A stretch of DNA of 64,000 bases from an uncultured Caulobacter sp. (GTDB taxonomy: Bacteria; Pseudomonadota; Alphaproteobacteria; Caulobacterales; Caulobacteraceae): assembly GCF_947036865.1 (NCBI RefSeq), contig NZ_CAMQSF010000011.1, positions 1 to 64,000 on the forward strand, given 5' to 3'. Positions 1 through 64,000 of the stretch are shown in pieces (position 1 is the stretch's first letter; each line of letters begins with the position of its first letter). The position numbers and the translations under genes were made by a program. Below the pieces are notes generated by a model. The model was given only the letters and a program-made list of their open reading frames with translations, had not been told where the DNA came from and did not search any database.

Positions 1-55
1 AAACCCTCCTCTAAACGGAACCCTCAATCTGTCTCATGGGCGCTGACGGCGGACA
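1..55. mobile_element. Probable insertion sequence end (partial)
   Basis: The lasso C-protein reading frame is typical up to about base 56 and then turns into unrelated residues and a stop. The foreign stretch ends, read on the plus strand, in GGCGGACA, so the element would start with TG and end with CA as many insertion sequences do. No transposase lies inside the window, so the family cannot be named. The boundary is inferred from where the protein stops looking like its family. Confidence 0.4.
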
Positions 56-884
56 CTTGCGCCTGATCGCGATAGAAGTTGATCGCGCCAGTGGGACGCC
101 GACCGGCCCGGGCGAGCGCGGTGGCGACGATCGCCGAGTCCAGTCCGCCGGAGATTTCACAGAGCATCGTCTCGGCATCGCTGGCCTCAGCCGCGACGCT
201 GACGTCCACCCAGCGCCTGAGCGCGTCAGCAGGATCGTCCGGCGGCCTGCGCTCGCGCACGATCCGGGCTGGCGACCAAAGGCGCAGGGATTCGCCCGCG
301 CCGACACCATGCCGGCACTCTCCGGGGTCAACGCCCAGGACGCCGCTCAGCGGCGGGGCCGCGCCGGTCCGGCGAGGATCGTCCAGGAGATCGCCGACCC
401 GGCGCCAATCGATCGCAAGCCCTAGCGGCGCGGCCAGGCCCCTGGGGGCTTCTGATCCAATCAAGGTGACGCCGTCCCGGCGCCAGATGAAGGCCTCGAC
501 CTGACCGGTAGGATCGCGCAGCACGACCGGCGGGTCGGGGCGTCGCGGGGCCAGCACCGCCACGTAGCCGCCCCAAGCGCTCTGGATGAGGCGCGAGACC
601 GCCTCGATGGGATCCAGATCGACCAGGCCATCGAGCTGAGGTTGGCGCGCCTCCCCAGCCTCTCCCGCCGCTCGATCGAATACGCGCCCCAGCAAGACGC
701 CACCGACGCCGTGCGCGCCGGCAAGCGGCAGGACCGGCAGCGGCGCGGCGCCCTTGACCAGCACCGCCAGGGCATAGGCCTTGACGACATGGCGCCATCC
801 TTGCCGCGCGACCAGGTCTTCGAGCATGGCGTCGAAGGCGGCGGCGGTGGCGCCGGGCGTGCGGACCAGAACGATATAGCCCAT
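24..884 (-). pseudogene. Lasso peptide cyclase (C protein), truncated
   Basis: This is the N-terminal half of the asparagine-synthetase-like lasso cyclase, which adenylates the ring Glu/Asp side chain so that the core N-terminus can attack it. Residues 1-230 form the glutaminase-like domain and residues 245-250 (SGGLDS) are the ATP-binding loop. After Gln276 the family similarity ends and a stop follows ten residues later, whereas complete C proteins are about 550-620 residues. The ATG lies three bases after the B gene stop, so the two were co-translated. Without the rest of the synthetase domain the protein should be inactive. The break coincides with a probable insertion sequence end. Confidence 0.85.
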
Positions 885-887
885 GGC

Positions 888-1535
888 TCAGACCACCAGG
901 ATCGGGTGGTAGGCGGACAGGCGCTCGGCCTCGTCGTCCAAGACCGCGTCCTCGACCTGTAGCCAGCAATGAGCGTCGAAAGGCCAGACGCTGACGCCAA
1001 AGACCCAGGCTGCGTCGTGCCCGAGCGCGCGAAGATAGGCGCGCAGCATGTGGCTGCGAAAAAGGCAGGCGCCGTCGATCGGGAGCCACGGCGTCAGGCG
1101 TCGGTAGGCCGCCAGATCGTCGAGGAAGTCAGGCGAGAGCGCCTGGGCCTGGGCGGGCGGTCCGGCAATGAGCTGCGCGAACGGCCGGTACCGGCCGGCG
1201 CGCGCGACGAGGACCGCGTGCGCCAGGGCGCGCCATCGCCGCACGGTCGCACGCGCGTCGATCGTCTCGAGGTGCTCCAGGATCCGACGCGCCGTGCGCG
1301 CCACCGGCGCGACACAGGCCGGCTCTGTCGTCGGGAGCGTCCCGCGCTCGGCCAATCGCGCCTCAACCAGCGCTCGCGCCAGCGGTTCGGGCGCGCCGTG
1401 CACCTGGCCGTCCGGGTCGATAACCACGCCCCTGATCGCGGGCAGGCAGAAATAGGCGTCGGCTTCGGCGTCGAGCAACACCAGGTCGTCCTCGACGCTG
1501 ACTCCGCGCACGTGTCGGGCCAGGCACAGCGACAT
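888..1535 (-). CDS. Lasso peptide maturation protease (B protein)
   Basis: This protein removes the leader from the lasso precursor. The first ~80 residues resemble the PqqD-like leader-recognition domain, and residues ~85-215 are the transglutaminase-type cysteine protease. Visible catalytic candidates are Cys157 in ACLFRS, His189 in FDAHCW and Asp200/201 in VLDDE. At 215 residues it is a fused one-piece B protein, as in proteobacterial clusters. A GGAGG ribosome binding site lies four bases before the ATG. It sits between the precursor genes and the cyclase in the usual A-B-C order, with a strong hairpin separating it from the precursors. Confidence 0.93.
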   Translation of the reverse strand: MSLCLARHVRGVSVEDDLVLLDAEADAYFCLPAIRGVVIDPDGQVHGAPEPLARALVEARLAERGTLPTTEPACVAPVARTARRILEHLETIDARATVRRWRALAHAVLVARAGRYRPFAQLIAGPPAQAQALSPDFLDDLAAYRRLTPWLPIDGACLFRSHMLRAYLRALGHDAAWVFGVSVWPFDAHCWLQVEDAVLDDEAERLSAYHPILVV

Positions 1536-1568
1536 GCTGCCTCCAGAGACTTTGGGAAAGACAGGGAG

Positions 1569-1588
1569 CCGGCGCCGCGCGGCGCCGG
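1569..1588 (-). terminator. Hairpin between lasso precursor 2 and B gene
   Basis: A perfect 8-bp stem CCGGCGCC/GGCGCCGG encloses a GCGC loop. There is no T-run after it. Its place between precursor and processing genes fits an attenuator or mRNA-stabilising 3' end that keeps precursor transcript in excess; this role is inferred. Confidence 0.5.
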
Positions 1589-1596
1589 CGCGCCCG

Positions 1597-1710
1597 CTAG
1601 ACAGGGTCGTAGTAGAGCGGCAGGCCTTCTTCCATGTGCATAGTGCCGCCGCCGGCTCGGGTCAGGGCCATGGCGCTGCCGAGGCGGATCAGTCGAGGCA
1701 TGGAGGTCAT
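1597..1710 (-). CDS. Lasso peptide precursor 2
   Basis: A 37-residue precursor not flagged by usual ORF length cut-offs. The leader MTSMPRLIRLGSAMALTR ends with Thr at position -2, the residue the B/C enzymes recognise. The predicted 19-residue core is AGGGTMHMEEGLPLYYDPV, giving an Ala1-Glu9 nine-member macrolactam ring. The Ala1, Glu9 and YDP tail resemble caulonodin VI of Caulobacter sp. K31. GGAGA precedes the ATG. The leader shares LIRLGSA and LT with the neighbouring precursor, so the two are paralogues with diverged cores. Confidence 0.92.
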   Translation of the reverse strand: MTSMPRLIRLGSAMALTRAGGGTMHMEEGLPLYYDPV

Positions 1711-1797
1711 TGGACCGTCTCCATGAGCGTATGCCGCGCAAAAGCGCGATGAGACGGCGCGCCGTCGGATTGTGACCGGCAGGCGCGCCGCACGGAA

Positions 1798-1823
1798 GAC
1801 GGCGTCCGCGAGCGGGCGCCGTC
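1798..1823 (-). terminator. Hairpin between the two lasso precursors
   Basis: A stem of about 11 bp (GACGGCG...CGCCGTC, extended inwards by TCCGC/GCGGG) with a very short loop lies just downstream of precursor 1. A second palindrome, GACGGCGCGCCGTC, lies at 1753-1766. They probably set 3' ends or stabilise the precursor message. Confidence 0.45.
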
Positions 1824-1833
1824 CGCGCCGGGT

Positions 1834-1947
1834 TCAGAGCGGGTCGTACCGGATGAACTCGACGGACTCGGCCTTCAGGGTGCCGCCGCTGGCCTGGGTC
1901 AGCTGCTTGGCCGAGCCGAGGCGGATCAGTTGCAGGGAGTCACGCAT
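1834..1947 (-). CDS. Lasso peptide precursor 1
   Basis: A 37-residue precursor. The leader MRDSLQLIRLGSAKQLTQ carries Thr at -2, and the predicted 19-residue core ASGGTLKAESVEFIRYDPL has Ala1 and Glu9 for a nine-member ring and a C-terminal YDP motif shared with precursor 2. A strong AAAGGAG site lies upstream of the ATG. It is the first gene after the GntR regulator and the first precursor in the transcript. Ring size and cleavage site follow the caulonodin pattern and are predictions. Confidence 0.93.
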   Translation of the reverse strand: MRDSLQLIRLGSAKQLTQASGGTLKAESVEFIRYDPL

Positions 1948-2008
1948 CGCAGGTCTCCTTTCGTTCAGCCGCGGGTTGCGGCTTAATCAGGAGGCGACGC
2001 GGAGGTGG

Positions 2009-2035
2009 TATATTCAAACTATATCCGGGCTATAT
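2009..2035 (-). promoter_or_regulatory. Three phased TATAT repeats before lasso genes
   Basis: TATAT occurs at 2009-2013, 2020-2024 and 2031-2035, exactly 11 bp apart, about one helical turn. The third copy overlaps the GntR stop codon. The array lies ~60 bp before the first precursor and is AT-rich in a GC-rich region, so it is a candidate operator/promoter for the adjacent GntR protein. Confidence 0.5.
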
Positions 2036-2647
2036 CTGCAGCCGCTCGAGGGTCGCCGAAAGAACCCGCGCCGCGCCCTGGATGCGCCGGCGGTAGAAGG
2101 CCCGGGCGAGCGCGCGCAAGCGGCCGGGGTCGGGATAGGCCTGCGCCAGTTCGGCCATGACCGCCTCGGTGTCGCCGATCACCAGGGCTTCGGCCGCAAT
2201 AAACACCGACAGGGGCTCACGCGTGCGCCGCAAAGCAGCCAGCAGGGTGCGGTCTCCGGCCAGGGCCACGATCACATCGAAGACCTGGTTGGGATCCTCG
2301 CCGTCGATCAGCGGCCAGGACGCGCGCCTTACCGGCCCAACGCCACGAGCCGCACCGCCCCGGGCATCGGCCGACAAAGCGGCCAGGACGTGGGCCAGGT
2401 TCAAGCGATAGAGTTCGGCCAGGCTCGTGGCGTCATGCGAGCGGCCGACATAGCCGGTCCGGGTGCGGACGATCAGACCTTCGCCGGCCAACCATGCCAG
2501 AGCTTCTCGCACCGGGGTCTGGCTGACGCCAAGCGCCTTGGCGAGCAGATTGATGGCCAGGGCCCGGCCCTGCAGCCCCTCCCCCTCCCGAAGCTTCAGC
2601 CGAATGGCTTCCAACGCCCGCTCGAACGGATCGCGATCACGGCTCAC
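2030..2647 (-). CDS. GntR-family regulator of the lasso cluster
   Basis: The N-terminal ~70 residues form a GntR winged helix (LAKALGVSQTPVREALAWLAGEGL) and the rest is an all-helical FCD-type effector domain of roughly 130 residues. It is upstream of and codirectional with the precursor genes, and GntR regulators are known partners of Caulobacter-type lasso clusters. I chose the GTG at 2647 because GGGGAT sits just before it; a TTG at 2671 would add eight residues. The ligand is unknown. Its probable binding site is the phased TATAT array overlapping its own 3' end. Confidence 0.85.
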   Translation of the reverse strand: MSRDRDPFERALEAIRLKLREGEGLQGRALAINLLAKALGVSQTPVREALAWLAGEGLIVRTRTGYVGRSHDATSLAELYRLNLAHVLAALSADARGGAARGVGPVRRASWPLIDGEDPNQVFDVIVALAGDRTLLAALRRTREPLSVFIAAEALVIGDTEAVMAELAQAYPDPGRLRALARAFYRRRIQGAARVLSATLERLQI

Positions 2648-2890
2648 GACATCCCCACCACAAAGCGGCAAGCGTGAACGTCCCGCTTCCTGGCTGTCGA
2701 GGCGCGAAGGGCGCGATGCGCCACCAGGCGGTCAAATGTGTTCGCTCAGAGACTCAACCGGTGGGTGGAAACCAGAAGACGACGGCTCTTCCCCCAGAAT
2801 CGTGCGGATTGGTTCGCATGGTTTAGAGCAAACCCGTCGCCGATCCCGCGACGGGCGCCGGAATTCGCAAAAACCTGCCCACCTGCACGC

Positions 2891-2943
2891 AATTGCAACC
2901 TTCGGTCATTGATCCGGCTGCGGACGAGCGCCAGATTGCAATT
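2891..2943 (+). promoter_or_regulatory. Inverted TTGCAATT pair upstream of XRE gene
   Basis: AATTGCAA at 2891-2898 and its reverse complement TTGCAATT at 2936-2943 lie 45 bp apart, ending ~38 bp before the XRE start codon. This could be an autoregulatory operator that needs looping or two dimers. The rest of 2648-2980 shows no gene. Confidence 0.35.
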
Positions 2944-2980
2944 CTGCCTTAGGTTGACCGCGTGTGGTTGCGGAGTGAGC

Positions 2981-3469
2981 ATGTCCCAGCAGGATATCAG
3001 CTATGCCCGGCAGTCGGAGTTGCTGTCCACAATCCTCAAGAAGATCCGGGTCATACGAAGGCTCACCCAGGTCGAAGTCGCCGAGGCGATGGGCATCGCC
3101 GAGAAGACCTACGAGAACTTCGAGGCGGGTCGAGGACGCTTGCACTTCGACCGCATCAAGCGGTTCGCGGAGGTGACACGCAGCGACGCCTTGGCGATCG
3201 TCCACGGCGTCATGTTCGAGGATCCGGAAGTGGCCTACCGGGCGATGGACAACAAGTCGTCCATGATCCTTTGGCTGGCCCACCGGGAGTTCAGCGCCGA
3301 GGCCGGAGACGCCGGCGCCCTGCTCCCGGGGACCGCCATTTTCGAGGCCTTCCGGCAGGCATTCGCCCATCTAAAGGCCTTGTTGGCGCGGCGCCGCGAC
3401 GGGGCCGAGCACTGGCTCGAACGAGAGATCGGCCGGCTCTACCGCAGCGGTGACGCTTCGGAAACTTGA
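2981..3469 (+). CDS. XRE-family helix-turn-helix regulator
   Basis: A 162-residue protein with a Cro/CI-type helix-turn-helix at about residues 12-65 (KIRVIRRLTQVEVAEAMGIAEKTYENFEAGRGR). A C-terminal segment of ~90 residues has no recognised family. The ATG at 2981 was chosen because the long upstream extension has no domain and runs through AT-rich operator-like sequence. It is convergent with the DUF736 gene that ends seven bases downstream. Target genes are unknown. Confidence 0.8.
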   Translation: MSQQDISYARQSELLSTILKKIRVIRRLTQVEVAEAMGIAEKTYENFEAGRGRLHFDRIKRFAEVTRSDALAIVHGVMFEDPEVAYRAMDNKSSMILWLAHREFSAEAGDAGALLPGTAIFEAFRQAFAHLKALLARRRDGAEHWLEREIGRLYRSGDASET

Positions 3470-3476
3470 CCCAGGC

Positions 3477-3803
3477 CTAGGCGGGCGGCGGTTTGTCGAC
3501 CGGCGTCTCGGCCCGGCGGAACCAGACCAGCGGCAGCACCCCATCCTCGGCGGCCATGATCCGGCCGCTCACCGGCTCGGGCCAGGTCGGGTCGTCGATC
3601 TTGACGCTGAGCACCGCGCCGCTGGCGTCATTGACCCGCCAGCCTGCCCCGCACTCGCGCTGCCCCGACCAGGCGATGAAGTCCGGGGCCTTGGCCGAGA
3701 ACTTCTCGGCTGGGGTCAGGGTGATGAGCGCGTCGCTGGCGAAGGTGTCCAGCTTGCCGGTGAAGCCGTCGCCGTCGCGACGGAATTGGCCGATGGTCAT
3801 CAT
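3477..3803 (-). CDS. DUF736 family protein (copy 1)
   Basis: This 108-residue protein belongs to DUF736, a small beta-rich family of unknown function found mainly on alphaproteobacterial plasmids and integrative elements. Visible family features are the start MTIGQF, the GDGFTGKLDT strand, the KAPDFIAW segment and the LSVKIDDPTWPEPV block. The start is ATGATG behind AAAGGAG. A 350-bp untranslated leader with a nested hairpin precedes it, resembling leaders before the ParB-like and DUF3768 genes in this window. Confidence 0.85.
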   Translation of the reverse strand: MMTIGQFRRDGDGFTGKLDTFASDALITLTPAEKFSAKAPDFIAWSGQRECGAGWRVNDASGAVLSVKIDDPTWPEPVSGRIMAAEDGVLPLVWFRRAETPVDKPPPA

Positions 3804-3860
3804 GAGGTTCTCCTTTTTGCGCTGTCGTGGTCCCCGCCTGGACGATGCCGGCGCCCGACC

Positions 3861-4107
3861 GGCGGCGGCTCGAGAGACCAGCTGGGGGGAGTTGAGCTGG
3901 TCGGACGAGCCGCCGCCTCGCCGCGCTCCGGGGGGAACGAGAGCGCCGCGACGCGCGGGTGCGAAACGGACGCCTGGGCGGGCGGTTGGTGGCGTCCTCG
4001 CGAGACCCGCAAGACCCTTGTGTGCCAGCGCCCAAAGGCTCTCAAGGCGCCCAGGACGCCAGTCGTAGAAAGACAGGCCATGGCGTGGAAACGGCGGCTC
4101 CGCCCCA
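3861..4107 (-). ncRNA. Candidate structured leader of DUF736 copy 1
   Basis: The gene-proximal part is a nested hairpin: a 12-bp outer stem (3861-3872 with 3906-3917) around an 8-bp inner stem GACCAGCT/AGCTGGTC. The distal part, 3953-4014, shares the order GGGTGCGAAACGGA, CCTCGCGAGACCCGC and a CGGCTCCGCC hairpin with the leaders at 8.4-8.6 and 23.2-23.4 kb, though this is the most diverged copy. It would be transcribed with the downstream gene. No other gene is seen in 3804-4154. Confidence 0.45.
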
Positions 4108-4154
4108 CGCCGAGCCCCGCTGAAGGCCGGCTTGAAACATCCCCGGCGCGCCGC

Positions 4155-4183
4155 GCCCGCCCCGCCGGATCGGCGGGGCGGGC
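4155..4183 (-). terminator. Terminator of DUF736 copy 2
   Basis: A perfect 13-bp stem GCCCGCCCCGCCG/CGGCGGGGCGGGC with a GAT loop begins just past the stop codon. A near-identical hairpin follows the inverted pseudogene copy at about 5141-5167. Confidence 0.7.
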
Positions 4184-4191
4184 TGACCGCC

Positions 4192-4512
4192 TTAGTCCTC
4201 CTTGGGGCCGGTGCTACGCGACCAGACCAGGGTGTGGACCGTCTCGATGACCACCAGGGCGGCGTTGATCGCCGCGCCGAACGAGGGGTCGTCCAGCTTG
4301 ACCGACAGGTACTCGTTGTTGTCCTTGCTCGTCTTCTTCCAGGCGGCCCCGAGATTGGCGGCGCCGGCGGTGATGCGGAAATCGGGGCTCTTGTCGCTGG
4401 GCTTGTCGGCGACCGGGCGGATCTGGACCTTCTTGAGGTTGATGGCCAGGGTGTGGATCTCGCCCGTGAACGAGCCGTCAGCGTTGGCGGTGAAGGCGCC
4501 GATGGTGGACAT
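4192..4512 (-). CDS. DUF736 family protein (copy 2)
   Basis: A 106-residue DUF736 protein with the canonical start MSTIGAF, the GSFTGEIHTLAINLKKV strand, KSPDFRITAG and an EYLSVKLDDPSFGAAINAAL block. It is closer to the family consensus than copy 1. The start codon follows GGAGAGACC. It is the intact arm of an inverted duplication whose other arm, 4820-5131, is a pseudogene. The function of the family is unknown; co-occurrence with ParB-like, nuclease and HU genes points to mobile-element housekeeping. Confidence 0.88.
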   Translation of the reverse strand: MSTIGAFTANADGSFTGEIHTLAINLKKVQIRPVADKPSDKSPDFRITAGAANLGAAWKKTSKDNNEYLSVKLDDPSFGAAINAALVVIETVHTLVWSRSTGPKED

Positions 4513-4819
4513 GGTGGTCTCTCCGATCTGAACCGGGCCGCGCCGATCGCGGCCTCGATGGCGATCGCTGGACCGGGGCTTAAAGTCCGCCCCGCAGAGC
4601 GCGCCCCGCCCGTCCAAGCCGTGCTTGCGGGCGCGCTCCCGGAGCCTTGCGGAGGACCGAAGGCGTTGAAGTTTCTTGTCTCGCGAGGAATGGGGCGCCT
4701 GCGCCCCAAGGGAAGAAAGTCCAAGGCCAAGGTTGCGGGGACGGACCGGTCCCCGGTCAGATCAGGCCAGAAGAGGACGCGGTCGACGCGCCCGGCTCAG
4801 ATTTTCATGGAGAGACCGC

Positions 4820-5131
4820 CTGTTCATCTCGGCGCCGGAACGACAACCCTGGCGGCTGGTTCAGCGGCGAGATCCACACCCTGACCATCGGCCTCGAGAG
4901 TCCAGGTCCGCCCGGTTGCCGACAAGTCCGCGACATGAGCTCGGGCTTTCGCATCACCTGCGGGAATGCCGGGTTCGGGCCGCCGGACGATGACGAGTAA
5001 GGATGACAGCGAGCACCAGTTGGTCAGCCTGGACGTCCCTTGTTCGGCGCGGCGATCAACGCCGCCCTGGCGATCGTCGAGAAGGCGACCCCCTGGTCTG
5101 GTCGCGCAGCACTGGCCCCGAGGTGGACTAA
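4820..5131 (+). pseudogene. DUF736 pseudogene, inverted copy
   Basis: Translated piecewise in shifting frames it reads FSGEIHTLTIGLE, SSGFRITCGNAGFG, LVSLDVP, FGAAINAALAIVEKAT and LVWSRSTGPEVD, in the family order. At the place of the start codon the sequence reads GCCTGTTCATC where copy 2 has ACCATGTCCACC, so the ATG is lost. At least three frame changes follow. The terminator hairpin downstream is retained. It is a recently decayed inverted duplicate of the gene at 4192-4512. Confidence 0.75.
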
Positions 5132-5287
5132 GGCGGTCAACCCGCCCCGCTGATCCGGTGGGGCGGGCGCGGCGCGCCGGTCCTTCAGCCCGTCACTCGA
5201 TCCCTGCCCTCGCGCGGTCCACTGGGCGCTGACGTCTTGATCCGAGGCTGACTGGCGAAGCGCGCGACGCAGGCTATAGGCAGGGAC

Positions 5288-5704
5288 ATGCCCGCTCCCG
5301 TCGTCATCGGCGTCATCATCGCCTGCACCGCGCCGACCGTTCACGACGGCGATACCCTGCGCTGCGGGAAGACGTATGTTCGGCTGTTCGGCGTCGACGC
5401 CCCGGAAGTGCGGCGCGGCAAGACGGCGGCGGAGCCCTTGGCCTACGAGGCTCGCGATTTGCTTTTCAGCCTGACCCGCGAGCGGGTCGGCTGTCGGGTT
5501 GTGGCGGCGGACCGCTACGGCCGGCAAGTGGCCAAGTGCTGGTCGAGCGCCAGTCCTGACCTCAACGCCGCGATGATCCGGTCGGGCCTGGCGACGGAGT
5601 GGCGCCGCTACAGCAAGGGCGCTTACGCCGCCGCGCAGGACGAGGCGCGCATCGCTAAACGTGGCAACTGGGCACCGGGGGCGACGGCGCGCCCGGCCCG
5701 CTGA
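5288..5704 (+). CDS. Thermonuclease-like (SNase) protein
   Basis: A 138-residue protein of the staphylococcal nuclease-like family. It shows TVHDGDTLRC (metal-binding aspartates), VRLFGVDAPEVRRGK with the catalytic-type Arg and Glu, DRYGRQVAKC, and the C-terminal AAMIRSGLATEWRRYS and EARIAKRGNW elements. The hydrophobic N-terminus PVVIGVIIACTA could be a short signal or simply the first strand. Such small nucleases are common cargo of plasmids and integrative elements and may act in DNA entry or scavenging. It is convergent with the next gene. Confidence 0.85.
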   Translation: MPAPVVIGVIIACTAPTVHDGDTLRCGKTYVRLFGVDAPEVRRGKTAAEPLAYEARDLLFSLTRERVGCRVVAADRYGRQVAKCWSSASPDLNAAMIRSGLATEWRRYSKGAYAAAQDEARIAKRGNWAPGATARPAR

Positions 5705-5715
5705 CCCCGCAGGCG

Positions 5716-6009
5716 CTAGACCTTGGCGTCCTCGCGGCTCTTGAGGTCTTCGAATGACTTGGGGTCTTCGCCCATCGCCACGGCCTCGGCGCGCGTCCAC
5801 ACCCTCGTCTCGCGGCCCTTGGCGACCTTGATCTGAATTCCGCGCGTACGAATGCCGCGTCCTAGCGTGGTGCAGCAGGTCGAAAGGTTGGCGCCGACCC
5901 AGTCATCCCGGTCGAAGGTGATCAGGCCGGGACGCTCGCCATCGTCGCCGGTCTTCTCGAAGGCGGCTTGCATCTCTTCGAGGATGCGGTCGATCTGATC
6001 CTGAGTCAT
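5716..6009 (-). CDS. Hypothetical protein
   Basis: A protein of unrecognised family, 97 residues from the ATG at 6009. It opens with the helix MTQDQIDRILEEMQAAFEKTG, has a central LITFDRDDWVGANLSTCC segment and a charged C-terminus with TRAEAVAMGEDPKSFEDL. Longer starts exist at 6060 (ATG) and 6096 (TTG) and would add a hydrophobic stretch; no clear ribosome binding site decides between them. It lies downstream of the ParB-like gene on the same strand, beyond that gene's terminators. Confidence 0.55.
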   Translation of the reverse strand: MTQDQIDRILEEMQAAFEKTGDDGERPGLITFDRDDWVGANLSTCCTTLGRGIRTRGIQIKVAKGRETRVWTRAEAVAMGEDPKSFEDLKSREDAKV

Positions 6010-6102
6010 CGAGCGGCGATAGGTCGATTCCGCGCGTCGCCGACCGTCGATCCAGACCATCAGCCCGATGGTCCACAGGAAAGCGGGCGACGCCAAACGA
6101 AA

Positions 6103-6174
6103 GCGGCCGATCCCAAAGGATCGGCCGCGCCGGTCTTGCCGAAAAGATGACGGGTGGCCGCAAGGCCGCCCGTC
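6103..6174 (-). terminator. Double terminator of the ParB-like gene
   Basis: Two hairpins lie directly after the ParB-like stop. The first (6149-6174) has an 11-bp stem with a TTGC loop and is followed by ATCTTTTC, an intrinsic terminator. The second (6103-6128) is a perfect 11-bp stem GCGGCCGATCC/GGATCGGCCGC. Confidence 0.75.
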
Positions 6175-6179
6175 CCTCC

Positions 6180-8393
6180 CTACTCGGCCGCGTCCAGCAG
6201 AGCCGCGACCTCAGCCTCGTCCGCTGCGGTCTGTTCGGCCTCGCCGCCGCCCAAGACATCGTCCACGTCGGGCGCGACCTCCTCGGCCTCGTCTTGAGCG
6301 CCCGCCCCCTCGGGCGCCCCGGCCTCGGGGGTCGGGCCTTGATCGTCGTCCTCGGCGGACGCCTCGGCACGCGGACTGACGGTGCGCAGGACGGGCGGCA
6401 GCCATCCGGCTTCGACCAGCAGCGGCTCGGCCGCCTCGACCATCTGCGGCTTCTTCAAGCCCGACAGCCGCCCCGCCACCTCGGCCGACACACCATCGCC
6501 GACCGCCGCCATGATCTGGGCCTTGGTGACGCGGTCCAGGTAGCGCACGGCGGTCGGCCTCCAGTAGGCCCGCATGTCGAGATCAAGCGCCGTGGCCAGG
6601 GTCTCGACATGGGCCAGGATCGTTCGCTCACGACGCTCCCAGGTGCGCAGGCCATCGAGCGTCAGGCTCACGCAGTGGGCGAGCAGACAGGCGCGGCTGT
6701 CGGCGTCGAGCCCGACCACGAACGCCCAGATGTCCTCGGGGGCGCCGGGGACTTGGCGCGCCCAATGGCTGTGGCGTTCGGCGATGGAGAGCCCCGCCGG
6801 GCTTTCCTCGATGCCTTCGCCAAAGCCATTGAGGTTGCGCGACCCCCAACGGATGTCGAGGCAGGTCGCCGGAACGCCGAGGGCGAAGACCCGGCTGACC
6901 AGAGCGTGGACCAGGGCGAGTTGGGCAAGGTCCGGGTCCTGGGCCAGGGCGTCGCGAAGGGCCGCGGTGCGATGGGCGGTCAGTTCGGCGATCACGCGGT
7001 CGGGCAGCGGCGCGGCGGCGTCACCGTCGGGCTCGTCGATGTCGTCGTCTTCGCCGCCGTCGTCTGCGTCGCCGTCGCCGTCTTCTTCGTCCCTGTCGTC
7101 GTCTTCGCCGAGGAATGGGCCGTGATCATCGGCGCCGTCCTGCCCGTCATCGGCCTCGTCTTCCGGTTCGGGCGCGGGCTCGTCCTCGGGGCGGACAAAG
7201 CCCCGGTCGATCCGCACGTCGCCGTAGGGCAGCAACACCACCATAACACCGGCTCGCGCCTTCTCTTGCGCCGTGTGGCCGAAGTCGTCGCCCAGCGCCT
7301 CCAGTTCGGCTTCGATGGCCTCGAAGCGCGCGGCGACCTCGGGCGGCAGCGGGTCTGCCTCGGCCCACTGCTCGGTCAGGGCCGCCTCTTCAGCCTGCAA
7401 TGCGTTCACGGCGGCGACCGCCTCGGGCGTGCGCTCAAGCGCGTGTTCCCAGATACGGGCCAGGCCGTGGCCGTGCGGGAATTCGAGGTGAGCGCTCGCC
7501 CACTTCCAGCCCTCACGGTCGCGGATGTCCTGGGCCAGAGCGGCGAGCTTTTCGCCGACCAGGCGGTCGAGCAGAACGACGTCCTCGACCCAGCCGTCGT
7601 TGTCCTCGGTAAAGAGGTCGCGCAGCACCGGGCCGCCCGCCGCGACATAGGCGTCCAGCCCTAAGAAGCGCACGCGGCGGTCGTCGGCCCCCACCTTCAT
7701 CTCGGTCATGAGGCGACGGATGGCGTAGGGCTGGCGATTGCCCGGCGACAGCTGCTCATAGACCTGCATCTGCCGCACCGGATCGGGATTGACCGCGAAG
7801 GCGGTCACCTGATCGAGGGTCAGGACCCCTTCGCGATAGAGGTCGAGCAGCGCGGGCGACACCGCGCCGAGCCGCAGGTGCTTGCGCACGGTCTCGGGGC
7901 TTGGCCCGAACCGCGCGCTCAGCTCCTCGGCGCTGTAGCCCTTGCGCTCGGCGAGGTCCTTGTAGGCTTCGTACTGGTCAGCCGGGTGCATCGGTTCGCG
8001 GCTAAGGTTCTCGTCCATTGAGACCTCGGACGGGTCGTTGACCGTATCGACCACGCAGCGAACCGGCGCCCCCTTGGCCAACCGCTTGCGCTGGGCCAGC
8101 AGGCGTAGGGCTTGGCGACGCCCTTCGCCCGCGCTGACGAGGTAGTAGCCGGTTTCGCGCCCATCCTTGATCTCGGGTTCGACGACGAGCGGTTGCAGCA
8201 CGCCCTTGTAGGTGATTGAGGCCGCGCGGGACTCGATCACCTGGGCGCTGTGACCGACGCGTCGGACGTTGCGAGGCGAGGCTTTCAGGCGGTTCAAGGG
8301 AATGTCCCGAACCTCGCCGTACTGGACGACGATCTGGCTGGGCTTGGCGGCCGAAGCGTCAGCGACGGTCGCGCGGGTTTCTTGGGGGGTCAT
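6180..8393 (-). CDS. ParB/Spo0J-like DNA-binding protein
   Basis: A 737-residue ParB-fold protein. Residues ~25-130 hold the ParB N-terminal domain (IPLNRLKASPRNVRR, then a GEGRRQALRLLAQ motif). Residues ~140-190 hold a KorB/ParB-like helix-turn-helix (SAEELSARFGPSPETVRKHLRLGAVSPALLDLYREGVL). Roughly residues 400-460 are an extremely acidic linker, followed by a ~200-residue helical C-terminal domain and an acidic tail. It is much longer than segregation ParB and is the version carried alone, without ParA, on integrative elements. The start follows AAGGAGG. A candidate structured leader lies upstream. Confidence 0.88.
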   Translation of the reverse strand: MTPQETRATVADASAAKPSQIVVQYGEVRDIPLNRLKASPRNVRRVGHSAQVIESRAASITYKGVLQPLVVEPEIKDGRETGYYLVSAGEGRRQALRLLAQRKRLAKGAPVRCVVDTVNDPSEVSMDENLSREPMHPADQYEAYKDLAERKGYSAEELSARFGPSPETVRKHLRLGAVSPALLDLYREGVLTLDQVTAFAVNPDPVRQMQVYEQLSPGNRQPYAIRRLMTEMKVGADDRRVRFLGLDAYVAAGGPVLRDLFTEDNDGWVEDVVLLDRLVGEKLAALAQDIRDREGWKWASAHLEFPHGHGLARIWEHALERTPEAVAAVNALQAEEAALTEQWAEADPLPPEVAARFEAIEAELEALGDDFGHTAQEKARAGVMVVLLPYGDVRIDRGFVRPEDEPAPEPEDEADDGQDGADDHGPFLGEDDDRDEEDGDGDADDGGEDDDIDEPDGDAAAPLPDRVIAELTAHRTAALRDALAQDPDLAQLALVHALVSRVFALGVPATCLDIRWGSRNLNGFGEGIEESPAGLSIAERHSHWARQVPGAPEDIWAFVVGLDADSRACLLAHCVSLTLDGLRTWERRERTILAHVETLATALDLDMRAYWRPTAVRYLDRVTKAQIMAAVGDGVSAEVAGRLSGLKKPQMVEAAEPLLVEAGWLPPVLRTVSPRAEASAEDDDQGPTPEAGAPEGAGAQDEAEEVAPDVDDVLGGGEAEQTAADEAEVAALLDAAE

Positions 8394-8408
8394 GTCTGCC
8401 TCCTTGGG

Positions 8409-8597
8409 CAAGGGTTGCAGGCACGCGGAAGGCGCGCCTGAAACCCTGCCAAGCGGCGAGCGCGGGGGTGCAAACGGAGGGGCGTCTTCGCGGGGACCCG
8501 CCTGCAGGACGCGACCTGGCGATGGCTGATCCCTGTCGACACGGCCGAAGGTGGGCGGAAGACGATCCGAAGTGCGCTGGGGGCGGAGCCCCAAGCC
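8409..8597 (-). ncRNA. Candidate structured leader of the ParB-like gene
   Basis: Gene-proximal hairpin 8409-8447 pairs AGGGTT, CAGGC and CGC with GCG, GCCTG and AACCCT. The distal block 8455-8597 shares exact runs with the leader before the DUF3768 gene 15 kb away: GTGCAAACGGAGGGGCG, CTTCGCGGGGACCCG, GGGCGGAAG and GATCCGAAGTGCGC, ending in a GGCGGAGCCC hairpin. Both copies sit about 60 bases from their start codons in the same orientation. No ORF here is credible. Confidence 0.6.
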
Positions 8598-8942
8598 ACG
8601 GCCGCGGCAGCGGCCAAACAAGCCAAAACTCAGTCGGCCGATCTTATCGCGGATCCGGCCTTCGCAGAGATGGGCCCTCGATCGCGGCCAGGGCGGCTAG
8701 CCAGGCCGGCGTATCGGGTTCGGCCGTCACAGAGATGGACCCTCGTGGCCTTATCGTCGCAGCGCGCCCACCGCGCCTCGCGCTGTGACCCATAGGCCAA
8801 GAACACTCGTAGTGATCCGAGCAACCGAACATCGACCTTCCGCCGACAGGCCAAGCTTGCACCAGGCTGCGGGTCGAGCGACTTGGTATTGGCGGCCTGG
8901 CATTGGACCGTCATGGTGACCCAAACGGCCAGGACGCTTTTG
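8598..8942. other. Intergenic region without a recognised gene
   Basis: No convincing coding sequence. There is an imperfect repeat (CAGAGATGGGCCCTCG near 8665 and CAGAGATGGACCCTCG near 8731). The region should contain the divergent promoters of the ParB-like gene and the gene at 8943, but no consensus pair stands out. Confidence 0.4.
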
Positions 8943-9608
8943 ATGCCCAGACCCAGCAAGATCGACGAGGAGAGGTGGCGCACCGCGCTTGCCCTGGTGA
9001 TCGTCGAGACGGGCATGCGCAACTCTCGCCTAGAGGAGCTGCACGCGGGAATCTTCCCGACTTCGGCGGTCGGCGACTACAGCGACGTCAAGGTCGTCAC
9101 GCCCTACGGCGAGATCCCCTGGTCGCGGCTTTCGCGGCTGTGCGACGAGGAAATGAAGTCGCTGATGATCGAGGTGGTCAATCGCGTCTACACGATCTTG
9201 ATGAATCCCGAGCCCTTCAAGCGACTAATGGGGGCCGCGCGTTGGAACAAGCCCGAGCCCGATCCGGCCCTGATGGATGTCATCGCCCGCTGGGAGGCCA
9301 GGCAGCGTGGGATTTCGGACGAGGAGATCTGGGCGAAGTGGCCTCTGGACGAGTCCAAGCGCCCGCCGCCGATCCGCATGGAGCAACGAACGGCCGCCTA
9401 TGAGGCCGAGCTCGACGAACCACGGGAGCACTGGTCGTTCGAGGCGACGCCAGGAAGCCTGCGGGCCCTGGCCGAGGCTCCGGTTGCCGACGCGGCCTGG
9501 ATCGCCAAGGCCCGCGAGGCCCTGCGGCTGGGGGCCGAGGAATGGGAGCGCGATCGGATGACGATCCTAGACGAGGAAGACGCAGCCTATCTGCGCGACG
9601 AAACGTGA
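8943..9608 (+). CDS. Hypothetical accessory protein
   Basis: A 221-residue acidic protein of no family I recognise. It begins MPRPSKIDEERWRTALALVIVETG, has a mid-helical EEMKSLMIEVVNRVYTIL segment, a Trp-rich RGISDEEIWAKWPLDESK stretch and a charged C-terminus. No transmembrane segment or signal peptide is visible. The ATG at 8943 follows CAGGACG; an upstream in-frame start at 8883 has no support. It lies between the ParB-like and HU genes and is probably element cargo. Confidence 0.65.
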   Translation: MPRPSKIDEERWRTALALVIVETGMRNSRLEELHAGIFPTSAVGDYSDVKVVTPYGEIPWSRLSRLCDEEMKSLMIEVVNRVYTILMNPEPFKRLMGAARWNKPEPDPALMDVIARWEARQRGISDEEIWAKWPLDESKRPPPIRMEQRTAAYEAELDEPREHWSFEATPGSLRALAEAPVADAAWIAKAREALRLGAEEWERDRMTILDEEDAAYLRDET

Positions 9609-9665
9609 CAACCCAGCAGCGAAGACGCAGGCTCGCGCCTTCGATTCCCACACGGAGCCTACAAG

Positions 9666-9944
9666 ATGAACGTTTCGGATCTCGTCGACGCCGCCGTCGC
9701 GGCTGAACCCAAGCTCACCAAGGCCCAGGCGAAGGCCATCATCGATGGCGTGTTCAAGTCGCTCGCGGACGCGGCGGTGAAGGGCGAGGAAGTCTCGATT
9801 CCCGGCTTTGGCAAGTTCAAGGTCCAAGCCAAGCCCGCGCGCACGGGTCGCAACCCTTCGACCGGCGCGAGCATCGAGATCGCCGCCAGCAAGAAAGTTG
9901 CCTTCTCGCCGGCCAAGCAGCTGAAGGACGCGGTGAATTCCTAA
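9666..9944 (+). CDS. HU-family DNA-binding protein
   Basis: A 92-residue histone-like protein with the standard HU layout: N-terminal helices (LVDAAVAAEPKLTKAQAKAIIDGVFKSL), the VSIPGFGKFKV strand pair, a beta-arm centred on RTGRNPSTGASIEI, and the C-terminal VAFSPAKQLKDAV helix. It binds and bends DNA non-specifically. The Gly-Arg-Asn-Pro arm tip is intact. A hairpin terminator follows immediately. It may be the element's own chromatin protein rather than the housekeeping HU. Confidence 0.93.
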   Translation: MNVSDLVDAAVAAEPKLTKAQAKAIIDGVFKSLADAAVKGEEVSIPGFGKFKVQAKPARTGRNPSTGASIEIAASKKVAFSPAKQLKDAVNS

Positions 9945-9954
9945 TCTTTCGGGC

Positions 9955-9981
9955 AAGGGGCCATCGACAAAATGGCCCCTT
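9955..9981 (+). terminator. Terminator of the HU gene
   Basis: A 10-bp stem AAGGGGCCAT/ATGGCCCCTT with a 7-base loop begins ten bases after the HU stop codon. The mirrored A/T ends would let it work in both directions. Confidence 0.75.
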
Positions 9982-10464
9982 CGCTGGACAAACGCGTCGG
10001 TGGACGGCGGTCAGAACAAGCCAGCCGTGCGTCCGCCCCACGGTGCTGTCCCATCTCAACGACCTTAGCCGAAGCCCTGGCCCACGCCCGTAAGCTCTGC
10101 CGGACGCTGGCGAGCGCGCCCCTCCCCCAGGTTCGCGCCAAGGAGGTTTTCCAGACCTTGGTGCGTGCGCACGATTGGAGCCCGGCTTAGAAGAGAGATC
10201 ATCGCCTTTGGGCGGTGGCTCGACAACCGTCCCGCGCCCGGCGCGATCAATGAGCGCTACGAGCGGATGCTGAACGCCCTCTAGGGTTCAGCGCCGGAGG
10301 CGGCCCAACCCAGCCGCCGTGACCAAAGGTCTTGTACGCCGCCACGATCAGGCCCGCCACGCCCGCCAGCGCCTGGAAGCGGAGCCCCAAGCCTTTCCAA
10401 GCTGGAGGCTCGCCGTGGGCGAGCCGTCGCTACGTCGGATCTACGCGGGTTGGTGTCAGACCGG
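9982..10464. other. Intergenic tract with possible gene remnants
   Basis: A plus-strand frame reads REIIAFGRWLDNRPAPGAIN and ends at 10284 (GTG start at 10165, 39 residues). It looks protein-like but has no proper ribosome binding site. The frame just upstream ends AKEVFQTLVRAHDWSPA at 10190, so the pair may be a frameshifted small gene. At about 10378-10392 GCGGAGCCCCAAGCC repeats 15 bases of the leader before the ParB-like gene. Confidence 0.35.
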
Positions 10465-10839
10465 CTAGTCGAAGAGCCCTCCCAGGAAGCCCCGACGCCG
10501 GCCGTGGCCACCACCGTGACCGCCGCCGTGCTTTCCGCCCCCGTGCTTTCCACCGTGGCCGCCGCGATCATGATCACCGCGATACTCCCCTTCCCAGGGG
10601 CCGCCGTACTCGGGCGCCTGCTGACGCGGCGTCGGCGCGGGCTGAGGCGGCGGGGCCGCTTCATAGGCCATGCTGCGCTCGATGATCTTGTCGAGTTCGC
10701 CCCGATCCAGCCACACACCACGGCATTTCGGGCAGTAGTCGATCTCGATGCCTTGCCGATCCGTCATGACCAGATCGACGCGGCAGACGGGGCACAGCAG
10801 ACCGCCTTCATGGCGGGCGGCGGACATCGTATCGGTCAT
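10465..10839 (-). CDS. TFIIB-type zinc-ribbon protein
   Basis: A 124-residue protein with a zinc ribbon at residues ~14-55: CPVC, an 18-residue gap, then CPKC followed by RGVWLDRGELDKIIERS, typical of the zf-TFIIB family. The C-terminal half is low complexity: a Pro/Gln linker, then repeated HGGG/KHGG units and a basic RRRGFLGGLFD end. The His/Gly tail could bind metal. The ATG follows GAGGAGC. It is divergent from mgtC-like and its role is unknown. Confidence 0.8.
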   Translation of the reverse strand: MTDTMSAARHEGGLLCPVCRVDLVMTDRQGIEIDYCPKCRGVWLDRGELDKIIERSMAYEAAPPPQPAPTPRQQAPEYGGPWEGEYRGDHDRGGHGGKHGGGKHGGGHGGGHGRRRGFLGGLFD

Positions 10840-11010
10840 TCGCAAGCTCCTCGGAACGGCTGCCCTGTGACGATGGCGACGGATTTTGGAACCCGCCAGG
10901 ACTGACGGCCACTTAAGAACTCGCACGAGGCCATATAGTGGCGCTCGGCACGCTGGTTCCTGTCAAAGTATGGCGGAAAGACCTGCCCCTGTTGGAGACG
11001 TCCGTACGCC

Positions 11011-11499
11011 ATGAAGGTTGATCCGACCGCGCTGTGGGAGACTGCCAACCACGTCTTCAACCTGGCCCTGGCCTTCATCCTGGCCTTGCCGGTCGGTTGG
11101 GATCGCGAGCGCGAGGAGCGCAGCGCTGGCATCCGGACGTTCCCGCTGGTCGCCATCGCCGCCTGCGGCTTCGTGCTGGTCGGCATCGCGGTGCTCGGCC
11201 GCGGATCGCCCGGCCAGGCCCGGATCATGGAAGGCCTGATCACCGGCGTAGGATTCATCGGTGGCGGGGCGATCCTCAAGCAAGGCGCCCGCGCATCCGG
11301 AACCGCGACCGCCGCCAGCCTCTGGGCGACCGGGGCGATGGGAGCGGCGGTCGGCTACGGCCTCTACGACATCGCCGTCGTGCTGGCCCTGACCACCTAC
11401 CTGACCCTGCGGTTTGCCCGCCCGCTTAAGCAAGCCGCCCGCGATGATAAGGCCGACAGTGAGGCGACCGCTGGCGAGGATCGCGGCGAATATAGCTAG
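11011..11499 (+). CDS. MgtC/SapB family membrane protein
   Basis: A 162-residue inner membrane protein of the MgtC/SapB family. Four to five hydrophobic segments are visible, with the family signature LALPVGWDREREERSAGIRTFPLVAIAACG, GLITGVGFIGGGAILK and GTATAASLWATGAMGAAVG. The family is linked to magnesium stress and intracellular survival through F-type ATPase control; the soluble C-terminal ACT-like domain of true MgtC is absent here, so it is a short SapB-type version. Confidence 0.88.
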   Translation: MKVDPTALWETANHVFNLALAFILALPVGWDREREERSAGIRTFPLVAIAACGFVLVGIAVLGRGSPGQARIMEGLITGVGFIGGGAILKQGARASGTATAASLWATGAMGAAVGYGLYDIAVVLALTTYLTLRFARPLKQAARDDKADSEATAGEDRGEYS

Positions 11500-11652
11500 G
11501 CACTGGACCGTCCAGCGTCCCCGAACCGTTCCGGCGCTGCGGCTACAGCCGCCGCGCCGGAAGGTCTCGCCTGATTCCTCCGTAGTCGCCCTGAGCCAGG
11601 CTGGCGTGAGTGGCAGGCGACAGCCGCCGATTGATCGGATAAAGGCGCCGTC

Positions 11653-12075
11653 GTGAGCCGCTCGACCGCCATCGCCAGATTCTTGGCCCGCGACGCCTTC
11701 CTGGTGCTCGCGACCTTGGCGATCGCCCTCCGGATCATGCTCCCGGCCGGCTACATGCCAGGCCAGGCCACCGGCGACAGGCTGCCGTTCGCTCTGGTGC
11801 TCTGCACCGGCAACGGCCCCATGACCATCCAGCCCGGTGAAGACCTGGGGGCGCGCCACGGCGAGGCGCCGGGCGAGCCGTCCGCTCACGACACCCCCTG
11901 CCCGTTCGCCGCCCAGGGCGCCGCGGTCGCGCCGCCGACCATCACCGCCGTCGGCCAGGCCAAGGCCGTAGCCTATGCCGAACGGCCCTTGGCCGCCGCG
12001 GCGAACCTGACGCCCGGCCGAGGTCTTGCGGCCCCACCGCCTCCGCCGACCGGTCCTCCCAGCGTCCTGATCTGA
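11653..12075 (+). CDS. DUF2946-like secreted protein
   Basis: A 140-residue protein with an N-terminal hydrophobic segment (FLVLATLAIALRIMLPAGYMPG), LVLCTGNGPMTI, and a spaced HDTPCPFAAQG motif, then a Pro-rich tail. This layout matches DUF2946-type proteins, which lie beside TonB-dependent receptors and metal-handling genes and are probably periplasmic. The conserved Cys and His residues could bind metal. It is followed 106 bases downstream by a TonB receptor on the same strand, the usual pairing. Confidence 0.7.
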   Translation: MSRSTAIARFLARDAFLVLATLAIALRIMLPAGYMPGQATGDRLPFALVLCTGNGPMTIQPGEDLGARHGEAPGEPSAHDTPCPFAAQGAAVAPPTITAVGQAKAVAYAERPLAAAANLTPGRGLAAPPPPPTGPPSVLI

Positions 12076-12181
12076 TCTCCGGCGGCCTTGCGCCGCCATC
12101 CGAGCCCGCGCGTTCGCGTCGAACCGCGCGCGGCAGATCGATCACGGCCGTCTCGCGCGGCCCAAGGACCTGAACAACGCC

Positions 12182-14248
12182 ATGAAATCGCTCCTGCTGG
12201 CCGCCTCGGCCATTACCCTCTGCACGCCTGTCACCGCCCTGGCCGCCGATCTCGCGGCCGCCAACGACCAGACACCGGCCGATAGCCAAGTCTCGTCGGT
12301 CATCGTCACCGCCCGCCCGAACCCCGAGGACCCGCAGGTCGTCGCCGACGCCCGCCGACGGCTGTCGGAGACCCCCGGCGGCGTGTCGGTGGTCTCGCAA
12401 GAGAGCTACATCAGCCGCCAGGCCCTGGCGCTGGACGACATGCTGCGCGACGCCCCCGGCGTCTACGCCCAGCGCAAATGGGGCGGCGACATCCGCATCT
12501 CGATCCGCGGCTCTGGCATCGGCAACACCGTCCACAATCGCGGGCTGCTGCTGGCCCAGGACGGCGTGCCGCTGAATGAAGCCGATGGGTTTGGTGACAG
12601 CCAGGTCGCCGACCCGCTGAACACCCGCTACGCCGAGGTCTATCGCGGCGGCAACGCCCTGCGCTTCGGCGGGGCCTTGCTGGGCGGGGCGGTCAACCTG
12701 GTCACGCCCACGGGCAAGGACGCGGGCTTCGCCAACCAAGTCCGGATCGACGGCGGCTCGTTCGGGCTGCTACGTGAGCATGTCGCCATCGCCCGCCAGT
12801 CGGGGAGCTGGGACGTCTATGCCGCGGCCACAAACCAGACGGCCCAGGGCTGGCGCTCGCAGAGCCAGCAGAACATCCAGTTCGGCTCGCTCAATATCGG
12901 CCGCAGCTTCGGCGAGGACCGCGAGGTCCGCTTCATCGTCAACGGCTCGAATATCAACCAGGAGATCCCCGGATCCCTGACCCTGGCCCAGTTCCAGGCC
13001 AATCCGCACCAGTCGGCGGCCGGCAACCTCTCCGGCGACCAGAGCCGCAACCAGCGCGGCCTGCGCGGTTCGCTGCGCACCACCTGGCGGCTGGACGACA
13101 GCTTGGTGTTCGAGGGCGCTGTCTATGCGGTGTGGAAGGACCTGGACCACCCGATCTTCCAGGTCATCGACCAGCAGAGCCGCAACTGGGGCGCCTTCGG
13201 CCGCTTCGACTGGGACGGCGAACTGGCCGGCAAGCGGGCCGACGCCTTCTTCGGCGCCTGGGTGCGGACCGGCGACTTGGACAGCAATTTCTACGTCAAC
13301 AATCGCGGCGCTCGCGGCGCGCCGACCTCGCGGACCTTGCAGAACGCCAAGGCCGTGGACGTGTTCGGCGAGGGCCGTCTGTTCGTCACCGACCGCGTCG
13401 CCGTGGTGGCCGGCGCGACCTGGGGCGAGGCGCGGCGCGACTACACCAGCTTCGCCATCCCCGGCCAGGCGGCGACCTTCAACCTCAAGGCCGACAAAAC
13501 CTATGACTGGGTCTCGCCGCGCGTCGGCCTCCTCTGGCAGGACGAGACCGGCAACCAGGTCTTCGCCAACCTGACCCGCTCGGTCGAGCCGCCGAACTTC
13601 AGCTCGATGAGCCCGACCAATACCGGCTTCGCCCCCGTGAAGGCGCAGAAGGCCTGGACCGGCGAGGTCGGGGCGCGCGGCCACAAGGGTCCGTTCACAT
13701 ACGACCTGACGCTCTATCGCGCCGAGCTTCGGGACGAGATGCTGCAATATGCGGTGACCTCGTCGATCCCGGCCTCGACCTTCAATGCCGACAAGACAAT
13801 GCACCAGGGGATCGAGGCGGCGCTGGACTGGGCCGTGGCCCCGCGCTGGCGCCTGCGCCAGACCTGGAGCCTGTCGGACTTCCGCTTCAAGGACGACGTG
13901 CAGTTCGGCGACAACCGCCTGCCGATCGTGCCGAAGACCTTCTACCGCTCTGAGGTCCGCTACGACGACCCGCGCGGCTGGTTCATCGCGCCGTCGGTCG
14001 AGTGGTCGGCCAGCGACGCCTGGATCGACTACAAGAACACCCAGGCCACGCCCAGCTATGCGATCGTCAATCTGAACGCCGGCTGGAAGGTCACGCCCGC
14101 CGTGTCGCTGTTCGTCGATGCCCGCAACCTGACCGACAAGGCCTATGTCTCCAACACCCAGGCCGCCGTCGCCTGGACCGCTGCGACTGCCACCCTGTGG
14201 CCCGGCGACGGCCGGTCGATCTTCGGCGGGGTCACCGTAAACTTCTGA
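12182..14248 (+). CDS. TonB-dependent receptor
   Basis: A 688-residue outer-membrane receptor. It has a signal peptide (to about residue 22, ALAAD), a plug domain with LSETPGGVSVVSQ, LDDMLRDAPGVYAQ, IRISIRGSG and RYAEVYRGGNALRFGGALLGGAVNLVTPTG, then a 22-strand barrel ending in the aromatic VTVNF. No N-terminal secretin/STN domain is seen, so it should not signal to a sigma factor. The neighbouring DUF2946 protein suggests a metal or metal-chelate substrate; this is inference. Confidence 0.9.
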   Translation: MKSLLLAASAITLCTPVTALAADLAAANDQTPADSQVSSVIVTARPNPEDPQVVADARRRLSETPGGVSVVSQESYISRQALALDDMLRDAPGVYAQRKWGGDIRISIRGSGIGNTVHNRGLLLAQDGVPLNEADGFGDSQVADPLNTRYAEVYRGGNALRFGGALLGGAVNLVTPTGKDAGFANQVRIDGGSFGLLREHVAIARQSGSWDVYAAATNQTAQGWRSQSQQNIQFGSLNIGRSFGEDREVRFIVNGSNINQEIPGSLTLAQFQANPHQSAAGNLSGDQSRNQRGLRGSLRTTWRLDDSLVFEGAVYAVWKDLDHPIFQVIDQQSRNWGAFGRFDWDGELAGKRADAFFGAWVRTGDLDSNFYVNNRGARGAPTSRTLQNAKAVDVFGEGRLFVTDRVAVVAGATWGEARRDYTSFAIPGQAATFNLKADKTYDWVSPRVGLLWQDETGNQVFANLTRSVEPPNFSSMSPTNTGFAPVKAQKAWTGEVGARGHKGPFTYDLTLYRAELRDEMLQYAVTSSIPASTFNADKTMHQGIEAALDWAVAPRWRLRQTWSLSDFRFKDDVQFGDNRLPIVPKTFYRSEVRYDDPRGWFIAPSVEWSASDAWIDYKNTQATPSYAIVNLNAGWKVTPAVSLFVDARNLTDKAYVSNTQAAVAWTAATATLWPGDGRSIFGGVTVNF

Positions 14249-14297
14249 CCTATGCAGGCGCGCCCGGCGCGTCTGCCCCACCCGCCCTTTCGAGCCG

Positions 14298-14420
14298 CTA
14301 CACCTGTCCCCCCATGGACGAGTCGGTCGGCCAAAACAGGGCGCTACGGTTTGCGAACCCCTCGTCCTTGCCCCAATTCAGGGTGCGCCGGCCAAGCGTG
14401 AGGTGAATCTTCGAGCCCAT
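14298..14420 (-). pseudogene. N-terminal remnant of a HEPN/Toprim-associated gene
   Basis: Forty residues starting MGSKIHLTLGRRTLNWGKDE and continuing GFANRSALFWPTDSS match the conserved opening of HEPN/Toprim-associated domain proteins (Met-Gly-x(n)-Leu-x-Leu-Gly...Trp-Gly-Lys...Ala-Leu-Phe). The frame then stops. Complete proteins of this kind are several hundred residues and are common in defence regions. No continuation was found between here and the TonB receptor. The rest of 14249-14563 is empty. Confidence 0.45.
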
Positions 14421-14563
14421 CACGCGATGGATCCGCGCCTGGCCGGATGGTTCAAGTTCCGTGTGAGCTCCTTGCATCGCGCACGGTGACGCCGATCGAC
14501 GGCGGGCCTGGTCGTGCCAACCTTGGGCGAGCGACGCTGAAGGCTGAATCCTTGGGGAGCCCC

Positions 14564-15238
14564 TCAGCGGGCCTCGCCGCTCGGTGGGTGACCAATCAGC
14601 TGGGCGCATAGTGCTTCGGCCAGGTCCGGGTCCCCGTCGGCGATGGCCTGACCCAGACCCCGGTGAAGTCCGACGTCCTCCAGCTGGCTCTCCGGCGACT
14701 GCTTTTCCATCTGCCAGATCCAGAACCGGGTGGCGACGTTCTGCAGGGCGATCACGAACCGGGCCAGCGTCGGGTTCTGGGCGGCGACGGCGACCGCGCG
14801 GTGAAAGGCCAGGTCCATGGCCAGCATGGCGCGAAAATCACCCGTGGCGATGGCGTCTTCGGCGCCGGCGAAGGCGTCGAGAATGGCCACGACATCGGTC
14901 GGACGGCGATTGCGCGCGGCCAGCGCGGCGGCCTTGCCTTCGAGCATCCGCCGGACCTGAAAGGCGTGCTCGATCTCGGCGACATCGAGGGGCGCGACGA
15001 TGGTGCCCACGCGCGGGCGACGCACCACCAGCCCCTCGATGGCCAAGCGCCCCAGGGCGTCCCGGATGCCCGCGACACCGCCTGCGTAGCGGGCGGCCAG
15101 GGCATTCTCCTCCAGGACCTGCATGGGCGGCAGATCACCCAGGATGATGTCCTGCAGAAGGAGGTCATAGAGCCTGGCCTTCTGGAGACCGGGCGACCAG
15201 GCGCCGTGCGGCGCGACACTATTGAGGGGCCCCTTCAT
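14564..15238 (-). CDS. GntR-family (FCD) regulator
   Basis: A 224-residue regulator. The winged helix lies at residues ~20-85 (LYDLLLQDIILGDLPPMQVLEENALAARY, then IRDALGRLAIEGLVVRRPRVGTIV). The C-terminal FCD domain of helices has the metal-binding type His residues (DLAFHRAV, GLHRGLGQAI, LIGHP). It is divergent from the riboflavin operon with 144 bp between starts, so it is the natural candidate regulator of that operon. The effector is unknown. Confidence 0.85.
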   Translation of the reverse strand: MKGPLNSVAPHGAWSPGLQKARLYDLLLQDIILGDLPPMQVLEENALAARYAGGVAGIRDALGRLAIEGLVVRRPRVGTIVAPLDVAEIEHAFQVRRMLEGKAAALAARNRRPTDVVAILDAFAGAEDAIATGDFRAMLAMDLAFHRAVAVAAQNPTLARFVIALQNVATRFWIWQMEKQSPESQLEDVGLHRGLGQAIADGDPDLAEALCAQLIGHPPSGEAR

Positions 15239-15314
15239 GGGCGGGGCGCGATCGACGACTTCATGGCCAAGGTCCTAGTGACAAACCCCGCCGACGTCAT
15301 TCCCATTGGCCTCT

Positions 15315-15329
15315 AAAATGTAAGACTTT
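15315..15329. promoter_or_regulatory. Candidate GntR operator before ribD
   Basis: AAAATGTAAGACTTT contains the GT-N3-AC core of FCD-type GntR operators with A/T flanks forming an imperfect palindrome. It sits midway between the divergent GntR and ribD genes. Confidence 0.35.
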
Positions 15330-15382
15330 CGAACGGCGACAAGCGCTTGGCCCGGGCCGGCCGCCCGCTCTAAGTCGCCGCC

Positions 15383-16381
15383 ATGTCCTGCCCCCACCCT
15401 GCTCCCGGCGCCGTCGCATCGGCGTTCCAACAGGCCCTTGAAGCCGGCGCGGCCCTGGCCGGCGCCACCGCGCCCAATCCACCGGTCGGGTGCGCCGCCC
15501 TAGCCGCCGATGGCGAGATCCTGGCTGTCGCCGCCCACCATGGCGCCGGTCACGCCCATGCCGAGGTCGCCGCGCTGGAAGCCTGTCGCCAGACCGGCCG
15601 GCTGGATGCGGTGAGCGCCCTCGTCGTCACGCTCGAACCCTGCAATCACCACGGCCGCACCCCGCCCTGCGTCGAGACCATCCTGGCCAGTCCCGTCCGC
15701 GCCGTCTGGATCGGCACGCCAGATCCGAACCCGGCGGTGCGCGGCGGAGGCGCGCGCCAGCTCGCCGCCGCCGGTCTGGACGTGACCTTCGCCGCCGACC
15801 TGCCCCACCCGATGGCGCCGCGGCTGGCCGCCCGGAGCGCCCGGCTCATCGCGCCCTTCGCGCGGCGCCTGCGAAGCGGCCGGCCGTGGGTGACGGTCAA
15901 GCAGGCCCTGCGATCGGATGGCTCCATGATCCCGCCCGCCGGCGCCAAGACCTTCACCAGCGCCACGTCGCTGGACCTGGCGCACGCCTTGCGCCGCCGC
16001 GCTGACGCCATCGTCACCGGCTCTGGCACGATCCTGGCCGACAGCCCTCTCTTCACCGTGCGGCGGGTCCCCGACCCGCGCCTGTCCCCGCGCCGCCTGG
16101 CCATCCTCGACCGCCGCCGCCGCGTCCCGGCCGCCTATCTGGCCCGGGCACGGATGCAGGGCTTCGCGCCGAGCCTACACGACGACCTGCCGACGCTGCT
16201 GGCGCAACTGGCGGAAGATGGCGCCCTGGAGGCTTTGATTGAGGCTGGGCCGACCGTGACCACGGCGGTGCTGGCCGGCGATCTCTGGGATGAGCACGTC
16301 GTCATCAGGACAGCGGACGCGGCCGATCAGGACGACCGGATCGAGGTTCGGCTGGCCCACGATCTGGAGGCCCGCGCCTGA
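15383..16381 (+). CDS. ribD: Riboflavin deaminase/reductase RibD
   Basis: A bifunctional enzyme of 332 residues: pyrimidine deaminase then reductase. The deaminase zinc site is visible as HAE (59-61), Cys87 in EPCNHHGRTPPC and Cys96. The C-terminal reductase domain begins near residue 170 (WVTVKQALRSDGSM) and includes SGTILADSPLFTVR. It is slightly shorter than typical RibD (about 360-380). It is the first gene of a tight ribD-ribE-ribBA-ribH operon and shares the A of its stop with the next ATG. No FMN riboswitch is visible upstream. Confidence 0.92.
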   Translation: MSCPHPAPGAVASAFQQALEAGAALAGATAPNPPVGCAALAADGEILAVAAHHGAGHAHAEVAALEACRQTGRLDAVSALVVTLEPCNHHGRTPPCVETILASPVRAVWIGTPDPNPAVRGGGARQLAAAGLDVTFAADLPHPMAPRLAARSARLIAPFARRLRSGRPWVTVKQALRSDGSMIPPAGAKTFTSATSLDLAHALRRRADAIVTGSGTILADSPLFTVRRVPDPRLSPRRLAILDRRRRVPAAYLARARMQGFAPSLHDDLPTLLAQLAEDGALEALIEAGPTVTTAVLAGDLWDEHVVIRTADAADQDDRIEVRLAHDLEARA

Positions 16382-17007
16382 TGTTCACCGGGATCATCGA
16401 GACCGTCGGCGAGACCCTGTGGGTGACGCAAGCGGGGGACGGCGCCCTCAAGATCGGCCTGGCCACTGGGTTTTCCGATCTGACCCTGGGCGAAAGCGTC
16501 GCCGTCGATGGCGTCTGCCTGACGGTGATCGCCCAGGACGACGCTGGAGAGGCCACCTTCTTCCTCAGCGCCGAGACGCTGGCGCGCAGTACCTTCCCGA
16601 CCCTCGCCGTCGGCGCCCGCGTCAATCTCGAACGGGCGCTGCAGGTGTCGGCGCGGCTGTCGGGTCACATCGTGCAGGGTCATGTCGATGGCCTGGCGCG
16701 GATCACGGCCATCACCGGCGACGAGGACGATCGTCGCGTGCGCCTCAGACTGCCCGACGGCCTCTGGCCCTACTGCGTCGAGAAGGGATCGATCACCCTG
16801 AACGGCATCAGCCTGACCCTGACCGATGTCGGCCCGATCCAGGCCCCTGACGGGTTCAGCGTCGGCGTCGCCCTCATTCCCCACACCTGGACCCACACCA
16901 CCCTGCGGCACGCGGTCGTCGGCGATCTCGTCAATGTCGAAGTCGACGTGCTGGCCAAATATGCGGAGCGTCTATGTCACGTCTATCTGAAGCGCTCGCA
17001 CGCCTGA
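16381..17007 (+). CDS. ribE: Riboflavin synthase alpha chain
   Basis: A 208-residue riboflavin synthase that dismutates two lumazines to riboflavin. It opens with the diagnostic MFTGIIETVG and has two lumazine-binding repeats: SVAVDGVCLTV in the first, GSITLNGISLTLTDV in the second, with GHIVQGHVDG between. It is translationally coupled to ribD by a one-base overlap, and its end overlaps the start of ribBA by 34 bases in another frame. Confidence 0.93.
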   Translation: MFTGIIETVGETLWVTQAGDGALKIGLATGFSDLTLGESVAVDGVCLTVIAQDDAGEATFFLSAETLARSTFPTLAVGARVNLERALQVSARLSGHIVQGHVDGLARITAITGDEDDRRVRLRLPDGLWPYCVEKGSITLNGISLTLTDVGPIQAPDGFSVGVALIPHTWTHTTLRHAVVGDLVNVEVDVLAKYAERLCHVYLKRSHA

Positions 17008-18152
17008 GGGCGGGCGGGATGATCATCGTGGTCGACGACGTCGACCGGGAGAACGAAGGCGACCTGGTCATGGCCGCCGAGCATGTCGACGCCGCCGCCA
17101 TCGCGTTCATGGCCAAGGAAGGCAGCGGGCTGATCTGCCTGTCGCTGGAGGCCGGGGCCGTCGAGCGCCTGGGCCTGGCGCCCATGGTCGCCGACAACCG
17201 CACCCGACGCGGCACGGCCTTCACGGTCTCGATCGAGGCGGCGGAAGGCATCGACACCGGCATCTCGGCCCACGACCGGGCCAAGACCATCGCCGCGGCC
17301 ACCGCGCCGGGCGCATCCGCCGTCGACCTGGTCTCGCCGGGCCACGTCTTCCCGCTGCGGGCCGCGCCGGGCGGCGTCCTGGCCCGCCGCGGTCACACCG
17401 AGGCCTCCATCGATCTGGCGAAACTGGCCGGACTGAGGCCCGCCGCCGTGATCTGCGAGATCATGAACCCCGACGGCGCGATGGCGCGGGGCCCGAGCCT
17501 GGACGCCTTCGCGGCGCGTCACGACCTGCCGATCGTCTCGATCGCCGAGCTGGTGGCCCATCGTCAGGCTGTGACCGAAGTGGCGCGCTCGCACCTGCCC
17601 AGCGCGCGCGGCGACTTTGAAGTCGTGGCGTTCCGGTCGGCGGAAGCTGAACACCTGGCCCTGATCGCCGGTCCGCGCGATGGCGCCGCGCCGTTGGTCC
17701 GTATCCACTCGGAGTGCCTGACCGGCGACGCCCTGGGCTCTGGGCGATGCGACTGTGGCGAGCAGCTGCGCGCCGCGATGGACCGCATCGGCCAGGAAGG
17801 CGGTGTGCTGATCTATCTGGGCGGTCACGAAGGGCGGGGCCTTGGCCTGGCCAACAAGATCGCCGCCTACGCCCTGCAGGACCAAGGTCTCGACACGGTG
17901 TCGGCCAACCATGCCTTGGGCTTCGTCGACGACGCGCGCGACTACGGCGCGGCGTGCCAGATCCTGCAGGCCCTGGGCGTGCGGCAGGTGCGCCTGATGA
18001 CAAACAATCCGCGCAAGGCCGAGGCCGTGACGGCCGGCGGCCTGACCGTGGTCGAGCGCGTGCCGGTGCTGGCCCCGATCACCGCCGACAACGCCGCCTA
18101 TCTCAACGCCAAACGCGACCGGCTTGGCCATGACCTCGGTCACGTCGCCTGA
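16974..18152 (+). CDS. ribBA: DHBP synthase / GTP cyclohydrolase II fusion
   Basis: A 392-residue fusion. The N-terminal dihydroxybutanone-phosphate synthase has DDVDRENEGDLVMAAEH (21-37) and RRGHTEASIDLA. The C-terminal cyclohydrolase II (from ~200) keeps its zinc cysteines (Cys248, Cys259, Cys261 in HSECLTGDALGSGRCDCG) and TNNPRK. The active loop reads YLGGHEGRGLGL rather than the usual YLRQEGRGIGL, closer to the RGHEGRG form I associate with actinobacterial enzymes. Both halves look catalytically competent. The ATG at 16974 lies inside ribE. Confidence 0.92.
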   Translation: MSRLSEALARLRAGGMIIVVDDVDRENEGDLVMAAEHVDAAAIAFMAKEGSGLICLSLEAGAVERLGLAPMVADNRTRRGTAFTVSIEAAEGIDTGISAHDRAKTIAAATAPGASAVDLVSPGHVFPLRAAPGGVLARRGHTEASIDLAKLAGLRPAAVICEIMNPDGAMARGPSLDAFAARHDLPIVSIAELVAHRQAVTEVARSHLPSARGDFEVVAFRSAEAEHLALIAGPRDGAAPLVRIHSECLTGDALGSGRCDCGEQLRAAMDRIGQEGGVLIYLGGHEGRGLGLANKIAAYALQDQGLDTVSANHALGFVDDARDYGAACQILQALGVRQVRLMTNNPRKAEAVTAGGLTVVERVPVLAPITADNAAYLNAKRDRLGHDLGHVA

Positions 18153-18166
18153 AAGGACCTCACGCC

Positions 18167-18622
18167 ATGACCCATGATCTTCCCCGCATCGCCCTCGTCG
18201 TCAGCCGCTTCAATGCCGACATTGTTGACGGCCTGGTGCTGGGCGCCCGCGCGGTCCTCGAGGCCGAGGGCGTCAGCCTGGGCGAGGAGGACATCGTGGA
18301 GGCCCCGGGCGCTTTCGAGTTGCCGCTGATCGCCCAGACCCTGGCCGCCAGCGGGCGGTTCGATGGGATCGTCTGCCTGGGCTGCGTCATCAAGGGCGAC
18401 ACCGCGCACTTCGAGTATATCAGCCAGGGGGTCGCGGCCGGCCTGATGACTGCGGGGCTCAGCACCGGACGGCCGATCAGCTTCGGCGTCCTGACGACCT
18501 ACGACGAAGACCAGGCCCTGGCCCGCAGCCGCGAGGACGTAGACAACAAGGGCCGCGAGGCCGCCCACGCCTGTCTCCAGGCCTGGCGGACGCTCCGGTC
18601 GATCAGATCACGCGCGGCCTAG
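18167..18622 (+). CDS. ribH: Lumazine synthase
   Basis: A 151-residue 6,7-dimethyl-8-ribityllumazine synthase, the third-step enzyme joining the RibBA and RibD products. It has VVSRFNADIVDGLVLGA, EAPGAFELPLIAQ, GCVIKGDTAHFEYIS and FGVLTT, which build the substrate pocket with the catalytic His in the HFEY segment. It lies 14 bases after ribBA behind AAAGGACC. It is the last gene of the operon and is followed by an interrupted hairpin. nusB, which usually follows ribH on alphaproteobacterial chromosomes, is absent. Confidence 0.92.
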   Translation: MTHDLPRIALVVSRFNADIVDGLVLGARAVLEAEGVSLGEEDIVEAPGAFELPLIAQTLAASGRFDGIVCLGCVIKGDTAHFEYISQGVAAGLMTAGLSTGRPISFGVLTTYDEDQALARSREDVDNKGREAAHACLQAWRTLRSIRSRAA

Positions 18623-18687
18623 ACGGCGCCGCAGGCCGACGACCGCCCGGACTGAACGGCGTCGCCGATTGGGGAGCGGGTGACTGC

Positions 18688-18719
18688 CACAGGAACGGGC
18701 GAACACGCCCATTCCTGTG
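18688..18719 (+). terminator. Hairpin after the riboflavin operon
   Basis: CACAGGAA-C-GGGCG pairs with CGCCC-A-TTCCTGTG around an AACA loop, a 13-bp stem with one mismatch, 65 bases after ribH. Confidence 0.6.
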
Positions 18720-18853
18720 TCGAACACTCGACATCGAATACTGTCTAACCTCCTGACTTTGCTCTGGAACCAAAGTCTTTCGCTGGGATTGAAGCTGCAG
18801 TGAGCGGCCTCGGCAAAGGTTGTCCGGGCCGGCGGTGAGGACAGGGCCAGCCC

Positions 18854-19456
18854 ATGACGACGGCGTCACGCGACAAGATCTTCGAAAAAGAACTGGTTTC
18901 GCAGATCCCCCACCTGCGCGCGTTCGCCCGCTCGCTCTGTGGGGATGCGGTTCAGGCCGACGACTTGGCCCAGGACGCCGTCGCCAAGGCCTGGCGCTGC
19001 CGTGAAAGCTTCGAGCTGGGCACCAACATGCGCGCCTGGACCTTCATGATCCTGCGCAACCAGTTCCTGTCTGAGAAGCGGCGCAGCTGGCGGTCGGTGG
19101 AACTGGATCAGGAACGGGCCGAGCAGACCCTGGTCGCCACCGACAATCCAGCCGCCGCGATCGAGCTGGACGATGTCCGCCAGGCGCTGATGGCGCTGCC
19201 GGTCCCGCAGCGCGAAGCCCTGATCATGGTCGGGGCCGGCGGCTTTTCCTACGAAGAGGCCGCCGCGGTGATGAACGTGGCGATCGGCACGGTGAAGAGC
19301 CGGGTCAACCGCGCGCGCACCGAGCTGCAACGCCTGCTGGAGACTGGCGACTATGCCCGCGATGGCCGCCCGGTCGGCGAGGCCATGGCCGCGCTCACCC
19401 CCTGGGACGTGGCGCAACGCGCCGACGTCGTGCTGGACGCGCAGTCGGCCGCGTGA
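18854..19456 (+). CDS. EcfG-type ECF sigma factor
   Basis: A 200-residue ECF sigma factor. Region 2 is at residues ~15-85 (LRAFARSLCGDAVQADDLAQDAVAKAW, then MRAWTFMILRNQFLSEKRR) and region 4 at ~115-170 (LPVPQREALIMVGAGGFSYEEAAAVMNVAIGTVKSRVNRARTEL). The FSYEEAA and VGxGG features match the alphaproteobacterial general stress (EcfG/SigT) group. No NepR or PhyR gene is adjacent, so it is probably a secondary EcfG paralogue. It overlaps the downstream Nramp-family gene by four bases. An EcfG-type promoter lies before the flavoprotein at 20843. Confidence 0.87.
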   Translation: MTTASRDKIFEKELVSQIPHLRAFARSLCGDAVQADDLAQDAVAKAWRCRESFELGTNMRAWTFMILRNQFLSEKRRSWRSVELDQERAEQTLVATDNPAAAIELDDVRQALMALPVPQREALIMVGAGGFSYEEAAAVMNVAIGTVKSRVNRARTELQRLLETGDYARDGRPVGEAMAALTPWDVAQRADVVLDAQSAA

Positions 19457-20751
19457 CGGCCGCCCCGCCCCCGGACACCACCCAGCGCCCGGCGACCAGC
19501 CTGCTGCGCAAGCTCGGACCTGGTCTCGTCACCGGGGCGGCGGACGATGATCCCAGCGGCATCGCCACCTATTCCCAGACCGGCGCGCAGTTCGGCTATG
19601 GCCTCTTGTGGACCATGGTCCTGACCTATCCGCTGATGAGCGCGATCCAGCTGGTCAGCGCCCAGATCGGTCGGGTGACCGGCAAGGGCCTAGCGGCCAA
19701 TCTTGGCGAGGTGATGCCGCGCTGGGCGGTCAATCTGCTGGTGGTTCTGCTGCTGGTGGCCAACACCATCAACATCGGCGCGAACCTGGCGGCCATGGGC
19801 GCGGCCGCCGAGCTTCTCGCCCATCGCGGGTCCCACATCTTCACCGTGGGGTTCGCGGTGCTCTCGCTACTGCTGCAGCTCTTCGTGCCTTACCAGCGCT
19901 ACGTCGCGTTCCTCAAATGGCTGACCTTCGTCCTGCTGGCCTATGTCGCGGTGCTGTTCACCGTGAAGCTCGATTGGACCTCGGTCATCCAGGGTCTGGT
20001 CTGGCCGCGCGCGCAGCCGTCGGCGGCGCTGATCACGGCGATCGTGGCCATCTTCGGGACCACGATCAGCCCGTATCTCTTCTTCTGGCAAGCCGCCCAG
20101 GAGGTCGAGGAGGTCAATCGCAAGGCCCATGCCAAGCCGCTGACCGAAGCGCCCAAACAGGCCGGCCGGGCCATGCGGCGCATCCGGCTCGACACCCTGG
20201 TCGGCATGGCCGTCTCCAACCTGGTGGCCATCGCCATCATGCTGGCCACCGCCGCCACTCTGCATGTCCAGGGCAAGACCGACATCACCAGCGCCGCCGA
20301 CGCGGCGCGGGCCCTGGAGCCGGCCGCCGGGCGCTTTGCCTTCCTGCTGTTCGCGCTGGGCATCATCGGCACCGGCCTATTGTCCGTCCCGGTACTGGCC
20401 GGCTCGGCCGCCTATGCGGTCGGGGAGTGCCGCAAGTGGAAGTGCGGCCTGGCGCACAAGCCGTGGGAGGCGCCGGGGTTCTATGGCGTGATCGCCGCGG
20501 CCACCCTGCTGGGGGTCGGTATCGACTGGTCGCCGCTCGACCCGATGAAGGCGCTGTTCTGGAGCGCGGTGATCAACGGCGTGATCGCCGTGCCGATGAT
20601 GGCGGCGATGATGCGGGTGGCTTCGCGGCCCGGCCAGATGGGGCAGTTCGTGGTCGGGCGCGGTGTGCGCCTGCTGGGATGGATCGCCACGGTCGTGATG
20701 GGCCTGGCGGTGGCGGCCATGGCGCTCTCGCCGCTGCTGCCGCGCGGCTGA
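19453..20751 (+). CDS. Nramp-family transporter, atypical metal site
   Basis: A 432-residue inner-membrane protein with about 11 transmembrane helices, of the Nramp divalent-metal superfamily. In helix 1 the usual DPGN reads DDDPSG (31-36). In helix 6 the metal-binding Met-Pro-His reads Ser206-Pro207-Tyr208 (GTTISPYLFF). Loss of the methionine argues against classical Mn/Fe selectivity; Mg, Al or a non-metal substrate are alternatives. It begins inside the last codons of the sigma factor gene (GTGA overlap), so the two are coupled. Confidence 0.87.
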   Translation: MTAAPPPDTTQRPATSLLRKLGPGLVTGAADDDPSGIATYSQTGAQFGYGLLWTMVLTYPLMSAIQLVSAQIGRVTGKGLAANLGEVMPRWAVNLLVVLLLVANTINIGANLAAMGAAAELLAHRGSHIFTVGFAVLSLLLQLFVPYQRYVAFLKWLTFVLLAYVAVLFTVKLDWTSVIQGLVWPRAQPSAALITAIVAIFGTTISPYLFFWQAAQEVEEVNRKAHAKPLTEAPKQAGRAMRRIRLDTLVGMAVSNLVAIAIMLATAATLHVQGKTDITSAADAARALEPAAGRFAFLLFALGIIGTGLLSVPVLAGSAAYAVGECRKWKCGLAHKPWEAPGFYGVIAAATLLGVGIDWSPLDPMKALFWSAVINGVIAVPMMAAMMRVASRPGQMGQFVVGRGVRLLGWIATVVMGLAVAAMALSPLLPRG

Positions 20752-20781
20752 AGCGGCCGGGCGCGGAGTCCTCGCGCAACT

Positions 20782-20807
20782 GGAACCGGGTCAGGTCCAG
20801 TTCCGTT
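20782..20807 (+). promoter_or_regulatory. EcfG-dependent promoter
   Basis: GGAAC at 20782-20786 and CGTT at 20804-20807 are separated by 17 bp, matching the alphaproteobacterial general-stress consensus exactly. It lies 36 bp before the flavoprotein start and in a window that also encodes an EcfG-type sigma factor. Confidence 0.75.
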
Positions 20808-20842
20808 GAGCCGATGGAACCGACGCCGAGAGATAGCGCCCG

Positions 20843-21745
20843 ATGATCTACGACGCCCTCATCGTCGGCGCCGGCCCGGCAGGCCTGACGGCGGCTACCT
20901 ATCTCGGGCGCTTCCGCCGCAAGGTCCTGGTGCTCGACGGCGGCCCGTCCCGCGCCAGCTGGATCCCCGAGAGCCACAACACGCCGGGCTTCCCGCAGGG
21001 AGTTGGCGGCGGAGCGTTGCTCGCCCGTATGCGCGACCAGGCCGAACGCTACGGCGCCGTGTTCCAGACCGCGCGGGCAGAGACCTTCGAGCGTCGCGGC
21101 GACCTTTTCGCGGTACGCCTCTCCGGCGAGAGCGGCGGAACGGTTCAAGGGCGCACCCTGCTGCTCGCCGCTGGCGTGGTGGACATCAAGCCCGACCTTC
21201 CCGGGATCGATGCGGCCATCCGGCGGGCGCTCGTGAGGATCTGCCCGATCTGCGACGCCTATGAGGCCATCGACCAGGCCATTGCGGTGCTCGGCGATGG
21301 GCCGCTGGGCGCGCGCGAAGCGATCTTCCTGCGCACCTATTCCAACCAGGTGACCTTGCTGCATCTGGGCGCGAGCGACGATCTCGACCTTGTGGCGCTG
21401 CGCGAGGCCGGCGTCACCGTGATGGCCACCTCGCTGGGCGCCGTCAGGCTGGAGGACCAGGTGATCGTCGAGACGGGCGACGGTCGGGCGACCTTCGACT
21501 GCCTCTATCTGGCGCTCGGGTGCGAGATGCAGAGCCGTCTGGCGGTGCGGTGGGGCGCCGAGCACGACGACGACGGCAACCTGAACGTCGACGCCCATCA
21601 GCGCTGCTCGATCGACGGCCTCTATGCGGCGGGGGACGTGGTCCGAGGCCTCAACCAGATCGCCATCGCCACGGCCGAGGCGGCGGTCGCGGCCACCGAT
21701 ATCCACCGACGCCTGCGGCAGATCGATCCTTCGCCCGGCGCCTGA
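20843..21745 (+). CDS. Thioredoxin-reductase-like flavoprotein
   Basis: A 300-residue FAD/NAD(P) oxidoreductase of the thioredoxin reductase superfamily. The FAD loop is VGAGPAGLTAATYLGRF (8-24), a redox CPIC motif is at 134-137, the second nucleotide loop is GDGPLGAREA, and the C-terminal FAD motif is GLYAAGDVV. True thioredoxin reductase has CATC; the CPIC variant and the absence of a thioredoxin gene leave the partner unknown. It has its own EcfG-type promoter, so it is probably a stress-induced disulfide or peroxide-defence enzyme. Confidence 0.87.
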   Translation: MIYDALIVGAGPAGLTAATYLGRFRRKVLVLDGGPSRASWIPESHNTPGFPQGVGGGALLARMRDQAERYGAVFQTARAETFERRGDLFAVRLSGESGGTVQGRTLLLAAGVVDIKPDLPGIDAAIRRALVRICPICDAYEAIDQAIAVLGDGPLGAREAIFLRTYSNQVTLLHLGASDDLDLVALREAGVTVMATSLGAVRLEDQVIVETGDGRATFDCLYLALGCEMQSRLAVRWGAEHDDDGNLNVDAHQRCSIDGLYAAGDVVRGLNQIAIATAEAAVAATDIHRRLRQIDPSPGA

Positions 21746-21764
21746 AGGCGGCGCCGGGCGGGGA

Positions 21765-22196
21765 TTACCCGTCGGCCTCTTCCTCGCGCTCGTCGAGGAC
21801 GGCCATCGCGCCCATCAAGTCCAAGATCTGACGCCGCGCGGTGGACGGCAGGGCTGGAAAGTTCCGCGCCAACTCGACGCCCTCGGCCGACATCAGGAAG
21901 GCCTGCGTGGTGCGGGCGATCCGCTCGGCGTCCTGAGCCAGGGCGCTCTCGGGCTCGACGGGATCGGGCAAACCCTCGAAGAACCAGCCGACCGAGGTGT
22001 TCAGCACCGCCGCCATGCCGTGGAGCTTGGAGGCGCTGATCCGGTTGGCGCCGCGCTCGTATTTCTGGAGCTGCTGGAAGGTCAGGCCGACCGCGTCGGC
22101 CAGGGTCGTCTGGCTCATGCCCAGGCTCTTTCGGCGCAGGCGAAGCCGGGCGCCGACATGCAGATCGACGAAGTGGGGTGATGTTTCGGTCGGCAC
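21765..22196 (-). CDS. XRE-family transcriptional regulator
   Basis: A 143-residue protein with a helix-turn-helix at residues ~20-75 (VGARLRLRRKSLGMSQTTLADAVGLTFQQLQKYERGANRISASKL), followed by a short helical C-terminal domain. This is the layout common in Caulobacter regulators. I chose the GTG at 22196 because AGGGAG lies eight bases upstream; a TTG at 22217 is possible. It is convergent with the flavoprotein gene, 20 bases apart. Confidence 0.83.
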   Translation of the reverse strand: MPTETSPHFVDLHVGARLRLRRKSLGMSQTTLADAVGLTFQQLQKYERGANRISASKLHGMAAVLNTSVGWFFEGLPDPVEPESALAQDAERIARTTQAFLMSAEGVELARNFPALPSTARRQILDLMGAMAVLDEREEEADG

Positions 22197-22376
22197 GTCG
22201 GTGCTCCCTGGGCGCAATTGTCCTCAGGGGACATGACGGTTGACCGCCGTTACGCCGAGTCGGTCCAGCAGCCAGCGGTCGCGCGCGGGCGAGTCTCGTC
22301 CCAGACGCGAAAGTCGAGACGCGCAACATCCCCGATCAGGGTTCGCGGCCACGGTCGGCCCGCCCCTCGCGCGTCC

Positions 22377-22607
22377 TCAGCCAAGGGCGCGCACAGCCGC
22401 CAAGAACAACATCAGGGCGCCGAGTAACCCGGCGATCCGGCTAGCGCCCAGAACCAGGCGCTCGAGGCCACGCGTGGTCACCGACGCGCCGAAGCTGCTG
22501 AAGGTTTCCAGCCCGGCCATATTGCGCCGATAGAAGCGACGGCGTTTGACCCACAGGTCGGCAGCGACGGCCAAGGCCACTAGCCCGATACCAACAATCC
22601 ATTCCAT
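22377..22607 (-). CDS. Small membrane protein, unknown
   Basis: A 76-residue protein with two predicted membrane segments, MEWIVGIGLVALAVAADLWV at the start and IAGLLGALMLFLAAV at the end, joined by a basic KRRRFYRRN loop and an LETFSSFGASVTTRGLERLVLG stretch. The ATG follows GGAGG at five bases. No family recognised. Confidence 0.6.
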   Translation of the reverse strand: MEWIVGIGLVALAVAADLWVKRRRFYRRNMAGLETFSSFGASVTTRGLERLVLGASRIAGLLGALMLFLAAVRALG

Positions 22608-22853
22608 GGCAGCCTCCACGCGCCGAACTCAACCCTGGATAAACTATCACACCCCTGGCGACATCCAGAGCCGAACGATCAAGCCACCCGCCCGTCAGGT
22701 CCGCCCACGACCCCGACAATCTCTTCGAGGCCGGAAGAATGTCCCGCCGCCGCGCGCCGCCGCCTTTGCGGCGGCGCGTCGCGACGCGCCTGCCCCCCCC
22801 TGGCCCAGCAAGCCGGAGCGCCCTCCCCGCCCCGGCCGCCTCTGGCGCCAGGC

Positions 22854-23186
22854 CTAGTATTCCTCGGCCAGCATCAGGGTCAGCACCCGCTTGGTCACGG
22901 CCGGGTCGGCCGGATCGGTCGAAGCCATGCAGAGGTCGAGGTCGTAGTAGTCGATCTTCCAGAAGAGCTTGGCGTCGCCGACCATAAAGGCCCCGCAATC
23001 GCGCTCGCCGTGCGGGTTGTTGTCCTCGTGGAAGTCGGTGAAGGCGGTCACGGCGGCGAAGGCCTTCAGCTTGTCGCCCTCAGGCAGCGCGTGAACGCCC
23101 TGGGTCAATACCCAGCCCGCGCCGGGCTCGGCGCGGCAGGCGTCGTTCAGGGCCGCGATGGCGGCGGTATGGTCTTGCTCGGTCAT
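22854..23186 (-). CDS. DUF3768 family protein
   Basis: A 110-residue protein of DUF3768, a family of unknown function on alphaproteobacterial plasmids and integrative elements. Typical features are ALNDACR at the start, VLTQGVHALP, the acidic FTDFHEDNNPHGERDCGAF, FWKIDYYDLDL, and the near-invariant end DPAVTKRVLTLMLAEEY. The start codon follows TAGGAGAAAA. A leader closely related to that of the ParB-like gene lies upstream, which links the two genes to one regulatory scheme. Confidence 0.9.
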   Translation of the reverse strand: MTEQDHTAAIAALNDACRAEPGAGWVLTQGVHALPEGDKLKAFAAVTAFTDFHEDNNPHGERDCGAFMVGDAKLFWKIDYYDLDLCMASTDPADPAVTKRVLTLMLAEEY

Positions 23187-23208
23187 AGGAATTTTCTCCT
23201 AGGTGCTC

Positions 23209-23369
23209 GGGGTCAGGCGCAAAGCGCGCCTGACCCCGACGCCCGTCGGCGAGACCGGGTGTGCAAACGGAGGGGCGGCTTCGCGGGGACCCGGCTGCAG
23301 GACGGCCAAGGGCCGGCCGAAGCTGGGCGGAAGCCGATCCGAAGTGCGCCGAGGGCGGAGCCCTAAGCT
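23209..23369 (-). ncRNA. Candidate structured leader of DUF3768 gene
   Basis: A gene-proximal 12-bp hairpin (23209-23220 with 23226-23237, GGGGTCAGGCGC/GCGCCTGACCCC) abuts the ribosome binding site region. The distal block 23247-23369 is nearly the same as that upstream of the ParB-like gene, with a ~22-base deletion in the middle. The proximal hairpins of the two leaders differ in sequence but occupy the same place, as in a conserved RNA structure. Confidence 0.62.
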
Positions 23370-23647
23370 GGCGCGTCCGCGTCAGCGGGCGCTCATGACA
23401 ATGAAGCCTGCACAGGAGCCCGCGCGCAGCGCGTGGCGGGAGGCGGCGTCGAGCGTCCGGCGGCAGGCCAAAAGCCTGCCCGCAGGGGCGCGCCCGAGGG
23501 AGCGGCGAAAGCCGCGGGACCGAGCGTGCCCGCCGGTCGCTCGCCGGATCAGGCAGAGCCTGGCGCGAAAGCGCCGGGCGGCGCCCCGAGTAGCCCATTT
23601 GGACGCCCGCAACAGCGACGCCGGTCAGCGAACGCCGTTAACCAAGC
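23370..23647. other. Intergenic tract of stacked short hairpins
   Basis: No credible gene. Between 23450 and 23580 several compact hairpins follow each other: GGCAGGC/GCCTGCC at 23462-23480, GCGGC-GAAA-GCCGC at 23502-23515, CAGGC-AGA-GCCTG at 23550-23562 and GGCGC-GAAA-GCGCC at 23562-23575. Two have GNRA tetraloops. The pattern suggests a structured RNA or recombination target; the strand is undetermined. Confidence 0.4.
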
Positions 23648-23676
23648 TTGACAAGAGGCAAGTTTTGTGGTAGTAT
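23648..23676 (+). promoter_or_regulatory. Sigma-70-type promoter
   Basis: TTGACA at 23648-23653 and TAGTAT at 23671-23676 with a 17-bp spacer, at the start of an AT-rich stretch (23640-23800) in GC-rich surroundings. It should drive the small gene at 23777. Confidence 0.7.
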
Positions 23677-23776
23677 AGAAGTAGGATTGGGATTCCCTCA
23701 ATCCGTTTTCAGCGCCCTTCAAACCGACGACTGAGAAAGAAATCAGATGAACTGAAATCTATAAGAGAGTTATAAA

Positions 23777-23983
23777 TTGTATAATCCATTTATTCAACGC
23801 ATTTTCCAATCCCGCCAAGCTCGCAACGGCGGGCTCGTTCGCCGCAATATCGGCTGGGTCAATCTTTTCGCCTCCATGGAACAGCTCGAAGCCGAGGTTC
23901 GCCGCCGCGGCTTCCACATGTTTGTCGTCGGCGACCAGGCGCTCATCCTCTGCAACAGCGGAGGCCTCACCTTGGTCTGCTAA
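23777..23983 (+). CDS. Small hypothetical protein
   Basis: A 68-residue ORF from a TTG start. The sequence MYNPFIQRIFQSRQARNGGL is basic; the second half (MEQLEAEVRRRGFHMFVVGDQALILCNSGGLTLVC) looks like a compact alpha-beta unit. GAGAG lies about 12 bases upstream. It sits between a good promoter and a strong terminator, which supports expression. The family is not recognised. The long AT-rich 5' region (about 100 bases) could be a leader. Confidence 0.55.
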   Translation: MYNPFIQRIFQSRQARNGGLVRRNIGWVNLFASMEQLEAEVRRRGFHMFVVGDQALILCNSGGLTLVC

Positions 23984-23997
23984 AGCGCCCCACCACC

Positions 23998-24020
23998 GTC
24001 CTGGGCCTCTGGCCCAGGAC
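23998..24020 (+). terminator. Terminator after the small gene
   Basis: A perfect 10-bp stem GTCCTGGGCC/GGCCCAGGAC with a TCT loop, followed by GTATTCTCTT. Confidence 0.75.
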
Positions 24021-24088
24021 GTATTCTCTTCACGGCCCCCGCCCCTGCGGGATGCGAATGACTCCCGGACAGGCGACGGAAGCTCTCT

Positions 24089-25198
24089 TTGACCGACACG
24101 AAGATCACCGAGGGGCTGCGCCCATCCAACCGCGTCCAGCGGGTCCTGATCTCATCGACCAGCTGGTTCATCGGCGAGTTCGCCGGCGATGATCTCTTGA
24201 TCACCCACGCCTGGCCCAGCCTTGGAAACCGGGCGGCACGCCAGAGGATGCTGGCCGATCGCCATGCGCGCGGCGCCTTCGTGGCTGCGTTTCTGACCGA
24301 CGACTACGAGAAGGCCCCAGGCGTCGTGGTCCCGCAATATGCCGGCTACGGCGAGATGTTCGCGGCCGGGATGAGCGTGCTGTTCGGCAAGCGCTTCGAC
24401 GCCCATGGCTCGCTGCAGAACGATGGCATCTTCAACCTGCCCGATCTCAGCGCGTTCTCGACCTTCACCGATCCGGAGCTGCCGCAGAACAACCACCGTC
24501 CGCGCAAGACCCTGCCCGTCCTGCTGAACCTGGAAGAGGTCACCCGCCTCTATCCCGTCTGGACGGGCACGCGCGACATCCCGGCCCTGCACGCCTTCGA
24601 CGCTGCGTGCCGCTTCTACATGCGCGCGCTACAGAGCAGCGAGCACGATCCCGAACAGGCCTATCTGCACCTGATCACGGCCGGCGAGATCATCTCCGAA
24701 GCCCAGTACCCGGCCGGCGGGCGGCTGCTCGACCCGGAGCTGGAGGCTCTCCTGCAGCGGATCGAGAAGGACCTGCCCGACGGCAAGGCCGCCGGCAGCA
24801 CGCTGCGAAAGCGACTGTTCGAAATCAAGCGACGGTTCGTGACCACCTTCGTGGACTATATCGACCAGCCCTTCTTCGATGGGGGCGAGGCCGAGGCGGC
24901 ATTCTGGTGCTTCCAGCCCGACAGCTTCAAGGCGTCCATCGGCGCGGCCTACGACCTGCGAAGCCGCTTCGTCCATACTGGCCAGTCATTCGCGGGCTGG
25001 GTCGAGCCCAGCCACCGGCTCAACGACGTCCAAGGCGGCCAGCCCGTCGTCAACGACAAAGACCTCCGCAAGATCCTGGAGCGCGCCCCGACCATCCTGG
25101 GTCTCGAGCGCGCAACCCGCTATCTGATCCTGCGCTTTGGCCAAGCGCGCCTCGGCCTCGACCTGACACCGCCCCCGCCACCCGAAACCACAGCCTAG
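24089..25198 (+). CDS. HEPN-domain protein (Apea-like)
   Basis: A 369-residue protein of which the C-terminal ~200 residues look like an Apea-type HEPN domain: long helices from residue 165, including YLHLITAGEIISEA, and the RxxxxH motif at Arg291-His296 in YDLRSRFVHTG. HEPN proteins are often RNases in toxin-antitoxin and anti-phage systems. The N-terminal ~150 residues are unassigned. The start is a TTG after GGAAG; the first ATG would remove 53 residues. No nucleotidyltransferase antitoxin partner is adjacent. Confidence 0.6.
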   Translation: MTDTKITEGLRPSNRVQRVLISSTSWFIGEFAGDDLLITHAWPSLGNRAARQRMLADRHARGAFVAAFLTDDYEKAPGVVVPQYAGYGEMFAAGMSVLFGKRFDAHGSLQNDGIFNLPDLSAFSTFTDPELPQNNHRPRKTLPVLLNLEEVTRLYPVWTGTRDIPALHAFDAACRFYMRALQSSEHDPEQAYLHLITAGEIISEAQYPAGGRLLDPELEALLQRIEKDLPDGKAAGSTLRKRLFEIKRRFVTTFVDYIDQPFFDGGEAEAAFWCFQPDSFKASIGAAYDLRSRFVHTGQSFAGWVEPSHRLNDVQGGQPVVNDKDLRKILERAPTILGLERATRYLILRFGQARLGLDLTPPPPPETTA

Positions 25199-25278
25199 CG
25201 ACCCCAGACCGGGCATCCAGCGTTGAAGAACCCAACCGAAGGCGCGACAATGCGCCGGTTCATTCACCCGGGGGAACC

Positions 25279-25707
25279 GTGGGCCTCGCTGCGTTCAAAA
25301 CCGTTCGACAGGCATTGGTGGCTTTCGCCGCCCTGCTGATGGCGGGGCTGTCCGTGCAGGCGCCGGTCGAGCAGGCCCATCTCGACGCGGACTTCGTTCA
25401 GGCCGCCAGCGCTTTGACCCAAGCGGCCGCACCCGCGGTCGCCGAGACGCAGGACGCTTCAACCTCCGTGAGACCGAGCGCGGTTCAGACCCCGACCGAT
25501 CCTCACGCATCCGAGGCGCCGGCCTCGGGCGCGCATCATCACCATGCCGACGGCCCGCCCCTTCACGATCAGGTCGCGAACGCCAACGCTCCGACCATCG
25601 CGGCCACTGCAGCGGCTCGGTTCCGGCTGGACAATGACCACCGCGCCGGCCTGACCGGCAACCCGCAAGACCGCCCGCCCAGATCCGACCTCGAACCTAT
25701 CGCCTAG
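25279..25707 (+). CDS. His-rich secreted protein
   Basis: A 142-residue protein from a GTG start with an N-terminal signal or membrane segment (ALVAFAALLMAGLSVQA), an Ala-rich region and a HHHHADGPPLHDQ cluster. No family recognised. Its composition resembles the small proteins that head the two czc operons further right, so a metal-related periplasmic role is possible. It is 80 bases after the HEPN gene. Confidence 0.5.
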   Translation: MGLAAFKTVRQALVAFAALLMAGLSVQAPVEQAHLDADFVQAASALTQAAAPAVAETQDASTSVRPSAVQTPTDPHASEAPASGAHHHHADGPPLHDQVANANAPTIAATAAARFRLDNDHRAGLTGNPQDRPPRSDLEPIA

Positions 25708-25844
25708 ACCGCGCGGCCCTGGCCGCGTCCTTCGTGTTCGAGGATTCCCATGTTTCTGAAATCTTCAGGCCGCACGTCGCGGCTCCATGCGCCCGCGCGC
25801 GCCTCCACTCTGCTGTCGTCGATTGATCACCGGAGCGTCGCTCC

Positions 25845-26357
25845 GTGAGCCCGATCCATGACCTCACCCTCTATGCCGCCGCCCATCCCTGGGCCGTGAC
25901 GGCCGCCGTGCTGCTGGTCCTGATCGTCCTGATCGCCAGCCTGGTCTGGCTCTGGCAACGGCAGGCCGAGGAGATCCTCAGCCTCTACAAACAACCCGAC
26001 GACGACCCACACCGGATCGATCTTGAGAACGGGCGCTTTCGGCTGGACATCGTGCGCCGCCACGCCGGCTGGCGGTTCGTGATCACCTGCCGTGACCACG
26101 ATCTCAAACCCGGCGACGTGGTCGTGACCACAATCCGTCCGGACGGCTTGGGCCAGCGTTTCGACTTCGCTCGCCGCGGTCGACGCCTGCAATCGATCGT
26201 CAAGGTGCGTGAACCGCTGATCTTCGTGGCCCACGTGTCGATCAGCTGGGGCGGTTTCGACTCCACCTTCGTGATCGGCTTTGGCGGCGCCGTAGAACCG
26301 ATCCGCGCCCACGGCGAAGTGCTCCGGCGCCCGGAGACCACCGCTGACAAAGGCTAG
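25845..26357 (+). CDS. Membrane-anchored hypothetical protein
   Basis: A 170-residue protein from GTG with one N-terminal transmembrane helix (AVTAAVLLVLIVLIASLVWLW) and a cytoplasmic or periplasmic beta-rich domain. The domain contains GWRFVITCRDHDLKPGDVVVTTIRPDG and a second half with VAHVSISWGGFDSTFVIGFGG. No known family. It ends in a hairpin shared with the convergent acyltransferase gene. Confidence 0.6.
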   Translation: MSPIHDLTLYAAAHPWAVTAAVLLVLIVLIASLVWLWQRQAEEILSLYKQPDDDPHRIDLENGRFRLDIVRRHAGWRFVITCRDHDLKPGDVVVTTIRPDGLGQRFDFARRGRRLQSIVKVREPLIFVAHVSISWGGFDSTFVIGFGGAVEPIRAHGEVLRRPETTADKG

Positions 26358-26373
26358 AGCGCCGACCTGGCGC

Positions 26374-26397
26374 GCCCGCCGGGTTCGCCCGGCGGGC
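26374..26397. terminator. Bidirectional terminator
   Basis: A perfect 10-bp stem GCCCGCCGGG/CCCGGCGGGC with a TTCG tetraloop between two convergent genes. Confidence 0.75.
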
Positions 26398-26415
26398 CCT
26401 GGGGCTCGGCTCGCC

Positions 26416-27492
26416 CTACACTGGTGGACCGCGGAACGGATCGTTCTCCCGCAGCCAGCGCCGGGCCGGTCGCTCGACCGCGTGATAGACCGCCACCGAC
26501 ACAAGGAGGCACACCGCCAGGACCCCGAACCTGGCGCCCCAGGCCCAGACCCCGGTCGGCGGCGCCGGCAGGCGGTCCAGGACTTCGAAATAGGCGATGT
26601 CGACCGGCAAGTGGGTCATGTAGACCGCGTAGGAGATCTCGCCGAGATAGACCGCCAGCGGCGCGGCCAGGAGGGTGGCGCGCCCAGCCTTGTCCGTTTC
26701 CGCCAGGCAGAAGATCAGCGCCGCCAGGCCCGGCCAGATCCAACGATCGGCCAGACCCAGGGCGGTGGACAAGACGATCCAGACCACCGCGAGACCCGTA
26801 CCCAGCAGCGCCAGCCTCGGCGACATCGACCGTGTCGCGCCCAACCGATGCAGGGCCACGCCCATGGCGAAGGACGGCACGATCCGCAACGCCCCGCCCT
26901 GGGCGGTCAACCGGGTCAGCGATCCGCCGAAGGTCTGCACGATCCCGTCGAGCGCGAAGAACAGGACGATCGCCAGCACCACGGCCAGAACGGGACGCGC
27001 GCGTAAGGCGATGGATGCGACGGCCGCCGCCGGGAACAGCAGGTAGGCGAACCATTCGGCCGAGATCGACCAGGATGGGAAGTTCCACTGCACGGTTGGC
27101 GTCGACCACCAGGCATGGATCAGCACCAGATGCTGCGGGATGGCGCTGGGATCGAAGGCCTGTGTCTCGAAGCTGGCGCCGGCCCAGCGGCCCAGGGCCC
27201 AGAGGACGATGGTCGCGCCCAGGGTCAGCAGATGCACCGGATAGAGCCGCGCCAGGCGGGCCCACAGGAAGGAACCGTATCGGAAGCGCCCCTCGGACCA
27301 GGCCTTCAGATAGACATGGGAGAGGATGAAGCCCGACAGGATGAAGAAGAGATCGACCCCGAGATAACCCTTGGCGATCAGACCGAACCGTTCGAGGTCG
27401 AGACCGAGGCGATTGCGGAAGTGGTAGACGAGCACCCAGGCGGCCGCGACGATGCGCAGGCCGGTCAGAGATCGAAGATCGGCTGGATACAT
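26416..27492 (-). CDS. Acyltransferase 3 family protein
   Basis: A 358-residue inner-membrane acyltransferase with about ten hydrophobic helices. Family signatures are the N-terminal LRSLTGLRIVAAAWVLVYHFRNR, with His as the likely catalytic residue in helix 1, and LGVDLFFILSGFILSHVY. It ends in a VYHAVERPARRWLREN motif, typical of O-antigen or exopolysaccharide O-acetyltransferases. The substrate is unknown; no polysaccharide genes are nearby. Confidence 0.87.
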   Translation of the reverse strand: MYPADLRSLTGLRIVAAAWVLVYHFRNRLGLDLERFGLIAKGYLGVDLFFILSGFILSHVYLKAWSEGRFRYGSFLWARLARLYPVHLLTLGATIVLWALGRWAGASFETQAFDPSAIPQHLVLIHAWWSTPTVQWNFPSWSISAEWFAYLLFPAAAVASIALRARPVLAVVLAIVLFFALDGIVQTFGGSLTRLTAQGGALRIVPSFAMGVALHRLGATRSMSPRLALLGTGLAVVWIVLSTALGLADRWIWPGLAALIFCLAETDKAGRATLLAAPLAVYLGEISYAVYMTHLPVDIAYFEVLDRLPAPPTGVWAWGARFGVLAVCLLVSVAVYHAVERPARRWLRENDPFRGPPV

Positions 27493-27516
27493 GGTCCCCC
27501 CCGGGATGTTGATGGC

Positions 27517-27708
27517 CTAGCCCTCGCCGAGCATGCCGCCATCGCGGCGCGTTTCGGTTTCGCTCTCGACGCCCTCGACATTGCCGCCCGTCGGGCCGCC
27601 CTCGTCGATCATGCCGCCGTCCTTGCGGGGCGCGGGCTCCGGGGATGACGACGGCTTGCCATCGGTGCTGGTCGCCGCGTCGGGCTTGGGGGGATTGGGA
27701 TTGGTCAT
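27517..27708 (-). CDS. Small disordered protein
   Basis: A 63-residue hydrophilic protein with a Pro/Ser/Lys-rich half and two copies of a KDGGMIDEG/RDGGMLGEG motif. No cysteine or membrane segment. The ATG follows CAGGAG. It may be the last gene of the first metal operon. Confidence 0.6.
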   Translation of the reverse strand: MTNPNPPKPDAATSTDGKPSSSPEPAPRKDGGMIDEGGPTGGNVEGVESETETRRDGGMLGEG

Positions 27709-27763
27709 GTGCTGCTCCTGAAAACTGGCCGTGGGGGCGGGTCGGGACGCGCCTGGCTCCGCG

Positions 27764-28117
27764 CTAGGCGGTCGCGGCCCCGGTGCGGTGTCGGTGGCCG
27801 CCATAGGCGACGACCTGGATCTTGCCGATGGTCGCCAACCCCACATCGGCGGCCACTTCCAAGGTCGCGGCCAAGGCGTCGAGCTTGGCGCGGCTGTCGA
27901 CCATCTCGACGATCAGATGCTGTTCGGGAGCCAGGTCGCGGGCCTTGGCGCCGTGCAGCACCGCCTCGCCAAAGGCTTCTTCGATACGCAGCACCGCCGC
28001 GCCGGCGATGTCCATCTCGCGGGCGCGCGCCATAAGTACCGCGTCATAGGCGACCCCGTTCAGGGTCGCGCCGGCGTCCAGGTAGATCCGCAGGATGTGC
28101 AGGTCGTCTTCGTTCAC
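27764..28117 (-). CDS. DUF190 family PII-like protein (operon 1)
   Basis: A 117-residue DUF190 protein, a ferredoxin-like PII-related fold often beside ion exporters. It shows LRIYLDAGATLNGVAYDAVLMARAREMDIAGAAVLR, HLIVEMVDSRAKLDAL and the C-terminal VQVVAYGGH-like end (IQVVAYGGHRH). Members are thought to sense nucleotides and modulate transporters such as CrcB. It follows czcD, and a second DUF190 gene follows czcA in operon 2, so each operon carries one. Confidence 0.85.
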   Translation of the reverse strand: MNEDDLHILRIYLDAGATLNGVAYDAVLMARAREMDIAGAAVLRIEEAFGEAVLHGAKARDLAPEQHLIVEMVDSRAKLDALAATLEVAADVGLATIGKIQVVAYGGHRHRTGAATA

Positions 28118-28188
28118 GCGTCACCTCACGCTCTAAAGTCTGGCGCGCCCCAAGGTCTGGGGCGGCCAGCAGATTGAGGGCCGGCCGC

Positions 28189-29079
28189 CTAAGCGTGCCG
28201 CCCCTCCTCTCCGCACTCGGTCACTTCGGTCTGGATGGTGACGTGGTGCAGGTCGAAGTCGGTCTCTAGTCGGGTGGCGATCGCCGTGCGCACGGCCTCG
28301 CCCTGCGCTCCCTCTGTCAGCACGACATGGACGGTGCAGACCGCCTGGTCCGCGCCCGTGGTCCACAGATGCAGCTCGTGAACGCTGGCCACGCCAGGGG
28401 CCTCGGTAATGGCCTTGCGCACGCCGGCCAGGGCCATTCCGGGAGGCGCGCCTTCCAGGAGGATTCGGGTGGTGTCCTTCAAAAGGATCCAGGTCCGCGG
28501 CAGCACCCACAGGCCGATGCCGATGGCCACGATCGGGTCGACGAACCGCCAGCCGGTGATCTTGATGACGATGGCCCCGACGACCACGCCCAGCGAGCCG
28601 AGCATATCGGCCCAGACCTCGAGATAGGCGCCCTTGACGTTGAGGCTCTTGTCCTTGTGGCTGGCCAGAAGGCGCATGGAGATCAGGTTGATGACCAGGC
28701 CCAGCGCCGCGACGATGAACATCCCCACCGAGCCGACGGGCTCGGGGTTGAGGATGCGCTTGACGCCTTCGACCAGAACATAGATGGCGACGCCGAACAG
28801 CAGGATGGCGTTGAAAGCCGCCGCGAGGATCTCGAAGCGCCGATAGCCGAAGGTGAAGTCCTCGGTGGGCTTGCGCTGGCCGACCCGGATCGCCGCCAGG
28901 GCGATGGCCAGGGCGGCGGCGTCGGTGAACATGTGCGCGGCGTCTGACAGCAGCGCCAGGCTGTTGAAGGCGATGCCGGCGACGACCTCAGCGATCAGGA
29001 ATGTCGAGGTCAGCGCCAGGGCTATGGCAAGCCGCTTGCCGTTCGCCTGGCTCGCGCCGTGATCGTGTCCAGCTCCCAT
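28189..29079 (-). CDS. czcD: CDF cation exporter CzcD
   Basis: A 296-residue cation diffusion facilitator exporting Zn, Co or Cd into the periplasm in exchange for protons. The N-terminus is His-bearing (GAGHDHGAS), six helices follow, the helix-2 site is SDAAHMFTD (Asp46, His49, Asp53), and the helix-5 site lies in LEVWADMLGS. The ~90-residue cytoplasmic domain carries VHELHLWTTGADQAVCTVHV. The ATG at 29079 follows a GAGGAGAGG stretch. It is downstream of czcA1 and the FlgC-like gene. Confidence 0.92.
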   Translation of the reverse strand: MGAGHDHGASQANGKRLAIALALTSTFLIAEVVAGIAFNSLALLSDAAHMFTDAAALAIALAAIRVGQRKPTEDFTFGYRRFEILAAAFNAILLFGVAIYVLVEGVKRILNPEPVGSVGMFIVAALGLVINLISMRLLASHKDKSLNVKGAYLEVWADMLGSLGVVVGAIVIKITGWRFVDPIVAIGIGLWVLPRTWILLKDTTRILLEGAPPGMALAGVRKAITEAPGVASVHELHLWTTGADQAVCTVHVVLTEGAQGEAVRTAIATRLETDFDLHHVTIQTEVTECGEEGRHA

Positions 29080-29182
29080 TGAAAACCTCTCCTCTTCACG
29101 TGCGCCGAAACGCGCCTGCCAAGTTTGAGGGATCAACGCACGAAACCCGCCAAATGGGAGCTTCGCGCGCGCTCCCCCGCGT

Positions 29183-29599
29183 CTATTTCTTGTCGAGGAT
29201 GGAGAGGGTCGCTTTCTCCATCGCGTCCTGGGTATCGAGGACGTTGAGATTGGCCTCATAGGCTTTCATAGCCTGCTTGAGGTCGAGGCTCTCGGCCAGG
29301 CTGTTGACGTTGGGCAGCAGCACGTAACCGGCGGCGTTGGCCGCTGGGTGGCCGGGGTCGTAGGCTTGAGGGAATGGTTTGGGATCGGCTTTCACGCCGC
29401 TCAACACCACGCCCTCATCGCCGCCCATCGGCTCGACCTTGAACACCGGGATCTGGCGGCGATAGGGCTCGCCGCCGGGGGTTCTGGCGGTCGAGTTCGC
29501 GTTGGCGATGTTCTCGGCCAGGATCTGGATACGCTTCTTCTGGGCTTGCAGTCCCGACACGGCGATCGCCGTGCTTCCCCCTTCGATCGGCTTACTCAT
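29183..29599 (-). CDS. Orphan FlgC-like flagellar rod protein
   Basis: A 138-residue protein that matches the flagellar proximal-rod protein FlgC over its full length. It has the N-terminal rod motif GLQAQKKRIQILAENIANANSTARTPGGEPYRRQ, a NAAGYVLLPNVN centre and the C-terminal LKQAMKAYEANLNVLDTQDAMEKATLSIL helix. FlgB, FliE and every other flagellar gene are missing. It lies between czcA1 and czcD on the same strand. It may be a misplaced paralogue or a rod-like protein recruited for another envelope role. Confidence 0.8.
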   Translation of the reverse strand: MSKPIEGGSTAIAVSGLQAQKKRIQILAENIANANSTARTPGGEPYRRQIPVFKVEPMGGDEGVVLSGVKADPKPFPQAYDPGHPAANAAGYVLLPNVNSLAESLDLKQAMKAYEANLNVLDTQDAMEKATLSILDKK

Positions 29600-29630
29600 T
29601 CAAGTGCTCCGTGGGTGGATATGAAGAACG

Positions 29631-29663
29631 GGCGGCGCGCCGGAGCTTGTCCGGCGCGCCGCC
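29631..29663 (-). terminator. Hairpin after czcA1
   Basis: A perfect 14-bp stem GGCGGCGCGCCGGA/TCCGGCGCGCCGCC with a 5-base loop begins seven bases after the czcA1 stop. There is no T-run, so partial termination or message protection is likely. A similar hairpin follows czcA2. Confidence 0.6.
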
Positions 29664-29669
29664 TTGGTC

Positions 29670-32600
29670 TTAGGCGTCGGCGGGTCTCCGGATTTCGGCC
29701 TTACGCAGGACGAAGCGGCAGATCGCCGGCAGGACGAAGAGCGTGAGGGCCGTGGCGGTGATCAGCCCGCCGATGACGACGGTGGCCAGCGGACGCTGGA
29801 CCTCCGCGCCGGTGCCGGTCGCCAGGGCCATGGGAACGAAGCCCAGCGAGGCGACCAGACCGGTCATCATCACCGGCCGCAGCCGCTCCATGGCCCCGTC
29901 GATGATCGCCTTCTCCAGCGGCATGCCGGTGGCGAGGCGCTGTCGGATGGCGGTCATCATGACCAGGCCGTTCAGCACCGCCACGCCCGAGAGCGCGATG
30001 AAGCCGACGGCGGCCGAGACGGAGAACGGGATCCCGCGCAAGGCCAGGCCGAAGACGCCGCCGGCCAGGGCCAGCGGGATCGCCGAGAACACGGCCGCGG
30101 CCGGCGCGATGCCGCCCAGGGCCATGTAGAGCAGGCCGAAGATCAGCAGGAAGCAGAGCGGGACCACGAGCGCCAGGCGGCCTTGGGCGGCCTTCAGATT
30201 CTCGTACTGACCACCCCAGACCAGCCAGGAGCCGGCCGGCAGCTTGACCTGCGCATCGACCTTCTGCTGGGCCTGCGTGACGAACGAGCCCAGGTCCGCG
30301 CCGCGAACATTCGACTGGACCACGACGCGACGCTTGCCGTTCTCGCGGCTGACCTGGTTGAGGCCTTCCGAATAGGAGAACTTGGCCACGTCGCGCAGAG
30401 GCACCGAGGCGCGGGCGCCGCCCCCTGCCCGCTCAGGCAGCATGACCGGCAGGGCGCCGACGGCGTCCAGGTCGTTGCGGCTGGCGTCCGGCAAGCGGAC
30501 CACCACGTCGAAGCGTCGGTCGCCCTGGAAGACCAGGCCGGCCTCGCGGCCGCCCATGGCCACGGCCAGGGTGTCGGCGACCTCCTCGACCGTCAGGCCG
30601 AGGCGACCGATGGCGTCGCGATCGAGCTGGACGTCCAGGGTCGGGAAGCCCGAGGTCTGCTCGACCTTGACGTCCGCCGCGCCCTTCACCGTCCGCAGGA
30701 CCGTGGCGATCTCTTCGGCGGTGCGGCTCATGGCGTCGAGATCGTCGCCATAAACCTTGATCGCCACGTCGCCGCGCACGCCGGCGATCAGCTCGTTGAA
30801 GCGCATCTGGATCGGCTGGCTGAACTCGTAGGCGTTGCCCGTCAGGCCTTCCAGCTTGTTCTCGATGCGGCCGATCAGCTCGGCTTTGGTCTCATTCTTA
30901 TTGGGCCATTCGTCCTTGGGCTTGAGGATGATGAAGGCGTCCGAGGCATTGGGCGGCATGGGGTCGCTGGCGACCTCGGCCGTGCCGGTCTTGGAGTAGA
31001 CGAAGGCCACTTCGGGGAAACCCGCCACGACGCGCTCGATCCGGCGCTGCATGCGCAGCGACTGCTCCAGCGAGGTCGACGGGATGCGCAGGGCCTGGAC
31101 GGCCATGTCCTTCTCGTCGAGCTGAGGCGTGAACTCCCGGCCCAGGAACCCGAAGGTCACGGCGGCCAGGACAAAGAGCGCCACCGCGCCGCCGATCACC
31201 GGCCAGGGCTTGGCCACGACCTTGTGCAGCAGCGGCTCATAGCGGGACTTGGTCCAGCGGACCGGCGCGACTTCCTTCTCGGCCACCTTGCCGTTGATCA
31301 ACAGGGCGATCATGGCCGGGATGAAGGTCAGCGACAGCACGAAGGCGCCGGCCAGGGCCAGCATCACGGTGATGGCCATCGGCGAGAAGGTCTTGCCCTC
31401 CACGCCGGTGAAGGTCAGCAGTGGGGCGTAGACCAGGAGGATGATCGCCTGGCCATAGACGGTGGGCGAGATCATCTCGCGGGCGGCTTCGCGGGTTTCG
31501 CCCAGGCGCTCGGACAGCGTCAGGAGACGGCCCTCGTGGTGCTGGCGCTCGGCCAGGCGCCGCAAGGCGTTTTCGACGATGATCACGGCGCCGTCGACGA
31601 TCAGACCAAAGTCCAGCGCGCCCAGGCTCATCAGATTGCCCGAGACGCCCAGCTTGTTCATGCCGATGGCGGTCATCAGCATCGACAGCGGGATGACCAG
31701 GGCGGTGATCAGGGCGGCGCGGAAGTTCCCGAGCAGCAGGAACAGCACCACGATGACAAGCAGAGCGCCTTCGGTCAGGTTCTTTTCGACGGTCTTGATG
31801 GTCGCGCCGACCAGCTTGGAGCGGTCGTAGACCACCTGGACCTTCACGCCGACCGGCAGACTCTTGGCCACCTCGGTCAGCTTCTCGGCCGAGGCGCCCG
31901 CGACGGTGCGGCTGTTCTCGCCGGTCAGCATCAGCACGGTGCCGACAACGACCTCTTCGCCGTTCTCCGAAGCCGCACCGGTGCGCAGGGCGCCGCCGAG
32001 CTTGACGGTGGCGACGTCACGCACGCGGATCGAGACACCTTCACGCGCCGCGACCGTGGCGTTGGCGATCTCGTCGACCGTGCGGACGCGGGCGTCGGCG
32101 CGAACGAGGAAGGCTTCCCCGCCCTTCTCGACGAAGTTGGCGCCGACGGCGAGGTTCGCCGCCTCCAGGGCTTTGGCCAGGTCGTTGAACGAGACGCCGA
32201 CCGAGGCCATGCGGGTCGGATCGGGCTGGACGATGAACTGCTTTTCGAAGCCGCCGATGGAGTCGACACCGGCCACACCCGCGACCGAGCGCATCTGGGG
32301 CCGGACGATCCAGTCCTGCACTTCGCGCAGGAACGCCGCCTGGGCCGTGGGATCGGAAAGCCGCTCCCCCGTCGAGGTCAGGTAGGACCCGTCGCTCTGC
32401 CAGCCGGGCGAACCTTCGGTGACCTTGGCGCCCTTGCCGCCCGGATGCTCGAAGGCCACGGTCCACATCAGGACCTCGCCCAGACCCGAGGAGATCGGGC
32501 CCATGGCCGGTTCGGCTCCGGCCGGCAGGCTTTGGCGCACCTGGGTCAGGCGCTCGGCCACCTGCTGGCGGGCGAAGTAGATGTCGGTCTTTTCCTTGAA

Positions 32601-32888
32601 GACGATCGTCACCTGGGAAAAGCCGTTGCGCGAGATCGAGCGCGTGGACTCCAGGCCAGGGATGCCGGCCATGGCCGTCTCCACCGGGAAGGTGACGAGC
32701 TTTTCCACCTCGGCCGGGGCCAGGGTTCCCGAGACGGTGTTGATCTGGACCTGCTTGTTGGTGATGTCGGGCACCGCGTCGATCGGCAGGCGCACGAGGT
32801 TGTAGACGCCTAGGGCCGCGACCAGCGTGACCAGGGCGATGACGGCCCACCGGAAGCGGACCGAAAGGTCGAGGATACGGCCGATCAT
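29670..32888 (-). CDS. czcA: CzcA-type heavy-metal RND pump (operon 1)
   Basis: A 1072-residue inner-membrane RND pump of the heavy-metal efflux (HME) group, driving proton-coupled export of Zn/Co/Cd through CzcB and CzcC. It has 12 helices, two large periplasmic loops, and the helix-4 motif DFGLIVDGAVIIVENAL characteristic of CzcA rather than Cu/Ag pumps. FARQQVAERL and the N-terminal LVRLPIDAVPDITNKQVQI are also family marks. Its ATG overlaps the preceding gene by four bases. It is a close paralogue of the pump at 39777-43022. Confidence 0.95.
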   Translation of the reverse strand: MIGRILDLSVRFRWAVIALVTLVAALGVYNLVRLPIDAVPDITNKQVQINTVSGTLAPAEVEKLVTFPVETAMAGIPGLESTRSISRNGFSQVTIVFKEKTDIYFARQQVAERLTQVRQSLPAGAEPAMGPISSGLGEVLMWTVAFEHPGGKGAKVTEGSPGWQSDGSYLTSTGERLSDPTAQAAFLREVQDWIVRPQMRSVAGVAGVDSIGGFEKQFIVQPDPTRMASVGVSFNDLAKALEAANLAVGANFVEKGGEAFLVRADARVRTVDEIANATVAAREGVSIRVRDVATVKLGGALRTGAASENGEEVVVGTVLMLTGENSRTVAGASAEKLTEVAKSLPVGVKVQVVYDRSKLVGATIKTVEKNLTEGALLVIVVLFLLLGNFRAALITALVIPLSMLMTAIGMNKLGVSGNLMSLGALDFGLIVDGAVIIVENALRRLAERQHHEGRLLTLSERLGETREAAREMISPTVYGQAIILLVYAPLLTFTGVEGKTFSPMAITVMLALAGAFVLSLTFIPAMIALLINGKVAEKEVAPVRWTKSRYEPLLHKVVAKPWPVIGGAVALFVLAAVTFGFLGREFTPQLDEKDMAVQALRIPSTSLEQSLRMQRRIERVVAGFPEVAFVYSKTGTAEVASDPMPPNASDAFIILKPKDEWPNKNETKAELIGRIENKLEGLTGNAYEFSQPIQMRFNELIAGVRGDVAIKVYGDDLDAMSRTAEEIATVLRTVKGAADVKVEQTSGFPTLDVQLDRDAIGRLGLTVEEVADTLAVAMGGREAGLVFQGDRRFDVVVRLPDASRNDLDAVGALPVMLPERAGGGARASVPLRDVAKFSYSEGLNQVSRENGKRRVVVQSNVRGADLGSFVTQAQQKVDAQVKLPAGSWLVWGGQYENLKAAQGRLALVVPLCFLLIFGLLYMALGGIAPAAAVFSAIPLALAGGVFGLALRGIPFSVSAAVGFIALSGVAVLNGLVMMTAIRQRLATGMPLEKAIIDGAMERLRPVMMTGLVASLGFVPMALATGTGAEVQRPLATVVIGGLITATALTLFVLPAICRFVLRKAEIRRPADA

Positions 32889-33304
32889 CGGGCCACCTCG
32901 CCGGTTTCCATGGCGTGGGGCTTGTCCTGATAGCGGACTTCCAGCTTGGTCACCGAGGCCAGCTGAAGCAGCGGAAAGGTCGCTTCAAAGCGAGCCGGCT
33001 CCCGGTCGGTGCGCTGGGGGCTGAGCGCCGCCAGGCGCGTGGGGACGGTGATCGCCCAGTGCCCGTCGGGATCGAAGGCGCTGACGTCGAGGTGGGCGGT
33101 GACCGGCGGCAGGCTGCGGCCTGGCGCGCGTCGGACCAGGCCCGACACGCGCAGGCCGTTGCCGGTATCGCGCGCCGAGGCGGTGATGATCTCGACGGTG
33201 CGGCCGCCGACACGGTCGATCGTCACCGCATCCTTGGCTTGGGCCGTTGAGGTGGTGAGCGAAGCGACCAGGGCGGCCGCGGCGAGGATGAGCTTAGTCT
33301 TCAT
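32885..33304 (-). CDS. Periplasmic protein between czcB1 and czcA1
   Basis: A 139-residue secreted protein with a signal peptide (MKTKLILAAAALVASLTTSTAQA) and a beta-rich domain containing VRRAPGRSLPPVTAHLDVSAFDPDG and VTKLEVRYQDKPHAMETG. No family recognised. It overlaps czcB1 by 11 bases and czcA1 by four, so it is a true operon member and probably a periplasmic accessory of the pump. Operon 2 has no counterpart. Confidence 0.78.
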   Translation of the reverse strand: MKTKLILAAAALVASLTTSTAQAKDAVTIDRVGGRTVEIITASARDTGNGLRVSGLVRRAPGRSLPPVTAHLDVSAFDPDGHWAITVPTRLAALSPQRTDREPARFEATFPLLQLASVTKLEVRYQDKPHAMETGEVAR

Positions 33305-34472
33305 GGCTCGCCTCCCCCTTGCCGAGTTCAGCCTTCAGCAGGAAAGCGCCCTTGCCGGCGATCTGCTCGCCGGTGCGCACGCCCGAGAGGATCTCGACCT
33401 GGCCGCCGCCACGGCGACCGACCCGGACCGGGCGCGGCTCGAAGCCGTTCTTGGTGCGCACGAAGACGACCTCGGCGCCATTGACGGTCTGGACGGCCTC
33501 GTCTGGTGCGGAGATGCGGCCGCTGACGCTGGCGGCGGCGCCGCGCGGGGTGATGCGCGCGCGCAGCGCCTGGCCGGGGGTCAGCATCGGGGCTTCGCCA
33601 CTGACGGCCAGTACGGCGGTAGCCGAACGGTTCTCGGCGTCCAGCGCCGGGGTGATGCTGCGCACGGTGGCGTTCACCGAACCGCTTGCGGTCTCGACCA
33701 CGGCCGCGTCGCCGGGCTTGACGCGCTGGGCGTCGGCGACCGGGAGCGCGGCCTGGATCTCGATGCGGCCCGGATCGGCGACCCGGAAGAGTTCGGAGCC
33801 GGCGGCGACATAGGCGCCGAGGGTGGCGGTGGCGGCGGTGATCCGGCCCGAAATCGGGCTGGTCACGGCCAGGGTGCGGCCATTGCCGCTGACGCCAGCG
33901 GCGGCGCTGGCGCCGCTCGCGCGCCGCAGCTCGGACTCGGCGATGGCGGCCTCGCGCTGGGCGGCTTCCAGGTCCTGGCGAGCGGTGATCTTGGCCTCGA
34001 ACAGGCGCTGCTCACGGACCAGGGCCTGGCGGGCGGCGGCGGCCTTGGCGGCCGCGGCGCTCCGGTCGGCGCTGATGGCGGCGGCGTCGCGGCTCTCGAT
34101 GGCGGCGATCACCTCGCCGGCGGCGACGGGGTCGCCCAGGCGCTTGTTGATACGAACGATGGCCCCGTCGGCGCGAGCCGCCAGGATCGCCGCGCCATTG
34201 GGCGTGGCCACCACCGTGGCCTGGGCCGGAACGGCCGCATCGAGCCCGCCGCCGGCCAGGGTCACCAGCTGGATGCCGTCGGCGGCGATGCGCTCGGCGG
34301 TCATCGCGACATGGGGCTTTTCGCCGGCGTGATCTTCCTTGGCCTCGGCGGCCGGGGCGTCCTTGGCGGGCGAGGACAGCATGGTCTTGCCGATCAGCAC
34401 GCCGGCGCCGGCGGCCAGGACGGCGCTGACCGCCACGGCCGTCAGCAGGGTCTTTCTATCGTTGGACTTCAT
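33294..34472 (-). CDS. czcB: CzcB-type periplasmic adaptor (operon 1)
   Basis: A 392-residue membrane-fusion protein joining CzcA to CzcC. It has an N-terminal anchor, a KEDHAGEKPHVAM segment with potential metal ligands, two lipoyl half-motifs (ILAARADGAIVRINKRLGDPVAAGEVIAAIES and VTSPISGRITAATATLGAYVAAGSELFRVAD) around a coiled-coil hairpin, a beta-barrel and a C-terminal EILSGVRTGEQIAGKGAFLLKAEL domain. It ends inside the start of the small periplasmic gene. Confidence 0.93.
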   Translation of the reverse strand: MKSNDRKTLLTAVAVSAVLAAGAGVLIGKTMLSSPAKDAPAAEAKEDHAGEKPHVAMTAERIAADGIQLVTLAGGGLDAAVPAQATVVATPNGAAILAARADGAIVRINKRLGDPVAAGEVIAAIESRDAAAISADRSAAAAKAAAARQALVREQRLFEAKITARQDLEAAQREAAIAESELRRASGASAAAGVSGNGRTLAVTSPISGRITAATATLGAYVAAGSELFRVADPGRIEIQAALPVADAQRVKPGDAAVVETASGSVNATVRSITPALDAENRSATAVLAVSGEAPMLTPGQALRARITPRGAAASVSGRISAPDEAVQTVNGAEVVFVRTKNGFEPRPVRVGRRGGGQVEILSGVRTGEQIAGKGAFLLKAELGKGEASHED

Positions 34473-34483
34473 GGTGAGCTTTC

Positions 34484-35716
34484 CTATTGCGCGGCGGCGC
34501 GTTCGAGCGCGGCCAGCGCCTTGGCGCGTTCGAGGCGCGCGGCGATGAGTTCGGTGCGGGCGGTCGTCAGGGCGCCTTGCGCGTCGAGGACTTCGAGCAG
34601 CGAGAACTTCCCCGCCTCGAAGCCACCGCGCGCCAGATCGACGGCGGTTTGGGCCTGCGGGACGATCTTGCTGTCGAGCACTTCCAGCCGGGCATTGGCC
34701 GCGCGCAGCGAGGCTTCGCCGTCACGCACCGCCCGGACCGAGCGAGCCAGCGCCAGGCGCTCACGCGCCTCGGCGGCGGTCGCGTCGGCGCGAGCGGCCG
34801 CGACCGTGCCCTGGTTGCGATTGGAGATCGGGATCGGGGCCGTGAAGCCGACGATCATCGCCGAGTCGCCGGTCTGCTCGAACCGCCGCACGCCGGCCTG
34901 AACCGTCAGGTCCGGGCGGCCGGCGGCGCGCTCGCGATCGATGACGGCGCGGGCCGTTTCGAGGTCCGCGCGCGCCTGGCGCACGTCCAGGGTCTCGCTG
35001 GGATCGATCGTGGTCTGGGGGGGCGCGGCCGGGTCCTGACCGCGCACAAGCTCGATCGTCTCGCCCGCGTCGCCCCAGAGGGTGACGAGCGCGCGCCGGG
35101 CGGCCAGCGCCTCGGCTTCGGCGGCGATCACCGCAGCGGCCGCTTCGCGGCTGGCGGCTTCGGCGCGCAAGGCCCGCAGCGGCGGCTCGCGTCCGGCCTC
35201 GACCAGGGTGCCGGCGACCTTGGACAGCCCCTCGGCGCGGGCGGCGGTTTCACGCGCCAGGACCAGGCGATCCTGGGCGGCCAACGCCTCCGCGTAACGG
35301 ACCCGAACTTCCTGGGTCAGGTCGGCCTTGGCGATGGTGAAGCCGATACGGGCGGCATCGACTTCGGCATTGGCGGCGGCGGCGCGGGTGCGGCGCTTGC
35401 CGCCCAGCTCCAGGCGCTGGCTAATCGTGGCGGTGGTTTCGGCGGCGCCGAACCGGCCATAGGGGCCCGAGCCGGCGAAGTTCTCCGATTGGAGGCCGGC
35501 TTCGGGGTTGGGCATCAGGCCAGCCTGGCGCGCGCGGCCTTCCGCCGCCTTCACCGAAGCTTCGGCGGCCGTGACAAGCGGTGACTGGGTCTGGGCGCGC
35601 GAAATGGCGGCGTCCAGGGTGAGCGGCTCGGCAGCGGCGCGCGAGAACGCGCCGACACCGGCGAGCGCCAGAACCGCGCCGAGAACGGCAGCGGGCCGGG
35701 CATAACGGGAATGCAT
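34484..35716 (-). CDS. czcC: CzcC-type outer-membrane channel (operon 1)
   Basis: A 410-residue TolC-family protein, the outer-membrane exit of the pump. It has a signal peptide (to about residue 30), then two OEP repeats rich in Ala with long helices, starting LTLDAAISRAQTQSPLVTAAEA. The MPNPEAGLQSENFAG segment is typical of CzcC. It is 11 bases upstream of czcB1. It is homologous to the protein at 44220-45482. Confidence 0.92.
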   Translation of the reverse strand: MHSRYARPAAVLGAVLALAGVGAFSRAAAEPLTLDAAISRAQTQSPLVTAAEASVKAAEGRARQAGLMPNPEAGLQSENFAGSGPYGRFGAAETTATISQRLELGGKRRTRAAAANAEVDAARIGFTIAKADLTQEVRVRYAEALAAQDRLVLARETAARAEGLSKVAGTLVEAGREPPLRALRAEAASREAAAAVIAAEAEALAARRALVTLWGDAGETIELVRGQDPAAPPQTTIDPSETLDVRQARADLETARAVIDRERAAGRPDLTVQAGVRRFEQTGDSAMIVGFTAPIPISNRNQGTVAAARADATAAEARERLALARSVRAVRDGEASLRAANARLEVLDSKIVPQAQTAVDLARGGFEAGKFSLLEVLDAQGALTTARTELIAARLERAKALAALERAAAQ

Positions 35717-35775
35717 GGGAGGTCCCTGTGTGAGAACTGACGATGGCGATTACGCGCGCGAAGGCGCGGCCAGGG

Positions 35776-36144
35776 TCAGGCTCGAGGGGGCTCGTTGGGG
35801 CCGTCAGGCATGCGCGAGGGCGGCATGTTGAGGGCCGAGGCGACCAACCGGATACGGTCGGCGGACACGACGTGCTGCGCCCCAACGACCGGGTTCATCA
35901 GCTGAGGCACATGGTGGCAGTGACCGCCCGGTTCGCCGCCTTTGGCGTCCGAGGCGTCCGCCGCGTCCTGGTCGTCGATCTGGGTGAAGCTCGCGGCTTC
36001 AGCCGCGGCGCCATGCTCGGCGGTCACCGACGTCTCCGGCGGACAGACGTCCAACCGGAACGACGGCGCGGCGACGGCGAGCACCAGCAGGCACGCGAAA
36101 AGCGCTCCCGTCCAAGTCTTCAGCCATGTCGGCACGTCGAACAT
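35776..36144 (-). CDS. Small secreted protein heading czc operon 1
   Basis: A 122-residue protein with an N-terminal hydrophobic helix (TGALFACLLVLAVAAPSF), a short EHGAAAEAAS stretch and a GGHCHHVP metal-binding-like cluster, ending in a basic/proline tail. It is the first gene of operon 1. The operon 2 counterpart (45544-45981) has the same size class and a CTGHCSAH cluster. Such proteins could buffer or sense periplasmic metal; this is inference. Confidence 0.7.
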   Translation of the reverse strand: MFDVPTWLKTWTGALFACLLVLAVAAPSFRLDVCPPETSVTAEHGAAAEAASFTQIDDQDAADASDAKGGEPGGHCHHVPQLMNPVVGAQHVVSADRIRLVASALNMPPSRMPDGPNEPPRA

Positions 36145-36228
36145 AAAAGGGCCTATAGCGTCCGTGTTGCGTCGAGGAAATACGTTACAAGATACACTTG
36201 GCGTGGCGCATCAGCGCAGCCGCAAGGG

Positions 36229-36693
36229 TCAGATCCGGGTCCGCGGACGTGACCGGGTCACTGCACGCAAAGGCGTGCTGGTGGTGATATATTTCGCGAG
36301 AGCTTCCAGCCGGAAGTTGTAGATTCTAACCAACTTTTCGTGCTCAGCCTTAAACTTGAACTGCAAGGCCGCCAAACCGGTGATCTCGTTGGTGTGGCGA
36401 AGCAAGGTGCCGCGCGCACTCGGTTCGAGCCGGAAGTATTCGTACGATCGCGCGAAGAACGGCCCCGACTGGAACGCGACTTCCTCGGCCGGCGCCATGC
36501 CGATCACCTTGGCCCTGAACCGCAGCCGCTTCTCCGGGTTCGAACCGATGCGGATATAGACCCTAGCGCCCTGCACCGGCACGCCTTCGATCTCCCAGTG
36601 CGGGTGCCAGCGCGGATAGGCGCCAAACTCCGTCAAGGTTCGCCAGACCTTGGTCGGGGGCGCGGCGATATCGATCTCTGATTCTATGATCAT
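36229..36693 (-). CDS. SRPBCC-fold protein
   Basis: A 154-residue protein of the START/polyketide-cyclase-like (SRPBCC) fold. It has IIESEIDIAAPPTKVWRTLTEFGAYPRWHPHWEIEG, a beta sheet with EKRLRFRAKVIGM, RGTLLRHTNEITG and a C-terminal helix. The fold binds hydrophobic ligands; the substrate is unknown. The ATG overlaps the preceding gene by four bases, making it the last gene of metal operon 2. Confidence 0.8.
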   Translation of the reverse strand: MIIESEIDIAAPPTKVWRTLTEFGAYPRWHPHWEIEGVPVQGARVYIRIGSNPEKRLRFRAKVIGMAPAEEVAFQSGPFFARSYEYFRLEPSARGTLLRHTNEITGLAALQFKFKAEHEKLVRIYNFRLEALAKYITTSTPLRAVTRSRPRTRI

Positions 36694-37142
36694 GGGCGGC
36701 CTTTCGTCGCCTTGTCGCCCGCGCCCGATGGGGCCACGACGGGCTCCGGGCACGGGCGGTTCGTGGAAAGCAAGCAGACACGGAACAGCTCGCCGTCTAT
36801 CGGCGGACTGGCCGTGGGCAAGTCGAAGAACGTGCAGTGGCGCTCGCGCCCGCGCAGATCCCAAAGGACCTTCGACGCGGTGCTCAGGATGTGGCCGTCG
36901 CGATCGAGGCGATCGGCTCGCACGAAGCGCGGCGCGGGACCGGCGGTGCGTCGGCAGACCGCGCCGTGGAAGCGCACGCCCTGGCCCTCGGCGACGGCGC
37001 GGACCGAGTCCAGCACAAAGCCGCGCGGGGTCGAAAGCGCGATCGGCTTGTCGATGGTGTCGGCCAGGGCCGAGCCGGCGATCGATGCGCCAATCATGGC
37101 CAGGCCAAGCGCCATGGCCGGGACGGATCGATGCCCGATCAT
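36690..37142 (-). CDS. Secreted hypothetical protein
   Basis: A 150-residue protein with a signal peptide (MIGHRSVPAMALGLAMIGAS, cleaved near ALA-DT), four cysteines including GAVCRRTAG, ERHCTFFDLP and VCLLSTNRPCPEP, and no membrane segment. No family recognised. ATGA overlaps on both sides tie it to the 47-residue gene upstream and the SRPBCC gene downstream. Confidence 0.72.
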   Translation of the reverse strand: MIGHRSVPAMALGLAMIGASIAGSALADTIDKPIALSTPRGFVLDSVRAVAEGQGVRFHGAVCRRTAGPAPRFVRADRLDRDGHILSTASKVLWDLRGRERHCTFFDLPTASPPIDGELFRVCLLSTNRPCPEPVVAPSGAGDKATKGRP

Positions 37143-37282
37143 GGCCGATGCCCCATGCCGATCACCGCCACGGCGATGGTTGCGGCGAGAAACACCATCG
37201 CGGCCACCAGGGCGAATAGGGCGCGGCGGGCCGAACGGCGGGCCCAGGCCGCGGCCTCGTCGTGGGATTCAGGGACGCTCAT
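37139..37282 (-). CDS. 47-residue single-helix membrane protein
   Basis: This small ORF starts MSVPESHDEAAAWARRSARR and continues into a transmembrane helix (ALFALVAAMVFLAATIAVAVIGMG). Its ATG overlaps the ATPase stop as ATGA and its stop overlaps the next gene as ATGA, so translation coupling runs straight through it. It may be a small regulator or subunit of the P-type ATPase. Two such overlaps would be unlikely by chance. Confidence 0.7.
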   Translation of the reverse strand: MSVPESHDEAAAWARRSARRALFALVAAMVFLAATIAVAVIGMGHRP

Positions 37283-39303
37283 GCCCGGCGCTCCTTGTAA
37301 GCCAGGAGGCGCAGGGCGTTGGCCACGACCAGCAGGGTCGAGCCTTCGTGGAAGATCACCGCCTCGCCGATCTTCAAGCCAAACAAGGTCGCCGGGATCA
37401 GCACCGCGACCATGCCCAGGCTGACCCAGAGATTTTGGCGGATGATGCCGCTCGTCTTTCGGCTGAGCCCCACCGCGAACGGCAGATGGTTCAGGTCATC
37501 GGCCATCAAGGCGACATCGGCGGTCTCCAGGGCCACGTCCGAGCCAGCCGCGCCCATGGCGATGCCGACCGTGGCATTGGCCATGGCCGGGGCGTCGTTG
37601 ACGCCGTCGCCGACCATCGCGGCCTTGCCGAACTGCTCGCGCAGGGCCTTGATCGTGGCGACCTTGTCCTCCGGCATCAGACCGCCACGGGCCTCATCGA
37701 GACCCAGATCACGGGCAATGGCGTCGGAGACCGACTGGTTGTCGCCTGACAGCATGATCATCCGGGTGATCCCGAGGGATCGCAGGCGCTTAATGACGTC
37801 GCGCGCCGCCGGACGGGCCGTGTCCATCAGGCCGAGCACGCCAAGATATCGGTCGCCATGGCGCACCATGACGACGGTGCGGCCATTGGCTTCCAGTTTC
37901 TGGGCCTCGCTCCACACATCTTCCGGCGGTCGCGGCCCCTCGGCTTCGAACAGGCCTGGCTTGCCGATCACGGCGGACTTGCCGTCCACCTGCGCCTGGA
38001 TCCCCTGCCCTGTCAGGCTCTTGATGCTGGTGGCTTCCCGGCGGGCCTGGCCGTTCAGCTTGGCCTCGCCGTCGCGCACGACGGCGGCGGCCAGCGGGTG
38101 GTCGCTGAGCGCCTCGACCGCCACGGCGATGGCCAGCAGTTCGTCTTCCTCGACGCCTTGGGCCGGGACGATATCGGTCAGCTTGGGCTTGCCTTCGGTC
38201 AGGGTGCCGGTCTTGTCGAAAGCCAGGGCCGTCAGGGTGCCCAGGTTCTCCAGCGGACCGCCGCCCTTGACCAGGACGCCGCCGCGGCCGGCCCGGGCCA
38301 CGCCGCTCAGCACCGCACTGGGCACCGAAATGGCGAGAGCACAGGGGCTGGCGGCCACCAGCACGGCCATGGCGCGGTAGAAGCTGCGGCTGAAGGGCTC
38401 ATCGAGCACCAGGAAGGCCAGCATCAGGGTCGCGACCAGGACCAGCACGGCCGGAACAAAGACCTTCTCGAACCGGTCGGTGAAGCGCTGGGTGGGCGAG
38501 CGCTGGGCCTCGGCCTCGGCGACCATGCGCACCACGCGGGCCAGGGTGCTCTCGCCGGCCTTGCGGGCCACGCGGATGTCGAGCGCGCCCGCGCCATTGA
38601 TGGTGCCGGCGAACACACGGTATTCCGCGCTGGCCTTGGCGAAGTCGAGATCGCGATCGGCGCTGGCGCGCTTGTCGACGGGCACGCTTTCGCCGGTGAC
38701 CGGGGCCTGGTTGACGCTGCTGTCGCCCGCCACGACGACGCCGTCGGCGGCGATGCGCTCATTGGGCCGGACCAGGATGATGTCACCGATCTCCAGGGCC
38801 TCGACGGCGACGTCCTCGGTCTTGCCGTCACGGCGGACCGTGGCGCGCTCGGGGGCCAGCTTGGCCAGGGCCTCGATCGCCCGGCGGGCCCGGCCCATGG
38901 CATAGTGTTCCAGCGAGTGGCCCATGCTGAACAGGAAGAGCAGCAGTGCGCCCTCAGCCCATTGCCCGAGCGCCGCGGCCCCGGCGGCGGCCACCAGCAT
39001 CAAGGTGTCGATCTCGAACTTGCGCTTGCGCAGGTTTTCGATCGCCTCGGTCAGGGTGAACCAGCCGCCGAACAGGTAGGCCGCCAAGTAGAAGGCCAGC
39101 GGCATCCACCCATCGGCCTTGAGGCTGATCAGCCACCCGACCAGCAGCGTCGCGCCGCACAGCAGGGCGAAGATGAGTTCGGTTCGCTCGCCAAACAGCC
39201 CACCATGGGCGTGGCCATGGCCGCCCTCCCCGTCGCCATGCTTGTGGTCGCCCTGATCGCCATGGTCATGGCCTTCATGGGCATGCGCAGACTTGCTGGT
39301 CAT
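37279..39303 (-). CDS. P1B-type heavy-metal ATPase (Zn/Cd/Pb type)
   Basis: A 674-residue metal-exporting ATPase. In place of the usual HMA domain the N-terminus is a His/Asp/Gly-rich stretch (about 15 His in the first 33 residues). Core motifs: TGES, the helix-6 metal site SPC (319-321) in AASPCALAISVP, the phosphorylation motif DKTGT (363-367), the HP pair (402-403) and GDGVNDAPAMA. The SPC rather than CPC motif and the His-rich tail argue against Cu. It follows DUF190 in operon 2 and complements the czc pump by moving cytoplasmic metal to the periplasm. Confidence 0.92.
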   Translation of the reverse strand: MTSKSAHAHEGHDHGDQGDHKHGDGEGGHGHAHGGLFGERTELIFALLCGATLLVGWLISLKADGWMPLAFYLAAYLFGGWFTLTEAIENLRKRKFEIDTLMLVAAAGAAALGQWAEGALLLFLFSMGHSLEHYAMGRARRAIEALAKLAPERATVRRDGKTEDVAVEALEIGDIILVRPNERIAADGVVVAGDSSVNQAPVTGESVPVDKRASADRDLDFAKASAEYRVFAGTINGAGALDIRVARKAGESTLARVVRMVAEAEAQRSPTQRFTDRFEKVFVPAVLVLVATLMLAFLVLDEPFSRSFYRAMAVLVAASPCALAISVPSAVLSGVARAGRGGVLVKGGGPLENLGTLTALAFDKTGTLTEGKPKLTDIVPAQGVEEDELLAIAVAVEALSDHPLAAAVVRDGEAKLNGQARREATSIKSLTGQGIQAQVDGKSAVIGKPGLFEAEGPRPPEDVWSEAQKLEANGRTVVMVRHGDRYLGVLGLMDTARPAARDVIKRLRSLGITRMIMLSGDNQSVSDAIARDLGLDEARGGLMPEDKVATIKALREQFGKAAMVGDGVNDAPAMANATVGIAMGAAGSDVALETADVALMADDLNHLPFAVGLSRKTSGIIRQNLWVSLGMVAVLIPATLFGLKIGEAVIFHEGSTLLVVANALRLLAYKERRA

Positions 39304-39314
39304 GGCGCTCGCTC

Positions 39315-39665
39315 CTACCGGTGCGGCTCGACGTGATGGCCGCCGTAACGCAACACCTCGACCTTCTCGAAGGTGACGAGGCCGATGTCCTTGAGATCGT
39401 CGAGCTTGGTCAGGAACTCGCGCAAGCGGGCTTCCTCGTCGACGAACTCGATCACCACCGGCAGGTTGTCATTGAAGTCCAGCGGCCGAGGCTCATGCAT
39501 GCGCGCGGACTCGCCAAAGCCCTTGCGGCCGCGCAGGACCGTGGCGCCGGCCAGTCGATTGGCCTGCGCGCGCTGGACGATGACGTCCATCAGGGACCGG
39601 TCGCCGACCAGGGCGTTTTCGTCGGTGTAGATGCGGAGAAGGACCGCTTGTCCGGGGGTTTGCAT
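39315..39665 (-). CDS. DUF190 family PII-like protein (operon 2)
   Basis: A 116-residue DUF190 protein with AVLLRIYTDENALVGDRSLMDVIVQRAQANRLAGATVLRG, LPVVIEFVDEEARLREFL and the VEVLRYGGHH end. It is diverged from the operon 1 copy but at the matching place, just before the second exporter gene. It probably couples exporter activity to a small-molecule signal. Confidence 0.85.
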   Translation of the reverse strand: MQTPGQAVLLRIYTDENALVGDRSLMDVIVQRAQANRLAGATVLRGRKGFGESARMHEPRPLDFNDNLPVVIEFVDEEARLREFLTKLDDLKDIGLVTFEKVEVLRYGGHHVEPHR

Positions 39666-39729
39666 AGGCGTCTCCTCTTGGTGATTACGGCCCCCGAAGG
39701 CTTGGCCCTCGGGGCGTTTGAAGGTGATG

Positions 39730-39770
39730 CGCCGGCGCGACGCTGTGGGGGCTGAGGGGCCGCGCCGGCG
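39730..39770 (-). terminator. Hairpin after czcA2
   Basis: A 10-bp stem CGCCGGCGCG/CGCGCCGGCG with a 21-base loop lies just after the czcA2 stop, at the position matching the hairpin after czcA1. Confidence 0.5.
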
Positions 39771-39776
39771 CCCCGG

Positions 39777-42700
39777 CTAGTGCGTCGTGCTCAAATCCGA
39801 CGCGGCCGGACCCTCGTCTGGGGTCTTCCGACCAGACCCCAGTTGGAGGATGAGATTGGCGATGGCGGGCAAGACGAGCAGGGTCACGGCGGTGGCCGTG
39901 ACCAGGCCGCCGATGACCACCATGGCCAGGGGCTTTTGCACTTCGGCGCCGGTCCCGCTGGCCAGGGCCATCGGGATGAAACCGATGGCCGGGACGAGGC
40001 CCGTCATCAGAACCGGACGGAAGCGCTCGACCGAGCCCTCGTAGATCGCCTGGGCCACGGGCACGCCCGCTTCGAGGCGCTCTCGGACGCTGGTCATGAC
40101 GACCAGGCCGTTGAGAACCGCGACGCCGGCCAGAACGATGAAGCCGACGGCGGCCGAGATCGAGAATGTGATCCCCGTCAGCGCCAGGGCGAACACACCG
40201 CCCGAAAGTCCGAGCGGGATCGCCGCGAACACCGAGGCTGCGGGTCCGAACCCGCCCAGCGCCATGTAGAGCACCAGGAAGATCAGCGCGAAGCACAGCG
40301 GCACGACGATCGACAGGCGTTGGGTGGCGGCCTTCAGGTTCTCGAACTGGCCGCCCCAGGTCAGCCAGTAGCCGGTCGGAAGCTGGACGGCTTCGACCTT
40401 TGTACGGGCTTCGGTGACGAACGAACCGATGTCGCGGCCCCGCACGTTGACCTGGATGACCACCCGGCGCTTGCCGTCCTCGCGGCTGATCTGGTTCAGA
40501 CCATCGGAGAAGCGGAACTGCACCAGCTCGCGCAGCGGCACCGAACGTTGCACACCACTGTCGCCGGCCGGCAGCATGACCGGCAGGGCGCCCAGGGCGT
40601 CCAGGTCGTTGCGCTGGGCCATCGGCACGCGGACGGTGATGTCGAAGCGGCGGTCACCCTCGAAGACATCGCCTGCCTGGCGCCCGCCCATGGCCGTGGC
40701 CACGGTGTCGGCGACTTGGTCGATGCTGAGACCAAAGCGGGCGATGGCGGCCCGGTCGAACTTGACGTCCAGGGTGGGAGCCCCGCCGACCTGTTCGACG
40801 CGAACGCCTTCAGCGCCTTGGATCGACTCCAGCACCGCGCCGATCTTGGCGGCGGTGGCGCTCATCTTGTCCAGATCATCGCCATAAAGCTTGATGGCGA
40901 CGTCACCGCGCACACCGGCGATCAGCTCGTTGAAGCGCATCTGGATGGGCTGGGTGACTTCGAAGCTGTTGCCCAGCAGCGGCGCGACCTTGGCCTCGAT
41001 GCGTTGAACGACACCGGCTTTGTTCTCGACGGTCTTGGGCCACTCCTTTTGCGGCTTGAGGATGATGAAGCCGTCCGAGGCGTTGGGCGGCATCGGGTCG
41101 GTGGCGACCTCGGCCGTGCCGGTCTTGGAGAACATCATCTCCACTTCAGGCAGGGACGAGACGTTCTTTTCGACCTGGCGCTGCATGGTCAGCGACTGTT
41201 CGAGCGCCGTCGACGGGATCTTCAGCGAGCCCATGGCGACGTTCTTTTCGTCCAGCTGCGGGATGAACTCCTGGCCCAGCGTCGTGTAGACCACGCCGGC
41301 GACCAGGAAGAGCGCCACCGCGCCGCCGATGAACGGCCAGGGACGATCGACCACGCGCTTCAGGACAGGCTCATAACGCTGCCTGGAGACGGCGATCACC
41401 TTGACTTCCTTCTCCGAGATCTTGCCGCGCATCAGGATGGCGACGAGAGCCGGAACGAAGGTCAGCGACAGGATGAAGGCCGCGCCCAGGGCCAGCATGA
41501 TGGTGATGGCCATCGGCGAGAAGGTCTTGCCTTCCACGCCCGTGAAGGTCAGCAGCGGGGCGAAGACCAAGAAGATGATCGCCTGGCCGAAGACGGTCGG
41601 ACGGATCATTTCCTGGGCCGCGCGCAGCACGGTTTCCAGGCGTTCGGGCAGTCGCAGCAGGCGGCCTTCGTGGTGCTGGCGCTCGGCCAGGCGTAGCAGA
41701 CAGTTTTCGATGATGATGACGGTGCCGTCGACGATCAGGCCGAAGTCCAGCGCCCCCAGGCTCATCAGGTTGCCGGGCACCTTCAGCTCGTTCATGCCGA
41801 TGGCCATCATCACGAAGGACAGCGGGATGATCAGCACGGCGATGAAGGCCGCGCGGACGTTGCCGAGCAGCAGGAACAGGGTCGCGGCGACCAGGATGGC
41901 GCCTTCGGTCAGGTTGCGTTCAACGGTCTTGATGGTGGCGTTGACCAGCACCGAGCGGTCGAGCGCGGTGGTGATCACCACGCCATTCGGCAGGGCCTTG
42001 CGAACATCGACGAGCTTATCGCCGACCGACTTGGCGACCGAGCGGCTGTTTTCGCCGATCAGCATCAGGGCGGTGCCGACAACGACTTCTTCGCCGTTCT
42101 TGCTGGCTGCGCCGGTGCGCAGGTCACCGCCGACCCGCACGGTGGCGACGTCCTTGACGGCGACGGGCACGGTGCGGCGGGTGGCGATGATGGCGTTCTG
42201 GATCTCGTCCAGCGTGCGCACCCTTGCGTCGGCCCGGACCAGATAGGCCTCGCCCGCGCGCTGGATGAAGTTGGCGCCGACGGAGAGGTTGGCGCCTTCC
42301 AGGGCCTTGGCCAGATCGGTGTAGGAGACGCCGTAGGCGACGAGCTTGGCCGGGTCGGGTTCGACCACATACTGCTTTTGGAAGCCGCCGATGGAGTCGA
42401 CGCCGGCCACGCCCTTGACGGTGCGCAGTTGCGGACGAACGACCCAGTCCTGGATGGTGCGCAGATACGCGCCCTGCGAGGTGGCGTCGGTGAGGCGTTC
42501 GCCCTCCGGCGTCAGATAGGCGCCGTCGCTCTGCCAGCCGGTCTGGCCGTCACGAACCTTGGCGCCCTTGCCGCCCGGATTGGCGTACTCGACCGAGTAC
42601 ATGTAGACCTCGCCGAGGCCCGTGGTGACGGGCCCGATCTGCGGCTGGATCCCGGCTGGCAGGCTATCGCCCGCCTGGGTCAGACGCTCGGCCACCTGTT

Positions 42701-43022
42701 GGCGGGCGAAGTAGAGGTTGGTCTTCTCCGAGAAGATCGCGGTGACCTGCGAGAAGCCGTTGCGCGAGATCGAGCGGGTGGTCTCCAGGCCGGGGATGCC
42801 GGCCAGGGCCGTTTCCACCGGGAAGGTCACCCGCTTTTCGATTTCGACCGGCGAAAGCGCGCCGGCGACGGTGTTGATCTGCACCTGGTTGTTGGTGATG
42901 TCGGGAACGGCGTCGATGGGCAGCTTGGTCAGCTGCCACGTGCCGAGGAGTGCGATGATGACGGTGAGAAGCAGGACGTACCAACGCCCCTTCACCGACA
43001 TCGAGAGTAAGCGACCGATCAT
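39777..43022 (-). CDS. czcA: CzcA-type heavy-metal RND pump (operon 2)
   Basis: A 1081-residue HME-RND pump paralogous to the one at 29670. The helix-4 motif is DFGLIVDGTVIIIEN, with Thr for Ala and an extra Ile compared with copy 1. LTKLPIDAVPDITNNQVQI, FARQQVAERL and the SFVMMAIGMNELKVPGNLMSLGALD region agree with CzcA. The differences at the proton-relay helix could reflect different metal preference. czcB2 precedes it by 31 bases. Confidence 0.95.
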   Translation of the reverse strand: MIGRLLSMSVKGRWYVLLLTVIIALLGTWQLTKLPIDAVPDITNNQVQINTVAGALSPVEIEKRVTFPVETALAGIPGLETTRSISRNGFSQVTAIFSEKTNLYFARQQVAERLTQAGDSLPAGIQPQIGPVTTGLGEVYMYSVEYANPGGKGAKVRDGQTGWQSDGAYLTPEGERLTDATSQGAYLRTIQDWVVRPQLRTVKGVAGVDSIGGFQKQYVVEPDPAKLVAYGVSYTDLAKALEGANLSVGANFIQRAGEAYLVRADARVRTLDEIQNAIIATRRTVPVAVKDVATVRVGGDLRTGAASKNGEEVVVGTALMLIGENSRSVAKSVGDKLVDVRKALPNGVVITTALDRSVLVNATIKTVERNLTEGAILVAATLFLLLGNVRAAFIAVLIIPLSFVMMAIGMNELKVPGNLMSLGALDFGLIVDGTVIIIENCLLRLAERQHHEGRLLRLPERLETVLRAAQEMIRPTVFGQAIIFLVFAPLLTFTGVEGKTFSPMAITIMLALGAAFILSLTFVPALVAILMRGKISEKEVKVIAVSRQRYEPVLKRVVDRPWPFIGGAVALFLVAGVVYTTLGQEFIPQLDEKNVAMGSLKIPSTALEQSLTMQRQVEKNVSSLPEVEMMFSKTGTAEVATDPMPPNASDGFIILKPQKEWPKTVENKAGVVQRIEAKVAPLLGNSFEVTQPIQMRFNELIAGVRGDVAIKLYGDDLDKMSATAAKIGAVLESIQGAEGVRVEQVGGAPTLDVKFDRAAIARFGLSIDQVADTVATAMGGRQAGDVFEGDRRFDITVRVPMAQRNDLDALGALPVMLPAGDSGVQRSVPLRELVQFRFSDGLNQISREDGKRRVVIQVNVRGRDIGSFVTEARTKVEAVQLPTGYWLTWGGQFENLKAATQRLSIVVPLCFALIFLVLYMALGGFGPAASVFAAIPLGLSGGVFALALTGITFSISAAVGFIVLAGVAVLNGLVVMTSVRERLEAGVPVAQAIYEGSVERFRPVLMTGLVPAIGFIPMALASGTGAEVQKPLAMVVIGGLVTATAVTLLVLPAIANLILQLGSGRKTPDEGPAASDLSTTH

Positions 43023-43053
43023 TTCGGCGTGTCTCCAGAATAGCGGTTAGGGG

Positions 43054-44223
43054 TCAGTCTTCTTCCGAGCTCTTGCCGAGTTCGGCCTTGAGCAAGAAGG
43101 CGTTCTTGACCGCCAGGGTCTCGCCGCCTTTCAGACCATCGACGATGACGACACGTCCGCCGCTGCGCTGACCGGCCAGCACGTGCTGGACACGGAAGCC
43201 CTCCTTTGTCCGCACGAACACCACGTCGTTGCCGTTGACCGTCTGGACGGCCTCTTCGGACACGACGATCCCGCTCGAGGTCGATTGGCGCGAGGTGATG
43301 CGGGCGCGGACCAGCTGGCCCGGCTGCAACTGCCCTGCCCCGCCCGTCAGGGTCAGGACGACCGTGGCGCTGCGGGTTTCCTCGTTCACGCCTGGCGTCA
43401 CGGAGCGGACGACGGCGGTGCGGGTTTCGCCGCCGGTCGTCTCGACGATGGCCTGGTCGCCGGGCTGAATGCGCCGGGCGTCGACGGCGGTAACCGAGGC
43501 GTTGACCTGGATCTTGGCCGGGTCGGAGATGCGGAAGAGTTCGGTCTCCGGCGCGACGAAGGCGCCCAGGCTGGCGGTCATGGCGGTCACGCGGCCGTTG
43601 ATCGGGCTGATGACGGCGACATAGCCACCCGATACCGCCGAGGCGCCGGCCGCGGTCGCGGCGCGACGGGCCTCGGCCTCGGCCACGGCCACTTCGGCCT
43701 GGGCGGTCTCATAGTCCTGGCGCGGGCTGACCTTCTGTTCGAAGAGACGCTTCTCACGGGCCAGGTTCTTGCGGGCCAGGTCGGCCTTGGCCGAGGCGAC
43801 GCTGCGGTCGGCCGAGATCTGGGCGGCCTCGCGGCTGGAGACCAGGGCCAGGGTCTCGCCGGCCCGCACGGGGTCGCCGAGGCGCTTGGTGATGCGGGTG
43901 ATCGAGCCGGCGGCGCGGGCGGTCAGGGCCGCCTCACCGCCCGGTTCGGCTTCGACGGTGGCCTGAGCGACGACCTCGGCGGCCAGGCCGCCAGTGTTGA
44001 CCGTCTGCAGCTGGACGCCCGAGGCGGTGATACGCTCGGGACCCATGGCCAGGTTTTGCGGTCCGGCCGCTTCCGCGGCTGCCGCGGGCTTTTCGGTCGC
44101 CGGTGTCTCGGCGGGTTTGCCGCCGGACATCTTTCCGACCGAGAAGGCGGCGATGGCGACGACCACGACGGCCGCGCCGCCCAGCAACAACTGCCGGTTC
44201 GAGGAATTGGACTTGGGCATCAA
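43054..44223 (-). CDS. czcB: CzcB-type periplasmic adaptor (operon 2)
   Basis: A 389-residue membrane-fusion adaptor with an N-terminal anchor (LLLGGAAVVVVAIAAFSVG), lipoyl half-motifs (ALTARAAGSITRITKRLGDPVRAGETLALVSS and VISPINGRVTAMTASLGAFVAPETELFRISD), a coiled-coil hairpin and a VIVDGLKGGETLAVKNAFLLKAEL end. Unlike copy 1 the N-terminal linker has no His cluster. The ATG overlaps the czcC2 stop by four bases. Confidence 0.93.
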   Translation of the reverse strand: MMPKSNSSNRQLLLGGAAVVVVAIAAFSVGKMSGGKPAETPATEKPAAAAEAAGPQNLAMGPERITASGVQLQTVNTGGLAAEVVAQATVEAEPGGEAALTARAAGSITRITKRLGDPVRAGETLALVSSREAAQISADRSVASAKADLARKNLAREKRLFEQKVSPRQDYETAQAEVAVAEAEARRAATAAGASAVSGGYVAVISPINGRVTAMTASLGAFVAPETELFRISDPAKIQVNASVTAVDARRIQPGDQAIVETTGGETRTAVVRSVTPGVNEETRSATVVLTLTGGAGQLQPGQLVRARITSRQSTSSGIVVSEEAVQTVNGNDVVFVRTKEGFRVQHVLAGQRSGGRVVIVDGLKGGETLAVKNAFLLKAELGKSSEED

Positions 44224-45482
44224 CGGTCTCCGAAGAGGCGGCCTTGCAGGCGCGCCAGGTCGGCCTCGGCGCGGACGCGCGCCAGCTGGGCCTGGATGGT
44301 TTGGTCGCGCGCTTCGGCCAGAGACCGGCGCGCATTGATCAGCTCGACCAGGGGGGCCTTGCCGGACTCGTAGGCGATGCGGGTAAGACGGAAGGCTTCG
44401 GCCGCACTGGTTTCGCCTTCGCTCGCCGCGTTGGCCCGCGATTGGGCGGCGCCGAGCTGGAACCGGGCCGTGCGGATGTCGGCCTCGGCGTCGAAGCGGG
44501 CAGCGTTAAGCCGGGCCTCGGCCGCCTGCAGCTCGCCCTGAGCGGCGGTGATGTTGCCGCGGTTCTGGTCGAAGACCGGGATGGGCAGCGAGACGCCAGC
44601 GACCAGGGCCGTGGAGTCGTCGCCGCTAAAGCGGCGAATGCCAGCCGATACCGTGACGTCCGGCACCGCGCGGGTTCGTTCGATCCGCACCCGCCGGGCG
44701 GCGGCTTCACGGTCGGCTTCCGCCGCTACGACCGCCGGGGTCGACAGCGCATCGATGTCGCCGGGCTGGCTCGTGACCTTGGGGCTGGTCAGCAGGCTGT
44801 CGCTCAGCGAGGTGAAGGGCGTTGCCGACCCGACGAGGGCTGTCAGCCGCGAGAAGGCGCCGGTCCGTTCGGCCCGAGCCTCTTCTCGGGAGGCCCGCGC
44901 GGCGGTCAAGGCCGCTTGAGCCTGCAGGGTGCGTAGCTCGGCTTCCTTGCCGGCGTCGACCATGACCCGCGAGGCGCGCAGCGTCTCGTCGGACAGGGTC
45001 ACGGCTTCGTCAGCCAGGGCGACACGACGTTCGGCCGCCTCGGCCAGGGCGTAGGCGTCGGCCAGGGCGAAGGCGAAATCAGCCTTGGACTGAACCAGGC
45101 GCGCCCGCGCCGCATCGAGAGCGGCGCGACCGGCGGCGACCCGCGCGTCGCGCTTGCCCCCGACTTCGAGCGGCTGGCTCAGCTGGAAGGTCGTCTCGGC
45201 ATTGTTCGTACCGCTGTAGATCCCCTTGCCGCTGAAGTTCTCGACGGTCACCCCGGCAGTCGGATTGGGGCGGGCGCCGGCCTGGCGGGCCAGACCTTCC
45301 GCTTGACGAACGCCGGCCGCCGCTTCGGCGAGCCTGGGCGCATTGGCCTGCGCTTGAGTAAGCAGGTCCTTGAACGGCGGCGCCGGATCGGCGGCCGCGC
45401 CGGTCGCGGACGCCAACGCGCCTACGATCGCGGCCGCGCTCACGGCCGCGAAACGCAGCCGCCCACGCATGATGAGAGTCAT
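44220..45482 (-). CDS. czcC: CzcC-type outer-membrane channel (operon 2)
   Basis: A 420-residue TolC-family outer-membrane protein with a signal peptide (to about residue 31, ATGAAADP) and two helical OEP repeats. ARPNPTAGVTVENFSGKGIYSG is the CzcC-type loop and QLSQPLEVGGKRDARVAAGR the first barrel entry. It forms an overlapping czcCBA unit with its downstream neighbours. Confidence 0.92.
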   Translation of the reverse strand: MTLIMRGRLRFAAVSAAAIVGALASATGAAADPAPPFKDLLTQAQANAPRLAEAAAGVRQAEGLARQAGARPNPTAGVTVENFSGKGIYSGTNNAETTFQLSQPLEVGGKRDARVAAGRAALDAARARLVQSKADFAFALADAYALAEAAERRVALADEAVTLSDETLRASRVMVDAGKEAELRTLQAQAALTAARASREEARAERTGAFSRLTALVGSATPFTSLSDSLLTSPKVTSQPGDIDALSTPAVVAAEADREAAARRVRIERTRAVPDVTVSAGIRRFSGDDSTALVAGVSLPIPVFDQNRGNITAAQGELQAAEARLNAARFDAEADIRTARFQLGAAQSRANAASEGETSAAEAFRLTRIAYESGKAPLVELINARRSLAEARDQTIQAQLARVRAEADLARLQGRLFGDR

Positions 45483-45543
45483 GAAGATGTGTTCCTAGAG
45501 ATTGAGACGCAGACGGTCCGCCGCGATGGGCGGAAGGGTCGCG

Positions 45544-45981
45544 TCAGGCTCTAGGCGGACGATCCAGAAGGACGGGGCGCTCGATCAGCAGGCCCTGGTC
45601 CTGCACGGGCTGCCAGGCGGCACGGTCCTCGAACGCGACCGTCTGGGGCGCGAACGACACCGGCAGGCTGATGCTGTGGGCCGAGCAATGGCCCGTACAG
45701 GCCGCGAGGGTCTTCTTGACAGGGACCTTTTGGTCGCCCGCGACCTTGATCACGGCCGGGGCCTGGACGTTCGACGCCATGACCTGGGAGGCCACGGACG
45801 TCTCGGTTTCCAGAGCCGCGTGTTCGGCCGGGCCGCAAATGACGATGCCCATCAGGAAGACGACGGTGACGAAGAGCGCCACGGCCTTACCGAAGGTGAA
45901 ACGCACGGGCTGGCCACGGCGCGAGCGCCGCTTTGCGGCGTTTCCGCCGACTTGCCAGCCATGGAGTGCGAGTCCAACCAT
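45544..45981 (-). CDS. Small secreted protein heading czc operon 2
   Basis: A 145-residue protein with a basic N-terminus, a transmembrane or signal helix (AVALFVTVVFLMGIVICG) and a periplasmic part with a CTGHCSAHS cluster. The start at 45981 follows CTCAGG weakly; a GTG at 45906 placing the helix nearer the N-terminus is possible. It is the first gene of operon 2 and parallels the GGHCHH protein of operon 1. A direct-repeat operator candidate lies 40 bases upstream. Confidence 0.65.
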   Translation of the reverse strand: MVGLALHGWQVGGNAAKRRSRRGQPVRFTFGKAVALFVTVVFLMGIVICGPAEHAALETETSVASQVMASNVQAPAVIKVAGDQKVPVKKTLAACTGHCSAHSISLPVSFAPQTVAFEDRAAWQPVQDQGLLIERPVLLDRPPRA

Positions 45982-46021
45982 CCTGAGCTGGCATACCTCT
46001 GCTTAGCCGAGATTGAAATGC

Positions 46022-46051
46022 GTTATATGATTACATGTTATACAATTACAC
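46022..46051 (-). promoter_or_regulatory. Tandem 15-bp repeat before czc operon 2
   Basis: GTTATATGATTACAT and GTTATACAATTACAC lie head to tail and match at 12 of 15 positions, in the only AT-rich stretch near the operon start. A related sequence (GTTACAAGATACACT) lies at about 36184 upstream of operon 1. Candidate binding site for a metal-responsive regulator not encoded nearby. Confidence 0.45.
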
Positions 46052-46165
46052 TGAGTGACGACTTGATGCGCCGCAGCGAACACTGAGAAAAGCTAGGCAA
46101 TACCTAACATCCCCGCCCCAGAACTTCGCCACGACGCGCCAAGATGCCGCATCCAGAAACTCGAC

Positions 46166-46738
46166 CTAACGCCCCGTCGGATAGGGCACGGCCTGCAGGT
46201 TGACGTAGTAGGCTTCGAGATCCGTGCCCGCGCCGTCCACCGGCTGCATGACCAGGGCGATATCGTGCCGCCCCTTGGGCAGGGTGAAGACGAAGGACCC
46301 ATCGGCCGGCTGACGGTCGTGCTCGTAGCGATCGACGGTCTGGACGCTGGGCGCCCCGACATTGACCCGCTTGACGATAACCGGCGCCTGGTCGTTGACC
46401 CGCAACAGCGCGCGGACCGAACAAGGACACCCCGCCCCGGTTTCGGCGGCCAGACCGCTGGTGAAGCTGACCATGACGTCGGCCTCGGCGTCCAGGTCCA
46501 GCCGGACCTTGCCGACATCGGTCGCGGCCTTTGGGTCAAGCGCCGTCCCGTGGCGATTGGGTGTGTTGAAGTAGGCGATCGCCTTTCGGCTGACGCCATA
46601 GGCTGCGGGCTGCTCGGTTGTCGCCGTCGCGGGGGCGTGGGCATGGCCATGCGCGCCATGATCCTGGGCCAATGCCCCATGGGACGCCGCCAGCCAGAGG
46701 AGACCCGCCAGGATGGCCGGGGGGAGGATTGCGCGCAT
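46166..46738 (-). CDS. Secreted His-rich hypothetical protein
   Basis: A 190-residue exported protein with a signal peptide ending GALAQ, a DHGAHGHAHAPA cluster, then a beta-sandwich-like domain with TGAGCPCSVRALLRVNDQAPVIVKRV, GSFVFTLPKGRHDIALVMQPV and TDLEAYYVN. No family recognised. It is immediately downstream of the large TonB receptor on the same strand and may be its periplasmic or surface partner. Confidence 0.7.
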   Translation of the reverse strand: MRAILPPAILAGLLWLAASHGALAQDHGAHGHAHAPATATTEQPAAYGVSRKAIAYFNTPNRHGTALDPKAATDVGKVRLDLDAEADVMVSFTSGLAAETGAGCPCSVRALLRVNDQAPVIVKRVNVGAPSVQTVDRYEHDRQPADGSFVFTLPKGRHDIALVMQPVDGAGTDLEAYYVNLQAVPYPTGR

Positions 46739-46785
46739 ACGGGTTCTCCAGGACGGAGAGGCCCTCGCCTCTCCGTCCGCTGGGG

Positions 46786-49407
46786 TTAGAAGCGATAGCT
46801 GGTCTTGATGTAGTAGGTGCGGCCGTTGACGCCGTACGGCGCGACATAGGCGTAAGGGAAGATGCCGTTGTTGTCGGAGCCGTTGGTTCCGGCCGCCACG
46901 CTGGCCGCTGTCGAGGCGATCTGCTTTTCAGGATACTTATCGAAGACGTTGTTGACCCCCGCCGACAGGCGCAGCTTGTCGTTGACACGCCAGGCCACGT
47001 CCAGGTCCGCGACGATGTCGGCGCGGAAGCGCTGGATAATGTCGGAATTGGCCGAGCCGGGCGCCGAGGGCACCACGGTTACATTGTAGCCGGGGATCAG
47101 TGCAGCAACCTGGGCCTGGGTCTTGCCGGTTAGGCCCACCTGGCTGACCTGGCCATAACGCGTTCCGGTCAGGTTGACGCTCCAGGGCCCCTTCTCCCAG
47201 TTGAAGTTCAGGGTGATCTTGTCCTTGGGCGTGCTGTCGGTGGTGCGCACCTGCTGGGTGAGGTCAAACAGCGGCGTGGCGATGCCGAGCGCGGCGAGCG
47301 GCGCGGGCGTCCCGGCCACGCGATCGAGGCGGGTCTTGTTGAAGTTGGCCGCCAGGGTCGTGGTCAGCTCGCCGAAATCGCCCAGGCCCGCCTTGTGCCG
47401 GACGGTCACGTCGACCCCGGTGGTGGTGGTGTCGACCGCGTTGCTTTCGAAGGCGACGGCCGAAATCCCCGAATAGCCTTTGGAGGCCAGCAGCGTGGTG
47501 AGCGCCGTGCTCTGGAAGTTCGACGACATGACGATGCGGTCGTCGATAGCGATCCGGTACCAGTCGACGGAGCCGGACAGACCAAAGCCTTGGAACACCG
47601 CGCCGACCGAGATGTTGTCGGACTTCTCGGGCGTGAGCGGCTTGGTGCCGACCAGCGCCCCGATGGCGGTGTTGACCGGTACGGTCAGGATCTTCAGCGG
47701 CTGGCCGTTGACGAAGCTGATGTTGGTGTTGCCGAAGTACGACTGGGCCAGCGCCGGAGCCCGGAAGCCAGACCCCGCCGAGGCGCGCACCGCCAGGCCC
47801 TCGAACAGTTCGAACCGTCCGGCGACCTTGTAGTTGGTCGTGCTGCCGAAGTCGGAGTAGTCCTCGTATCGAATGGCCGCATCGATCATGAAGCGGTCGC
47901 CGAAGTCCTTCTCGATTTCGGCATAGAGCGCCTTGGCGGTGCGGTTGGCCGCGGCCGCGTCGGCGGGCGTGATGCCGCCGCCCGGCTGGGCCCCGACCGG
48001 GGCTGGTTTGCCGGCGTTGGGCCCATCCAGGATCAGGCCGCCGCCGTTGGCGTAGGACGCCAGCTCCCCGGCGACGAGGTCGTAGTAGTCTTTCCGGTAT
48101 TCCGCCCCCAGGGCCAGCTTCAGGGGCGAGCCAAGGCCCAGATCCAGCTGACGGGTGAGGTCGAGGTTGGTTGTCCACTGGCGGAACCGCGAACCACCCC
48201 GATAGAAGGTGGTCGGCGTGGTCAGCCCCATCGAGACGTTGTTGGAATTGCTGTAGCCGATGTCGTTGATGCTGGTGCCCAGCCCCGTCGACAGGTCCCA
48301 CTTGAAGCCCAGGACGTCGTCGCCGCGCAGGCCCAGGTTCACCGAATTGTTCTGCAGCTTGATGTCCTGCAAGGGCACGAAGCCGTCTGGATAGAGGGAT
48401 CGGATGGTTTCATCCTGACCGGCCCGGCGGAAGAAGTTGAAGCTCGTTCCCTTCAGGCGATTGAAGCCACCGAACCCGTAGGCGGTGACCTGGTCGTTGA
48501 TCGGCAACTCGCCGTTCAAGAAAACGCTGGTGTTGGTGTACTCGGGATCGCCGAACACCCAGATGTTCCGATCGACGGTGGCTTCGCGCGGATCGAGCGT
48601 GCCGCTCGACGGCGTCAAGCCAGTGCCGGACCCGAAGTTGGCCGAAGGCGCCACCGCGCCGCCGGCGGCGTTGCGGCCGAAGTACTGCTGGCGGGTGTCG
48701 GGCGCGGCGCGGTCGGAGTGTTCGTGGTCCTGGTACTGCACGGTCATGCGGATGACGCCGCCGTCGCCGACGGCGAAGCCCGCCCCGATCGAGCCCTGCA
48801 GATCACGTCCATCGCCCTGCGAGGTGACCCCGGCTTGGCCGTTGGCGGTGACGCCGATCGACTTATCCAGCTGCAGGTTCATGACCCCGGCGATGGCGTC
48901 CGAACCATACTGGGCGGCGGCGCCGTCCCGCAGCACTTCGATCCGGCTGATCGCGGCGGCGGGAATGGAGTTGAAGTCATAGGCGACGTCGCCCCGGCCG
49001 ATCTGGTTGCCGTTGTTGAGGTCGGCCGAGGTGTGGCGACGTTTGCCATTGACCAGGACCAAGATCTGTCCGGTCGAGAGGCCGCGCATGGTCGGCGGCG
49101 TGATGAAGTCGAGCGCGCCGGCCGCAACGGGACGCGGAGTGCTGAAGCTGGGCACGGCGACCTTCAGCATGTCCTGGAGGTTCGGCGCCGCCCCGCGGGT
49201 CAGCTCATCATTGGTGATGGCGTCGATCGGCGTCGCCGAATTGATCGCGGTGCGACCGCCAAAGCGCGAACCGGTGACGACGACCTCCTCCACCTGGGTG
49301 TCGGCGGCCGTGGCCTGGGCCATCGCGTCCGACGCCGCAGCGCTCAAGATCGAAACGCCCACGCCCGCCAAAAGCCAGGCGCGACGCTTTCCCCCGTTCG
49401 AAGCCAT
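46786..49407 (-). CDS. TonB-dependent receptor (large)
   Basis: An 873-residue outer-membrane receptor with a signal peptide (to about residue 30, AMAQ), a TonB-box-like TQVEEVVVTGSR, a plug with APNLQDMLKVAVPSF, TPPTMRGLSTGQILVLVNGKRRH, ISRIEVLRDGAAAQYGSDAIAGVMNLQL, and a barrel ending TYYIKTSYRF. The plug type (RHTSAxLN, GDVAYDFNSIP) is common in Caulobacterales for organic nutrients. Its divergent neighbour is an exported M20 peptidase, suggesting uptake of peptide-like substrates. Confidence 0.92.
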   Translation of the reverse strand: MASNGGKRRAWLLAGVGVSILSAAASDAMAQATAADTQVEEVVVTGSRFGGRTAINSATPIDAITNDELTRGAAPNLQDMLKVAVPSFSTPRPVAAGALDFITPPTMRGLSTGQILVLVNGKRRHTSADLNNGNQIGRGDVAYDFNSIPAAAISRIEVLRDGAAAQYGSDAIAGVMNLQLDKSIGVTANGQAGVTSQGDGRDLQGSIGAGFAVGDGGVIRMTVQYQDHEHSDRAAPDTRQQYFGRNAAGGAVAPSANFGSGTGLTPSSGTLDPREATVDRNIWVFGDPEYTNTSVFLNGELPINDQVTAYGFGGFNRLKGTSFNFFRRAGQDETIRSLYPDGFVPLQDIKLQNNSVNLGLRGDDVLGFKWDLSTGLGTSINDIGYSNSNNVSMGLTTPTTFYRGGSRFRQWTTNLDLTRQLDLGLGSPLKLALGAEYRKDYYDLVAGELASYANGGGLILDGPNAGKPAPVGAQPGGGITPADAAAANRTAKALYAEIEKDFGDRFMIDAAIRYEDYSDFGSTTNYKVAGRFELFEGLAVRASAGSGFRAPALAQSYFGNTNISFVNGQPLKILTVPVNTAIGALVGTKPLTPEKSDNISVGAVFQGFGLSGSVDWYRIAIDDRIVMSSNFQSTALTTLLASKGYSGISAVAFESNAVDTTTTGVDVTVRHKAGLGDFGELTTTLAANFNKTRLDRVAGTPAPLAALGIATPLFDLTQQVRTTDSTPKDKITLNFNWEKGPWSVNLTGTRYGQVSQVGLTGKTQAQVAALIPGYNVTVVPSAPGSANSDIIQRFRADIVADLDVAWRVNDKLRLSAGVNNVFDKYPEKQIASTAASVAAGTNGSDNNGIFPYAYVAPYGVNGRTYYIKTSYRF

Positions 49408-49812
49408 ATGAGTTCCCCTTCTTGGACGCTCTTGGTGAACGTCGGTCGCTCACGACGGTGTGGGGATGACGGTAGAATGACAATTGACGGGGGAACACCA
49501 CTCCATAACTAACTGTTATAGGTCGCCCAGCGCCCACATTAGTAAGGGGCTGAAGCACAGTGCGAGGTCGCCCCGCGATTTTCTTGCCGCGACCTGACGC
49601 GATCCTGCGGCGCCGGCGCCCGATAATTGTGCGCCCGACGAATACCTAGCCGCTAGGCCTGGTTGCTGGACACGCTGGAGACGTGGGCCAAAGGCCGAAG
49701 AGCGACCGCCCCCATAACAACAGCGTATGGAGCCTTGCAGTCGGAGCCATTGTCACGCCGAGCGCAGCGGCCAAGGATCAGCACCGCTAAAGTCGCCGTG
49801 TCGAGGTTTCTC
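49408..49812. promoter_or_regulatory. Divergent control region with LTTR-like boxes
   Basis: No gene. ATAAC-N5-GTTAT at 49505-49519 is a perfect dyad of LysR-type box size, and CCTAG-CCG-CTAGG lies at 49645-49657. The region separates the TonB receptor (left) from the peptidase (right). A LysR regulator gene follows the peptidase and is the likely binder of the first dyad. Confidence 0.5.
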
Positions 49813-51297
49813 ATGTCGTTTCGCCGCTCTGCCCTGCTCGCTCTTCTGTTGGGCGGATCGATGCTCGCGACCGCCCCGGCCAAGGCCGGATCGCCGGCTG
49901 GGCAAAGCGATGTGACGGCCATGCTCAAGGACCTGATCCGCTACGACACCACCAATGCGCCCGGCGACACGCGGGCCGTCGCCGACTACTTGAAGACCGT
50001 CTTCGACGCCGCCGGGATCCCCAACGAGATCATCTTGGCGCCCAACGGCAAGGCCGCGCATTTCATCGCCCGGCTGAAGGGCGACGGCCGCCAGCGCCCG
50101 GTGCTGCTGGCCGCCCATACCGACGTGGTCCCCGTTCAGAAGGAGCGCTGGAGCGTCGATCCGTTCGGGGCGGTCGAGAAGGACGGCTTCATCTATGGAC
50201 GCGGCGCGCTGGACAACAAGGGCTCGGTCGCCGTGTTCGCCCAGGCCGTCCTGAAGCTTGCCAAGGACCCGGCGGCCCGGTCGCGCGACGTGATCTTTTT
50301 GGCCGAAGCCGACGAGGAACAGGGCCAGTTCAACACCAACTGGCTAGCTGAAAACCACTGGGACAAGATCGACGCCGAATTCACCCTGAACGAGGGCGGA
50401 CGCACGGTGGGAAGCCCGGATGGCAAGGTCCGCGAACTTCAGGTCACCTATGCCGACAAGCTTACGCTCAATCTGAAGATCAAGACCCACGGCCCGACCG
50501 GCCACTCTTCCCGCCCCATTCCCATCACCAGCTCGGCCAATGGCCAGCTGGTAACGGCGCTGAATCGGCTTCAGTCGTACGAGACGACCGTGCAGCTGTC
50601 TCCGGAGGTCCGCGCCTTTCTGCAGAAGAAGGCCAGGTTGAGCAGCCCGGCCTTGGCGGCGGCCATCGACCAGCTGCTGAAGGCCAAGGACGCTCCAGCA
50701 CGCGCCACGGCCGCACGCGTGGTCGTGGCCAATGATCCTGGCGGCTGGGGGATGGAGGGCTTGCTGCGCAACACCCTTGTCCTGACCATGCTGAACGCGG
50801 GCCAAAAGCCCAATGTCATCCCCGGCGACGCCGAGGCCGTGCTGAACGCGCGCCTGCTGCCTGGTCAGACCGTCGAGGGCTTCATCGCCGAGCTGAAGCA
50901 GGTGATCGCCAATCCCAAGGTCGAGATCGAGATCATCAGCGCCCGGCCCAAGGCCGAGATCGCCGCCTACTTCGACAAGCGCTCGAAGATCGCCCCGTCC
51001 AATCTCAACACGGCGCTCTTCAAGGCCTTGGAAGACAGCGCCCAGGCGACCTGGCCCGGTGTCTCCGTACTGCCGACCTTGCTGGTCGCCAGCACCGACG
51101 CCACGCCTTGGCGCGAACGGGGCGTGCCCGTCTACGGGATTGGAGCCCTCCCCGCCGATCCTGACAGCGCCAGCCGCATCCATGGCGATGACGAACGCGC
51201 CGGGATCGCGGACCTGCGCCAGGGGGAGGCCTTTGTTTTCGGCATTCTCAAGCGGGTGACGACCGCTCCAGCGGCGGCGACGGCCGCGAAGCCATAG
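49813..51297 (+). CDS. Exported M20 family metallopeptidase
   Basis: A 494-residue zinc aminoacylase/carboxypeptidase-type enzyme with a signal peptide (SALLALLLGGSMLATAPAKA). Metal and catalytic sites are visible: AAHTDVVP, GRGALDNKGSVAV, the general-base pair in AEADEEQGQ and a late His near HGDDER. The dimerisation lid lies around residues 200-330. ATG 49813 was preferred over an upstream start at 49663 because it opens the signal peptide. It may trim peptides for the neighbouring receptor and transporter. Confidence 0.9.
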   Translation: MSFRRSALLALLLGGSMLATAPAKAGSPAGQSDVTAMLKDLIRYDTTNAPGDTRAVADYLKTVFDAAGIPNEIILAPNGKAAHFIARLKGDGRQRPVLLAAHTDVVPVQKERWSVDPFGAVEKDGFIYGRGALDNKGSVAVFAQAVLKLAKDPAARSRDVIFLAEADEEQGQFNTNWLAENHWDKIDAEFTLNEGGRTVGSPDGKVRELQVTYADKLTLNLKIKTHGPTGHSSRPIPITSSANGQLVTALNRLQSYETTVQLSPEVRAFLQKKARLSSPALAAAIDQLLKAKDAPARATAARVVVANDPGGWGMEGLLRNTLVLTMLNAGQKPNVIPGDAEAVLNARLLPGQTVEGFIAELKQVIANPKVEIEIISARPKAEIAAYFDKRSKIAPSNLNTALFKALEDSAQATWPGVSVLPTLLVASTDATPWRERGVPVYGIGALPADPDSASRIHGDDERAGIADLRQGEAFVFGILKRVTTAPAAATAAKP

Positions 51298-51366
51298 ACG
51301 CTACAGTCGAACTTGCCGCAATCCATGCGCAAACCTTATGGTTCTCGTCTGGAGGCGTGGGGCGGC

Positions 51367-52269
51367 ATGAACTTTCGACATCTTGAGGTTTTCCGCGCGG
51401 TGATGATCAGCGGCTCGGCCTCGCGCGCCGCCGAGCTGCTGCAGATCACCCAGCCGGCGGTCAGCCGCGCCCTCTCCGATCTGGAGGCCTCGCTGGGCTT
51501 CAACCTCTATGATCGCGTCCGCGGACGGCTCGTGCCGACGCCGGAGGGGCAGCTGTTCTTTCGGGACGTCAACACCAGCTTCGTGGGTCTGGACCGTCTG
51601 CGCGCCTCGGCCGCCCAGATTCGCGACTTCGGATCCGGCTCCTTGCGGATCGCCAGCCATGCCGCGCTGGGCTCGGCCCTGGTGCCGCGCGCCATCGCCT
51701 CGTTCCGCGCCAAGCATCCCAAGATCGCCATCACCCTCCAGACCCCGTCCTCGACGGCGGTGCGCGACCTGGTGGTCCACCAGCAGTTCGACGTGGGATT
51801 GGCCGCCGACGAGGTCGATCTCTCGGGCGTCGACCATCGGGTATTCGGCAACTTCCGCGCCCTGTGCGCCATGCCGCCAGGCCATCCCCTCGCCCAGGAA
51901 CCGGTCATTCGGCCCGAACATCTTCAGGGCGTTCCGTTCATTGCTCTCGCGCCGGAGGACCGAGCGCGCGGACGCCTAGCCAAGATCCTCGAAGCCGCCG
52001 AGGTCCACCCCGAGATCGTGGTGGAGACGCCCAGCTCCTCGACCGTCTGCGCCCTGGTGTTGGAAGGCGCCGGCGTTGGCCTCATCAACCCGTGCTCGGC
52101 CCACGGCTTCTCCGAACGCGGCGTGATCTTCCGCCCATTCGAGCCCGAGGTGCTGTTCCGGTCGTACCTGCTGTTCCGGCCGGACGCCCAGCGGGCCCGC
52201 CACGTGAACGCCTTCGTGGCCGAACTGCTGAAGGCCCGGGCCGGCATCGTCAAATCGACCGGCTCCTAG
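51367..52269 (+). CDS. LysR-family regulator
   Basis: A 300-residue LTTR. The helix-turn-helix is at residues 5-62 (LEVFRAVMISGSASRAAELLQITQPAVSRALSDLEASLGFNLYDR) and the effector-binding domain at ~90-295 (GSLRIASHAALGSALVPRAIASF and SSSTVCALVLEGAGVGLINP). ATG 51367 gives the standard N-terminus. The dyad at 49505-49519 between the receptor and peptidase genes is a plausible target, which would make it the local regulator. Confidence 0.9.
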   Translation: MNFRHLEVFRAVMISGSASRAAELLQITQPAVSRALSDLEASLGFNLYDRVRGRLVPTPEGQLFFRDVNTSFVGLDRLRASAAQIRDFGSGSLRIASHAALGSALVPRAIASFRAKHPKIAITLQTPSSTAVRDLVVHQQFDVGLAADEVDLSGVDHRVFGNFRALCAMPPGHPLAQEPVIRPEHLQGVPFIALAPEDRARGRLAKILEAAEVHPEIVVETPSSSTVCALVLEGAGVGLINPCSAHGFSERGVIFRPFEPEVLFRSYLLFRPDAQRARHVNAFVAELLKARAGIVKSTGS

Positions 52270-52347
52270 ATCGCCAGCCTCAAGGCTTCATCGCCGTGGA
52301 AGCCCCCGTCGACGGCGCCCCTCTCCCGAAATATCAAGGCCTCGCCG

Positions 52348-53277
52348 ATGACCAGTTGCCTGCTCGCCAAGTCCCCAGACCGTCTCGTGGCCGTCGCCGA
52401 CGGGCGTCTGTCAGTCACTTCAAAGGGCGTACTGACCACCAGCCTCGACAGCGCCCAGAAGATCGTGGTGTTTCCGACGCGCTACGAGATACCGGTCGTC
52501 TCGGTGGGACGCTTCAGCCACTTCTCCGAGTACACGGGGCCGACCTGGCACATCGCCTATGCCGGCACCCACGCCTTGGTGAGCGAGATCCTTGACGGAT
52601 TTCGCAGCCAAGTTTGCGGAAACCTTCGCCTGTCGAGAGGCGAGAATGGCGTCCCGACCTTTGACGAACACTTCGACCGGTCAAGGTCCTATGACGACAG
52701 CTACAACTTCGACAATGACGAATTGCCCAAGCTAGAACCCTGGGAACTGATCCACGAGTTCCGGCAGGTGGCGGAGGCGAAATCCACGGAGTGGGCCCTT
52801 AACCGCGCCTTCCCCGACTGCGAGTTCCTGCTGTTCGGCAAAGAACTCCAAACCCGGCGCTACGTGGCCCACAAGGCGGTCCCTCGGCATTTGGGCTGGA
52901 GTACGGGCTCGCGGGTCGAATTCGATTTCCACTTGATCAAGGACGGGGAACTGGCGGCGATCGGGTCGCCGGAGGTGTCGAAGCGCGCCTATGCCGACGC
53001 AGAGCTGATCGGCGGGCTGAGCGGCTGGAGCAAGGCGGCCGACGCCTTCGGAGACGGGTCGATGTTCGCCGACTTTGATCTCGATGGAGACCTCAATGCC
53101 AAGCCGACATCAAAGGCTCCGGCGCCGCCCCAGCCCGATCCGGCGGACTGGGGGACCAACAAGGTGCAAGAGCGCCTGATCGAGCACGTGCTCGGAGCCG
53201 GCGACGCCGGCGTCGGTGGCAAGCTCACAATCGCCACCGGCGGCTGGTACGGCGAGATTCAGATTGAGAAGCGCTGA
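52348..53277 (+). CDS. Possible proteasome-like Ntn-hydrolase
   Basis: A 309-residue protein of no named family. After removal of Met1 the N-terminus is Thr1, with Asp17 in VAVADGRLS and Lys37 in AQKIVVF, an arrangement reminiscent of HslV/proteasome beta subunits (Thr1, Asp17, Lys33). SVGRFSHFSEYTGPTWHIAYAGTHALVSEIL resembles the following strands and helix. The C-terminal ~150 residues are an unrelated extension. Start codon and fold assignment are inference; the spacing could be coincidence. It lies between the LysR and RidA genes. Confidence 0.55.
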   Translation: MTSCLLAKSPDRLVAVADGRLSVTSKGVLTTSLDSAQKIVVFPTRYEIPVVSVGRFSHFSEYTGPTWHIAYAGTHALVSEILDGFRSQVCGNLRLSRGENGVPTFDEHFDRSRSYDDSYNFDNDELPKLEPWELIHEFRQVAEAKSTEWALNRAFPDCEFLLFGKELQTRRYVAHKAVPRHLGWSTGSRVEFDFHLIKDGELAAIGSPEVSKRAYADAELIGGLSGWSKAADAFGDGSMFADFDLDGDLNAKPTSKAPAPPQPDPADWGTNKVQERLIEHVLGAGDAGVGGKLTIATGGWYGEIQIEKR

Positions 53278-53286
53278 TCTGACTCG

Positions 53287-53748
53287 TCACGCGACCTCAA
53301 TAATGGCGTCGACCTCGACGGCGAAGCCCAAGGGTAGCTGGTAGACGCCGACGGCAGAGCGGGCGTGACGGCCGACGTCGCCGAAGACTTCGACCATCAG
53401 GTCCGAGCAGCCGTTGATGACCTTGGGGATGTCGTGGAAGCCGGGACCGGCCTGCACGAAGCCGCCCAGCTTGATCACGCGGACCAGCCGATCGAGGTCG
53501 CCCTCGCAGGCCGCCTTGAATTGGGCGATCAGGTTGATCCCGCAGAGCCGCGCGGCCGCCACGGCCTGGTCGATGTCGACGGCCTCGCCGACCACGCCCT
53601 TGATGCCGCCACCAACGTCCAGCGAGAGCTGGCCGGAGATATGGACGATATTGCCCGAGCGGACCGACGGCACGTAGTTGGCTACCGGCGGGGTTAGGGC
53701 CGGCAGCACGATGCCCAGCTGTGCGAGGCGTTGATCGATCTTGGGCAT
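53287..53748 (-). CDS. RidA/YjgF family protein
   Basis: A 153-residue Rid-family enamine/imine deaminase-like protein. It carries SGNIVHISGQLSLD, a long variant of the central region, VVRVIKLGGFVQAGPGFHDIPKVINGCSDLMVEVFGD and the end HARSAVGVYQLPLGFAVEVDAIIEVA. The Arg that binds the substrate carboxylate (HARSAVGV) is present. It follows the AapJQMP genes and a PLP-lyase gene on the same strand, which fits quenching of reactive enamines made by that enzyme. Confidence 0.9.
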   Translation of the reverse strand: MPKIDQRLAQLGIVLPALTPPVANYVPSVRSGNIVHISGQLSLDVGGGIKGVVGEAVDIDQAVAAARLCGINLIAQFKAACEGDLDRLVRVIKLGGFVQAGPGFHDIPKVINGCSDLMVEVFGDVGRHARSAVGVYQLPLGFAVEVDAIIEVA

Positions 53749-53815
53749 GGATAGGCTCCTTGCGCCGGCGCGAAGCGCGCGGCGGTCAAACTTCAGCTGG
53801 CGAAAAGGGTGAAGG

Positions 53816-54559
53816 TTAGTGCAGCACCTGGGCCAGGAACTGGCGGGTGCGCTCATGGCGCGGGGCGGCGAAGAATTCGCCCGGCGGCGCGACCTCCAGG
53901 ATTTGGCCGGCGTCCATGAACACCACCCGATCGGCGGCCTGGCGGGCAAAGCCCATCTCGTGGGTGACGCAGATCATGGTCATGCCCTCGGCGGCCAGCT
54001 CGACCATGATGTCGAGCACCTCCTTGACCATCTCGGCGTCCAAGGCCGAGGTCGGCTCGTCGAACAGCATGACCTTCGGGTCCATGCACAGCGACCGGGC
54101 GATGGCCACGCGCTGCTGCTGGCCACCCGACAGCTGGCCCGGATACTTGCCGGCCTGCTCGGGGATGCGCACGCGCTCGAGGTAGCGCATGGCCGTCTCC
54201 TGGGCGACTTTCTGCGGCACCTTCTTGGCCCAGGTCTGGGCCAGGGTGCAGTTCTCCAGGATCGTCAGGTGCGGGAAGAGGTTGAAGCTCTGGAACACCA
54301 TGCCGACCTCGCGCCGCGTAGCGTCGATGGTCTTGGGATCGCCGGTCAGCTCGACGCCCCCCACCCGGATGTGGCCGCGATGATGGGCCTCCAGGCGATT
54401 GACGCAACGGATCATGGTCGACTTGCCGGAGCCCGAGGGTCCGCAGACCACGATCTTCTCGCCGCTGGCCACGCTGAGCGTGACATCGCGCAGGGCGTGG
54501 TAGTCGCCGTACCACTTGTGGACGCCGGACAGCTCGACGGCGGCAGGGGTATCGGTCAT
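53816..54559 (-). CDS. aapP: Amino-acid ABC transporter ATPase
   Basis: A 247-residue ATPase of the polar amino-acid family. Walker A is CGPSGSGKSTM, the Q-loop is MVFQSFNLFPHLTILEN, the signature LSGGQQQRVAIARSL, Walker B VMLFDEPTSALD and the switch His in VTHEMGFA. The ATG overlaps the end of the upstream permease as ATGA. It energises the AapJQM complex importing general L-amino acids. Confidence 0.95.
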   Translation of the reverse strand: MTDTPAAVELSGVHKWYGDYHALRDVTLSVASGEKIVVCGPSGSGKSTMIRCVNRLEAHHRGHIRVGGVELTGDPKTIDATRREVGMVFQSFNLFPHLTILENCTLAQTWAKKVPQKVAQETAMRYLERVRIPEQAGKYPGQLSGGQQQRVAIARSLCMDPKVMLFDEPTSALDAEMVKEVLDIMVELAAEGMTMICVTHEMGFARQAADRVVFMDAGQILEVAPPGEFFAAPRHERTRQFLAQVLH

Positions 54560-55674
54560 CGGCGGACTCCGAAGGCGGCGCGACGCTCCAGCCAGGCCGC
54601 GTAGCGCGACACCGAAAAGCAGATCGCGAAATAGATCAGGGCGATGAAGAGGTAGGTCTCGGCATAGGGACCAGGCCAGGCCGGGTCGGCCAGGGCCGCG
54701 CGGCCGGAGCTGAGCAGGTCGAACAGACCCACGACCAGGACGAGGCTGGTGTTCTTGACGATCACAACCACGGTGTTGGTCAGCGGCGGGATCACCTTGG
54801 CGATGGCTTGGGGCAGGACGACCAGCCGCGTGGTCTGGAACCACGTCAGGCCCAAGGCGCGGGCCGCCTCGGCCTGTCCGGGCGGGATGGTCTGCAGGCC
54901 GCCGCGCAACACCTCGGCCAAATAGGCCGCGGAAAACACCGTCAGCGCCTCCAGGGCTCGCAGCAGCTTGTCGATCGTCACGCCGTCGGGGAGCATGATC
55001 GGCAGCATGATCGCGGCCACATAGAGGATGCTAAGCAGCGGCAGGCCGCGGACGATCTCGATCAGGGCCACGGCGATCATGCGCGGCACTGGCAGATCCG
55101 ACTGGCGCGCCAGTGCCAGGACTACGGCCAGCGGAAAACCCAGGCCCAACGAACTGACGGTTAGCAACAGGGTGATCGGCAAGCCGCCCCAGTCGGAGGT
55201 CGAGACCTCCTCCAGGCCGAAGACGCCTCCGCCCATCAGCACCAGCACGGCCGCCGTGCCCACGCCCCAGGCCGCGAGGGTGACACGCGTCCAGTGGCGG
55301 GGCGGCAGGCTCCAAAGCGAAAGGCCCAGGAAGATCGCCACGACCAGCATCGATCGCCACTGCTCTTCCGGCGGATAGATGCCGAACAGGATCTGCGGAT
55401 GCTTGTCACGCAGAAAGGCCCAGCAGGCCCCGACGCCGGTACAGGCCGCGCCCTCGCCGCTCCAGACGGCATTGATCACGCCCCAAGACAGCAGCTTGGG
55501 CAGGGCCAGGATCACCAGGGCGGCGATCAGCAGGGTGGCGAGACTCGTGGCCAGGTCGCCAAACAGCGCCTTGACCAGATCGAGGCGCGCCCGGGGCGGC
55601 GGCGGCTCGGCGGTCAGCGTCTCGGTGCGCAGGAAGACCTGGGCGACGCTGGGTGGGACGGCTTGCGTGCTCAT
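54556..55674 (-). CDS. aapM: Amino-acid ABC transporter permease AapM
   Basis: A 372-residue permease with about eight membrane helices. The EAA loop is present (GQAEAARALGLTWFQTTRLVVLPQAI), and the long insertion between the first helices (EGAACTGVGACWAFLRDKHPQILFGIYPPEEQWR) is a hallmark of AapM-type subunits. It overlaps both neighbours by four bases. Confidence 0.93.
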   Translation of the reverse strand: MSTQAVPPSVAQVFLRTETLTAEPPPPRARLDLVKALFGDLATSLATLLIAALVILALPKLLSWGVINAVWSGEGAACTGVGACWAFLRDKHPQILFGIYPPEEQWRSMLVVAIFLGLSLWSLPPRHWTRVTLAAWGVGTAAVLVLMGGGVFGLEEVSTSDWGGLPITLLLTVSSLGLGFPLAVVLALARQSDLPVPRMIAVALIEIVRGLPLLSILYVAAIMLPIMLPDGVTIDKLLRALEALTVFSAAYLAEVLRGGLQTIPPGQAEAARALGLTWFQTTRLVVLPQAIAKVIPPLTNTVVVIVKNTSLVLVVGLFDLLSSGRAALADPAWPGPYAETYLFIALIYFAICFSVSRYAAWLERRAAFGVRR

Positions 55675-56798
55675 CGTTGCACCAGCGCGATGCGGCGGTT
55701 GTACCAGTTCATGAACAGCGAGGCCGAGAGGCTAAGGGTCAGGAACACCGCCATCAGGACGAGGACGCCCTCCACGGCCTGGCCCGTCTGGTTGATGGTG
55801 GTGGCGATCACCGAAGAAATGTCCGGATAGCCGACGACCAGGGCCAGGGTCGTGTTCTTGACCACGTTGACGTACTGGCTGGTCATCGGCGGGATGATCA
55901 CGCGCAGGGCCTGAGGGATGACGACCAACCGCAGGGTCTGGCGCTCCGAGAGGCCCAGCGCCCTGCCCGCTTCCCACTGCCCGATCGGCACGGCGTCGAT
56001 GCCGCCCCGGATGATCTCGCCGATGAAGGCCGCCGAATAGAGGATCAGGCCCAGCAGCAGAGCGACCAGCTCGGGCGTCAGGGCAAAACCGCCGGCGTAG
56101 TTGAAGTGGCCCAGGCGGGGCGTCTCGACGGTCACGCCGGCCTTCACCGCCAGACCCAGCAGCGAGAGCGCGACCAGCCCCGCGCCGCCGAGGATCATCC
56201 CACGCTTGCCGATCTCGCGCTGGGCGTAGGCCGCGCCGCCCGCGATCACCACGACCGCGCTGAGCGTCAGGAACAGCGCCGCGCTCGAGAGCCGCAGTCC
56301 CGGCAGATAGAGGCCGCGATCCGTCAGGAAGACGCCCTCGATCGGGCTCATCGCCGCGTGGACATTTGGCAGTCCGACGGTGACCAGCGCGTACCAGAAC
56401 AAGAGCTGCACCACGAGCGGCGTGTTGCGCAGCGCCTCGACGAAGACGGTCGAGACGCCGCGCGCCAACGGGTTCTGAGAGCGGCGCGCCAGGGCGACGA
56501 CCAGGCCCAGCGCCGTCGAGACCGCGCCGATGACGATGGCCAGCATCAGGGTGTTGGCCAGGCCGGCCGCGAACGCCCAGGCGAAGCTGTCTGACGGCTG
56601 GTAGGGCAAGACGCCCTCGGAGATCGGGAAGCGGGCCGAGCGGGTGACGAAGTCGAAGCCGACGGTGATGCCGCGCTTGGCCAGGTTTGCCAGTGTGTTG
56701 CCGACCAGCCAGGCTGCGACGCCGGCCACGGCCAGGATCACCAGGCCTTGGTAGACGAGACCGCGAAGACGGCCTTGGGTTGGCGCGAGCCCCGACAT
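55671..56798 (-). CDS. aapQ: Amino-acid ABC transporter permease AapQ
   Basis: A 375-residue permease partner. The EAA loop is GQWEAGRALGLSERQTLRLVVIPQAL, preceded by AFIGEIIRGGIDAVP. The N-terminus has TLANLAKRGITVGFDFVTRSARFPISE, typical of AapQ. It lies eight bases after aapJ and overlaps aapM. Confidence 0.93.
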   Translation of the reverse strand: MSGLAPTQGRLRGLVYQGLVILAVAGVAAWLVGNTLANLAKRGITVGFDFVTRSARFPISEGVLPYQPSDSFAWAFAAGLANTLMLAIVIGAVSTALGLVVALARRSQNPLARGVSTVFVEALRNTPLVVQLLFWYALVTVGLPNVHAAMSPIEGVFLTDRGLYLPGLRLSSAALFLTLSAVVVIAGGAAYAQREIGKRGMILGGAGLVALSLLGLAVKAGVTVETPRLGHFNYAGGFALTPELVALLLGLILYSAAFIGEIIRGGIDAVPIGQWEAGRALGLSERQTLRLVVIPQALRVIIPPMTSQYVNVVKNTTLALVVGYPDISSVIATTINQTGQAVEGVLVLMAVFLTLSLSASLFMNWYNRRIALVQR

Positions 56799-56806
56799 GG
56801 GCGCGC

Positions 56807-57850
56807 TCAGTTGAAGGCCAGGGGGACCATCAGCCCCCCGTCGCGCTGCAGGCGGTTGAGGCCACGGTCGATCTTCAGCTTGCTGTCCTTGCCGACGTTG
56901 CGGTCATAAACCTCGGCATAGTTGCCGACCTGATGGACCACGTCGTAGGCGAAAGCCTCATTCAGCCCCAGCGCCTTGCCGTTGCCCTTCTCGACGCCGA
57001 GGAAGCGACGGACGGTCGGGCTGTCGGATTTCAGCATGGCTTCGGCATTGGCCGAGGTGATCCCCAGCTGCTCGCCCATCAGCATGGCCTGGAACGACCA
57101 TTTGACGATGTCGAACCACTGGTCGTCGCCGTGGCGGACAGCCGGCGTCAGCGGCGCGACCTCGTCATTGGCCGGGATGATCACGTAGTCGTCGGGATTG
57201 GCCGCCTGGGTGGCGCGCACCGAGGCCAGGGCCGAGGCGTCGGTGATCAGGGCGTCGCAGCGGCCGCTGAAGAAGGCTTGGCGCGTGGCCTGGACGCTGT
57301 CGAACACCACGGCGTGCAGGCCAAGGCCATACTGCCGCGAGACGTCGGTGAAGGTCACCTCGGTCGTCGAACCGGTCTGGACGCACACAGACGCACCGGC
57401 GAGGTCTTTCACGTTCCCGACCTTTGCCGACTTGGGCACCAGTAGTCCGACATAGTCGTAGTAATTGGGAAAAGCGAAGTTCACGCCGTTGCCGTCGCGC
57501 GACAGCGTCCAGGTCGTGGTCCGGGGCAGGACGTCGATCTCACCGCTCTGCAAGGCGGTCAGGCGCTGCTGGCCGGTCAGGGGCACGAAGCGGACCTTGT
57601 CCTTGTCGCCCAGGGCGGCGGCCGCGACCGCGCGGCAGGTATCGACATCGAGGCCTCGCCAATAGCCCTTCTTGTCGGGCATGCCGAAGCCGACGGTCAG
57701 CGGGCTGGCGCCGCAGATCACGTAGCCGCGCTTGCGGACGGCCGCGAGGGTCGCCCCGCCACCGCCGGACTTGTCCTTGGGCTTCTCTGCGCAGGCCGCG
57801 AGTCCACAAAGGACCCCCGCCGCCAGAACCATCGAGACCAGTGCGCGCAT
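56807..57850 (-). CDS. aapJ: Amino-acid-binding lipoprotein AapJ
   Basis: A 347-residue substrate-binding protein with a lipobox (LAAC, Cys20), so it is probably a lipoprotein, unlike the soluble rhizobial AapJ. GYVICGASPLTVGFGMPDKKGYWRGLDVDTCRAVAAA is the ligand-binding start, followed by TRTTTWTLSRDG and SVCVQTGSTTEVT. It heads aapJQMP and follows the PLP enzyme gene by 21 bases. Confidence 0.92.
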   Translation of the reverse strand: MRALVSMVLAAGVLCGLAACAEKPKDKSGGGGATLAAVRKRGYVICGASPLTVGFGMPDKKGYWRGLDVDTCRAVAAAALGDKDKVRFVPLTGQQRLTALQSGEIDVLPRTTTWTLSRDGNGVNFAFPNYYDYVGLLVPKSAKVGNVKDLAGASVCVQTGSTTEVTFTDVSRQYGLGLHAVVFDSVQATRQAFFSGRCDALITDASALASVRATQAANPDDYVIIPANDEVAPLTPAVRHGDDQWFDIVKWSFQAMLMGEQLGITSANAEAMLKSDSPTVRRFLGVEKGNGKALGLNEAFAYDVVHQVGNYAEVYDRNVGKDSKLKIDRGLNRLQRDGGLMVPLAFN

Positions 57851-57871
57851 GTCCTCGCCCCTCCGCTCGCC

Positions 57872-59032
57872 TTAGGCCAAGGCCGCGAACAGGCCTTCCA
57901 GGTCGGCCCACAGATCCTCAGGATCTTCCAGACCGATGCTGATGCGCAGGATGGTCCCCTCTTCCGTCCACGGCACGGCCACCCGGTCTGGACGGATGTC
58001 CATCGGTACGATCAGGCTGCGAACGCCGCCCCAGGAGGCGCCGATGGTGAAGGTCTTGAGCGCGGTCAGAGCCGGGCCGAGCTTGTCGTCGACACCCGGC
58101 TTCAGCACCACGGCAAAGAGGCCGCTGGCCCCGGCAAAGTCGCGTTCCCAGAACTCTCGGCCGGGGCACTCGGGCAAGGCCGGATGCAGCACGCGCTCCA
58201 CGCCGGGCAGGCCGACGATCTTATGGGCCAGGTCCGTGCCGACCTTGCCGACATGGGCCAGGCGCACACCCATGGTCTGCAGGCCACGGATGGCCAGCTG
58301 CACCTCGTCGGGCGAGACGCCGATGCCGATCATCCGGGTCGTGGCCTTCAGCGCCTTGAATAGCTCGACGTCGCGGACGCTGATCGAGCCCAGCAGCAGG
58401 TCCGAGTGACCGCCGACATACTTGGTCAGGGCTTCCATCGAGAAATCCGCGCCATGGACCAGCGGCTTGAACAGCAAGGGCGTGGCCCAGGTGTTGTCGC
58501 AACCGACCAGCGCGCCCTTGGCGTGGGCCGCGGCGATGATCGCCGGCACGTCCTGAAATTCCATAGTCGTCGAGCCGGGGGACTCGATCCAGACGAGCTT
58601 GGTCCGATCGTCGATCAGGTCGGCGATCCCCGCCCCGATCATCGGGTCATAGACCTCATGGTCGATGCCGCGCGGCTTCAGATAGTTCACGCAGAAGCCG
58701 CGCACTGGCGGATAGGCGGTGTCGGGGATCAGCACCTTGTCGCCCGGCAACAGCACGGTGAGGAAGACGATGGTCGCCCCGGCCTGGCCCGAGGGCACGA
58801 TCACCGTGCGCTCGCCGCCTTCCAGCGCGGTCAGATAGGCTTCGAGGGTCTTGGTCGTCGGCGTACCGTGCAGTCCGTAGGTATAGCCGTCGGGGCCCCG
58901 GTACTTTCGGTTCGAATAGGCGTCGGCGTCTTCGAAGACGATGGTCGAGGCGCGGTAGGTCGGCACCTGCAGGCTGGCGTAGCCTTCGTGCGAAACTTCC
59001 GGGTAGTGCACGACGCGCGACAGGTCTTTCAT
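57872..59032 (-). CDS. Cys/Met metabolism PLP enzyme (C-S lyase type)
   Basis: A 386-residue PLP enzyme of the cystathionine beta/gamma family. The Lys that holds PLP is in SMEALTKYVGGHSDLLLG, the phosphate loop is VPSGQAGATIVFL, and the YxxRYGN-like region reads YTYGLHGTPTTKTLE. It is closest to MetC-type beta-lyases, which release thiol, ammonia and pyruvate through an enamine. ATG 59032 was chosen over a longer frame because it begins the conserved N-terminal region. It leads the aap-ridA cluster. Confidence 0.9.
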   Translation of the reverse strand: MKDLSRVVHYPEVSHEGYASLQVPTYRASTIVFEDADAYSNRKYRGPDGYTYGLHGTPTTKTLEAYLTALEGGERTVIVPSGQAGATIVFLTVLLPGDKVLIPDTAYPPVRGFCVNYLKPRGIDHEVYDPMIGAGIADLIDDRTKLVWIESPGSTTMEFQDVPAIIAAAHAKGALVGCDNTWATPLLFKPLVHGADFSMEALTKYVGGHSDLLLGSISVRDVELFKALKATTRMIGIGVSPDEVQLAIRGLQTMGVRLAHVGKVGTDLAHKIVGLPGVERVLHPALPECPGREFWERDFAGASGLFAVVLKPGVDDKLGPALTALKTFTIGASWGGVRSLIVPMDIRPDRVAVPWTEEGTILRISIGLEDPEDLWADLEGLFAALA

Positions 59033-59135
59033 GGTGTCCCTCGACTGATGTCGAAGCGGACATTCGGGCCAGCCGGGTAGAAACACAATTGACCGTCAGG
59101 CACCGGTCCATGCCCTACGGTTATAGCTCAGGGAC

Positions 59136-60110
59136 CTACCGCGATCGGGTGCCCCTCAGCGCCGCGGCGAAGAAGGATCGTCGGGCAAGGATTGGCCTGG
59201 CGGCGCCGGTTAGCTCTGCGCGGACCCGGTCCCACTCCTCCTTGAGGACGATGTCGCCCCAAATGATGAGCCATTTGGAGCGGCGCATCCGCTGTTTCAG
59301 GGTGCCGGGCTTTTCGAGGGTTCGGATCGCATCGAGGAGATTGCGCGAAGGCACTTCGGTTGGATTGAGCAGCAACTTGATCTTGGCGACCTTGGTATTG
59401 GCCAGCCGCTGCTGGGCCTCTCGGGCTTTTCGATCGGCGGCGGACTCTTTCACGCCCGGGGGTGGATCCTGATAGTTCCCCAGCAGGGAGTGAACATCCG
59501 CGATCAGCTCCCGCAAGTCGTTGATCCATTCCTGGCGCAAGCGGGCCACGGCATGAATGCCCAGATTGGCCGAATTCGTTGCGGCGATCTCCACATTGCG
59601 GGCCGCCGCCGCCGCGTTCGTTCGGGCCACTTCAACATTGTCGGCCGCGGCCTGGGCGTTCTTGTCGGCCACTTCTACGGACCTGAGGCTGGTCGCCGCC
59701 TGCTTCTCGCTCACATCGACGGCCCGGGCGCTGATCGCCGCGAGCTTGTTGGCATTCAGGCGAGCCATGAGGGGCGTGACGATCAAGGCAGCCAGCGAAG
59801 CGATCAGCGCCGCGATCGAGCTGAGCGCGGTCCACTTCGAAGACTTGTCCGGTTTCTCGACGGCTTCCTTCTGTGCGGTCGTTGAAGGTTCGGAGCCCTT
59901 GGCACCGTTGTCCCGCGCCTGGTCCTGCGTGTGTACGAGGCCGGTCTGCGCCGCCGCTGGTAGACCGGCGTCAGCAACAGGTGACGACGGTGCGGCCGCC
60001 GGCTGTTCCTGGGCGATGGTGGGAAGTGCGCCGACGACGGAAAGCGCGATTCCTGCGGAGATGATCAGGCAAAGACGCCGAAATGACACGGTTCGAATAG
60101 ACACGGGCAA
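59136..60110 (-). CDS. Membrane protein with four 14-residue repeats
   Basis: A 324-residue protein from a TTG start. It has a signal peptide (to about AQE), a Pro/Ala-rich linker, one membrane helix (SSIAALIASLAALIVTPLMARL), then four tandem 14-residue units at 128-183 with the pattern xxxVEVAxxNAxAA, and a helical C-terminal domain with LRQEWINDLRELIADVHSLLG. The repeats would form a regular helical rod. No family or function recognised. Confidence 0.65.
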   Translation of the reverse strand: MPVSIRTVSFRRLCLIISAGIALSVVGALPTIAQEQPAAAPSSPVADAGLPAAAQTGLVHTQDQARDNGAKGSEPSTTAQKEAVEKPDKSSKWTALSSIAALIASLAALIVTPLMARLNANKLAAISARAVDVSEKQAATSLRSVEVADKNAQAAADNVEVARTNAAAAARNVEIAATNSANLGIHAVARLRQEWINDLRELIADVHSLLGNYQDPPPGVKESAADRKAREAQQRLANTKVAKIKLLLNPTEVPSRNLLDAIRTLEKPGTLKQRMRRSKWLIIWGDIVLKEEWDRVRAELTGAARPILARRSFFAAALRGTRSR

Positions 60111-60215
60111 TCCACACAGGCTTGGCGACTTCAGGATGGGGCCGTCTAAGTGACGCCCAGCGGAGCCGATAGGATCACGCTTGCGACACCTTTCAACGGG
60201 TCTCAGTCACTTGTC

Positions 60216-61235
60216 CTAGCTGGCCTCAGCTTCCTCCTGAAGCATCGGCCCGATTTTGAAGTGAGGCGTGCGCAATGACGCGGGAAGATCCTCAATCATG
60301 AGATCTGTCCATGTGTACCCCTTCGACCGCATGCCACCTGCTATCTCCGGGTAGTTCTTGAACATCACCGAATTGTACTCCGGTTTGAAACGGTGGATGA
60401 GTTGAGCCTCCACCTCCCTGGTCATGGCCTCGTCGCCCAAAGCGACCAGGGGCTCGCTCATGAAGCGTACGAAGGCCTCTGAGTCGGACAGGTCCACGTC
60501 ATGCAAAAGCGTCTGAATGCCCGAGACATCGCTCATTCCGCCGTACGGCAGCTCGGCAACGTCCGTCAGGCCGACGACCGATAGCAAGATCAAGGAAACC
60601 TCGAACGGTGCCCTCGCGGCGGGGGCGGCCCCCACCGGGCTCTGCACTGTGAGGATCTTTTGCATCTTCTCGTGCCCAGTCAGTCTGTCCCAGACTTTCT
60701 GGTCGAACGCTTTCCCCACGTAAAGAACGGTGAAGTCTAAAAACGAAAGGGGATCGCCGCTTCCCGTGGTGTCGACTTCGAGTCCCCTCACAAGCATCTC
60801 GTAAAGAAGCTTCTGCGGACTCCACCAGACGATCAAACTTTTGTCTTTTCGAAACAGCTTGATCGCGCCTACATCACGAAATGGCTGCTCTTTGCCCGGT
60901 GCCTTGGTGAAATAATGGGTCTCGACGCAAATTGCTTCGCCGGGACCGCAAAGGCCAGCATTGACGAGGTCTACGCGGCAAGCCAAAGGCGTCGTTTCGC
61001 CGTCCGCGATTTCGAAAGAAATGACGCCGTCGTCGAGGACCACGTTGTCGAAGTAGGTCAGCGGCCGCTGGACCAGCAGATACAGCGTGCATTTGTCGAG
61101 CCGCTCGCGGACGACCTCCTCCTCCTTGAGAAACTCGAACTCATAAGCCGAGACGATCGGGTAGTTCACGGCTACCTGAATATTCGCGACCTTCGCCCCT
61201 TGGACGACGTCACCGTCCGCTGCTGCGGTGTCCAT
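60216..61235 (-). CDS. Hypothetical protein with GIY-YIG-like motifs
   Basis: A 339-residue protein starting MDTAAADGDV behind GGAGGG. Residues 170-188 read TVLYVGKAFDQKVWDRLTG followed by H, with YVGKA and RLxxH in GIY-YIG spacing, and residues 276-288 include E-x-x-LI and KPEYN, as in the GIY-YIG catalytic Glu and Asn. The N-terminal ~160 residues are unassigned. GIY-YIG nucleases occur in homing and defence contexts; activity is unproven. Confidence 0.6.
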   Translation of the reverse strand: MDTAAADGDVVQGAKVANIQVAVNYPIVSAYEFEFLKEEEVVRERLDKCTLYLLVQRPLTYFDNVVLDDGVISFEIADGETTPLACRVDLVNAGLCGPGEAICVETHYFTKAPGKEQPFRDVGAIKLFRKDKSLIVWWSPQKLLYEMLVRGLEVDTTGSGDPLSFLDFTVLYVGKAFDQKVWDRLTGHEKMQKILTVQSPVGAAPAARAPFEVSLILLSVVGLTDVAELPYGGMSDVSGIQTLLHDVDLSDSEAFVRFMSEPLVALGDEAMTREVEAQLIHRFKPEYNSVMFKNYPEIAGGMRSKGYTWTDLMIEDLPASLRTPHFKIGPMLQEEAEAS

Positions 61236-61599
61236 GCCCTGCCCTCCCACGCGCTCCAACGACCTTGAGCGATTACGTTGAGAGTCGCCAGCGCAGCAAG
61301 ACGAACCCGTCAGCTATAGATTTTCTGCTCGTCCAATCCAACAGACCCAAGTACGCGGCAGCCCTCGGACCGACGCCAGGGCACGACGCGCAAGTGTACA
61401 CGATGAGTTCACGACACCCCGTAAGTCTTTGATATTTATGATTGCTTCCTACAGTCCATCATCGGGGCGACGGAAAATCTGTGAGGGCGGTGCGGCAAAG
61501 CTCGTCGCGTTCAATGGCTTGAAGATCGAGGGGTCGTCTTCCATAGCTTCCCGTCGCTGTCCAGCGTTCGCCAGCCGCCGTCTCCGCGGAGTCCGGGCC
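61236..61599. other. Intergenic region, possible 31-residue ORF
   Basis: No firm gene. On the minus strand 61449-61544 encodes MEDDPSIFKPLNATSFAAPP plus eleven more residues behind a weak GGGAAG site, which is plausible but unsupported. AT-rich patches near 61310 and 61430 may hold promoters. Confidence 0.35.
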
Positions 61600-62151
61600 T
61601 CACGGCGCGGTGTCGGCGCCCACGTCCTCGAGCCGGTTCTCGAAGCCCAGGGCGCGCATCCGCGACTTCAGCGCCGTCAGCTTGCCGGCTGGGAGACCCG
61701 GCGAGCGCGCCAGCAGGGCGACGAACTTGCCGTCCGAGGTGCTGGCGATCATCCAGCCATAGTCGTCGCCGTGATCGATGACCCAATAGTGCCGGCGGAT
61801 CAGGCCGCCGAAGAAGCTGGCCTCGAACTTGGCGTTGGTCGTGGGATCGACGATCCGCGCCGAGGTGCCGACGTGTCGCGCGGGGCCCTGCCGACCGCCG
61901 GCGTGACACACCTGGTCGATCTGGAAGGTGTCCCTCGGGGTCTTGCTCCACACCTGATACGCGCCATAGCAATTGCGCTGGCGGTCGTTGGGCGTGCGGA
62001 CGATCTCGTACCAGCGGCCCATGAAGCGATCGATGTCGATCGAGCGCCTCGGCTCCGGCCCCGTCTCGGCCAGGGCGACTATCGGCGCGGCCAGGGCGGC
62101 GGCGAGGGCAAGGCCGGCCAGTCTCGGACCGATCGACGAGGATTTTCGCAT
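61600..62151 (-). CDS. Bacterial lipocalin (Blc-like)
   Basis: A 183-residue exported lipocalin. It has a signal peptide (LAGLALAAALAAPIVALAE), the lipocalin motif FMGRWYEIVRTPN, NCYGAYQVWSK, a beta barrel with YWVIDHGDDYGWMIAS and a C-terminal helix LPAGKLTALKSRMRALGF. No lipobox Cys is seen, so it is probably soluble. It binds hydrophobic molecules for envelope maintenance. It is divergent from the methyltransferase gene, a common Blc neighbour. Confidence 0.9.
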   Translation of the reverse strand: MRKSSSIGPRLAGLALAAALAAPIVALAETGPEPRRSIDIDRFMGRWYEIVRTPNDRQRNCYGAYQVWSKTPRDTFQIDQVCHAGGRQGPARHVGTSARIVDPTTNAKFEASFFGGLIRRHYWVIDHGDDYGWMIASTSDGKFVALLARSPGLPAGKLTALKSRMRALGFENRLEDVGADTAP

Positions 62152-62299
62152 GCGGCGTCTCCGGGCGTCAGGCGCGATCGCGCCTTGTCCGGTGAGCTAC
62201 GATCCAAACGAGTTTTCGGACGCGCGCATCCAATCAACGACGACCGGCCGTATCTACCGGGCGGCCCCGAACACTGGGGTTCATCAGAAGGGACAGCGC

Positions 62300-63325
62300 A
62301 TGGGCTTGTTGACCGCCTCCATCAACCGCTTGCAGGACGCGCCCTTTCCCGACTTCGTCACGCGCCCGGCGATCGCGGCGCTGGTCGCCGAGGCCCGCCG
62401 TCGCCTCGATGGGCCCACCGAGGGCGTCGACGCGGCCTTCGCGGCGGAGATGTCGCGGCGCGCCCTGGCCGAGCACGTCGACGCCGCCAACGCCCAGCAC
62501 TACGAGCTGCCGCCGCGCTTCTTCCAGATCGTGCTGGGCCCGCGCCTGAAATATTCCAGCGCCTATTACGAGACCCCCAGCGCCACACTGGCCGAGGCCG
62601 AGATCAGCGCCCTCAAGCGCACGTGCGACAACGCCGACATCGCCGACGGCCAGAGCATTCTGGAACTGGGCTGCGGCTGGGGCTCGCTGTCGCTGTGGCT
62701 GGCCGAGACCTACCCGCGCGCCACGATCACGGCGGTGTCGAATTCCCGGGGCCAGAAGGCGTTCATCGACGGCCAGGCCCAGGCGCGCGGCCTGTCGAAC
62801 CTGCGCGTGATCACCGCCGACATGAACGTCTTCGACACCGATCAGCGCCACGATCGCATCGTCTCCGTGGAGATGTTCGAGCACATGGCCAACTGGCGCG
62901 CCCTGCTGACCCGCGCGCGCGGCTGGCTGGCGCCGGGCGGCAAGCTGTTCATCCACGTCTTCGCCCACCGGGGCACGCCGTATCGCTTCGAGGTCGAGGA
63001 TCGCTCGGACTTCATCGCCCAGCACTTCTTCACCGGCGGCGTGATGCCCAGCCACGGCCTGATGCGGCAGTACCCGGACCTTTTCTCGGTCGAGGCCGAG
63101 TGGCGCTGGAGCGGCGCGCACTACGAGCGCACGGCCTATGACTGGCTCGCCAATTTCGACCGCCACACGCCCGAGGTGATGGATCTGATGCGCCAGGTCT
63201 ACGGCGCCGACGCCCGTCTCTGGGCCCGCCGCTGGCGCCGCTTCTTCCTGGCCACGGCCGGCCTGTTCGGCGACAGCGGCGGCGCCGAATGGGGCGTCAG
63301 CCACTATCGCCTGACGCCGGCCTGA
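62300..63325 (+). CDS. Cyclopropane-synthase-like methyltransferase
   Basis: A 341-residue SAM methyltransferase of the cyclopropane fatty acid synthase family. The SAM loop is ILELGCGWGSLSLWLAE, with the N-terminal HYELPPRFFQIVLGPRLKYSSAYYE substrate region, VSVEMFEHM and a YRFEVED loop. It is shorter than E. coli Cfa and could modify membrane lipids at the double bond. ATG 62300 follows AAGGGACAG. The divergent lipocalin suggests a shared envelope-stress function. Confidence 0.9.
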   Translation: MGLLTASINRLQDAPFPDFVTRPAIAALVAEARRRLDGPTEGVDAAFAAEMSRRALAEHVDAANAQHYELPPRFFQIVLGPRLKYSSAYYETPSATLAEAEISALKRTCDNADIADGQSILELGCGWGSLSLWLAETYPRATITAVSNSRGQKAFIDGQAQARGLSNLRVITADMNVFDTDQRHDRIVSVEMFEHMANWRALLTRARGWLAPGGKLFIHVFAHRGTPYRFEVEDRSDFIAQHFFTGGVMPSHGLMRQYPDLFSVEAEWRWSGAHYERTAYDWLANFDRHTPEVMDLMRQVYGADARLWARRWRRFFLATAGLFGDSGGAEWGVSHYRLTPA

Positions 63326-63346
63326 GGATCTTCGGCCGGAGCTCGA

Positions 63347-64000
63347 TCAGACCTTCATGAAGCCCAGGTCGGCCGTCTTGAACGCCTGCAGACGCGGGAA
63401 GATCTTGGCCAGGTCGGCGTTGGTCACGCCGAACCACCGCCCGATCGTGGCCAGGTATTGATCCACCGACGTGGTCGGGATCAGGGCGTTGCCGGCCATG
63501 TCGGGGTTGTTGAACCCCGAGGCGGCGTCGTCCACGCCCACCGTCGGGAAGGTCCCGTAGATGTCGCCGCCCTTGACCGCGCCGCCCAGGATCAGGTGGT
63601 GCCCGCCCCAGGCGTGGTCGGTGCCGTCGCCATTGGTGGTGAAGGTCCGGTTGAAGTCCGAGGCGGTGAAGGTGGTCACGGCGTTTCCGTAGCCGCGCGC
63701 GGTCATCTCGGCGTCGAAATAGTTCAGCGCGTGGTCGACCTGGGCCAGCAGCAGGCTCTGGCGATCGTTCTGGCCGTCATGGGTGTCGAACGAGCCGATC
63801 TGCACGAAGAACACCTGGCGGCTGGGCCCCAGGGTCCCGTGCGCGACGATGGTCTGGGCGACGGCGCGCATCTGGTCGGCCAGGGCGTTGCCGGCCGCCG
63901 TGCCGGTCAGCGGGTTGATGAAGGCCGGCGGGGCGCTGACCTGCGAGGCGGCCAGGGCGGTGCTGAAGGTGGTGGCGGTGTTGTTGGACGTCACCACCGC
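63347..64000 (-). CDS. DUF1501 family protein (C-terminal part)
   Basis: The 3' part, about 216 codons, of a DUF1501 gene running off the right edge. DUF1501 proteins are exported Tat substrates with an alkaline-phosphatase-like fold and unknown activity. Seen here are FFVQIGSFDTHDGQNDRQSLLLAQVDHALNYF, TTFTASDFNRTFTTNGDGTDHAWGGHH and the IYGTFPTV region, with the conserved Asp-Thr-His and Gly-Thr-Asp-His-Gly motifs. The start is outside the window. Confidence 0.9.
   Translation of the reverse strand, partial: AVVTSNNTATTFSTALAASQVSAPPAFINPLTGTAAGNALADQMRAVAQTIVAHGTLGPSRQVFFVQIGSFDTHDGQNDRQSLLLAQVDHALNYFDAEMTARGYGNAVTTFTASDFNRTFTTNGDGTDHAWGGHHLILGGAVKGGDIYGTFPTVGVDDAASGFNNPDMAGNALIPTTSVDQYLATIGRWFGVTNADLAKIFPRLQAFKTADLGFMKV

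What the first reader, a model, noticed from the sequence alone, without database searches (positions are those of the whole stretch)
3861..23369. Recurrent structured leader upstream of DUF736, ParB-like and DUF3768 genes
Three unrelated genes in this window share a leader in the same orientation: a gene-proximal hairpin (3861-3917, 8409-8447, 23209-23237) and a distal conserved block (3953-4107, 8455-8597, 23247-23369). The two best copies have exact runs of 14-17 bases such as GTGCAAACGGAGGGGCG, though 15 kb apart. The hairpins differ in sequence but not position, the expected pattern for a conserved RNA. It could be a shared cis-regulatory RNA coordinating mobile-element genes, or a protein-binding site.
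Basis: partly seen in the sequence, partly recalled or inferred. Interest (0 to 1): 0.75.

Follow-up and report, generated by a model that had tools for sequence, protein, structure and literature searches.

The report
Folding switch upstream of anti-defence genes
A conserved DNA sequence that folds as a single strand sits just before anti-defence and related genes of mobile DNA in Alphaproteobacteria, and probably turns those genes on while the DNA is still entering a new cell as one strand.

Summary
Two of the three copies are real homologues: the leaders of the ParB-like gene (8449-8596) and the DUF3768 gene (23242-23368), both minus strand. The DUF736 leader is conserved separately; its membership is unproven. 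The element is a large family: matches in 36 of 101 genomes searched, 151 distinct copies collected, 48 plasmid records (38 of them only for part of the hairpin), mostly alphaproteobacterial. It lies 50-79 nt before ArdA, ParB-like, methylase, DUF3768 and DUF932 genes. An invariant frame (CTTRGGG hairpin, GCGCRCT...CCGYTTGCACMCCC) surrounds a hairpin whose stems covary strongly. It is probably not an RNA. Stem mismatches arise as A.C on the gene-sense strand more often than as G.T (45 against 17 parsimony gains), the reverse of a TPP riboswitch control (13 against 28), so the strand that tolerates G.T is the template strand. Elements are co-oriented with the relaxase in 17 of 17 chromosomal cases and 7 of 7 plasmids tested. 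Best reading: a template-strand hairpin acting as a single-stranded DNA promoter for entry genes, like Frpo of plasmid F, but without detectable -10/-35 boxes. Transcription from it is inferred, not shown.

The parts
23242..23368 (-). Element copy upstream of DUF3768 (best copy)
   Evidence: covariance model R1 135.8 bits; blastn match in 36 of 101 genomes, own included
23352..23364 (-). P1 mini-hairpin AGGGC-TCC-GCCCT (5-bp stem, 3-nt loop)
   Evidence: A-T/G-C double change at its first pair: 52 AU, 49 GC, 4 unpaired of 105
23263..23349 (-). P0-P2-P3 long hairpin, from GCGCACTTC to CCGTTTGC; stems covary
23207..23239 (-). P4 gene-proximal hairpin, 14-nt perfect arms
22854..23186 (-). DUF3768 gene downstream
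   Evidence: PF12599 E 3.5e-32
8449..8596 (-). Element copy upstream of the ParB-like gene
   Evidence: R1 122 bits
8470..8577 (-). P0-P2-P3 long hairpin of the ParB copy, with a longer inner hairpin
8411..8447 (-). P4 gene-proximal hairpin of the ParB copy
6180..8393 (-). ParB-like gene downstream (737 aa)
   Evidence: PF17762 E 3.4e-6, PF02195 E 1.5e-4 (below its cut-off)
3861..4107 (-). DUF736 leader: separately conserved structured leader, membership unproven
   Evidence: conserved in relatives 4-5 kb from the next element copy, same strand; not found by R1
3480..3803 (-). DUF736 gene downstream
   Evidence: PF05284 E 8.5e-16

Best explanation
The element is a single-stranded DNA promoter of the Frpo kind. 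During conjugation the template strand of these genes (by inference the transferred strand) enters the recipient as ssDNA and folds into the P1 mini-hairpin and the P0-P3 hairpin. RNA polymerase, or a factor that brings it, starts at the base of the hairpin near CACMCCC and reads the downstream gene (ArdA, ParB-like, methylase, DUF3768) before the second strand is made; conversion to dsDNA removes the hairpin and shuts expression off. SHOWN: the family, the covariation, the strand bias of stem mutations, near-constant distance to the start codon, gene content, co-orientation with the relaxase. INFERRED: that the template strand is the transferred strand, that transcription starts there, the on/off logic.
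For: Covariation: 227 double-change cells against 76 in shuffles, 0 of 500 shuffles as high. R25-Y135 pair in 151 copies: AT 82, GC 59, AC 8, GT 2. Strand: on 105 distinct copies GT gains 17, AC gains 45 (p 5e-4); G>A per paired column 2.0, C>T 0.54; unpaired 1.89 and 2.15. TPP riboswitch control (47 distinct, same genus and order): 28 GT, 13 AC (p 0.03); paired G>A 0.53, C>T 1.37; unpaired 1.82 and 1.17 (first element run). Watson-Crick-only folds of 151 copies: 25 A.C contexts against 3 G.T. Spacing to the start codon 50-79 nt in 115 of 126 copies with an ORF. Of 92 downstream proteins scanned: ArdA 43, HTH_ParB 15, DNA methylase 8, DUF3768 8, DUF932 3, DUF3991 2. Co-orientation with the relaxase: 17 of 17 elements within 60 kb of 9 DUF3363 relaxases and 7 of 7 plasmids. 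Several copies per genome (up to 9 matches, some of them short), as Frpo1 and Frpo2 in F (PMC9849209, passages read). No hit in viral contigs with one strict pattern or in phage records with one blastn query.
Against: No sigma-70 -35/-10 pair is enriched in or beside the element, whereas Frpo is said to rebuild both boxes. oriT was not located, so 'transferred strand' rests on relaxase orientation. Single copies fold no better than shuffles (template strand z -1.2 and 0.05). With an independent MAFFT alignment the mismatch bias holds (22 GT, 48 AC, p 0.0025) but per-column G>A and C>T rates in stems are equal (1.20, 1.18; unpaired 4.38 and 2.08). The number of standard pair types exceeds shuffles only weakly (reached by 51 and 54 of 500). 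P4 and the small hairpin before it show no strand bias. P1's outer pair is U-G on the sense strand in 83 of 105. 25 of 151 copies had no ORF meeting the rule. Three type-2 copies (L088, L092, L097) show a sense G.T in the stem (by eye). ArdA copies in three chromosomal elements lie 20-26 kb downstream of the relaxase, not on the expected leading side.
Confidence: 0.65

Rival explanations
1. A template-strand hairpin that primes second-strand synthesis (ssi or primosome assembly site), making the downstream gene double-stranded, with transcription from elsewhere.
For: The same strand bias would follow. Frpo itself is reported to make both transcripts and primers (title of Masai and Arai 1997 in the reference list of PMC11541004). 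The template strand carries GTGCAARCGGA, near the recalled n'-pas motif AAGCGG.
Against: Priming needs no 50-79 nt distance to a start codon nor one site per gene; R covaries with its partner, so AAGCGG is not kept as a sequence.
Confidence: 0.14
2. A cis-regulatory RNA in the mRNA leader.
For: Covariation; steady place before the gene; P1 outer pair U-G in 83 of 105; equal per-column stem rates in the MAFFT repeat.
Against: Stem mismatches are A.C rather than G.U, the reverse of the TPP control; no promoter-like enrichment upstream.
Confidence: 0.1
3. An antisense RNA made from the opposite strand, folding as the template-strand sequence.
For: Would give the same A.C bias.
Against: Little promoter signal on the antisense strand in the gene-proximal region (7.07 against 6.97 +/- 0.06 in shuffles); does not explain relaxase co-orientation.
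Confidence: 0.05
4. A double-stranded protein-binding site (partition or regulator operator).
For: P4 is a near-perfect palindrome without strand bias and could be an operator.
Against: Stems of P2-P3 are largely replaced between types while pairing is kept, which a dsDNA site does not need.
Confidence: 0.06

Closest known systems
Frpo / Frpo1-Frpo2 single-stranded promoters (plasmid F leading region)
   Same: Folded ssDNA upstream of entry genes; homologous copies before different genes of one element, same orientation; anti-restriction and methylase genes downstream (PMC9849209, PMC11541004, passages read).
   Different: No detectable -10/-35 boxes; no blastn match of one element copy in 20,395 E. 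coli records; Alphaproteobacteria; an invariant frame around a freely changing stem.
ssi sites / n'-pas / sso of conjugative elements
   Same: Hairpins acting on the transferred single strand.
   Different: Those prime DNA synthesis and are not known (recalled) to sit at a steady distance before many start codons. ICEBs1 sso paper PMC4595007: search listing and abstract start only.
N4 virion RNA polymerase hairpin promoters
   Same: P1 on the template strand is a 5-bp stem with a 3-nt loop in 105 of 151 copies, the loop all purine in 93; resemblance recalled.
   Different: No such polymerase was looked for; P1 lies upstream of the long hairpin, so a start there would read through it.
Structured leader RNAs (Rfam cis-reg)
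   Same: Position and covariation.
   Different: Strand bias reversed; no Rfam match at gathering scores.

Membership tests
Frpo-type ssDNA promoter | Sits upstream of entry (leading-region) genes | tested here: inconclusive
   Gene content fits and orientation relative to the relaxase fits 17 of 17 and 7 of 7; oriT not located; 3 of the 17 lie on the other side of the relaxase
Frpo-type ssDNA promoter | The transferred (template) strand is the one that folds | tested here: met
   A.C 45 against G.T 17 gains; control reversed; MAFFT repeat keeps the mismatch bias only. Template strand supported; that this strand is the transferred one is inferred
Frpo-type ssDNA promoter | Hairpin rebuilds -35 and -10 boxes | tested here: not met
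   mean best match 5.82 of 12 in the element against 6.11 shuffled; none of 151 with 9 or more
Frpo-type ssDNA promoter | Sequence similarity to known Frpo | tested here: not met
   no blastn match of the Haematobacter copy in the E. coli genomes and plasmids collection at 1e-5; known Frpo sequences were not compared directly
Frpo-type ssDNA promoter | Host RNA polymerase starts on the single strand | not testable with these tools
   needs in vitro or mating transcription
Cis-regulatory leader RNA | Covarying stems | tested here: met
Cis-regulatory leader RNA | G.U tolerated on the RNA strand | tested here: not met
Cis-regulatory leader RNA | Member of a described RNA family | tested here: not met
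   0 Rfam matches in the window; three matches in 7 further loci, none at the element
ssi / primosome assembly site | Supports priming on ssDNA | not testable with these tools
   -

The most novel reading that the evidence does not exclude
A new class of ssDNA promoter, spread over Alphaproteobacteria and occasionally beyond (Nitrosomonas), that is read by shape and a short invariant frame rather than by sigma-70 boxes, perhaps through the P1 mini-hairpin in the manner of N4-type hairpin promoters, and that defines the entry-gene regulon of their plasmids and integrative elements.
Probability: 0.35. Interest if true: 0.9.

Novelty: new variant of a known kind. Interest (0 to 1): 0.78.

Why it matters
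The ssDNA promoters in the papers seen here are from F and related plasmids, or were found by similarity to Frpo or to its boxes. A box-less family in another class would give a search handle for entry genes and unknown anti-defence proteins (DUF3768, DUF932, ParB-like) in many plasmids and integrative elements, and a direct test of how polymerase starts on a single strand. The strand-bias test, with its riboswitch control, could tell folded DNA from folded RNA for other orphan covarying elements.

Tried and rejected
Rfam at gathering and permissive thresholds: nothing relevant; the single weak match (CcsR1, 14.1 bits against a cut-off of 65.3) was dismissed. Simple transposition: the 100 nt upstream differ widely between copies (a subset of Caulobacter copies shares upstream sequence too) and the genes behind differ, so rejected as the main account. 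A phage origin: no viral contigs or phage records. Intrinsic terminators directly upstream as proof of an internal start: only 3 of 149 upstream regions, 7 of 745 shuffles, so not used. Column-based mismatch counts on type 2 and type 3 alignments failed, as the alignments gave no usable stems. MFE asymmetry on 25 cluster representatives: antisense better in 17, p 0.059, weak. The cells are dominated by one fixed A.C position, so parsimony counts were preferred. In one search, Xanthomonas loci L133, L144, L159 and also L157 are not in the 151, as they lack the CTTRGGG hairpin required. Not counted in the orientation tally: short palindromic opposite-strand matches (query about 144-192, the P4 hairpin), other short weak rows, and elements more than 60 kb from a DUF3363 relaxase. 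Two of 50 TPP sequences were skipped for contig-end position. In one search the L229 row was cut at the wrong place (its contig starts near the match) and is not used. The hit at 40450 (E 0.053) was dismissed.

Pfam scan input: 91 of the 120 non-redundant downstream ORFs, plus the window DUF736 protein added by hand. The 29 left out were near-duplicates, short ORFs and ORFs cut by locus ends, many ParB-like by eye, so ParB is under-counted. Plasmids tested for a relaxase: 8 of the 48 records, chosen by me; one (Roseibium) gave none.

Full report
WHAT IS IN THE WINDOW. The window lies on contig C11 of a Caulobacter genome; the genus is inferred because two contigs of the same-genus relative G055 have the lengths of Caulobacter zeae records. 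Minus-strand genes for DUF736 (3480-3803), a ParB-like protein (6180-8393) and DUF3768 (22854-23186) were confirmed with Pfam. The leaders of the ParB-like and DUF3768 genes share 74% identity over 196 aligned positions, far beyond 1000 shuffles. The DUF736 leader gives no blastn match to them, is missed by the covariance model, and its alignment score to the ParB copy is reached by 4 of 1000 and to the DUF3768 copy by 523 of 1000 shuffles. It is conserved in its own right: 18 of 101 genomes have a match, nine of them (own included) at E below 1e-20, and where both are seen it lies 4-5 kb from the next element copy on the same strand (window, G054, G043, G056, G030, G003, G033, G008, G057).

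THE FAMILY. blastn with the DUF3768 copy finds matches in 36 of 101 genomes (own included; a few only short and weak), up to 9 per genome. Fifty distinct copies were extracted, aligned (A1) and modelled (R1). R1 finds the element in 31 of 200 genomes of the order and 8 of 385 of the class, own genome counted in each. A pattern scan of genome contigs returned 116 stretches before stopping at its limit, 80 listed with titles: mostly Alphaproteobacteria (Caulobacterales, Sphingomonadales, Rhizobiales, Rhodobacterales and others), with true-looking copies in two Nitrosomonas records and in metagenome-assembled genomes labelled Anammoxibacter, Magnetococcales, Acidobacteriota and Myxococcota, whose labels may reflect binning. 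In plasmids there are 10 records with one query and 48 with another; the listed 48 are all alphaproteobacterial by genus name, and 38 of them match only 29-50% of the query. A type-2 query gave no plasmid match. Viral contigs, phages and E. coli gave none. A stricter regular expression over all loci gives 151 distinct copies.

ANATOMY (gene-sense orientation). CTTRGGG-hairpin-CCC (P1); GCGCRCTTC; a long hairpin (P0, P2, P3); TCCGYTTGCACMCCC; a small hairpin; the gene-proximal hairpin P4; a ribosome-binding site; the start codon, 50-79 nt after the element in 115 of the 126 copies with an ORF by the rule used (25 had none). The frame is nearly invariant in 64 cluster representatives, in part because the expressions used to collect copies require it, while the long stem is largely replaced between types. 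pAgK84 and pC6.5e keep the hairpin core in a different frame.

COVARIATION. On A1, 14 pairs change on both sides, shuffled mean 6.2, 0 of 500 as high. On A2 (108 model-fitted matches, 105 distinct), 227 double-change cells against 76.0 +/- 11.4, 0 of 500; sliding the partner by one to three columns drops paired cells from 94.6% to 35-47%. The count of further pair types is only weakly above shuffles (51 and 54 of 500 reach it). The R25-Y135 pair is AT 82, GC 59, AC 8, GT 2 of 151. Single sequences do not fold better than their shuffles; the evidence is comparative.

WHICH STRAND FOLDS. A stem used as RNA tolerates G.U, so C>T on that strand is cheap and G>A is costly; a stem used on the other strand shows the reverse. 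With Fitch parsimony on a FastTree tree, the element has 17 G.T and 45 A.C gains on the sense strand. Paired columns gain G>A 2.0 and C>T 0.54 per column, while unpaired columns gain 1.89 and 2.15, so a general mutation bias does not explain it (the first run, without the outer P1 pairs, gives 15 and 45, p 1.3e-4). The TPP riboswitch from the same genus and order gives 28 G.T and 13 A.C; paired 0.53 (G>A) and 1.37 (C>T), unpaired 1.82 and 1.17. The parsimony step is the same, but the TPP stems came from folding both strands of a MAFFT alignment, the element's from the covariance model. Watson-Crick-only folds of 151 copies give 25 A.C against 3 G.T contexts over four types, though one fixed A.C position dominates the cells. 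Treating the element like the TPP set (MAFFT, stems found on both strands) keeps the mismatch bias (48 against 22, p 0.0025) but shows equal per-column rates in stems, 1.20 and 1.18. I read this as good but not final evidence that the template strand folds. P4 and the small hairpin before it show no bias.

CONTEXT. Pfam on 92 downstream proteins (91 of 120 non-redundant ORFs plus the window DUF736): ArdA 43, HTH_ParB 15, N6_N4 methylase 8, DUF3768 8, DUF932 3, DUF3991 2, single hits to a TraG-type coupling protein and TrbL. Anti-restriction and methylase genes are described for plasmid leading regions (PMC11541004, passages read); DUF3768 and DUF736 do not occur in that paper's main text. Relaxases of the DUF3363 type were found in 8 of 10 genomes searched. 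Every counted element within 60 kb of one shares its strand: 17 of 17, at 9 relaxases in 7 genomes (element positions); 14 lie 9-37 kb upstream of the relaxase, 3 (all before ArdA genes) 20-26 kb downstream. Of 8 plasmids examined, a relaxase was found in 7, and all 7 are co-oriented (pBIND01, HM006 accessoryA, pSmeRU11a, pAgK84, pC6.5e, pSR6, pOT1-2, the last by a weak partial match), while only 15 of 40 and 13 of 30 annotated genes of pAgK84 and pC6.5e lie on the relaxase strand. Relaxase genes usually enter last and point away from oriT (recalled), which would put these genes' template on the transferred strand; oriT itself was not located.

PROMOTERS. The best -35/-10 match is no better than shuffles upstream (6.42 against 6.52), in the element (5.82 against 6.11) or after it (6.36 against 6.29), and on the antisense strand 5.99 against 6.10 in the element and 7.07 against 6.97 near the gene. 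Alphaproteobacterial promoters can be far from the E. coli consensus (recalled), so this weakens, but does not exclude, a conventional promoter.

CONCLUSION. The parts fit a single-stranded DNA promoter for entry genes, working like Frpo but failing two of its membership tests (boxes, sequence). A priming site is the strongest rival because it predicts the same strand bias. Seven literature searches (listings only) and passages of three papers turned up no account of this element; most subscription papers are not held, and the 2017 list of 224 RNA candidates was not found under the DOI tried.

Noticed in passing
L058 13628-14878; L059, L113, L117, L171, L217 (L189 holds the gene too, element not checked): An IS110-family transposase gene (72-98% identical to the L058 copy, which is annotated as IS110) ends about 60-140 nt upstream of the element in several genera, suggesting a target site at the element's upstream border.
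   Followed up: partly
window 3918-4125 (minus strand): The DUF736 leader is a separately conserved structured leader with its own stems and a weak 3' match (TCCGTTTCGCACCCGCG) to the frame.
   Followed up: partly
window 4192-4617: A second DUF736 gene lies directly upstream of the first, with no element copy found before it by the model.
   Followed up: no
window 4143-4198 and 5125-5180: A 56-nt stretch with GC-rich inverted-repeat arms occurs twice at 95% identity, in opposite orientation, on the two sides of the second DUF736 gene.
   Followed up: no
L284 14480-14560, L287 32120-32200: pAgK84 and pC6.5e carry the hairpin core in a different frame, before small genes and a ParB-like gene; two stem differences between them leave A.C on the sense strand in pAgK84 (by eye).
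   Followed up: partly
window 27764-43022: Cargo with two AcrB-type efflux pumps, an OEP, a cation-efflux protein and an E1-E2 ATPase: probably a metal-resistance island.
   Followed up: no
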